Source of the DNA: JAGLHV01 sp023143305 [NCBI: Clostridia bacterium]
GTDB lineage: Bacteria; CBDUZB01; JAGLHV01
NCBI GenBank assembly: GCA_030637025.1
Contig: DAOVVV010000030.1
Span: forward strand, 1 to 30,320
DNA: 30,320 nucleotides
Reading direction: 5' to 3'
In this document: piece after piece, positions 1-30,320 of the stretch
Position numbering within the stretch: position 1 is the first letter of the stretch
Layout: each line of letters begins with the position of its first letter
The notes under the pieces: model-generated
The model's database searches: none
What the model was told of the DNA's origin: nothing
The model's input: only the letters and a program-made list of their open reading frames with translations
Made by a program: the position numbers and the translations under genes

Positions 1-1703
1 TTAAATACTCTACCACCTATTTTAATCTGATAGATATATACCTTACCACTTACAACACACCCACTATTATCCCTACCATCCCAGATTAAAGATGTATTAC
101 TACTTGATGGTAAGTTATCTCTTACCACACTACCCGATAAATCAAATATCATTCCCTCAACTGTTTCATTATCAGGATTGGTAAAAATAAAATTAGCTAT
201 ATCATTTATTCCATCCCCATTAGGAGTAATTATCTTAGGACTTAATTTAACAAAACGAGAATCTTCTTCCTCCTGGTAACCAATACTGTCTCTAATTTCA
301 AAACCACTTGGCAACACCCCACTGGCTTCATCAATATTAGTTACCGTAATATCACTGGTTCCGGAAAAAGCATTATCATCAATGGTAACATTGGCTCGCA
401 ATTGAGTAGCATTAATAAAATCAATGGAATTTATGGTTATTCCTATACCACTAAACATAACATCTACACCATTATAGAAATTTAAACCATTAACAACAAC
501 ATCTAATGTTTCTCCGGGAAAAGCAAAAAAAGGAGAAAGAGAAAATAGCTGCGGAGGACCAAGATATTTTATGGTAAAATAATCCCAATTTGCTCCATTA
601 TCATTTCCCCCGGTGACAATAATATTATTATTATCATCACTTGTTACTCCCAACGCCCACTCAGTATTACCTCCATCATAGGTTGCCGAAGAAATAACTA
701 CTAAATTAGTATCATATTTTATGGTAAAATAATCATCATTTGCTCCGTTATCACTATATCCAGCAACAATAATATTATTATTCCCATCTGTCGTTACTTT
801 ACTCGCGACATCATGACTACCTCCATCATAAACAGCTGAAGTAATAACCACTAAATTACTATCATATTTTATGGTAAAATAATCATTATTTGCGCCATTA
901 TTACTACTTCCGGTAACAATAATATTATTATTACCATCTATCGTCACTCCATTCGCAAGATCATTATTCCCCCCATCATAAACTGCCGAAGAAAGAGCCA
1001 CTAAACTATTATCGTATTTTATGGTAAAATAATCCAAATTTACTACATTATAACTTCTTCCGGTGACAATAATATTATTGTTACTATCTGTCGTCACTCC
1101 ACAGGCAAAATCACTATTGCCTCCATCATAAGCTTCCGAAGAAATAAACACTAAACTACTATCATATTTTATGGTTAAATAATCACAATTTGTGCCATTA
1201 TTCCTATATCCGACAACAATAATATTATTATTACTATCTATAGCCACTCCTTCCGCCTGATCATCATTACTCCCATCATAGATTGCCGAAGAAATAACCA
1301 CTAAATTACTATCATATTTTACGGTAAAATAATCCCAATTTGTTACGTTCCGGCTGTATCCAGTAACAATAATATTATTATTACCATCCACCGAAATTCC
1401 ACGGTTCCAATCACTAATACTTTCATCATAAACTGCCGAAACAATAACCACTAAATTACTATCATATTTTATGGTATAATAATCCCAATTTCCTCCATTG
1501 TCACTTTGCCCGGTAACAATAATATTATTATTACCATCTATTGTTATTCCACCCATATAATCAGCACTCCCTCCATCATAAGCTGCCGAAGAAATAGAAA
1601 TCAATGTCCCTGCCCAAATTTTAACATTAAAAATAAACATAAAACCAACACTAACCAAAAAAAATAATCCCACTTTACAAAAATTTAAATATTTTCTTTT
1701 CAT
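1..1703 (-). CDS. Secreted seven-repeat beta-propeller protein with C-terminal FlgD/CHU_C-like domain (3' end cut by window)
   Basis: The reading frame is open from the ATG at 1703 (AGGAG 11 nt upstream) to the left edge: 567 residues, C-terminus missing by probably only a few. Residues 1-31 look like a signal peptide (basic start, hydrophobic 11-27, Ala at 31). Residues 42-391 are seven tandem 50-residue units, each following the plan YDGG..D...GV..D.NNNIIVTG...N..DYFTIKYDSNLV.ISSA, like the SBBP/beta-propeller repeat family; seven units would close one seven-bladed propeller. Residues about 381-460 resemble an Ig-like IPT/TIG domain. From about 488 there is a TPNGDGIND motif followed by a FlgD-Ig/gliding-motility-C-terminal type fold (LIWDGRDNSG, GKVYIYQIK). 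It is inferred to be exported and surface-linked. Ligand unknown. It is separated from recG by repeats and is probably its own transcription unit. Confidence 0.85.
   Translation of the reverse strand, partial: MKRKYLNFCKVGLFFLVSVGFMFIFNVKIWAGTLISISSAAYDGGSADYMGGITIDGNNNIIVTGQSDNGGNWDYYTIKYDSNLVVIVSAVYDESISDWNRGISVDGNNNIIVTGYSRNVTNWDYFTVKYDSNLVVISSAIYDGSNDDQAEGVAIDSNNNIIVVGYRNNGTNCDYLTIKYDSSLVFISSEAYDGGNSDFACGVTTDSNNNIIVTGRSYNVVNLDYFTIKYDNSLVALSSAVYDGGNNDLANGVTIDGNNNIIVTGSSNNGANNDYFTIKYDSNLVVITSAVYDGGSHDVASKVTTDGNNNIIVAGYSDNGANDDYFTIKYDTNLVVISSATYDGGNTEWALGVTSDDNNNIIVTGGNDNGANWDYFTIKYLGPPQLFSLSPFFAFPGETLDVVVNGLNFYNGVDVMFSGIGITINSIDFINATQLRANVTIDDNAFSGTSDITVTNIDEASGVLPSGFEIRDSIGYQEEEDSRFVKLSPKIITPNGDGINDIANFIFTNPDNETVEGMIFDLSGSVVRDNLPSSSNTSLIWDGRDNSGCVVSGKVYIYQIKIGGRVF
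531..1580 (-). repeat. Seven tandem 150-bp coding repeats
   Basis: The motif atggtaaaataatc (with small variants) recurs at 571, 721, 871, 1021, 1171, 1321 and 1471, exactly 150 bp apart, and aataatattatta recurs in the same phase. The repeats encode the 50-residue propeller units. All seven keep exact length while differing at scattered bases, so selection on the protein maintains the register. Confidence 0.9.
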
Positions 1704-1746
1704 TTGTAATAATTCTCCTGATTTTCTTTTATTAAAAATAAAAAAA

Positions 1747-1973
1747 AATAAAGGTGAAATGTGTTTCGAACGATATAGCAAATTTTAGTGAAAATAAGCG
1801 TTAAAAAAATAAGCCTGTCTGAGCAAAGCGAGTTGCTTATTTTTAGCTTGTTTTTGCGTGCCCGAAGGGTAAAATTATGCGTCCAGAGAGAAACATATTT
1901 TGCCTTTATTTTCCCTGTTCGGGTGAACACAGGGATTCACCCCTACAATAACATCTCCATGTTTAACTGTTTT
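1747..1973. repeat. Dispersed 227-bp repeat, copy 1
   Basis: It aligns without gaps to 27005-27231 at a constant offset of 25258, with 22 mismatches by my count (about 90% identity). It contains a 10-bp hairpin (arms 1805-1814 and 1835-1844, 20-nt loop 1815-1834) and a second perfect 7-bp hairpin, GGGTGAA/TTCACCC, at 1921-1942. No open frame is conserved well enough to be a gene, and no transposase is nearby. It is probably a non-autonomous element or a structured repeat. Confidence 0.85.
1805..1844. repeat. Hairpin with invariant 20-nt loop (copy 1)
   Basis: The arms are AAAAATAAGC and GCTTATTTTT, perfectly complementary over 10 bp, around the loop ctgtctgagcaaagcgagtt. The second copy keeps the loop exactly but has arms AAAAATGGGA/TCCCATTTTT, so three base pairs were replaced with both partners changing. 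An outer AAGC (1796-1799)/GCTT (1846-1849) can extend the stem. Confidence 0.85.
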
Positions 1974-1994
1974 ATCAAAATCCCCTACCCCCCT

Positions 1995-2161
1995 TAACTG
2001 CCTTTTTGGCTATTCGCCATTTGCCATTTGTAATCTTTTATCTATGGACTATCTGTTGTCCTGTCTTTTTTCTTTTAACTTTGTGCCTCCATGCCTTGAT
2101 GCCTTTGTGCCTGTCTTTTATCTGTTATCTATGGACTATCGACTCTGGACTATGGACTTTT
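1995..2161. repeat. Degenerate heptamer satellite array next to the recG 3' end
   Basis: Read on the minus strand from the recG stop, the DNA falls into near-heptads: agtccat, agtccag, agtcgat, agtccat, agataac, agataaa, agacagg, cacaaag, gcatcaa, ggcatgg, aggcaca and, further on, acaaatg, gcaaatg, gcgaata. It shares 21- and 22-nt identical words with the array beside thrS (2098-2118 with 27363-27383; 2009-2030 with 27255-27276). It resembles the short tandem heptamer repeats described in cyanobacteria in style only. Confidence 0.7.
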
Positions 2162-2163
2162 AC

Positions 2164-4221
2164 CTACCCCACTGAAAGCCATTTTAAATTAGAACCAAAT
2201 CTTTCCCAGAGAGCATCTTTTATTCTGCTTCGTTCAAAATCGGTTAAATTTACTCGTTCTAATGTTTTAAAAGCAATTTCTCGTGTTTTTTCCATAATCT
2301 TAAAATCAATAATAATATTCCCGATTTTTAACTCCGGTAATCCGTGTTGTTGCGTGCCAAAAAACTCCCCGGGGCCCCTCAGTCGCAAATCTTCTTCTGC
2401 GATTTTAAACCCATCATTAGTTGCCAACATAACTTCTCTTCTTCTTCTCGCCTCAAATGCTTTAAATTCCCCAATGAGAATACAATGGGAAGTATGTTTT
2501 CCCCGTCCGATCCTGCCCCGTAATTGATGCAGAGTGGATAAACCAAAACGGTTACTGTTTTCTATCACCATTACCGTAGCATTATTCACATCTATTCCTA
2601 CTTCAATTATCGAGGTAGTGACCAATATATCCAGCTCTTTCTCTACAAACTTTTCCATTACTGTTTTCTTTTCCTTCTTTTTCATTTGGCCGTGTAAAAT
2701 ACCCACTTTATAAGTAGGAAAAACATCCTTCTTTAGTTTTTCAAGCATTTTTACTGCTGCCTTTATCTGAAGACTCTCACTTTCATCTACTAAAGGATAA
2801 ACAATATAGCATTGTCTTCCCTTTTCTATTTCTTCCGATACCTTCCTATAAGCTTGTTTCTCTTTCATACATTGAGTAATAATTTTTCCCCGGCCTTTCG
2901 GAGATTCTGATATAGTAGATACATCCAAGTCACCGTAAACAGTTAACGCTAAAGTCCGCGGTATTGGGGTTGCGGTCATTACTAAAACATCAGGATTTAG
3001 GCCTTTATTCCGTAACAAAGCACGTTGATTCACCCCAAACTTATGCTGTTCATCAATCACCACTAATCCTAACTGAAAAAAATCTACCCCTTCCTGAATA
3101 AGGCTGTGAGTTCCAACGATAATATCTATTTTCCCTTCCTTAAGTTCCTGACAAATTTTTCTCTTTTCCCTTTTTCCCATCCCTCCTGCTAACAAATCCA
3201 CTCTAATTTTTAAAGGGGCGAGCATTTTCTCCAGATTTATATAGTGTTGCATAGCAAGTATTTCCGTAGGAACCATTATTACCCCCTGCCTACCATTTTC
3301 CACAGCTAATAGGAGAGCCGCCAGAGCAACCACGGTTTTACCGCTTCCTACATCCCCTTGCAGGAGCCGATTCATTGGATGTATACTTTGCATATCGGAA
3401 AAAATTTCATTAATTACTTTTTTTTGAGCCGGAGTAAAATCAAAAGGAAGTGTCTGACGAAAAGGAGTAAGTAATGTGCGCTTTAATCGGCAAGTAAAAG
3501 ATTTTTTTATTTTTTTTATCCCTTTCTTCTTAAAAGCCAACGCCAATTGAAAAAGAAAAAATTCGTCAAAGACAAGTCTACGGTAAGCTTTTTCCTTTTC
3601 CTGCCAATTTTGGGGGAAATGAATTTCTTTTATCGCCCAAATATAATCACAAAGATTTGCTTCATGTTTAATTATATCAGACAACATATTCTGAAAATTA
3701 TCCACATATTTATCCAATGTTTTTTTTATCAAACTACGTAAAAACTTTATATTTAGCCCCTTGGTTAGTCCATAGATAGGCACAATTCGTTTGGTATGAA
3801 TAAGATCGTTATCAGACCCATCTAAAATTTCATAAGTAAAATTACTGCTTTCTAATTGAGTAAGTTTACGTTCAAAGTTACCGTGTAAGACGACATGGAC
3901 TCCTGTTTTAAGAATATCCGCTAAATACATCTGATTAAAACAAATAAGAACTACTTCTCCGCTGTTATCTTTCAGGAAAATTTTTAGAATTCCATTTCTT
4001 TTTCTGGTATAAATGATTTTCTGATTTACTACCTGAGCTTGAATGCTGGTCTCTTCCCCATCCTGAACTTTAGAAATTGCCTTCAACTGCCGTCTATCCT
4101 CATACTCCTTAGGAAAATAAGTAATCAAATCATAAACTGTTTTTACTCCCAATTTTTCCAACAATTTTGCCTTTTGCGGACCTACCCCTTTTAAATACTG
4201 CACATTATTCTTAAACATCAT
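2164..4221 (-). CDS. recG: ATP-dependent DNA helicase RecG
   Basis: RecG remodels stalled replication forks and branch-migrates Holliday junctions in the cytoplasm. The 685 residues match the usual length (about 690). The N-terminal wedge/OB region is about 60-150. Helicase motifs in order: Walker A GDVGSGKT (289-296), DEQH box in VVIDEQHKFGV (about 390), motif III TATPIPRT (416-423), motif VI QLRGRIGRG (566-574), and the RecG-specific C-terminal LRLRGPGEFFGTQQHG (about 612-627). The start is ATG-ATG at 4221/4218, with no strong Shine-Dalgarno sequence. It follows pgeF after 67 nt, at the end of the division-gene run. The stop TAG abuts a heptamer array. The gene looks intact. Confidence 0.97.
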   Translation of the reverse strand: MMFKNNVQYLKGVGPQKAKLLEKLGVKTVYDLITYFPKEYEDRRQLKAISKVQDGEETSIQAQVVNQKIIYTRKRNGILKIFLKDNSGEVVLICFNQMYLADILKTGVHVVLHGNFERKLTQLESSNFTYEILDGSDNDLIHTKRIVPIYGLTKGLNIKFLRSLIKKTLDKYVDNFQNMLSDIIKHEANLCDYIWAIKEIHFPQNWQEKEKAYRRLVFDEFFLFQLALAFKKKGIKKIKKSFTCRLKRTLLTPFRQTLPFDFTPAQKKVINEIFSDMQSIHPMNRLLQGDVGSGKTVVALAALLLAVENGRQGVIMVPTEILAMQHYINLEKMLAPLKIRVDLLAGGMGKREKRKICQELKEGKIDIIVGTHSLIQEGVDFFQLGLVVIDEQHKFGVNQRALLRNKGLNPDVLVMTATPIPRTLALTVYGDLDVSTISESPKGRGKIITQCMKEKQAYRKVSEEIEKGRQCYIVYPLVDESESLQIKAAVKMLEKLKKDVFPTYKVGILHGQMKKKEKKTVMEKFVEKELDILVTTSIIEVGIDVNNATVMVIENSNRFGLSTLHQLRGRIGRGKHTSHCILIGEFKAFEARRRREVMLATNDGFKIAEEDLRLRGPGEFFGTQQHGLPELKIGNIIIDFKIMEKTREIAFKTLERVNLTDFERSRIKDALWERFGSNLKWLSVG

Positions 4222-4267
4222 TTTTGCTCACTTTATACCCATCCTTTAAAACACAGCACCATCCGAA

Positions 4268-4290
4268 AATAAAAAAAGTAATTTTACTTT
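4268..4290 (-). terminator. Weak AT-only hairpin after pgeF
   Basis: On the minus strand AAAGTA-AAAT-TACTTT is followed by TTTTATTTT and starts at the pgeF stop codon. It has the shape of an intrinsic terminator but no G:C-rich stem, so it may only partly reduce read-through into recG. Confidence 0.3.
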
Positions 4291-4996
4291 ATTTTAACAT
4301 AATCAACGACATCATTCTGTTTTGTTCCTTTTCCCGTCGATAAGAAAAAAAATATTCTTTTTGATGTGCGGTACACATATTACACATTGAAATATTTTTT
4401 TTCTTTATTCCCAATTCTATTAATTTTCGTTTTACCACTTTACTTAAATCCAGACTCCAGGAAGAAGGGGATTTTTTTTCCCCATCTTTTTTATTAAACT
4501 TATTCATAACTTCCTCCCCCACCGTAAAACAACAAGGCCTGATGTGTGGTCCTATTCCTATCCAACAATTTTCCATCCGGCTATTGTAATATTTTTTCAT
4601 CCTAGATAAACCATTCTCGATGATATTCAGATAAAGACCCTTCCACCCACAATGCAATAAACCCACTGCACGATTTAAGGGATCTATGATAAATAAAGGC
4701 AGGCAATCAGCGGTAAATATAGCTAAAGGAACAACCCGGCGGTTAGTAACCAAACCATCTATACCTTTTATGTAATTATTTCTTTTTTCGTTCTCTACCA
4801 CAAAAACTTCATTGCTATGAATTTGTTCACCGTAAACTAAATTTTTAATATCCAAATCTATTGCTTTAGAAAGAATATTTCTTAATTCGGATCCCCGCAT
4901 ATTTCCAAAATGCCGCGTAGTTGTAAAGATGCAAAGATTATATTTTTTACTAATATCTTCTTCGTAGATTAAACCGTTCTTAATTTTCCAAACCAT
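4289..4996 (-). CDS. pgeF: Peptidoglycan editing factor PgeF (YfiH, Cu-oxidase_4/laccase-domain family)
   Basis: Members of this family (YfiH/PgeF) act in the cytoplasm. E. coli PgeF is reported to remove peptidoglycan precursors carrying a wrong amino acid at position 1; relatives also show purine nucleoside phosphorylase activity. The 235-residue length is normal. The metal ligands expected for the family are present: His60 in YGEQIHS, Cys98 in TADCLP and His115 in LHCGWKG. The family blocks DGLVTN, IGIGPHIRPCCF and FFSYRRE also match. The ATG at 4996 has only a weak Shine-Dalgarno sequence, and the gene lies 27 nt after pilT. Its place just behind ftsZ in a murein/division run supports the editing role over an oxidase role. 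Confidence 0.9.
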   Translation of the reverse strand: MVWKIKNGLIYEEDISKKYNLCIFTTTRHFGNMRGSELRNILSKAIDLDIKNLVYGEQIHSNEVFVVENEKRNNYIKGIDGLVTNRRVVPLAIFTADCLPLFIIDPLNRAVGLLHCGWKGLYLNIIENGLSRMKKYYNSRMENCWIGIGPHIRPCCFTVGEEVMNKFNKKDGEKKSPSSWSLDLSKVVKRKLIELGIKKKNISMCNMCTAHQKEYFFSYRREKEQNRMMSLIMLK

Positions 4997-5023
4997 TTAT
5001 AAAAAAACCTATCTTTAATTAAT

Positions 5024-6097
5024 TTATGTTCCCCGGGTAATACCTTTAATTTGCAGGACTATCTCTTCGGGATTGGTAGCCGCGGAAAGGATATCTTCCA
5101 GATTTACTAATCCCTTATTATACAATTGTAATAATGATTGGGTAAAAGTCTGCATCCCATAATAACCACCCTGCTCCATTGCTTGTCTTATCTCTGCCAG
5201 ATTATTATCTTCTATTAATTTTTTAACTAAAGAAGTTACGACTAAAACTTCGACTGCCGGAATACGTCCTTGTTTATTAGTTAGAGGAAGAAGGCGTTGA
5301 CAAATTACTCCTTTCAGTGTATCTGCTAATTGAAGACGAATTTGATTCTGATGATGGGGAGGAAAAAGGTCTATAATCCGGGTAACAGTCTGTACCGCAT
5401 TAACCGTATGTAAAGTAGATAAAACTAAATGACCGGTCTGAGCAGCGGTTAAAGCTGCTGCCATAGTTTCTAAATCTCTCATTTCTCCGATTAATATAAC
5501 ATCCGGGTCCTGACGAACTACCCGTTTCAGTGCAAGAGAAAAATCCAGGGTATCCAAACCTATTTCCCTTTGGCTAATAAAACTATTTTTATCTTTATAT
5601 AAAAATTCAATAGGATCCTCAATGGTTATTATGTGGCAGGACCTATTAACATTAATAAAATCAATCATACTGGCCAGGGTAGTAGATTTACCACATCCTG
5701 TAGCCCCGGTAACTAAGATTAATCCTCTTGAATTATCAGATAATTTTTTTAATACCTCCGGTAAATATAAATCATGAAATTCAAGAATTTTTGTCGGCAC
5801 CAGACGAATAGCTAAACTTATTGAGCCACGTTGCCTGAAAATATTTATCCTAAATCTTCCTAATCCCATTAGACTATATGATATATCACAGGCATAATTA
5901 TCTTCAAAAATATTTTTTTGCTTTTCATCCATTAAATTATAAGCAAATTTTTTCGTTTCTTCCATTGAAAGAGAAGAAAATCTGGAAAAAACCAACTTTC
6001 CATTAACCCGAAGAATAGGTTGACTTCCGGCCCGTAAATGTAAATCCGATGCTTTTAAAACAACCATTTCTTTAAGTATTTCATCTAACCCTGCCAT
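5024..6097 (-). CDS. pilT: Type IV pilus retraction ATPase PilT
   Basis: Hexameric secretion-superfamily ATPase that depolymerises type IV pili at the inner-membrane base. The 357 residues match PilT. Motifs: Walker A GATGCGKST (131-139), Asp box IITIEDPIE (156-164), atypical Walker B LIGEMRD (202-208) and His box TGHLVLSTLHT (221-231). The C-terminal helix that reads AIRNLIRE in classical PilT is here SLVKKLIEDN (about 289-298), a diverged version. Start: ATG at 6097 with AGGAG and a 6-nt spacer. No other pilus gene is in the window. The gene follows ftsZ by 96 nt and may be co-transcribed. A PilT-family paralogue with another role is possible given the changed C-terminal motif. Confidence 0.9.
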   Translation of the reverse strand: MAGLDEILKEMVVLKASDLHLRAGSQPILRVNGKLVFSRFSSLSMEETKKFAYNLMDEKQKNIFEDNYACDISYSLMGLGRFRINIFRQRGSISLAIRLVPTKILEFHDLYLPEVLKKLSDNSRGLILVTGATGCGKSTTLASMIDFINVNRSCHIITIEDPIEFLYKDKNSFISQREIGLDTLDFSLALKRVVRQDPDVILIGEMRDLETMAAALTAAQTGHLVLSTLHTVNAVQTVTRIIDLFPPHHQNQIRLQLADTLKGVICQRLLPLTNKQGRIPAVEVLVVTSLVKKLIEDNNLAEIRQAMEQGGYYGMQTFTQSLLQLYNKGLVNLEDILSAATNPEEIVLQIKGITRGT

Positions 6098-6193
6098 AAT
6101 CTACTCCTTTCACAATATTTTTTATTATTTCTTCGAATTTATTTTATCTAAAATCCGTTTTATTTAAAAAATCTCATTTCTTTTAAAAAAATA

Positions 6194-7303
6194 TTATTTT
6201 AACCTTTTACTTTTCCTTCGTAAAAAAGCAGGAATATCCAAATTCCCTTTTTGTTCCTCTTCCGAAGAAGAAATAGACCCCTCAATTTTTCGTTTATTAT
6301 AATCCGGTGGTACTATAGGAAAAGGAGATTCGCTTATTGTTCTTTTTGGATTTAAGCGGGTAGCAATAACTGTAACTTTCAACTTGTCTTTTAATTCATC
6401 ATCAAATGCCTGACCAAAAAAAACATTTGCATCACAAGACACAGCATCATGGATAATAGACATCGCTTCATTAATTTCAAACATAGTAATATCTTTAGTC
6501 CCGGTTATATTTACCAATACTCCCTGTGCTCCGTCAATTGAAATATTTTCTAATAAAGGTGAACTAATGGCCATGTGGGCAGCATCTCTTGCCCTATTTT
6601 CTCCCTGTCCCTCTCCTAAACCAATTAATGCTTCCCCTGCTTGAGACATAACCGCTTTCACATCCGCAAAATCAACATTGATCATTCCGTGAGAAGTAAT
6701 AATATCAGAAATACTTTGTACCCCTTGACGCAACACATCATCGGCCACAGCAAATGCTTTTAATGCCGGAGTATATTGATCTATTATTTCAAATAATTTT
6801 TGGTTGGGAATAACAATAAGGGTGTCTACTTTATTTTTTAAATCTTTTAAACCCTGCTCTGCCTGCTGAGCTCTAACTTTACCTTCAAACATAAAAGGTT
6901 TAGTAACCACACCAATAATTAGAATTTTTAGTTCTTTAGCAATTTCAGCAATTACCGGAGCACTCCCCGTCCCTGTTCCTCCTCCTAATCCGGCAGTAAT
7001 AAAAACCATATCTGCACCCATCAAAGATTCTCTTAATAAATCCCTGTCTTCTTCAGCTGCTTGCTTACCTAATTGCGGATTTCCACCTACCCCTAATCCT
7101 TTCGTCAATTTTACACCTATCTGCAACTTTTGTCCGGCAATAGAATATTTTAATGCCTGTGCATCGGTATTAACAGCAATAAATTCTACTCCTCTAATTT
7201 CAGAAAGAACCATCCTATTTATTGCATTCCCGCCACCGCCACCTACTCCAATTACTTTTATGACTGCAGGATGCTCCTTAAAATCATCACTAAATTTTAA
7301 CAT
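6194..7303 (-). CDS. ftsZ: Cell division protein FtsZ
   Basis: Tubulin-like GTPase that forms the Z-ring at midcell. The 369 residues contain the N-terminal glycine-rich GVGGGGGNAINRM (19-31), VNTDAQAL (44-51), tubulin signature GGGTGTGS (108-115) and the catalytic T7 loop NVDFADVKAVM (209-219). A variable linker (about 317-352) leads to the conserved C-terminal peptide DIPAFLRRK, the docking site for FtsA. Start ATG at 7303 is preceded by aaggaaagg. It follows ftsA after 140 nt, a longer gap than elsewhere in the cluster, which may hold a promoter, though I could not pick a convincing one. Intact. Confidence 0.98.
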   Translation of the reverse strand: MLKFSDDFKEHPAVIKVIGVGGGGGNAINRMVLSEIRGVEFIAVNTDAQALKYSIAGQKLQIGVKLTKGLGVGGNPQLGKQAAEEDRDLLRESLMGADMVFITAGLGGGTGTGSAPVIAEIAKELKILIIGVVTKPFMFEGKVRAQQAEQGLKDLKNKVDTLIVIPNQKLFEIIDQYTPALKAFAVADDVLRQGVQSISDIITSHGMINVDFADVKAVMSQAGEALIGLGEGQGENRARDAAHMAISSPLLENISIDGAQGVLVNITGTKDITMFEINEAMSIIHDAVSCDANVFFGQAFDDELKDKLKVTVIATRLNPKRTISESPFPIVPPDYNKRKIEGSISSSEEEQKGNLDIPAFLRRKSKRLK

Positions 7304-7443
7304 TACCAGCCTTTCCTTTCTTATGTTAAGGAATTGATTTAGCTATCAACTTTTCAACTTTAAAAAACTTCTTATTAATTCAACCTTCTTAAAAAAACAG
7401 ATTAAAAAGTATTTCATTAAGTTTGGTTTTTAATCAATTTTAT

Positions 7444-8670
7444 TTAAAACATTTCATTCATCCAGTTTTTTACTTTGTTAAAAAAAGAAAAAGATTTCCT
7501 GAAACGGGGATTAATAAAATTACGATTTTCTTTCATCTGAGCATATTTAAGCAAACCAACCCCCGTAGCATAACGAGGATTAGAAACTATATCTACTATC
7601 CCTCCTACATTCTGGGGAATTCCTATTCGAGTGGGCATATTAAAAATTTGTTCGGCTGCCTGACTTATTCCTTTAAGGAATGCAGTTCCCCCCGTAAAAA
7701 TAATTCCGGAGGGTATCAAACTGTTATAACCACTGTTTTTTATTTCTTCTTCTACCATTATTAATATTTCTTCTACCCGAGGTTGAATTATTTCCGAAAG
7801 ATGAAGCAAAGATATTTTCCTTTTCATCCTCCCATCTATACTTAAAAATTCTATCTCTTCATCCACATCAACAAGGCTGCTCAGGGCAACCCCATATTTT
7901 TCTTTGAGCTTTTTTGCTTCCGATAAAGAAGTACGTAAACCATAAGCAATATCTCTGATTATATAATCTCCTCCTATTAACAACTCTTTCGTAAAACGAA
8001 TGTTTCCCTCTAAAAATATGGCTAAATCTACCGTTTGCCCCCCAATATCAACAAAAGCTACGCCTAATTCTTTTTCTGCCTGGGTAACTATTAATAAAGA
8101 AGACGCTACTAAACCAAAAACTGCTCCCTCAATAGTAAAACCGGCACGATTTATACATTTAATAATATTATTTAAAGAAGCTGTAGAAACGGTAACAATG
8201 TGAACTTCCACACCTAAATGGCTTCCTTCCATTCCTATAGGATCCGGAACCCCTCTTTGCTTATCCACAATAAAAACTTGTGGGATAGTATGAATTATTT
8301 CCCGGTCAGCAGCAATTTGTATTGCTTTAGCCGATTCCATTACTAAATTAACATCTTCAGGAAGAATTTCTTTATCAGCCCTTGATATACTTATAGCTCC
8401 ACTGCGATTGAAACTTTCTACATGCCCTCCCTTGATATTTACATAAACAGACCGCACAACATCCCCGGCCATTGCTTCCGCTATTTCTACCGCCTTAGTA
8501 ATAGAATTAACTGTTTCTTCTATATTTACAACCACACCGCCTTTCAATCCCCTACAAGCAACTTCCCCTACACCGACAACATCCAATTCGTCATTTATTC
8601 CTGTTCTTCCGATTATACAACATATTTTAGAAGACCCAATATCTAAACTTACTATATAATTGCTTTTCAT
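7444..8670 (-). CDS. ftsA: Cell division protein FtsA
   Basis: Actin-like ATPase that tethers FtsZ filaments to the membrane. The 408 residues from the ATG carry the phosphate-1 motif DIGSSK (10-15), phosphate-2 VDIGGQTVD (207-215) and adenosine motif FTGGTA (325-330). The last residues (about 393-408, with FFNKVKNWMNEMF) form the amphipathic membrane-targeting helix. A TTG lies directly upstream at 8673, but GAGGAG is 8 nt from the ATG and only 5 nt from the TTG, so I chose the ATG at 8670. The normal order ftsQ-ftsA-ftsZ is kept. Confidence 0.97.
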   Translation of the reverse strand: MKSNYIVSLDIGSSKICCIIGRTGINDELDVVGVGEVACRGLKGGVVVNIEETVNSITKAVEIAEAMAGDVVRSVYVNIKGGHVESFNRSGAISISRADKEILPEDVNLVMESAKAIQIAADREIIHTIPQVFIVDKQRGVPDPIGMEGSHLGVEVHIVTVSTASLNNIIKCINRAGFTIEGAVFGLVASSLLIVTQAEKELGVAFVDIGGQTVDLAIFLEGNIRFTKELLIGGDYIIRDIAYGLRTSLSEAKKLKEKYGVALSSLVDVDEEIEFLSIDGRMKRKISLLHLSEIIQPRVEEILIMVEEEIKNSGYNSLIPSGIIFTGGTAFLKGISQAAEQIFNMPTRIGIPQNVGGIVDIVSNPRYATGVGLLKYAQMKENRNFINPRFRKSFSFFNKVKNWMNEMF

Positions 8671-8751
8671 CAATGGTGCTCCTCATTTATAATATACAAA
8701 TTTTAACTAATTAAAATAATCAAACTAATTCAACTTTTTTTAGTTCCAACT

Positions 8752-9555
8752 CTATGTCTTGCTTAATTTAACTATCACTTTACCTATATCTGAAGTAAAA
8801 TATTGCATATCTACATAATCAATTTTTTTATTTTTATTCTTCAAATCAAGTAAAACTTTCTCCAAATAAGTTAATTTCAAATTTATATCAGGGGAAGGGA
8901 CTTTACCAAAAAAAACTTTTGTTCCGTCCCGCAATAAAAATATTATTTTACAAAAATCTTTGGGTACAACTTTTACTATTTCTCTACCGATTGGGCATTT
9001 AGACTCATTTTTCACTAATTGTAAAAAATCTATTGCTAATTTCTTTTTTTCTTCTTCTTTACCGGAAATTAAACCTATAATAAAGGGTATTTCCTTTTTT
9101 AAGTCTTTGCAATCAAAAAGTATTCCCGCCTTATCAATGCCTTTTAATTGACCGTTGATTTTACAATATCCAACCGGCGTTCTTTCAATAATTTCTAAGC
9201 AAAGCGTACCCGGTATTTTTCGTTTCATAATTACCGTTTCTACCGTTGGAACCCCATTTAAGTATTCTTTAATATTTTCTTTTGTTACCAAAAAAATGTT
9301 TTCTTTTTTTCTTAATTTTAAAGATTTCCTTATTTCAGATTCAGATAACATTTCATTGCCTTTAATTTCAACTTTTTTTAACTCGAAAAAAGAGGAAAAA
9401 AACAAAAAGTGATAAAGCTTAAATATTATAATTCCACCAATTAGCGAAGCAGAAATTAAATTTAAACTATGTTTACTAATCTCTTTAATTTTTTCCTTTC
9501 TCAGTTTTTTAAATTTATTTCTTACCCTGATTTTCTGTTTTTTTATACTTTTCAT
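8752..9555 (-). CDS. ftsQ: Cell division protein FtsQ/DivIB
   Basis: Bitopic divisome protein that links early and late division proteins. With the start at ATG 9555 (GAGGA, 8-nt spacer) it has 267 residues. The frame also allows a GTG at 9579, which has no Shine-Dalgarno sequence and which I reject. A very basic cytoplasmic tail (1-33) precedes one membrane helix (about 34-57), then a POTRA domain (FELKKVEIKGNEMLSESEI, from about 61) and a beta domain with RTPVGYC. Sequence conservation is low, as usual for FtsQ, but position between ddl and ftsA and the architecture are decisive. Confidence 0.9.
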   Translation of the reverse strand: MKSIKKQKIRVRNKFKKLRKEKIKEISKHSLNLISASLIGGIIIFKLYHFLFFSSFFELKKVEIKGNEMLSESEIRKSLKLRKKENIFLVTKENIKEYLNGVPTVETVIMKRKIPGTLCLEIIERTPVGYCKINGQLKGIDKAGILFDCKDLKKEIPFIIGLISGKEEEKKKLAIDFLQLVKNESKCPIGREIVKVVPKDFCKIIFLLRDGTKVFFGKVPSPDINLKLTYLEKVLLDLKNKNKKIDYVDMQYFTSDIGKVIVKLSKT

Positions 9556-9652
9556 AAATTTCGTCCTCAGTAAAAACACTTTTTCCCGAATTCATTTTTA
9601 TAAACTCTCAAAAAAAACAAAAATTACTATTTTTTATAAATTAATTTTATAA

Positions 9653-10579
9653 TTATTTTTCTTTAAGAGAAAGCTCTATAATCTTTAAAATTAATTGATT
9701 AAAACTAATTCCCGCAGCCTGCGCTGCTTCCGGGAAAAGACTGGTTGGTGTCATTCCCGGAATAGTATTTATTTCTAAAACATAAATTTCATTTTCCTTG
9801 TTCACCATCATATCTACCCGTGCTGCTCCCTGGCAATTAAAAGCCGAATAGGCTTTTTTAGCATATTGTTGTGCTTGTTTATAAACAGTTTCATCCAGGG
9901 CCGCCGGTAAAATATGGGTAGACATCCCCGGAATATATTTTGCTTCATAATCGTAAAAATCCCCTTTAGGAATAATTTCTATAACCGGCAAAACTGTTTC
10001 ACCCAGGACCCCTACTGATATTTCTTTTCCCTGAATATATTTTTCTATTATTACTTCAGAACCATATTGAAATGCTTTATTTAAAGCCGGATATATACTT
10101 TTCATATCTAAAACCTTAGTAATCCCTACAGCTGAACCCTCCATAGAGGGCTTTACTATCACAGGAAATTCTAAAAACAGTTCCTGCAGAAAATCTCCTT
10201 TCTTTACCACTTTATACCCTGGTGAGGGAATATTATTAAATGAAAAAAAGCATTTGCTAAAAACTTTATTCATTGCTAACGCAGAACTTAAAACCCCCGA
10301 ACCACTATAAGGTAATTCCATCAACTCCAAAATAGCCTGTATTGTTCCATCTTCCCCAAAAGTACCGTGTAAAGCAATGAAAACATAATCTATTTTTTCT
10401 TCTTCTAATTTTGCCATAAATTCTTTTTTATCTACATCTATAGTTAAAACATTCAATCCTTCTTCAACCAATGCCTTTTTTACTGCTTTTCCTGTTTCAA
10501 GAGAAACCTCTCTCTCTTGAGACCACCCACCCATTATTATTCCTATCCGTTTATCCTGAAAAAACTTTTTTGTATCCAC
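9653..10579 (-). CDS. ddl: D-alanine--D-alanine ligase
   Basis: ATP-grasp enzyme making the D-Ala-D-Ala dipeptide that MurF adds to the murein precursor. The 308 residues contain IMGGWSQEREVSLETG (15-30), LHGTFGEDG (70-78), VKPSMEGSAVG (142-152), YDYEAKY (209-215; the Tyr typical of D-Ala rather than D-lactate specificity), ARVDMMV (253-259) and the metal-binding EINTIPGMTPTSL (269-281). The start is GTG at 10579, fixed by AGAGG five nt upstream and by the family N-terminus. It lies 12 nt after murB, so the two are surely co-transcribed. Confidence 0.96.
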   Translation of the reverse strand: MDTKKFFQDKRIGIIMGGWSQEREVSLETGKAVKKALVEEGLNVLTIDVDKKEFMAKLEEEKIDYVFIALHGTFGEDGTIQAILELMELPYSGSGVLSSALAMNKVFSKCFFSFNNIPSPGYKVVKKGDFLQELFLEFPVIVKPSMEGSAVGITKVLDMKSIYPALNKAFQYGSEVIIEKYIQGKEISVGVLGETVLPVIEIIPKGDFYDYEAKYIPGMSTHILPAALDETVYKQAQQYAKKAYSAFNCQGAARVDMMVNKENEIYVLEINTIPGMTPTSLFPEAAQAAGISFNQLILKIIELSLKEK

Positions 10580-10591
10580 TTTTTCCTCTCA

Positions 10592-11521
10592 TTACCAAAT
10601 CTCAATCTCCAATTGCAATCTTATTCCGAATATTTCATCTATTTTCTTTTTAATTTTTTTTATTAAAAATAAAATATCCTTTGCCTGTGCTCCCTTTAAA
10701 TTAACAATAAAATTCGCATGTTTTGTAGAAATTTGTGCTTTTCCCTTTCTTTCCCCTTTCAATCCTGCCCGTTCAATTAATTCTCCAGCGGTTAATTGAC
10801 TTTTATTGAGAGGATTTCGAAAAATACATCCTGCACTATGAGAATTCACCGGTTGAGTTTGAGCACGCCTTTGTAAGTTTGATTTAATTATTGACAGTAT
10901 ATCATTTTTATTCCCCTTTTTCAATAATAATTTAGCTTTGAGAATTATATTATTTTTTAAAATATTATTATTTCGATAACCAAATACCAGATCCGGTTTT
11001 CGTAATAGACTTATGTTTCCATTCTCGTTGAAAACCTCCAATTCTTCTACTAAATTTCCTATTTCTTGTTTTTGTATACCGGCATTCATCATTAAAGCCC
11101 CACCAACCGTGCCTGGAATACCAGCTAAAAACTCTACACCCTGCAAACAACAATCAACACATTTCTTAATTAAAACAGGTATCCTAACACCTGCTCCTAC
11201 TATTAATTTTTCATCGACAACTTGTATTCTGTTAAATTCTCCTTCTAATTTTAAGAGGGCCCCGGAAATACCTTTATCTTTTACCAGAAGATTACTTCCC
11301 GCTCCAATAACTCTGTAATCAATATTGTTTTTATTCAACAGGCAAATCAGGATTTTCAATTCTTCGACACTATTCACTTTTACTAAATAATCAACAGGGC
11401 CTCCAACACAGAAAGTAGTATAATTTTTTATTAACTCATTAAATCTTACTCTTTTTCCCGCAATTTTTTTAATTTCTCTTTCTATATCTAAATCTAATTT
11501 TTTTTTCTTATTTGACAGCAT
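10592..11521 (-). CDS. murB: UDP-N-acetylenolpyruvoylglucosamine reductase MurB
   Basis: FAD enzyme that reduces UDP-GlcNAc-enolpyruvate to UDP-MurNAc with NADPH. The 309 residues show FAD-binding GAGSNLL (73-79) and GIPGTVGGALMMNAG (134-148), FGYRNN (180-185) and the C-terminal SAGCIFRNP (229-237). Its length and loop pattern fit the shorter type II MurB. The residue that is the catalytic Ser proton donor in E. coli MurB (GSF/SAGS motif) is Cys232 here; Glu near the C-terminus (LEIEIW) is kept. Start ATG 11521 with AGAGAG. It sits 57 nt after murC, in the common murC-murB order. Confidence 0.95.
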   Translation of the reverse strand: MLSNKKKKLDLDIEREIKKIAGKRVRFNELIKNYTTFCVGGPVDYLVKVNSVEELKILICLLNKNNIDYRVIGAGSNLLVKDKGISGALLKLEGEFNRIQVVDEKLIVGAGVRIPVLIKKCVDCCLQGVEFLAGIPGTVGGALMMNAGIQKQEIGNLVEELEVFNENGNISLLRKPDLVFGYRNNNILKNNIILKAKLLLKKGNKNDILSIIKSNLQRRAQTQPVNSHSAGCIFRNPLNKSQLTAGELIERAGLKGERKGKAQISTKHANFIVNLKGAQAKDILFLIKKIKKKIDEIFGIRLQLEIEIW

Positions 11522-11578
11522 TGTTAATTCTCTCTTTTCTTAAACAGGTATATTTATTCTCCTGTTTTTTTTATTGAT

Positions 11579-12958
11579 TTATAATTTAATTTTTTTAAAC
11601 TGTTCTAATAAACACCTACCTGTCTTCCAAACATCCCCCGCACCTAAAGTAATTACTATATCCCGGGGACGTAAAAGATTAGTAAGATTTACCTGAAAAG
11701 CATCATTCAAGGGAAAATACTGAATATCTTTCCCATGTTTTTTAATATTCTTTAAAATCAACTGCGAAGTTATTCCGGGTATAGGTTTTTCCCCTGCCGG
11801 ATAAATATCCAGTATTTTCACTATATCAGCATCCTTAAAACATTCTCCGAATTTCTGATAAAGGTCACGGGTACGAGTATAGCGATGAGGCTGAAAAACA
11901 ACTACCAATCTCCGATGAGGCCATATTTTCTTAATTGTTTCCAAGGTAAATTGTATTGCTGTAGGATGATGTGCATAATCGTCAATAACCAAAAAACCGT
12001 TTTCTTCTCCAACAATTTCCATTCTTCTTTTTACCCCTTTAAAATCTCCCAATGCTTCCTTAATACAAGAAAAATCAATACCTAATTCCAGACCACATAC
12101 AATACTGGCAAGAGCGTTACTTACATTATGCATTCCCAAAACACCAATTTTTACTCTACCTAATTTTTCTCCTTTTTGCTCTACATCAAATTCACATCCA
12201 ACTTCTCCGAACTTAATATTCCCGGCAAAAAAATCAGCAGGGGTTTCTACCCCATAGGTAAAATATTTTCTATCAATCTGTTCATAAATATCCCTTAAAT
12301 TTTTGTTATCATTACATAAAATAGCACACCCATAAAAAGGCACTTTATTTATAAACTGGACAAATGCTTTTTGTATATTTTCCATATTACCATAATAATC
12401 AAGATGGTCATTATCAATGTTGGTAATCACTGCAATAGTAGGAGTCAATTTCAAAAAAGAACCATCGCTTTCATCTGCTTCCGCCACTAAATAATCCCCC
12501 TTACCCAGTTTCGCGCCTCCTCCAATATTATTAAATCGTCCCCCAACCACTACCGTAGGATCAAACCCTCCCTGGGCTAAGACCCATGCAGTCATAGAAG
12601 TAGTAGTAGTTTTTCCATGTGTTCCCGCAATTGCTACTGCATATTTTAAACGCATTAATTCAGCCAGCATTTCTGCCCGACGGATAACCGGAATGTTTTT
12701 CGTTTTTGCTTCCTGTATTTCAATATTATTACGGTCAATAGCAGTAGAGGAAACCACTACATGAACATCATTTATATTCTCCCTGCGGTGTCCAATAAAA
12801 ATATTTCCACCCATTTTTGCCAATCTCTGAGTAACTTCTGTTTCTTTTAAATCCGAACCGGAAACCCTATATCCCATATTTATTAATATTTCGGCAATCC
12901 CATTCATTCCTGATCCGCCAATACCAACAAAATGAATATGTTTAATTTTTTTAAACAT
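11579..12958 (-). CDS. murC: UDP-N-acetylmuramate--L-alanine ligase MurC
   Basis: Mur ligase that adds L-Ala to UDP-MurNAc. The 459 residues contain the N-terminal nucleotide-binding VGIGGSGMNG (11-20), ATP loop GTHGKTTTT (112-120), DNDHLDYY (about 182-189), YAHHPTA (328-334), FQPHRYTRT (355-363) and the terminal GAGDVW (439-444). Start ATG 12958 with a strong AAGGGGG. A 285-nt gap with inverted repeats separates it from murG, so murC may begin its own transcript; a perfect TTGACA is present on the minus strand at 13146-13151 but without a good -10 at normal spacing. Confidence 0.97.
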   Translation of the reverse strand: MFKKIKHIHFVGIGGSGMNGIAEILINMGYRVSGSDLKETEVTQRLAKMGGNIFIGHRRENINDVHVVVSSTAIDRNNIEIQEAKTKNIPVIRRAEMLAELMRLKYAVAIAGTHGKTTTTSMTAWVLAQGGFDPTVVVGGRFNNIGGGAKLGKGDYLVAEADESDGSFLKLTPTIAVITNIDNDHLDYYGNMENIQKAFVQFINKVPFYGCAILCNDNKNLRDIYEQIDRKYFTYGVETPADFFAGNIKFGEVGCEFDVEQKGEKLGRVKIGVLGMHNVSNALASIVCGLELGIDFSCIKEALGDFKGVKRRMEIVGEENGFLVIDDYAHHPTAIQFTLETIKKIWPHRRLVVVFQPHRYTRTRDLYQKFGECFKDADIVKILDIYPAGEKPIPGITSQLILKNIKKHGKDIQYFPLNDAFQVNLTNLLRPRDIVITLGAGDVWKTGRCLLEQFKKIKL

Positions 12959-13044
12959 TACACCCCCTTCAAATAAATAATCAATCCTTAAAACTAAATT
13001 TTAAACAAAAGAAAAATAAGTTTTGAACATTCTAATTTGGAATT

Positions 13045-13130
13045 TTTAATTTTACTGCCTGTCCACCCACAAGGTGGATCTGCTACGCCTCAGTCGCTTG
13101 TCCGCCTCTGGAGGAAATTAGGCTAATTTA
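13045..13130. repeat. Two tandem small hairpins between murG and murC
   Basis: TCCACC-cacaa-GGTGGA (13062-13078) is a perfect 6-bp stem. TCCGCC-tct-GGAGGA (13101-13115) is a 6-bp stem with one mismatch. The patch is richer in G+C than its surroundings, which suggests an inserted intergenic repeat. On the minus strand it lies in the murC leader. Confidence 0.6.
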
Positions 13131-13150
13131 GATGATATGATAAAGTGTCA

Positions 13151-13210
13151 AGCTTTCCCTGAAAGATAATATACTACCTTTCAACGAAATTACTAAAAAG
13201 GGGGAAAGCA
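13151..13210. repeat. Nested inverted repeat between murG and murC
   Basis: Outer arms GCTTTCCC (13152-13159) and GGGAAAGC (13202-13209) are perfectly complementary. Directly inside the left arm TGAAAG (13160-13165) pairs with CTTTCA (13178-13183), leaving an 18-nt bulge on one side. It lies 34 nt after the murG stop. There is no T-run after it in the direction of transcription, so a simple intrinsic terminator is not supported. Confidence 0.5.
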
Positions 13211-13243
13211 TAACAACAAATCATTTATCAACAATATTTCATA

Positions 13244-14326
13244 TTATACTAAAGATTCAATCACTTTCATAACCCTATTTGTTGCATCCGGGTTACATAT
13301 TTTTTTACAGGCGGAAGATAATTCTTTTAATTTTTCTTTATGTAAAAATAAATCCAAAACAACATTAACCAAAACAGAACTATCTAATTCTGATTCTTTG
13401 ATTAAAATAGCCGCACCCCTTGAACTGAGATAGCGGGCATTTATTAGTTGATGTTTTGCCGTAGCATGAGGATAAGGAATTAATATACTGGGTTTAGCTT
13501 GTGCTATTATTTCAGAAATAGTAACCGCTCCGGATCTGGAAATAATTAAATCAGCTAAAACATAAGCATCAGCTATATTTTCCATATAAGGAGTAACATA
13601 GGCACAAAGACCTCCTGCTCGATACCCTTTTTCTACTGCATCAAAATCTTTCCACCCGGTAAGATGAATAAATTGTATCTTTTCTTTCCAATCTTGTAAT
13701 AATTCCAACATTCCTATAGTAAGTAAATTAATCGCATGCGCACCTAAACTACCCCCAAAGATGAAAACAGAAAATTTATCAGGGCTTAAACGTAAACGGC
13801 CAAAGGCCTTGTCTCTATCTGCTAATAATATTTCCCGCCGTACCGGTACTCCCGTATAAATTACATTCTTAGACGAAAAAAATTTAATAGAATCCTTAAA
13901 ACCTATTACTACTTTATTAGCTATTTTAGATAAAAAACGATTAGCCAGGCCCACCACCACATTGGGCTCATGAATAACAACGGGTATTTTATAAACCTTA
14001 GCCGCTAAAATTACCGGTGGACAAACATATCCCCCTATTCCTATGATTAAATGAGGACGATTCCCGGTTAATATTTTTATTGCTTGAAAAAACCCATAAA
14101 TTAATTTAAAAATAAAAGCAAAAAAGTCTAAAGAAATTTTTCTGGGCATCCCTATAGTAGAAATTGGAGAAAATTTAAATCCTGCCTTTTTGATAATTTC
14201 TTCAACCTGTTTTTTGTCAGGGCCGACAAAAACAACCTCCCAGGATTTTTCAACTAAACGGGCAGCTATAGCAATCCCCGGATAAATATGTCCCCCTGTT
14301 CCTCCGGTCACAATTAAAATCCGCAT
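13244..14326 (-). CDS. murG: Undecaprenyldiphospho-muramoylpentapeptide beta-N-acetylglucosaminyltransferase MurG
   Basis: GT-B glycosyltransferase on the inner face of the cytoplasmic membrane that converts lipid I to lipid II using UDP-GlcNAc. The 360 residues show GGTGGH (8-13), IGIGGYVCPP (95-104), IHEPN (118-122; HEQN in most MurGs), FGGSLGA (190-196), SRSGAVTISE (263-272, with the donor-binding Glu) and HQLINARYL (292-300). Start ATG 14326 with AGAGG, 6-nt spacer. It follows ftsW after 46 nt, the usual ftsW-murG pairing of flippase/polymerase partner and lipid II synthase. Confidence 0.97.
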   Translation of the reverse strand: MRILIVTGGTGGHIYPGIAIAARLVEKSWEVVFVGPDKKQVEEIIKKAGFKFSPISTIGMPRKISLDFFAFIFKLIYGFFQAIKILTGNRPHLIIGIGGYVCPPVILAAKVYKIPVVIHEPNVVVGLANRFLSKIANKVVIGFKDSIKFFSSKNVIYTGVPVRREILLADRDKAFGRLRLSPDKFSVFIFGGSLGAHAINLLTIGMLELLQDWKEKIQFIHLTGWKDFDAVEKGYRAGGLCAYVTPYMENIADAYVLADLIISRSGAVTISEIIAQAKPSILIPYPHATAKHQLINARYLSSRGAAILIKESELDSSVLVNVVLDLFLHKEKLKELSSACKKICNPDATNRVMKVIESLV

Positions 14327-14372
14327 AGATTTCCTCTAAATATTAATCTGATTGAAACAAATCAACTAATTT

Positions 14373-15467
14373 TTAATACTTTGTCTGTCGGGAAATATTT
14401 AATAAAATACCTACTCCGATTAAATTAAATATTAAAGAAGAACCACCAAAAGACAAAAAAGGTAAGGGTAATCCTTTGGTCGGCAAACAAGCAGTTACTA
14501 CTGCAATATTAAGTATCGCCTGAAAAGTAATTAAAAAAGTAATCCCCGCTGCCAGTAAACAACCAAAAAGATTTGGTGCTTTCAGGGAAATTTTCCTCCC
14601 TTGCCAGGCAAAAACAATAAAAACAAATATTATTATTAATGTTCCCAATAATCCCCATTCCTCTCCGATAATGGGAAAAATAAAATCCGTATGAGGCTCA
14701 GGCAAATGAAATAATTTCTGCTGTGAATTTCCCAACCCCCGGCCAAATAATCCCCCTGCACCAAAGGCTAAAAGTGATTGAATAATCTGATACCCTTTGC
14801 TCTGAGGATCTGCCCAGGGATTAAGAAAACTTAAAATCCTTCTTTTCCGATAAGCAGCCTTAATAATAAAAATAAACAAAAAAGGTATCATTCCCAAACC
14901 AAGATAAGAAAAATGAAGCAACTTTATCCCCCCCATAAAAAACATAATAAATCCTACCCCGGCTAAAATAATTGCTCCACCAAAATCAGGTTCCAATAAA
15001 ATTAAAACACAAAAAACACCTAAAACAATCAATTGAGGCAACACCCCAACCTTAAAGTCTTTTATTTTCCCTCTTTTTTTGTCTAAAGAACGGGCAAGAT
15101 AAATTATCATTGCTATTTTAGCCAATTCCGAAGGTTGAAAATTTAGAAACCCTACCCTCAACCAACGACGGGCTCCACTTATCTGTTTACCAAAAATTAA
15201 TACACCTACTAAAAGAAAAAAAGCAGTAATCAGTATCGATGGGGACAACCTCTGCCAGAGATTATAATCTATTTTACTTACCGCAATCATTATAAATAAT
15301 CCCATAGTAGCCCAAAGAAACTGCTTTTTAAGAAAGAGAGTGCTATCCCCAAACCTTCTTTCCGCCATTATAGCACTGGCATTATAAATCATTATTACGC
15401 CAAAAACTACCAAACCGCAAGTAATAAGAAATAATACTTTATTGGGAGCATGCCAATATTTTCTCAT
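14373..15467 (-). CDS. ftsW: Septal peptidoglycan polymerase FtsW (SEDS family)
   Basis: Polytopic SEDS glycosyltransferase that polymerises lipid II at the septum with its partner FtsI (not in this window). The 364 residues have about ten hydrophobic segments. SEDS landmarks: GARRWL (98-103), QPSELAK (111-117), EPDFG (159-163), LPEPHTDFIF (255-264, containing the likely catalytic Asp261) and the C-terminal GLPLPFLSFGGSS (332-344). Its ATG overlaps the murD stop as ATGA, which implies translational coupling. FtsW rather than RodA is chosen from position between murD and murG. Confidence 0.95.
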   Translation of the reverse strand: MRKYWHAPNKVLFLITCGLVVFGVIMIYNASAIMAERRFGDSTLFLKKQFLWATMGLFIMIAVSKIDYNLWQRLSPSILITAFFLLVGVLIFGKQISGARRWLRVGFLNFQPSELAKIAMIIYLARSLDKKRGKIKDFKVGVLPQLIVLGVFCVLILLEPDFGGAIILAGVGFIMFFMGGIKLLHFSYLGLGMIPFLFIFIIKAAYRKRRILSFLNPWADPQSKGYQIIQSLLAFGAGGLFGRGLGNSQQKLFHLPEPHTDFIFPIIGEEWGLLGTLIIIFVFIVFAWQGRKISLKAPNLFGCLLAAGITFLITFQAILNIAVVTACLPTKGLPLPFLSFGGSSLIFNLIGVGILLNISRQTKY

Positions 15468-16822
15468 ATTTTTATTTTTCCAACCTCAGATTTAAAAAAT
15501 TGTCCTCTTTCCCTAAAATTTTTAAATTGGTCATAACTAGAACAACCTGGGGAAAAAAGAACTATACTCTCTCTACTAGAATTTTTATAAGCTACTTCTA
15601 CTGCCTGTCTAACTCCGGGAACTTTTATTATTTTAGTGGTTCCGGATAATTGTTCCATTATTAAATCACTTGCCTCGCCTAAAACAATTAATAATTTTAT
15701 TTTTTCTTTTATTAATTTTTTTAATGGAAAATAACCGTTTCCTTTATCTTTTCCTCCCATAATCAAAACCATTCCGGAAGAAAAGCTTTTTATCGCTACT
15801 AAAGTTGAAAAAACATTTGTCGATTTAGAATCATTTATAAATTTTATCGCGTTTATTTCTCTTACAAATTCTAAACGATGTTCCAGTCCATAAAAATTTT
15901 CCAATACTTCTGCTATTATTTCCGGATTTATCCCTGCCACTATGGCTGACGCGGAAACAGCCAACACATTCTCCAAATTATGCGGCCCCGGGAGTTTAAT
16001 ATTGGAAACGCATAAGGGTAAGTAATCATAAAAAATACTGTTCAATCCAAGAAAAATCTTTTCTTCTTTTATAAAGACTCCTTTTTTTAATTGCTTTTGG
16101 CGACTAAAGAAAATAATTTGTGATTTTATTCTTTTGGCAATTTCTGCACAATAGCGGTCATCGGCATTTAAGATACAAAAATCACGCGCAGTTTGGTTTT
16201 TAAATAAATCCGCTTTAATGCCGGCATACACATCCATGTTTTTATGACGCTCTAAATGGTCAGGGGTTATATTTAAAATAATACCGATATCCGGTTTAAA
16301 AGTTTTTATCCTTTCTAATTGAAAACTGCTTATCTCTAAAACTAAAACTGTATTTTTGTTTACCTTATTTACTAAATCGGAAAATGGAGTTCCTATATTA
16401 CCTCCGACTAAAACATCCTTTCCCGCTTTTTTAAATATTTCACCTATTAACGTTGTCACAGTGCTTTTGCCATTGGTTCCGGTAATGGCAATTATCAACT
16501 TTGGATTTACTAAAGAAAAAGCTATTTCTATCTCACTTAAAAGAGGAATATTTTTTTTACCGGCTTCCTCTATGAGAGAAAAATTTGTATCTATCCCCGG
16601 ACTGGGAATAATCAAATCTGCATTTAAAATATTTTTACTATGTCCCCCTGTTTCTATCTTTATCCCGGGAGAAATTTTATTTATATTATTCTTTAACGTG
16701 TTTTTATCCTTTACATCGCTAATTAATACTTTGGCCCCTAAACTATCTAACAAATTAGCACATGCTATTCCACTCTTTCCTATACCTAATATGGATATTT
16801 TTTTATCTTTATAATTAACCAA
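15464..16822 (-). CDS. murD: UDP-N-acetylmuramoylalanine--D-glutamate ligase MurD
   Basis: Adds D-Glu to UDP-MurNAc-L-Ala. With the start at TTG 16822 it has 452 residues. GAGGAG lies 6 nt before this TTG; the frame reaches back to another TTG at 16843, but that one has no Shine-Dalgarno sequence and would lie only about 13 nt from the predicted transcription start. Motifs: Rossmann-like ILGIGKSGIA (11-20), ATP loop GTNGKST (115-121), NITPDHLERH (184-193), the HRLEFV block and NDSKSTN. It is the first dcw gene in the window; mraY, murE, murF and ftsI, which usually precede it, are absent here. Confidence 0.96.
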   Translation of the reverse strand: MVNYKDKKISILGIGKSGIACANLLDSLGAKVLISDVKDKNTLKNNINKISPGIKIETGGHSKNILNADLIIPSPGIDTNFSLIEEAGKKNIPLLSEIEIAFSLVNPKLIIAITGTNGKSTVTTLIGEIFKKAGKDVLVGGNIGTPFSDLVNKVNKNTVLVLEISSFQLERIKTFKPDIGIILNITPDHLERHKNMDVYAGIKADLFKNQTARDFCILNADDRYCAEIAKRIKSQIIFFSRQKQLKKGVFIKEEKIFLGLNSIFYDYLPLCVSNIKLPGPHNLENVLAVSASAIVAGINPEIIAEVLENFYGLEHRLEFVREINAIKFINDSKSTNVFSTLVAIKSFSSGMVLIMGGKDKGNGYFPLKKLIKEKIKLLIVLGEASDLIMEQLSGTTKIIKVPGVRQAVEVAYKNSSRESIVLFSPGCSSYDQFKNFRERGQFFKSEVGKIKI

Positions 16823-16862
16823 AAAAAACTCCTCTTTGTTCAAAATATTTTTTAATTGAGTA

Positions 16863-16891
16863 ATTATACCACACTAAATAATAAAATGCAA
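16863..16891 (-). promoter_or_regulatory. Extended -10 promoter of the murD-ftsW-murG operon
   Basis: On the minus strand TTGCAT (16891-16886), a 17-nt spacer and TATAAT (16868-16863) preceded by TGG give an extended -10 promoter. Transcription would begin near 16856, leaving a leader of about 34 nt with the GAGGAG of murD. This is the best promoter match I found in the window. Confidence 0.65.
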
Positions 16892-16951
16892 AAAGGAATT
16901 TCAGAATATGTATTTCTGTTTTTGGTTTTTTATAAATAGAATAAATTAAAT

Positions 16952-17314
16952 TTATTTGGAAGGAAAGAAAGGACATTTTGCGTTTTTACAATTTTTACAA
17001 ACAAACAACCTGACTTCAAGAATTGCTATAATAAATACTGACCAAAAAACAATCAAAAAAAATTTATTTTTCCATAACCAAAACTGAGGAAATACAAGCA
17101 AAACAGTTAAAGATATTATTAATGCCGAAATATCTTTATAAGAATAATTATCCGGTTTTCGGGCAGGAATAAATTTTGTTATTTTACCCGGGAAAAAATG
17201 TGAACAAGAATCTAATTTACAATCACACTTAGAGCAAAAAGAATAAATTATTATAGTAAAAAAAATAAGACCCAGAGCAATATATAATAATCCCCAGAAA
17301 AAAGATTCTTTTAA
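16952..17314 (-). pseudogene. Cys-rich small membrane protein gene without a standard start codon
   Basis: A 120-codon frame, read on the minus strand, runs from directly after the stop of the upstream gene to TAA at 16952, in the same frame as that gene. It has three hydrophobic segments (about 7-25, 62-80, 86-104) and two Cys clusters: CSKCDCKLDSC (27-37) and CKNCKNAKC (106-114). The family-like look (WGLLYIALGLIFF, SHFFPGK) says it was or is a real protein. There is no ATG, GTG or TTG at its beginning. The first codon, TTA at 17314-17312, sits 4-6 nt after AGGAAG, just where a TTG would be expected. It is a start-loss pseudogene, a gene with a non-standard start, a read-through extension, or a base-call error. 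Function unknown; Cys pairs suggest metal or redox binding. Confidence 0.6.
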
Positions 17315-17821
17315 TTATCTTCCTAAATAGGAATCCATAACTTTCCAGGAAATTTTACCCCGCCTGGAAACTTTGTATTTCAATAACATTTGTCCGCTAA
17401 TATGTCCATCATCAATCGAGGCATAAACCCATCTGGAGGTTAAAACATGTATATCGGTTTCAGGATAAAATTTCATTGTACCTCCTGAAATGCCTTTATA
17501 AGGTATCAATTCCCTATGTTTTATCAAATCAGCAATTATATCTTTGTGCGGATCTTTTAATCCTTTTTTCTTTAACCGTTCTGTTTCCCATTTACATAAC
17601 TGTGGCTGACAATTTAATAACTTCTCTTTCTGTATTAATAAATCTCCCATGTCCTCAATTTCTTCAACTAATTCTTTTTCCCGATGTTTAATTTCAATTA
17701 CTTTGTTTTTATTGCCGGCATTATTAAGCAACACAAAGAAAAGTAAAAACATAAAAACAATAACCAGACTAATCCAGTAAAATCGTTCTTTATAAAATCT
17801 ACTAGAGGTAAATGTTATCAT
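17315..17821 (-). CDS. Membrane-anchored coiled-coil protein of unknown function
   Basis: 168 residues: one N-terminal membrane helix (about 14-33), a charged probable coiled coil (about 38-70), two Cys (71, 76), then a compact domain with KDIIADLIKHRELIPYKG (95-112), GGTMKF and SRWVYASIDDGHISGQMLL. The domain looks conserved rather than random, but I cannot assign a family with confidence. Topology suggests an N-in anchor with the C-terminal domain outside the cytoplasm. Start ATG 17821 has a perfect AAAGGAGG, 6-nt spacer, and a promoter lies 43 nt upstream. The Cys-rich frame follows immediately downstream. Confidence 0.8.
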   Translation of the reverse strand: MITFTSSRFYKERFYWISLVIVFMFLLFFVLLNNAGNKNKVIEIKHREKELVEEIEDMGDLLIQKEKLLNCQPQLCKWETERLKKKGLKDPHKDIIADLIKHRELIPYKGISGGTMKFYPETDIHVLTSRWVYASIDDGHISGQMLLKYKVSRRGKISWKVMDSYLGR

Positions 17822-17863
17822 TTAGTTCCTCCTTTTCCTGTATCATTTCAAACTATAATCTTA

Positions 17864-17892
17864 ATTATAATAAATATTCTATGTTTTTTAAA
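17864..17892 (-). promoter_or_regulatory. Promoter upstream of the 168-aa membrane protein gene
   Basis: Minus-strand TTTAAA (17892-17887), 17-nt spacer, perfect TATAAT (17869-17864). Predicted start near 17857, giving a leader of about 36 nt. The -35 box is weak (4 of 6), the -10 box perfect. Confidence 0.5.
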
Positions 17893-18053
17893 GGCAAATA
17901 AATTTTATATTGACACTTTGTTTTGGTTTTAGGCAAAAGTCGAACAAGGAAGACATATTTTTTTTGAAATAGATAATTTTTTAGATTGATTAGAAAGGAA
18001 CATAAAAAATGGTTTTTTCGTAAATAATGTGGAGAAATAGTATCTGAATCTTA

Positions 18054-18350
18054 TTATTTCCAGTTTTTATTCCATAACGATTCAGTTTCAGGATCAAGCA
18101 GTTTATTCCTGAATTCGTTTTTATTCATTATGACATTAATCATTGTTTTATAATCTTTATACGAATTATCTTTTGCCTTTTTAACTTTTAAGACACCAAA
18201 AATAGTCCTTTCCTCATTCCTGAAATAAATCTCAAAAGGGCGTTCATCATAATCAATTTGTTCATCAATAAAATCGTGCCGGACAAAATACCAGCGATTT
18301 CCATTTTTATCCAAACGTTTATGTTTATCATATGTCCACATTTCTTTCAT
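18054..18350 (-). CDS. Small charged protein of unknown function
   Basis: 98 residues, soluble, rich in Lys, Asp, Glu and aromatic residues (MWTYDKHKRL, RWYFVRHDF, WNKNWK). No family recognised and no signal peptide or membrane segment. The ATG at 18350 lacks a good Shine-Dalgarno sequence but overlaps, as ATGA, the stop of a short upstream frame (18347-18427), so it may depend on translational coupling or be a remnant. Codon use is not obviously different from neighbours. Confidence 0.5.
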   Translation of the reverse strand: MKEMWTYDKHKRLDKNGNRWYFVRHDFIDEQIDYDERPFEIYFRNEERTIFGVLKVKKAKDNSYKDYKTMINVIMNKNEFRNKLLDPETESLWNKNWK

Positions 18351-18427
18351 TTTCTATCCATACGGATCAAATATCCGGAATCTTTAAGTGCATCAATAAT
18401 TTCAACTGTATTCCTTCTTTTGACCTT
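18347..18427 (-). pseudogene. Short reading-frame remnant fused by ATGA overlap to the 98-aa gene
   Basis: 26 sense codons between TAA (18430-18428) and TGA (18349-18347) encode KVKRRNTVEIIDALKDSGYL plus a short basic tail. No start codon precedes most of it. The pattern VEIIDALKDSGYLIR is faintly like the start of HicA-type toxins, but this is too short to claim. Probably the end of a decayed gene. Confidence 0.25.
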
Positions 18428-18460
18428 TTAAATAAAATTTTGTTCGAACTATATAAAAAA

Positions 18461-19003
18461 TTATTTCACTGCAACAAAAATTGAACCTATAGATAAAATT
18501 ATTGAAAATAATGTTCTAAGGCTAAAGAATCGCGTAAGTAATAATCTTACGACAAGAAATATGGTAAAAAATATAACACCGAATCCTTGTACAACAATCA
18601 GAAAATATTTAATCGAACTAACTTGCATACCAAGGAAAATAATCCAGAGAATACCGGCAATAGCAGTAATGTTAAGCAATGTTTCCAGATAAATCTCTTT
18701 AAAAATGAATGGATTATGTTCTACCCCTTCATCCAATTCAACCCCTCCCAAAGGGAAATACGTCTTTCTGATATGCAAAGTAATCCCTAAAATTAATAAT
18801 ATTTCAAATAGAATTAATGTAACTATTGTAGCAAAACCGGCTAAAGATTGTGAGATTATTCCCCCTTCAACAAGTAAAATGCCCACTATTACCATCGGTA
18901 TCCACACAAAAACTTGTAAAATAACAAACAGGACGGAAATATACATGCTCATTGCCGCAACTTGACCGACAATATAATCCGATGTGTTTTTATTGTTTAT
19001 CAT
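18461..19003 (-). CDS. Multi-pass membrane protein of unknown function
   Basis: 180 residues with about five hydrophobic segments (roughly 14-45, 52-77, 103-125, 130-152, 158-178) and one hydrophilic loop (about 80-100: TYFPLGGVELDEGVEHNPF). Start ATG 19003 with AAGGTG. It follows the PilZ membrane protein by 44 nt, and both are probably the tail of the pyr transcript. No family recognised; a small integral membrane partner of the PilZ protein is one possibility, from location only. Confidence 0.7.
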   Translation of the reverse strand: MINNKNTSDYIVGQVAAMSMYISVLFVILQVFVWIPMVIVGILLVEGGIISQSLAGFATIVTLILFEILLILGITLHIRKTYFPLGGVELDEGVEHNPFIFKEIYLETLLNITAIAGILWIIFLGMQVSSIKYFLIVVQGFGVIFFTIFLVVRLLLTRFFSLRTLFSIILSIGSIFVAVK

Positions 19004-19047
19004 CTTTACACCTTATTTTATAAATTAGTTCCCTTTTTTTAAACTTA

Positions 19048-19557
19048 TCATCTTTTCCATTCAACTAAAAGCCACAAATAAAAAGTACACATCACCAATG
19101 TCATTATTACCAAAGTAAATATCAAAGGAAGTATTACGCATAATTTAGTTAAAAAATACATCAATAGCATCAAAAACATTATTTCCCAAAAAAACAATGA
19201 TTTGTCTATAATACTTTCTTTTCCTAAATAAAAGCGAACAACCCTTTTTATAACCATTTTATCTAAAAAATTTAGATTTGAAAATTTAACCCCATAGGTA
19301 GAAAGATACGGATTTCTTTTTTTCCATAAAACTGTACCAATTACTTTTTGAGCTGAACGTTGACTATGGAGAGTAAATATCAGATAACATTTTTCCTGTC
19401 TTTTAAAATCAACTCCGCTTTCAAAACAAATTCCCCCTTGAGAAATATTAACAATTTTAGCATGCGCATCCCGACGAAAATTACGGTCAGAAGCATTTGA
19501 AACCGCTACTTTTAAGTTTAGTTTTATTCGCGGATATTTACGATTTTCTATCCCCAA
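19048..19557 (-). CDS. PilZ-domain protein with C-terminal membrane segments
   Basis: Predicted c-di-GMP receptor. Both PilZ signature elements are present: RKYPR (RxxxR, residues 6-10) and NISQGG ([D/N]xSxxG, 37-42), followed by the PilZ beta-barrel up to about 110. The last 50 residues hold two membrane helices (about 119-140 and 142-164), so it is anchored to the inner membrane. I set the start at TTG 19557 because AAGGGAGG lies 5 nt upstream; a GTG at 19584 in the same frame overlaps the pyrD stop and has no ribosome binding site. It lies 26 nt after pyrD and so shares the pyr operon. A pilus- or exopolysaccharide-related output is plausible but not shown. Confidence 0.85.
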   Translation of the reverse strand: MGIENRKYPRIKLNLKVAVSNASDRNFRRDAHAKIVNISQGGICFESGVDFKRQEKCYLIFTLHSQRSAQKVIGTVLWKKRNPYLSTYGVKFSNLNFLDKMVIKRVVRFYLGKESIIDKSLFFWEIMFLMLLMYFLTKLCVILPLIFTLVIMTLVMCTFYLWLLVEWKR

Positions 19558-19583
19558 AAGGCCTCCCTTTCTAAGTGTCAACA

Positions 19584-20525
19584 CTAATTAAGCAACGATA
19601 AATCTCTTAATCGTTTAATTTTCTGCTTTTTTAAATAATCACCGATTCCTTCAACAATTTTTAAAGGCGTTTGTGGATTCAAAAAATTACCCACACCAAC
19701 AGCAATAGCAGCGGCTTTTGCTATAAAAAACTCTAAAGCATCCGTGGTGTTCATTATACCACCCATAGCAATTACAGGGATATTAATAGTATTAGTCACT
19801 TCCCAAACCATACGCAAAGCAATGGGTTTTATTGCCGGACCTGATAACCCCCCGGTAAAATTTGTTAATTTAGGCTTCCTGGTTGTTACATCAATAGCCA
19901 TTCCTAAAGGGGTATTAATTAAAGAAACTACATCTGCCCCTGCTTCTTCGCAAGCACGGGCAATACGGGTAATATCCGTAACATTAGGTGATAATTTTAC
20001 AATCAAAGGCAGCCTGGTTACTTTTCGTACTTTATTAACCAATTTATAAGTTAGTTTTGCATCCTGTGAAAAAATCTTTTTAGTTTCTAACTTATTGTTT
20101 TTTTTCTGAAATCTAATATTAGGACAGGAAATATTCAATTCTATTCCGGCAATTTGCCGTATTTTATTTAATTCTTCCGTTATTTTTATATATTCAAAAA
20201 CACTTTCTCCTCCGACACTTACAATAATGGGAGTAGAAGTTATTTTTTTTAAATTAGGTAATTTTTCCTTTAAAAATACCTCTAAACCAACATTTTGCAA
20301 CCCAACCGCATTAAGCATTCCTGCAGCAGTTTCCACTATTCGGGGAGGAGGATTTCCCAATTTAGGTTTAAGCGTAATAGTTTTAGTAACAATTGCCCCT
20401 AATTTGTTTAAATCTACTAATTCTTTATATTCTTCACCGTATCCAAAAGTTCCGGAAGCTACCATTACCGGATTTTTCATTTTTATTCCAGCCAGATTAG
20501 TAAAAAGAAAAGGTCTTTTATTCAT
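19584..20525 (-). CDS. pyrD: Dihydroorotate dehydrogenase class 1B, catalytic subunit
   Basis: Oxidises dihydroorotate to orotate with FMN; electrons pass through PyrK to NAD. The 313 residues fit PyrDB. Visible: NPVMVASGTFGYG (18-30), TKTITLKPKLGNPPPR (47-62), the Cys-base motif LNISCPN (130-136, Cys134), VKLSPN (176-181) and the FMN phosphate site AMGGI...A..VGVG (253-279). The region after SCPN is unusual in being Lys/Asn-rich (139-150). Its ATG overlaps the end of pyrK by 8 nt, consistent with coupled synthesis of the two subunits. Confidence 0.96.
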   Translation of the reverse strand: MNKRPFLFTNLAGIKMKNPVMVASGTFGYGEEYKELVDLNKLGAIVTKTITLKPKLGNPPPRIVETAAGMLNAVGLQNVGLEVFLKEKLPNLKKITSTPIIVSVGGESVFEYIKITEELNKIRQIAGIELNISCPNIRFQKKNNKLETKKIFSQDAKLTYKLVNKVRKVTRLPLIVKLSPNVTDITRIARACEEAGADVVSLINTPLGMAIDVTTRKPKLTNFTGGLSGPAIKPIALRMVWEVTNTINIPVIAMGGIMNTTDALEFFIAKAAAIAVGVGNFLNPQTPLKIVEGIGDYLKKQKIKRLRDLSLLN

Positions 20526-21357
20526 CCCATATTACCTGCTTTGCATCAAATATCGGGCCGTCTTTACACACTCTAACATATTTAAAACCCGGAAAATCTT
20601 CACTTTTAATCTTTACCGCACAGCCTAAACAACTCCCTATACCACAAGCCATATACTCTTCCAGACAAACCTGAGCGGGAATTTTATCTTTTTCAGTGAT
20701 TTTAGCTATTTCCTTAAGCATTAAAGACGGACCACAACTATAAGTCATAAATAAAGAAGAAGACCGGCCAACTTTTAACTCTTCTTTTAAGAGATCGGTA
20801 ACCAAGCCCTTACTGCCAATCGACCCATCTTCTGTAGCAATTTTTACCTGGCAATTTAATTTATCAAAATTACAAGTAAGTAAAGATTCTTTTTTATTTT
20901 TAATTCCGATTAAAACAGAAACAACAAAAGAACGGAAATTCATCAAGCATTCCGCCAGGAATAAAAGAGGAACGACCCCTATTCCTCCACCGATTAAAAT
21001 AATCCCGGACTTTTGCTTTTGATTTTTTTTTCTTTCCGGAGGCAATATAAACCCATTACCTAAAGGCCCAATGATATCTATACACTCTCCGGACTTTTTT
21101 TGACTTAAAATATTAGTTCCTTTTCCTACTATTTTATAAAGCAATTCAATTTTAGATTTTTGTTTTACCTTTGGAGGTCCAATTCTGTATATGCTGAATG
21201 GTTTTCTTAAAAAAGGTTCATATCCTTCACTAATTTGTACATTAATAAACTGGCCGGGTTTAGCAAATTTAGCAATCTGCGGAGCATCGACTACTAAATT
21301 GTAATATTGAGATGTAATCTTTTTATTAGCAATAATTTTCGCTTTAATTTGATACAA
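20518..21357 (-). CDS. pyrK: Dihydroorotate dehydrogenase electron transfer subunit PyrK
   Basis: FAD/[2Fe-2S] subunit that links class 1B PyrD to NAD+. The 279 residues show a ferredoxin-reductase-type FAD site RKPFSIY (51-57), a nucleotide-binding IGGGIGVVPLLFL block, and a C-terminal 2Fe-2S site with Cys238, Cys243, Cys246 and Cys264 in the C-x4-C-x2-C-x17-C spacing typical of PyrK. The start is TTG at 21357 inside the 3' end of pyrC (14-nt overlap), with GGAG 10 nt upstream. Translational coupling is likely. Confidence 0.95.
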   Translation of the reverse strand: MYQIKAKIIANKKITSQYYNLVVDAPQIAKFAKPGQFINVQISEGYEPFLRKPFSIYRIGPPKVKQKSKIELLYKIVGKGTNILSQKKSGECIDIIGPLGNGFILPPERKKNQKQKSGIILIGGGIGVVPLLFLAECLMNFRSFVVSVLIGIKNKKESLLTCNFDKLNCQVKIATEDGSIGSKGLVTDLLKEELKVGRSSSLFMTYSCGPSLMLKEIAKITEKDKIPAQVCLEEYMACGIGSCLGCAVKIKSEDFPGFKYVRVCKDGPIFDAKQVIWDE

Positions 21358-22639
21358 AAGTTCTATTCTCCATTACTATTCTACCTTCTACTATTGTAGT
21401 AACAGCAAATCCTTTAAGCTTTCTCCCGATAAAAGGGGAATTTTTACATTTAGAATGAAAAAAATCATTGCCAATCTTTAATTCCATTTGAGGATCAATA
21501 ATAGTTAAATTAGCATATTCTCCTTTTTTTAATCTTCCTTCTTTTAGTCCTAAAATGGTTGCCGGATTCAACGTTACTTTTTTGATTGCTTCAGTTAACG
21601 ACAGTACTTTTTTCTCCACTAATTCAACCATTATTAAAGGTAACAGAGTCTCCAACCCAATAATCCCAAAAGCGGCTAAATTAAACTCCGTGTTTTTTTC
21701 TATATCTAAATGCGGAGCATGGTCAGAGACGATACAATCAATAGTTCCCTCCGCTAAACCTTCTTTTATTGCATTAATATCGGTTTGAGTGCGTAAAGGA
21801 GGTTTCATTTTCATATTAGTATTATATTTTCCTACATTTTTTTCAGTTAAAGTAAAATAATGAGGACAAGTTTCACAAGTAACTTTTATTCCTTTCCTTT
21901 TAGCTTCTTTAATCAGAGTTACTGATTCTTTTGTGCTTACATGGGCAATATGTAACTTTGCCCCGGTTAAGTTTGCCAAAGCTATGTCCCGGGCAACCAT
22001 AATATTTTCTGCTTCCCGCGGTATTCCTGCCAGACCAAGAATAGCCGATACCTTCCCCTCATTCATTACTCCATTATGGGAAAGATTCAAATCCTCACAA
22101 TGCACAATGGTTGGTAAATTAAAAGTTTTAGCATATTCTAACGCTCTGCGCATAATTTTAGCATTCATTATTAAATTTCCATCATCGGAAACTGCTACAA
22201 TTCCAGCTTTACTCATCTCTCCCATTGACGACAATTCTTTACCTAAAAGATTCTTGGTAATACTGCCAATAGGAAAAACATTTATTAATCCTTCTTTTTC
22301 GGCCTTCAACAAAACAAACTTAACCCCGGAAACATTATCAATGCAAGGATTGGTATTAGCCATACAACAAACAGAAGTAATTCCTCCCATTGCGGCAGCT
22401 TTTGTTCCTGAGGCAATAGTTTCTTCATCCTCTCTCCCCGGTTCGCGAAGATGAACATGCATATCAATTAAGCCGGGAACAACTATTTTTCCTTGAGCAT
22501 TTATAATTTTATCAGCAGTAATTGATAAAGGTTTTTTAAGATATTTAATTTTGCTTCCTTCAATTAAAATATCTAAAACTTCATCTATTTTATTATCCGG
22601 GTTAACAACTCTTCCGTTTTTTATTAAAATTTTTTCCAT
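21344..22639 (-). CDS. pyrC: Dihydroorotase PyrC
   Basis: Zinc amidohydrolase that cyclises carbamoyl-aspartate to dihydroorotate. The 431 residues match the long (class I, Bacillus/Aquifex-like) type. Metal site: DMHVHLREPG (59-68), Asp152/153 in VSDDGN, His180 in VHCED, His in IAHVST and the catalytic SDHAPH (about 305). Start ATG 22639 with AAGGA, 1 nt after the pyrB stop. Intact metal ligands argue for an active enzyme rather than an inactive pyrC' partner of PyrB. Confidence 0.96.
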   Translation of the reverse strand: MEKILIKNGRVVNPDNKIDEVLDILIEGSKIKYLKKPLSITADKIINAQGKIVVPGLIDMHVHLREPGREDEETIASGTKAAAMGGITSVCCMANTNPCIDNVSGVKFVLLKAEKEGLINVFPIGSITKNLLGKELSSMGEMSKAGIVAVSDDGNLIMNAKIMRRALEYAKTFNLPTIVHCEDLNLSHNGVMNEGKVSAILGLAGIPREAENIMVARDIALANLTGAKLHIAHVSTKESVTLIKEAKRKGIKVTCETCPHYFTLTEKNVGKYNTNMKMKPPLRTQTDINAIKEGLAEGTIDCIVSDHAPHLDIEKNTEFNLAAFGIIGLETLLPLIMVELVEKKVLSLTEAIKKVTLNPATILGLKEGRLKKGEYANLTIIDPQMELKIGNDFFHSKCKNSPFIGRKLKGFAVTTIVEGRIVMENRTFVSN

Positions 22640-22640
22640 A

Positions 22641-23579
22641 TTAATCCTTGCTATTAATTTGTTTCCGCCCTGCTAATAAATATAAAACTGCCATCCTAAT
22701 CGCTATACCATTGGTTACCTGTTCTAAAATAACAGACTGGGGTCCATCGGCTACTTCACCAAATATTTCCACACCCCTATTCATTGGTCCGGGATGCATC
22801 ACTAAACAATCATCTTTAGCATATTTTAATCTTTCATTAGTTATTGCATAAAATTCCGCATATTCCCGTAAAGAAGGTAAGAGATGCTCCTTTTGTCTTT
22901 CTAATTGTATTCTTAAAGTATAAATCACATCCACATCGTTTAAAGCTTTCTCCAGATTATAAAAAACTTCTACTCCCATACTTTCAATTTCCGGAGGAAT
23001 AAGAGTTGCGGGAGCACAAACACGCACTTCTGCCCCCATTTTCTTTAAGCCCCAGATATTAGAGCGTGCTACCCGGCTATGTAAAATATCTCCGATTATT
23101 GTTACTTTTAAGCCTTTTATTTTCCCTTTTTTTTCTCTTATAGTAAATAAATCTAATAACCCCTGAGTAGGATGTTCATGCGCACCATCTCCGGCATTTA
23201 TTACTGATGATTTTATTGTCCGGGATACTATTTCTGCAGCACCGGCCATACTGTGCCGAATGATAACAAAATCTGCTTTCATCGCTTCAATAGTTTTTAC
23301 CGTATCAATCAAACTTTCCCCTTTAACCACACTACTGGTAGAAATAGGAACATTTAAACTGTCTGCACTCAGCCTTTTGGCCGCTAGTTCAAATGAATTA
23401 CGAGTTCTTGTAGATGGTTCATAAAAAAGGAGTACAACCGTTTGTCCTCTTAAAGCGGGAACTTTTTTTACCGAACGGGTAAATAATTCTTTAAAAGGCC
23501 CGGCCGTATCCAGGATTAATTGGATTTCTTTCTTGTCTAAATTTTCTAATCCCAGTAAATCCTTATTTTTTAATTTCAT
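22641..23579 (-). CDS. pyrB: Aspartate carbamoyltransferase catalytic subunit
   Basis: Transfers carbamoyl phosphate to aspartate, the committed step of pyrimidine synthesis. With the ATG at 23579 it has 312 residues: carbamoyl-phosphate site [12 protein letters not shown] (52-63), [10 protein letters not shown] (134-143) and [10 protein letters not shown] (262-271). I preferred the second ATG (23579) over that at 23585 because GGAG is 7 nt from the former and only 1-2 nt from the latter. It overlaps pyrR by 17 nt. No pyrI regulatory subunit follows, so allosteric control by nucleotides as in E. coli is not expected. Confidence 0.95.
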
Positions 23580-24132
23580 GGGCATTCTCCAGAATTTCTT
23601 TTAAAATTACCCTCTCGTTATCATCTACTTCCTTCAATTCGACACAAATTAATTCTTTAATTGAAGCAGGAAATATTTTTCCTACAAAATCCGGTTGGAT
23701 AGGAAACTCACGGTTACCACGATCAATCAGAACTGCTAAGCGAATAAGCTTTGGCCTTCCGAAATCAATTAATTCATCCAAAGCGGCCCTTATAGTCCTG
23801 CCGGTAAATAACACATCATCCACTAAAACAATCTTTTTCCGGTCTATATTAAAAGGTATTTTTGTTTCACGCACTATGGGTTGGTCAGCAGCAGAATTTA
23901 AATCATCCCGATACAAAGTAATATCTAAAACACCCACAGGAATATCTACGGATTCTATTTCTTTTATTTTAAAAGCCAGACGATTAGCCAGAGGAACACC
24001 CCTATTCTGGATTCCAATAATAACCAGGTCTTCAACACCATAATTCTTTTCTATAATTTCATGCGCCATTCGTTTTATAGTTCGGTCTATTTCCGATTTA
24101 TTCATTATTATCTTCTTTTCGCGAAAAACCAA
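23563..24132 (-). CDS. pyrR: PyrR bifunctional pyr operon regulator / uracil phosphoribosyltransferase
   Basis: PyrR binds pyr mRNA in response to UMP and can also make UMP from uracil and PRPP. The 189 residues contain the type I PRTase PRPP loop [12 protein letters not shown] (102-113) and the family N-terminus ([13 protein letters not shown], from 14). The start is TTG at 24132, chosen because AGAGGTG is 5 nt upstream and because it gives the usual 10-13 residues before the first helix; ATG at 24105 would be too short. It heads the pyr operon. I see no PyrR-type anti-antiterminator and terminator in the 115-nt upstream gap. Confidence 0.93.
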
Positions 24133-24247
24133 AATAACACCTCTTAAATCTGTAATTATAAATTTTAAATTTATTAACTATATTTCTTTAAACTCTTAAG
24201 TGAAAAATATATACTTGTTGACTTTTTAAGTAACTAATTCAAATAAA

Positions 24248-25525
24248 CTAATTCTTTTTAATTCCCCTGGCTCCAATGTCTTTACGATAATGCATGCCCT
24301 CAAATTTTATTTTATCAATTGTCTGATAAGTTAAATTAATGGCTTTATCTAAACTATCCCCTAAAGCAGTTACCCCTAAAACCCGTCCCCCTGCAGTTTG
24401 TAATTTTTTTTCACTGCTAAAAGCTGTTCCTGAATGAAAAGCCACAACATCTTTTATTTTTTTTGTATTTTCCAGACCGGAAATTTCTTTTTCTTTCTCA
24501 TAACTGCCCGGATATCCCTGGGAAGTCAATACTACACAAACACAGGACTTTTTCTCCCATTCTATTACTAATTTATCCAGTTTTTTATCGATTACCGCAG
24601 AAATTATATCTAACATATCGCTTTTTAGTAACGGTAAAACAACCTGTGTTTCCGGATCTCCAAACCGAACATTGAATTCTAAAACTTTCGGCCCCTTTTT
24701 GGTAATGACTACCCCTGCATAAACTACTCCCTTATATTCTATTCCCTCTTTTTTTAAACCTATTATAAAATTTTCAAAAACCTCTTTTTTTGTTTGCTCA
24801 TATATCTCTTCGGTTATCACAGGAGCAGGAGCGTAAGCTCCCATACCTCCCGTATTTGTTCCCTCATCACCATCAAATACTCTTTTATGGTCCTGGGAAG
24901 AAATCATAGGTAAAACAGTTTCACCGTCACAAAAAGCCATTAAAGACGCTTCTTCCCCTACTACCATTTCTTCTATGATAATTTTATCCCCTGCACTACC
25001 AAATTTTCTTTCGACCATTATCATATCAATGGCGGCTATTGCTTCAGGCTTTGTTTTACATATTATCACACCCTTGCCTCCGGCTAATCCATCTGCTTTT
25101 ACCACCAGGGGTACTCCTACTTTTTCCACACACTTTTTTGCTTCCTGGGGATCATCAAAAACATCAAAACGGGCAGTAGGAATATTATATTTAGACATAA
25201 ACTCTTTAGCAAATATTTTACTTCCTTCTAATTGGGCTGCTTTTTTATTAGGGCCAAAAATAGCTAAACCTTCGTTTTGAAAATAATCCACAATTCCACT
25301 AACTAACGGAACTTCCGGACCTACAATAGTCAAATCAACATTATTTTCTTTAACTAATTTCACTAAACCGGGAAAATCAAGAATACCTATATCAACACAA
25401 ACACCCATCTCTGACATTCCGGCATTACCGGGAACACATAAAATATTGGAAACTTTTTTACTATTATTCAGTTTCCAAACAAAAGCATGCTCTCTTCCTC
25501 CCGACCCAATAACTAAAACTTTCAC
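24248..25525 (-). CDS. purD: Phosphoribosylamine--glycine ligase PurD
   Basis: ATP-grasp enzyme (GAR synthetase) for the second step of purine synthesis. From the GTG at 25525 it has 425 residues. Motifs: MKVLVIGSGGREHA at the N-terminus, ATP-binding VVKADGLAGGKGV (141-153), DHKRVFDGDEGTNTGGMGAY (212-231; Thr replaces the usual Pro in GPNTGGMG) and EFNVRFGDPETQ (283-294). The frame extends to a TTG at 25558, but GGGAGG lies 7 nt before the GTG, and family proteins begin with MKVLV, so the GTG is the start. It lies 114 nt after purQ. Confidence 0.96.
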   Translation of the reverse strand: MKVLVIGSGGREHAFVWKLNNSKKVSNILCVPGNAGMSEMGVCVDIGILDFPGLVKLVKENNVDLTIVGPEVPLVSGIVDYFQNEGLAIFGPNKKAAQLEGSKIFAKEFMSKYNIPTARFDVFDDPQEAKKCVEKVGVPLVVKADGLAGGKGVIICKTKPEAIAAIDMIMVERKFGSAGDKIIIEEMVVGEEASLMAFCDGETVLPMISSQDHKRVFDGDEGTNTGGMGAYAPAPVITEEIYEQTKKEVFENFIIGLKKEGIEYKGVVYAGVVITKKGPKVLEFNVRFGDPETQVVLPLLKSDMLDIISAVIDKKLDKLVIEWEKKSCVCVVLTSQGYPGSYEKEKEISGLENTKKIKDVVAFHSGTAFSSEKKLQTAGGRVLGVTALGDSLDKAINLTYQTIDKIKFEGMHYRKDIGARGIKKN

Positions 25526-25639
25526 TCTTTTTCCTCCCTTACCAAAATTATCAATCAAACCTTAATTTCCGGTAAATTATTTCTTTTAATTTCTATGTTT
25601 TATATCCATCTCTTTTATCAATAATCTACATTTTTGATA

Positions 25640-26437
25640 TTATACTAAATTCGCTCCGGCAAAGTCCACTGCATTTTTAAATAAAAATATACCATCTCCT
25701 TCTTCCGGTAATTTTTTCCTTGTCCATTGAGGGTGGTGATATTTATTTATGTACCGCTCCGGATGAGGCATCATCCCCATTACATTTCCTTTCTTATTAC
25801 AAATCGCGGCAATATTGAAAACCGAACCGTTAGGATTATCCGGATACCCGGATAAATTTCCTTCTTTATCCACATATTGAAAAATTACCTGTTCATTTTT
25901 TTTAAGTTTATCCAATAAAAGTTTATTTTTACAAATAAATTTTCCTTCCGCATGAGCGATAGGTAAATAAATGATTTCTTTCATGCCCTTTGTCCATAAA
26001 TTTTGAAACGTAAGTTTTCCTGTTTTTAAATATACCCACCTGTCTTCAAACCGCCCTGAATCATTACCGCTTAAAGTAACTAACTGCTCCTTTTCCATAA
26101 CCTCTATCCCGGGAAGAAGACCGCTCTTTACCAATACCTGAAAACCATTACAAATACCTAAAACTAAATTTCCCTTACCTACAAATTCTTTTAAAGAAGA
26201 ATACAGTTTATATTTTAACTCATTAGCTAAAATCTTTCCGGCACTAATATCATCACCATAAGAAAAACCCCCGGGAATAACCAAAATCTGGTAATTAAGA
26301 AACGGATTATCCTTCTTTAATATTTGATTGATATGCATTGATTTCGTTTGGGCCCCGGCAACTTTCAAGGCATAAACGGTTTCTTCGTCACAATTCGTCC
26401 CTGCTGTTCTCAAAACAACAGCTCTTACTTTTTTCAT
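25640..26437 (-). CDS. purQ: Phosphoribosylformylglycinamidine synthase subunit PurQ (long form)
   Basis: Class I glutamine amidotransferase subunit that supplies ammonia to PurL for FGAM formation. Catalytic triad visible: Cys96 in GICNGFQ, His225 and Glu227 in MPHPER; oxyanion region IPGGFSYGDD (54-63). At 265 residues it is longer than the usual PurQ (about 225-235) and ends in a tail with HHPQWTRKKLPEEGDG, seen in the longer PurQ group. PurS and PurL are not in this window. Start ATG 26437 with GGGAGA, 8-nt spacer. Confidence 0.94.
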   Translation of the reverse strand: MKKVRAVVLRTAGTNCDEETVYALKVAGAQTKSMHINQILKKDNPFLNYQILVIPGGFSYGDDISAGKILANELKYKLYSSLKEFVGKGNLVLGICNGFQVLVKSGLLPGIEVMEKEQLVTLSGNDSGRFEDRWVYLKTGKLTFQNLWTKGMKEIIYLPIAHAEGKFICKNKLLLDKLKKNEQVIFQYVDKEGNLSGYPDNPNGSVFNIAAICNKKGNVMGMMPHPERYINKYHHPQWTRKKLPEEGDGIFLFKNAVDFAGANLV

Positions 26438-26599
26438 ATAATTTGTCTCCCTAAATTACGTATTGTCAAAAGTTTTACTTATTTTTCTTAAGGTATTTTA
26501 CAAGAAATTTTCACTTTATTTGCAAAATTTTTTTGATTTTCCTTCCATTAGATTTTCGTTACTACCAGCAAAATTTCCGATAATGTTCTAAGTGTATCT

Positions 26600-26645
26600 T
26601 AAATCCTGCAAAGCAGGACTGGGTAAAGTGCCGAAGGCGCATAGC
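26600..26645 (-). terminator. Two small hairpins after the 69-aa gene; possible weak terminator
   Basis: TCCTGC-aaa-GCAGGA (26604-26618) is a perfect 6-bp stem; GTGCC-gaa-GGCGC (26628-26640) is a second. On the minus strand the first is followed by TTTAAG, a poor T-run. They could be a weak terminator between the 69-aa gene and purQ, or an intergenic repeat. Confidence 0.35.
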
Positions 26646-26662
26646 TAAATTAGACAAACTGA

Positions 26663-26872
26663 CTATGTTCTTATCATTCCAAAATGTTCAAATGCTTTTT
26701 TAATTGGTTCTTCTTTATCCTGCGGACATGGATTTTTTCTTCCATCAACTCTATTTGCTGCTCTTCTTGGTTCAAGCCCATTCTTTTCTTTTACGTCAGC
26801 TATCCAACAAGTCTGTACAGTAAATCTAAAGTTCTCCCTTACCCACTCTTGAATTTGTTTATATGTTGACAC
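26663..26872 (-). CDS. Small conserved-looking protein (69 aa) of unknown function
   Basis: 69 residues, no membrane segment. Features: YKQIQEWVRENF (4-15), TCWIADVKE (21-29), GLEPRRAANR (32-41), NPCPQDKEEPIKKAFEHFGM (47-66). Proteins with the same layout (a short helix, TCWIAHVKE-like core, NPCP, then a C-terminal helix ending HFGMI) are known to me as an uncharacterised small family; this is from memory, not a search. Start is GTG 26872 after a G-run (AAAAGGGGGG). It stands alone between repeats and purQ. A nucleic-acid-binding role is only a guess from its basic core. Confidence 0.7.
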   Translation of the reverse strand: MSTYKQIQEWVRENFRFTVQTCWIADVKEKNGLEPRRAANRVDGRKNPCPQDKEEPIKKAFEHFGMIRT

Positions 26873-27004
26873 CTTTATCCCCCCTTTTAAAACTCACATC
26901 GGCTAACTTAAAATAGCCGAAATTCTGTTACTAATCCTTTGATAAACAGGTAAATATCAATGTCTTGCCTTAAAATAATTAACACTTTTTTTACATTATC
27001 TAAA

Positions 27005-27231
27005 AATGAAGGTAAAATATGTTTTGAACGATATAGCAAATTTTAGCGAAAATAAGCGTTAAAAAAATGGGACTGTCTGAGCAAAGCGAGTTTCCCATTT
27101 TTAGCTTGTTTTTGCGTGCCCAAAGGGTAAAATCATGCGTCTAGAGAAAAACATATTTTGCCTTTATTTTCCTCATTCGGGTGAACACAGGGGTTCACCC
27201 CTACAATAACATCTCTATGTTTGACTATTTT
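27005..27231. repeat. Dispersed 227-bp repeat, copy 2
   Basis: Ungapped match to 1747-1973 in the same orientation relative to the flanking gene end (22 mismatches by my count). It keeps the 10-bp hairpin (27063-27102), the GGGTGAA/TTCACCC hairpin (27179-27200) and most of the sequence between. Like copy 1 it lies just beyond a heptamer array. Confidence 0.85.
27063..27102. repeat. Hairpin with invariant 20-nt loop (copy 2)
   Basis: Arms AAAAATGGGA (27063-27072) and TCCCATTTTT (27093-27102) around the same 20-nt loop as copy 1. Three pairs differ from copy 1, each as a full base-pair replacement (A:T to G:C, A:T to G:C, C:G to A:T). Confidence 0.85.
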
Positions 27232-27388
27232 TTGACTACTTATGACTAAATAATGCTATTCGCCATTTGCCATTTGCAGTCTTTTGTTTCTGTCTTTTTA
27301 TTTTTTTAAACTTATAACTAATAACTCGTAACTTATAACTGTCGTTTCTGTCTTTGTACCTCGATGCCTTTGTGCCTGTCTTTATCTT
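27232..27388. repeat. Degenerate heptamer satellite array next to the thrS 3' end
   Basis: On the minus strand near-heptads follow the thrS stop: agacagg, cacaaag, gcatcga, ggtacaa, agacaga, then gttataa, gttacga, gttatta, gttataa, and finally aatggca, aatggcg, aatagca. Several words are shared with the array beside recG, in the same order from the gene end (agacagg-cacaaag-gcatc near the gene, aatggcg near the 227-bp repeat). Confidence 0.7.
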
Positions 27389-29119
27389 TTATTTCTTCTC
27401 TTTTATCTCCTGCTGCAGTCTGATTATCAAATCAGCAATTTTTAATTGTCCCAGGTTTTCGCCGTTTTTTTTACGCACGGCAACAGTTTGGGACTCTGCT
27501 TCTTTTTGCCCTAATACCAGCATATAAGGAATTTTTTGCATCTGGGCCTGCCTTATTTTATATCCTAATTTTTCATTTTCCAGGTCAACCTCTGCACGGA
27601 TATCAGCTTCTTTTAAAGTTTTTAAAATTCCTTTAGCATATTCTTCCTGATTATTGGTAATAGTAATAATACGCACCTGCTCCGGAGCCAGCCATAAAGG
27701 AAAAGCACCGGCATAATGTTCAATTAAAATACCAAAGAACCGCTCCAAAGAACCCATTAATGCCCGATGAATCATAACTGCAGTATGTTCTCCCCCTTCT
27801 TTATCCCGGTATTTAACATCAAAACGCTCGGGCAAATTAAAATCCACCTGCACGGTAGAACACTGCCATGACCTTTTCAGGCAATCTTTAATTTTTATAT
27901 CTACTTTAGGGCCATAAAATACACCTTCCCCGGGATCAACCTGATAGGCAAGTCCTACTTTTTCCAGGGCCTTTTTAAGTGCCTCGGTCGCCTTATCCCA
28001 CTCTTCAACAGTTCCCACATATTTAGGGGGACGCGTACTAAGAAAAACCTCAAAATCATTAAAACCAAAACTTTTTAAAATAAATAAAACAAATTCAATA
28101 ACCGAAATAATCTCTTCTTCTAATTGGTCTTCCCGGCAAAAAATGTGGGCATCATCCTGAGTAAACCCTCTTACCCTCATCAAACCATGTAATACCCCGG
28201 AACGTTCGTACCGGTAAACAGTGCCTAATTCCGCCCAGCGAATGGGTAAATCCCGATAGCTGCGTAATTTTGTTTTATAGATTAAAATATGCCCCGGGCA
28301 ATTCATCGGCTTAATAATATATTGCTGCCCCTCAATATCTATAGGAGAATACATATTTTCCTGATAAAAATCCCAGTGCCCACTGGTTTTCCAGAGATCA
28401 ATCTTAGCCAGATGAGGAATAGAAAGCATTTGATATCCGGCTTTGCGATGTTCTTTCTTCCAAAAAGTCTCAATTATATCCCTAATCATACAACCCTTGG
28501 GATGCCAGTAAATTAATCCGGGCCCTCCTTCTTCATGAATACTAAAAAGATCAAGGTCTTTTCCTATTTTACGATGGTCCCTTTTTTTTGCTTCCTCTAA
28601 AGACAACAAGTACTTAGCTAATTCCTTTCGATCAAAAAAAGCCGTTCCATAAATTCTTTGTAACATTTGCCTCTTTTCATCCCCACGCCAATAAGCCCCG
28701 GCAACACTCAAAAGCTTAAAATATTTGACTTTCCCTGTGGATTTAAGATGAGGCCCTTTACATAAATCAACAAACGAACCCTGTTTATATAGAGAAACTT
28801 TCTCATCCTGAATTTCCTCTATTATTTCTACTTTATATATTTCTTTTTTTTCTTTGAGAAATTTTAACGCTCTCTCTTTTTTTATTTCTTCTTTTACAAA
28901 AGGTAAATCCAAAGCTATTATTTCTTTCATTTTGGAAGAAATAATTTCTAAATCCTGCGGGGTAAAAGAAGTTGCTTTATCAAAATCATAATAAAATCCT
29001 TCTTCGATAGCCGGACCGATAGCTAACTTCACTTCCGGATAAATTTCACTCACCGCCTGTGCCATTATATGAGCACAGGAATGCCTTAAAACACTGATAT
29101 CTCCCTGCTCTTCTTTCAT
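27389..29119 (-). CDS. thrS: Threonine--tRNA ligase lacking the TGS domain
   Basis: Class II synthetase that charges tRNA-Thr. The 576 residues start directly in the editing domain (HSCAH, His13 and His17; [10 protein letters not shown] with Cys120 and His124), so the roughly 60-residue N-terminal TGS domain of E. coli ThrRS is absent. The catalytic zinc ligands are kept: Cys274 (MNCPGH), His325 (DDAHIF), His451 ([13 protein letters not shown]). Motif 2 is YRYERSG; motif 3 GSLERF. The C-terminal anticodon-binding domain is about 470-576. Start ATG 29119 with GAGGAG a few nt upstream; the 45 nt before it, down from the isomerase gene, hold neither a missing TGS coding part nor room for a T-box. 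Confidence 0.96.
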
Positions 29120-29164
29120 CGTCTCCTCTTTCCTTTCTTATTCGTAGTTATTATTTTACGTCCT

Positions 29165-30124
29165 CTATTTTTTTTCCTGAACCAACAAATCTCGTTCGTC
29201 TATAATTCCAATGGGTTTATTATTTTTATCTACTACCGGAATATTATCGAAATTTTTTTCTTTTAAAATTTTTATAGCTTCGTTCGCAAAAAAATCAACC
29301 GTTATAGTAGTCGGATTTTTCGTCATTATTTGGGAAATTTTTTTATTCAACAGGTCTTTCCCTTTTTTTTGTAAATGCCTTCTCAAATCACCATCGGTGA
29401 AAAAACCCACCAGTTTCCCTTTTTTGTCTACCACACTTACCGCTCCCAATCGTCCCTGGGTCATTACAAAAAGTGCATCTTTAATGCTTTTTTCTTGTTT
29501 GATCACCGGATTTTTCTTTCTTTTTTTTATTATATCCCCTACTTTAAGCAATCTTCGTCCGATATTTCCACCCGGATGAAATAAAGCAAAATCCTCTCTA
29601 CTTAAACCTTTTTGTTTAAAAACACATATAGCTAAAGCATCTCCCATTGCCAGCATTGCCGTAGTAGAAGAAGTGGGAATTATATTATAAGGACAGGCTT
29701 CTTTTTTTACTTCCACATTTAAAAAAACATCACCACTTGTAGCTAAAGTAGAACCCTTCCCACCGGTAACAGCAATTAATTTTACCTTCATTTTTTTTAT
29801 CAGGGGCAATATCTTCCCTACTTCTGCGGTTTCTCCGCTGTAAGAAAGAATTATTATCAAATCCCTATTGGTTATCATCCCAATATCCCCGTGAATACTT
29901 TCCGCCGGATGTAAAAAAAACGCCGGCGTGCCGGTAGAAGATAAAGTAGCAGCTATTTTTCTGGCTATTATTCCGGATTTTCCCATTCCCATAACCACGA
30001 CCCGTCCTTTACAATTTAAAACCAATTTAACTGCTTTCTCAAAATCCTGATTAATGTTTTTAATTAAACCCAAAATTGAATCTGCTTCTATATTTAAAAT
30101 TTCCCTGGCCTGCCTGATAATCAT
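29165..30124 (-). CDS. kdsD: Arabinose-5-phosphate isomerase (KdsD/KpsF/GutQ family)
   Basis: Interconverts ribulose-5-phosphate and arabinose-5-phosphate, the first step to Kdo of LPS or capsule. The 319 residues have the standard plan: an SIS domain (about 35-175: GMGKSGIIARKIAATLSSTGTP from 46, HPAESIHGDIG, LSYSGET, TSSTTAMLAMGDALA), the HPGG motif (183-186), then two CBS domains (about 205-257 and 265-317). Start ATG 30124 with AAAGGAG, 7-nt spacer. It precedes thrS by 45 nt. Its presence indicates a Kdo-containing envelope; no other kds gene is in view, so the paralogue (LPS, capsule or sugar-alcohol type) is not settled. Confidence 0.93.
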   Translation of the reverse strand: MIIRQAREILNIEADSILGLIKNINQDFEKAVKLVLNCKGRVVVMGMGKSGIIARKIAATLSSTGTPAFFLHPAESIHGDIGMITNRDLIIILSYSGETAEVGKILPLIKKMKVKLIAVTGGKGSTLATSGDVFLNVEVKKEACPYNIIPTSSTTAMLAMGDALAICVFKQKGLSREDFALFHPGGNIGRRLLKVGDIIKKRKKNPVIKQEKSIKDALFVMTQGRLGAVSVVDKKGKLVGFFTDGDLRRHLQKKGKDLLNKKISQIMTKNPTTITVDFFANEAIKILKEKNFDNIPVVDKNNKPIGIIDERDLLVQEKK

Positions 30125-30320
30125 TTAATTTCTCCTTTTATAATATATACAACTCTTAAAGACTGTGTCACAAATAGTCCTAAATCCCCCTAACCCCCAC
30201 TACTGTCCCGATGTTTTTGGGTTGATCTTTGAAATATATAATAAAATCAATAAGTTTTAGCGAAAATAGAATTTTAGGGTTTGGAATTTAATTTTTATTT
30301 ATGTCATACTATTACCTAAA
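30125..30320. other. Non-coding right edge, with a C-rich patch
   Basis: No coding frame is supported upstream of kdsD. A C-rich patch (about 30181-30201, aaatccccctaaccccc) resembles the one at about 1980-1995. The stretch ttagcgaaaata (about 30255-30266) matches a word inside the 227-bp repeat, but the flanks do not align. Confidence 0.5.

Follow-up and report, generated by a model that had tools for sequence, protein, structure and literature searches.

Two copies of a folded element in the window

The window analysed here, a 30,320-nucleotide stretch of a Clostridia bacterium genome (contig DAOVVV010000030.1), holds two copies of a repeat, at 1747–1973 and 27005–27231, which align over 227 columns with 22 differences and no gaps, as the original prediction had stated. 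Both copies are real, but the folded unit is shorter than the predicted 227 bp: it measures 168 bp (1745–1912 and 27003–27170, both on the plus strand, the strand that bears the loop), and the remainder is a second repeat. This separate hairpin, GGGTGAACACAGGGATTCACCCCTAC, lies outside the element and directly follows each copy (1921–1946 and 27179–27204, not assigned to a strand); it is missing from the copies compared in G001, the nearest genome.

Copy 1 has borders common to 47 distinct left–right paired elements, and its terminal inverted repeats (1745–1767 and 1890–1912) pair as an outer stem of 23 bp. Within this lie a middle stem of 12 pairs (1788–1857, with 1788–1799 paired to 1846–1857; 92.3% of cells paired in 27 copies) and an inner hairpin of 10 pairs (1805–1844, arms 1805–1814 and 1835–1844; 99.6% of cells paired in 27 copies), capped by the conserved loop CTGTCTGAGCAAAGCGAGTT at 1815–1834. 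A small hairpin at 1859–1870, TGCCC-GAA-GGGT, may be what is left of the first pseudoknot stem, as suggested by comparison with pseudoknot-bearing copies. Copy 2 comprises terminal inverted repeats at 27003–27025 and 27148–27170 (inverted repeat I24, 91% complementary), an inner hairpin at 27063–27102 (arms 27063–27072 and 27093–27102) and the conserved loop at 27073–27092. All of these features lie on the plus strand. Some promoter-like matches fall on the left end of copy 2 or immediately ahead of it; the 1-kb stretch examined there has 4, against 3.0 expected.

Both copies fold more stably than shuffled sequences (z = −5.35 for copy 1 and −6.03 for copy 2; 200 shuffles each). Searching the window with the 20-nucleotide loop at up to three mismatches returned only the two copies themselves, and nothing in 100 shuffles. 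Six of the 22 differences (1811, 1812, 1814, 1835, 1837 and 1838) make the three compensated pairs of one hairpin that had been predicted, and a fourth compensated pair, 1767–1890, lies in the terminal stem. The minimum free energy fold of copy 1 contains four pairs changed on both sides and still paired, four changed on one side and kept through G·U, and three that are broken in one copy: 1781–1876, a weak pair within the element, and 1916–1947 and 1917–1946, which are outside it. The corresponding counts for the fold of copy 2 are four, four and one (1928–1935, outside the element). Among pairs present in both folds, every one-sided change produced G·U (4 of 4). The AAGC stem recurs in an element of G002 (L129), so the three changed pairs are in part old subfamily differences.

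A dispersed family in the genus and in distant lineages

Elements of this kind, with exchangeable interiors, occur by the dozen in the window's genus; blastn found 13 places in G001, 17 in G002 and 15 in G003. We delineated 47 distinct left–right paired elements of 117–265 bp with terminal inverted repeats at both ends (48 rows, two of which, L009 and L190, are one place). The copies of this genus lack the pseudoknot.

Outside the genus, the loop form TGTYTGARCRNAGYGAGTT caps hairpins of distant bacteria whose stems bear little resemblance to these, Ilyobacter polytropus (Fusobacteriota) and Aureibacter (Bacteroidota) among them. The predicted constancy of the loop held between the two window copies, which are identical over 1815–1834 and 27073–27092, but not across the family, where the loop varies yet holds a covarying pair of its own. 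I. polytropus and two congeners carry 68, 64 and 46 places per genome, and the end pair TAAATTAYTGAATTTATC...GATAAATTCARTAATTTA was found in 29 of 30 Ilyobacter-group loci (search at up to two mismatches), with spacings of 382–758 bp overall, 28 of them at 382–518 bp and 24 of the 29 at 413–518 bp. Many copies outside the window's genus terminate in an H-type pseudoknot with covarying stems: scores of at least 15 were reached by 32 of 116 copies and by none of 116 letter-shuffled ones, although at least two of the 32 belong to a group taken as chance. That group comprises the 6 of 25 pseudoknot rows shown that sit off the common place; the other 19 start 47–53 nucleotides past the loop, with both S1 and S2 changed. 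Head-to-head inverted pairs of elements were seen in Ilyobacter and at L262. In AT-rich genomes the hairpin foot carries an A-run and a T-run; long T-runs are missing from the G314 and G123 copies.

Loop scans were read against reversed controls, which gave 7 places in 5 genomes in a 196-genome scan. Some single loop matches in that scan (G100, G101 and G115) had no second arm. In a 386-genome scan, 17 genomes matched, against 11 places in 10 genomes for the reversed control, which puts single matches there at chance level; 7 of the 17 (G031, G222, G236, G331, G354, G376 and G421, one place each) had no stem by eye in the loci displayed. An exact loop scan of viral contigs returned eight, of which V261 and V262 have both hairpin and pseudoknot, V259 has a partial stem, and V260, V263, V264, V265 and V266 have no clear stem.

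Together, these data describe a large family dispersed over several distant bacterial lineages. It is apparently new to the literature: among the matches listed from open PubMed Central, we found nothing on the element or its loop strings, and the matches listed for the pseudoknot strings concern, in the text available from those sources, viral genomes and histones.

Compensatory change and the folded strand

We counted pairing changes in 27 of the 28 genus copies, leaving out L135, which a contig end cuts. Of 270 inner-stem cells, 30 had changed on both sides, 12 on one side while remaining paired, and 1 was unpaired, supporting the predicted picture of structured dispersed repeats whose stems drift round a near-fixed loop. 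Over the whole fold, 95.7% of cells were paired and both-sided changes numbered 40, where shuffles gave 11.7 and slid registers 0–4. A many-lineage set gave 146 both-sided cells, against 57.4 in shuffles and 41–101 in slid registers, with such changes at each of the 8 stem pairs. This set comprised 58 of 67 listed copies, without the near copies L146, L149, L171, L232, L233, L244, L246, L328 and L358 and with stemless viral rows retained. In both sets, the number of both-sided cells and the covariation score exceeded all 500 shuffles and every slide, although independent events are far fewer than cells because copies within one genome are related, and the shuffles ignore kinship. Further pair types showed no excess over shuffles (258 of 500 as high in the genus set, 37 of 500 in the 58-copy set), nor did the number of changed pairs in the 58-copy set (216 of 500). 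The counts from both sets nevertheless support selection for the folded single strand, as predicted; uncompensated changes were not as frequent as compensated ones, and the window copies were not the only two, which are the outcomes that the original prediction had named as contrary to it.

Among 119 unique copies, 100 have at least 7 of 8 standard pairs beside the loop, and perfect 7-bp stems come in 29 different strings, some of which differ from another by a single step or a shift. The R–Y pair within the loop was GC in 100 copies, AT in 15, GT in 2 and AC in 2; in the Ilyobacter group it was GC in 24 and AT in 2 of 26 copies (from 30, after dropping L382, L386 and L396, which are identical to others, and L395, which has an insertion). 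On the genus alone RNAalifold favours other loop pairs, and R–Y is broken in 2 of 27 genus copies; its support comes from changes across lineages.

In folds computed without G·U, variants produced G·U at 35 pair columns and A·C at 18 (P = 0.027); one of the ten groups, G364, had more A·C than G·U. All 10 groups had the lower alifold energy on the loop strand, and for the window pair it was −68.8 kcal/mol, against −49.8 kcal/mol for the other strand. The modest excess of G·U over A·C points to the loop-bearing strand as the one that folds.

Genomic sites and candidate movers

The elements are intergenic: 28 of 29 and 30 of 30 loci, in two sets with a few loci in common, lay outside open reading frames of at least 90 amino acids. 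All four arrangements of neighbouring genes occurred, with no preferred orientation to the reading frames. At the ThrRS site, window copy 2 and G002 agree in both flanks and differ in the middle, and at the cation transporter–RseC site G091 and G098 carry the interior in opposite orientations. Neither an empty site nor a transposition event was found at three sites (RecG in G002 and G003, ThrRS in G002, cation transporter in G098 and G080), all readable relatives being occupied at each. Both ends of the element carry TA, with no longer duplication by eye in the flanks examined. No autonomous parent or transposase gene with matching ends was established among the matches listed for G001–G003 and G091, whose assemblies are fragmented.

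The original prediction had named a TnpA/RAYT-like Y1 transposase as a possible actor. The distribution of Y1 does not support this proposal: it is missing from the nearest genome and from many loop-bearing relatives. G001 (94% complete) has 8 loop matches and no Y1_Tnp match at E = 0.001. Across 80 genomes, Y1 was present in 18 of the 34 relatives of G025 that bear the loop and in 28 of the 46 loop-free ones, or in 19 of 35 and 27 of 45 if G124 is moved to the loop-bearing side; it was counted loop-free because the scan pattern misses the AT loop type, of which it has 45 loops, together with 9 Y1 matches. The 16 loop-bearing genomes without Y1 include G128, G134 and G136 (99% complete; 12, 10 and 11 loop matches). 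G002 and G003 have 13 and 3 Y1_Tnp matches, and the first 10 of these loci showed neither loop nor terminal repeat within about 1.5 kb on each side. Two G002 genes lie nearer to element ends: C26:9833–10189 sits 1.6 kb from an element, and C148:7609–7929 is enclosed by two ends 3.6 kb apart, a left one at 6157 that is unpaired and a right one at 9729 that belongs to a complete element of its own (9511–9730). REPs are described as 20–40-bp palindromes with a GTAG or CGTC tetranucleotide at the foot (PMC3733652); neither window copy contains GTAG, and each has a single CGTC (1880 and 27138), away from the stem foot.

Discussion

The unit consists of a long interrupted hairpin whose tip, YUGA-RC-RNA-GY-GAG, is conserved, followed in several lineages by an H-type pseudoknot; in the two genera studied closely it sits within terminal inverted repeats that end in TA. 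A canonical kink-turn was rejected by eye as a description of the tip.

Several other explanations deserve weighing against a mobile repeat. Long palindromes are homogenised by template switching, and such quasi-palindrome correction, copying one arm onto the other, could yield compensation without selection for the fold; the changes do come in runs (AAGC, GGGA, GGAA and GAGC). We consider this improbable. Correction should give perfect palindromes without strand bias, whereas the one-sided changes here, in pairs present in the folds of both copies, all kept pairing through G·U and G·U exceeded A·C 35 to 18; the tip pair is kept across lineages, and the interleaved stems of the pseudoknot covary, for which hairpin templating does not readily account. 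The strand-specific fold and pseudoknot would suit a cellular non-coding or cis-regulatory RNA (a terminator, leader or small RNA) that is merely multi-copy, as would the A-run and T-run at the hairpin foot and the promoter-like matches beside copy 2. Such an RNA would not be expected at up to 68 places per genome with patchy presence, within inverted-repeat borders and in no preferred orientation to neighbouring reading frames, and we rate it lower still. Intrinsic terminators were rejected because there is no orientation rule and some lineages lack a long T-run. A known Rfam RNA was likewise rejected: Rfam 15 at gathering score gave no match in the window, and 18 loci yielded nothing but a tmRNA, in L234 and separate from the element. 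Matches far below gathering numbered 6 at window positions 1700–2050 and 4 in another 18 loci (E up to 0.5), the best of the latter being SCARNA15 with 34 of 65 bits.

The least probable of these alternatives is a REP/REPIN-type element moved as single-stranded DNA by a RAYT/IS200-like Y1 transposase. High copy number, hairpins and head-to-head pairs are reminiscent of REPINs, and Y1 genes exist in G002 and G003, twice near element ends. Against this, Y1 is no commoner in loop-bearing than in loop-free genomes, the first ten Y1 loci have neither loop nor terminal repeat, the foot tetranucleotides are absent or misplaced, and the unit of 168 bp compares with 20–40 bp for REPs (PMC3733652). We therefore rejected Y1/RAYT as the general mover on its presence pattern and loci, with a local link possible at the two G002 places.

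The elements are most likely non-autonomous mobile repeats with a strand-specific fold. We think it probable that they are dispersed without encoding their own mover and that the loop-bearing strand is kept foldable, RNA being the likeliest form and single-stranded DNA a possible one. The element would be, or would once have been, mobilised in trans by a putative enzyme; this mover, or a host protein, may read the tip and fold, leaving the stems free to drift, and recombination between copies may exchange interiors at occupied sites. A bolder version, which we think less likely than not, is that these are horizontally spread elements of at least three lineages (the window's genus, Fusobacteriota and Bacteroidota) whose sole conserved product is a folded RNA with rewritable stems, spread by a novel mover, or a host complex, that reads RNA.

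Conserved sequence is the usual mark by which small palindromic repeats are recognised; in this family the stem is nearly free, and what distant bacteria have kept is shape and a short tip. If the strand bias is true, reading of the element must take place on RNA or single-stranded DNA, and the tip and pseudoknot offer a clear handle with which to isolate the protein responsible for its movement or use. The family would also explain a large number of intergenic repeats that lack annotation in Ilyobacter-like genomes and the window's genus.

Like REP/REPIN sequences with their RAYTs, the elements are short, dispersed, intergenic, hairpin-forming, of high copy number and found in inverted pairs, and their mover would act in trans; unlike them, they have a longer unit, a conserved loop rather than a conserved foot, a pseudoknot and no GTAG tag, and across 80 genomes they show no association with Y1 genes. 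ERIC/RU-1 and Correia elements, which are palindromic MITEs (for RU elements, PMC2759123), are small, with terminal inverted repeats, TA at both ends and a long-hairpin fold, all of which the window family shares. It departs from them in having the same tip motif across distant lineages whose stems are unrelated, an H-type pseudoknot, and interior modules with inversion at a fixed site. General MITE traits (terminal inverted repeats at both ends, shortness and, outside the Ilyobacter composites, no gene inside) are present. The ends of IS200/IS605 and derived palindrome-associated elements carry subterminal hairpins read as single strands; the window family differs in its two-sided inverted repeats and in not requiring Y1 for its presence. 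ALIL pseudoknots, described as RNA pseudoknots within IS3-like elements and tied to frameshifting (PMC4993456), share with the family an RNA pseudoknot inside a mobile element; in the window family no reading frame was seen with it, and the H-type knot follows a long hairpin.

Probable selection for a folded form in the window

The original prediction described a 227-bp repeat, gapless and with 22 differences, whose hairpin is preserved by three compensated base-pair changes. Comparison of the two copies letter by letter over 227 columns bore this out: pairs 1811–1838, 1812–1837 and 1814–1835 had each changed on both sides yet remained paired. The observation was slightly understated, as the MFE fold of either copy contained a fourth both-sided compensated pair in the terminal stem (1767–1890) and four one-sided changes kept paired through G·U (1750–1907, 1756–1901, 1761–1896 and 1789–1856). 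Three pairs were broken on the copy 1 MFE fold, one of them within the element (1781–1876), and one on the copy 2 MFE fold, outside the element. Both copies folded far better than shuffled sequences (z = −5.35 for copy 1 and −6.03 for copy 2).

The folding unit spans 1745–1912 and 27003–27170; the 60 bp downstream of it is a separate repeat, absent from the compared copies of the nearest genome, G001 (84% of sampled words in common). Downstream of each copy comes a GGGTGAACACAGGGRTTCACCCCTAC hairpin repeat (1921–1946 and 27179–27204), and GTTCGGGTGAAC was also found after several elements of G002, which belongs, with G003, to the same genus as G001. Degenerate strings of the short motifs TTCGCCATTTGCCATTTG, CTATGGACTATCGACT and GCCTTTGTGCCTGTC lie further on (2009–2140 and 27255–27385) and recur in G002, in a long middle module and a RecG flank. 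Among the genes of the window are RecG, ThrRS, pyrimidine and purine genes and a cluster for division and the cell wall (FtsZ, FtsA, FtsQ, Ddl, MurB, Mur ligases and FtsW). At 565–1614, 150-bp units repeated in tandem (D1; six overlapping 300-nt copies, 72–79% alike, spacing 150) probably encode a 50-aa repeat protein.

Shared ends and variable middles in the genus

Among 60 genomes, blastn placed the repeat at 13 sites in G001, 17 in G002, 15 in G003 and one weak site in a further genome, G025, with no places in the remaining 56. Pairing of left and right ends yielded 48 rows representing 47 distinct elements in the genus. These have their ends in common and middles of at least three kinds, alone or combined: one is the loop hairpin, another a GGGTGGGCTTGCCCACCC hairpin and the third a longer AT-rich stretch containing strings of short motifs. 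At the ThrRS site, the window and G002 had their flanks in common and differed in the middle. At the RecG-adjacent site, which had no match in G001, the left end seen in G003 abuts the end of its contig, and the one in G002 is joined to a GC-hairpin middle. These comparisons indicate that the interior varies at sites that stay occupied.

Across 27 genus copies, 95.7% of 702 cells were paired, and 40 cells in 8 pairs had changed on both sides, compared with 11.7 in shuffled alignments and 0–4 in slid registers. Further pair types were no more numerous than in shuffles. Of 270 inner-stem cells, 30 carried changes in both arms, 12 in a single arm, and 1 was unpaired. Because four main stem types (AAGC, GGGA, GGAA and GAGC) account for these cells, few independent events lie behind them.

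A hairpin–pseudoknot family in distant lineages

From the weak G025 place a general motif was derived; at one mismatch or fewer, it was present in 34 of 196 genomes around G025 (reversed control, 5). A wider form occurred in 17 of 386 genomes around G001, 10 of those with hairpins (reversed control, 10 genomes). Carriers include Ilyobacter polytropus DSM 2926 (Fusobacteriota), whose plasmid was matched by a query from its congener G098, and families f60, f61 and f63 are probably Fusobacteriota too. On plasmid pAT6 of the Bacteroidota member Aureibacter tunicatorum, a full unit separates cas7d from cas5d in a type I-D CRISPR operon (L368, 1320–1562).

The structural part of the original prediction is borne out and applies to a large family. 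At least 7 of the 8 pairs adjoining the loop were standard in 100 of 119 unique copies. The perfect 7-bp stem strings number 29, and some differ only slightly or by a shift. In 58 copies, all 8 stem pairs showed both-sided changes, and the covariation score was 0.477, above both the shuffled value (0.190) and the highest value of the slid registers (0.231). The loop, predicted to be invariant, is identical in the two window copies (1815–1834 and 27073–27092) and varies across the family. Its internal R-Y pair is not fixed (GC in 100 of 119 copies, AT in 15, GT in 2 and AC in 2), even within one congener group (GC 24, AT 2 of 26).

Many copies have two interleaved stems 3′ of the hairpin, as in CCTTGAT..GTTACTTTT..ATCAAGG..AAAAGTAAC. 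In a search of the 150 nt after the loop, 32 of 116 copies scored 15 or higher for this pseudoknot, against none of 116 letter-shuffled sequences; it started 47–53 nt past the loop in 19 of 25 rows inspected. The first stem occurs as CTTGAT/ATCAAG, CTTGAA/TTCAAG, CTTGAC/GTCAAG, TGCCC/GGGCA, CACCC/GGGTG and CGTCC/GGACG, and the second varies inside a single genome (G123). One copy (L395, 1524–1720) carries an insertion of around 35 nt inside the pseudoknot. The window's genus has just a small TGCCC-GAA-GGGT hairpin at this place, perhaps a pseudoknot relic.

In relatives of Ilyobacter, the end pair TAAATTAYTGAATTTATC...GATAAATTCARTAATTTA bounded 29 of 30 loci (up to 2 mismatches allowed), with the ends 382–758 bp apart (413–518 in 24 of 29). 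The example on pILYOP01 of I. polytropus comprises two hairpin–pseudoknot units head to head; in its left half (L369, 3800–4000) lie a second pseudoknot and a hairpin bearing a different loop (AAGGAGGTTTACCGACTAT when read on the other strand), a hint that there are additional loop classes. At a cation transporter–RseC site, the interior was inverted between I. polytropus and G098, and another relative, G080, had a third version. Crude ORF prediction (90 aa or more) left the loop outside reading frames at 28 of 29 loci in one set and 30 of 30 in another; the two sets have a few loci in common, and all four neighbour-gene arrangements were represented.

RNA or single-stranded DNA

The fold could act as RNA or as single-stranded DNA. 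The loop strand folded better than the other in 10 of 10 groups, and the window-pair consensus energy was −68.8 for the loop strand versus −49.8 for the other. With structures predicted without G·U, G·U variants occupied 35 pair columns on the loop strand and A·C variants 18 (P = 0.027), with the mismatch count of G364 running in the opposite direction; allowing G·U gave 98 to 34, a count that favours G·U by construction. The strand bias is consistent but modest. Because of the pseudoknot and the G·U pairs we prefer RNA, with single-stranded DNA as the alternative.

Probable mobility and relation to known repeats

Dispersal and copy number suggest that the element moves. The proposal that a RAYT-like Y1 transposase moves it was unsupported: Y1_Tnp occurred in 46 of 80 genomes around G025, namely 18 of the 34 that bear the loop and 28 of the 46 without it (19 of 35 and 27 of 45 with G124 reassigned as loop-bearing on its AT-type loops, found by the wider motif form only), and none was found in G001. 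No transposase family matched the 27 scanned ORFs of 36 listed in the window, and the 10 Y1 loci first examined in G002 and G003 had no loop or terminal repeat. In favour of a Y1 enzyme, G002 has one Y1 gene at a distance of 1.6 kb from an element. Elsewhere in G002, at C148:5900–9950 (L406), an unpaired left end (6157) and a complete element (9511–9730) enclose a Y1 gene together with two longer open frames; that left end and the element's right end are 3.6 kb apart. These places do not suffice to establish an autonomous element, but a local link may exist in G002. Among the ends listed for G001–G003 and I. polytropus, in assemblies that break at repeats, no autonomous parent was established.

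No Rfam family matched the element, and no description of it appeared among the open PubMed Central papers listed by the searches. We regard it as a probable variant of the known small mobile repeats, apparently undescribed, with a reasonable chance of being more than that.
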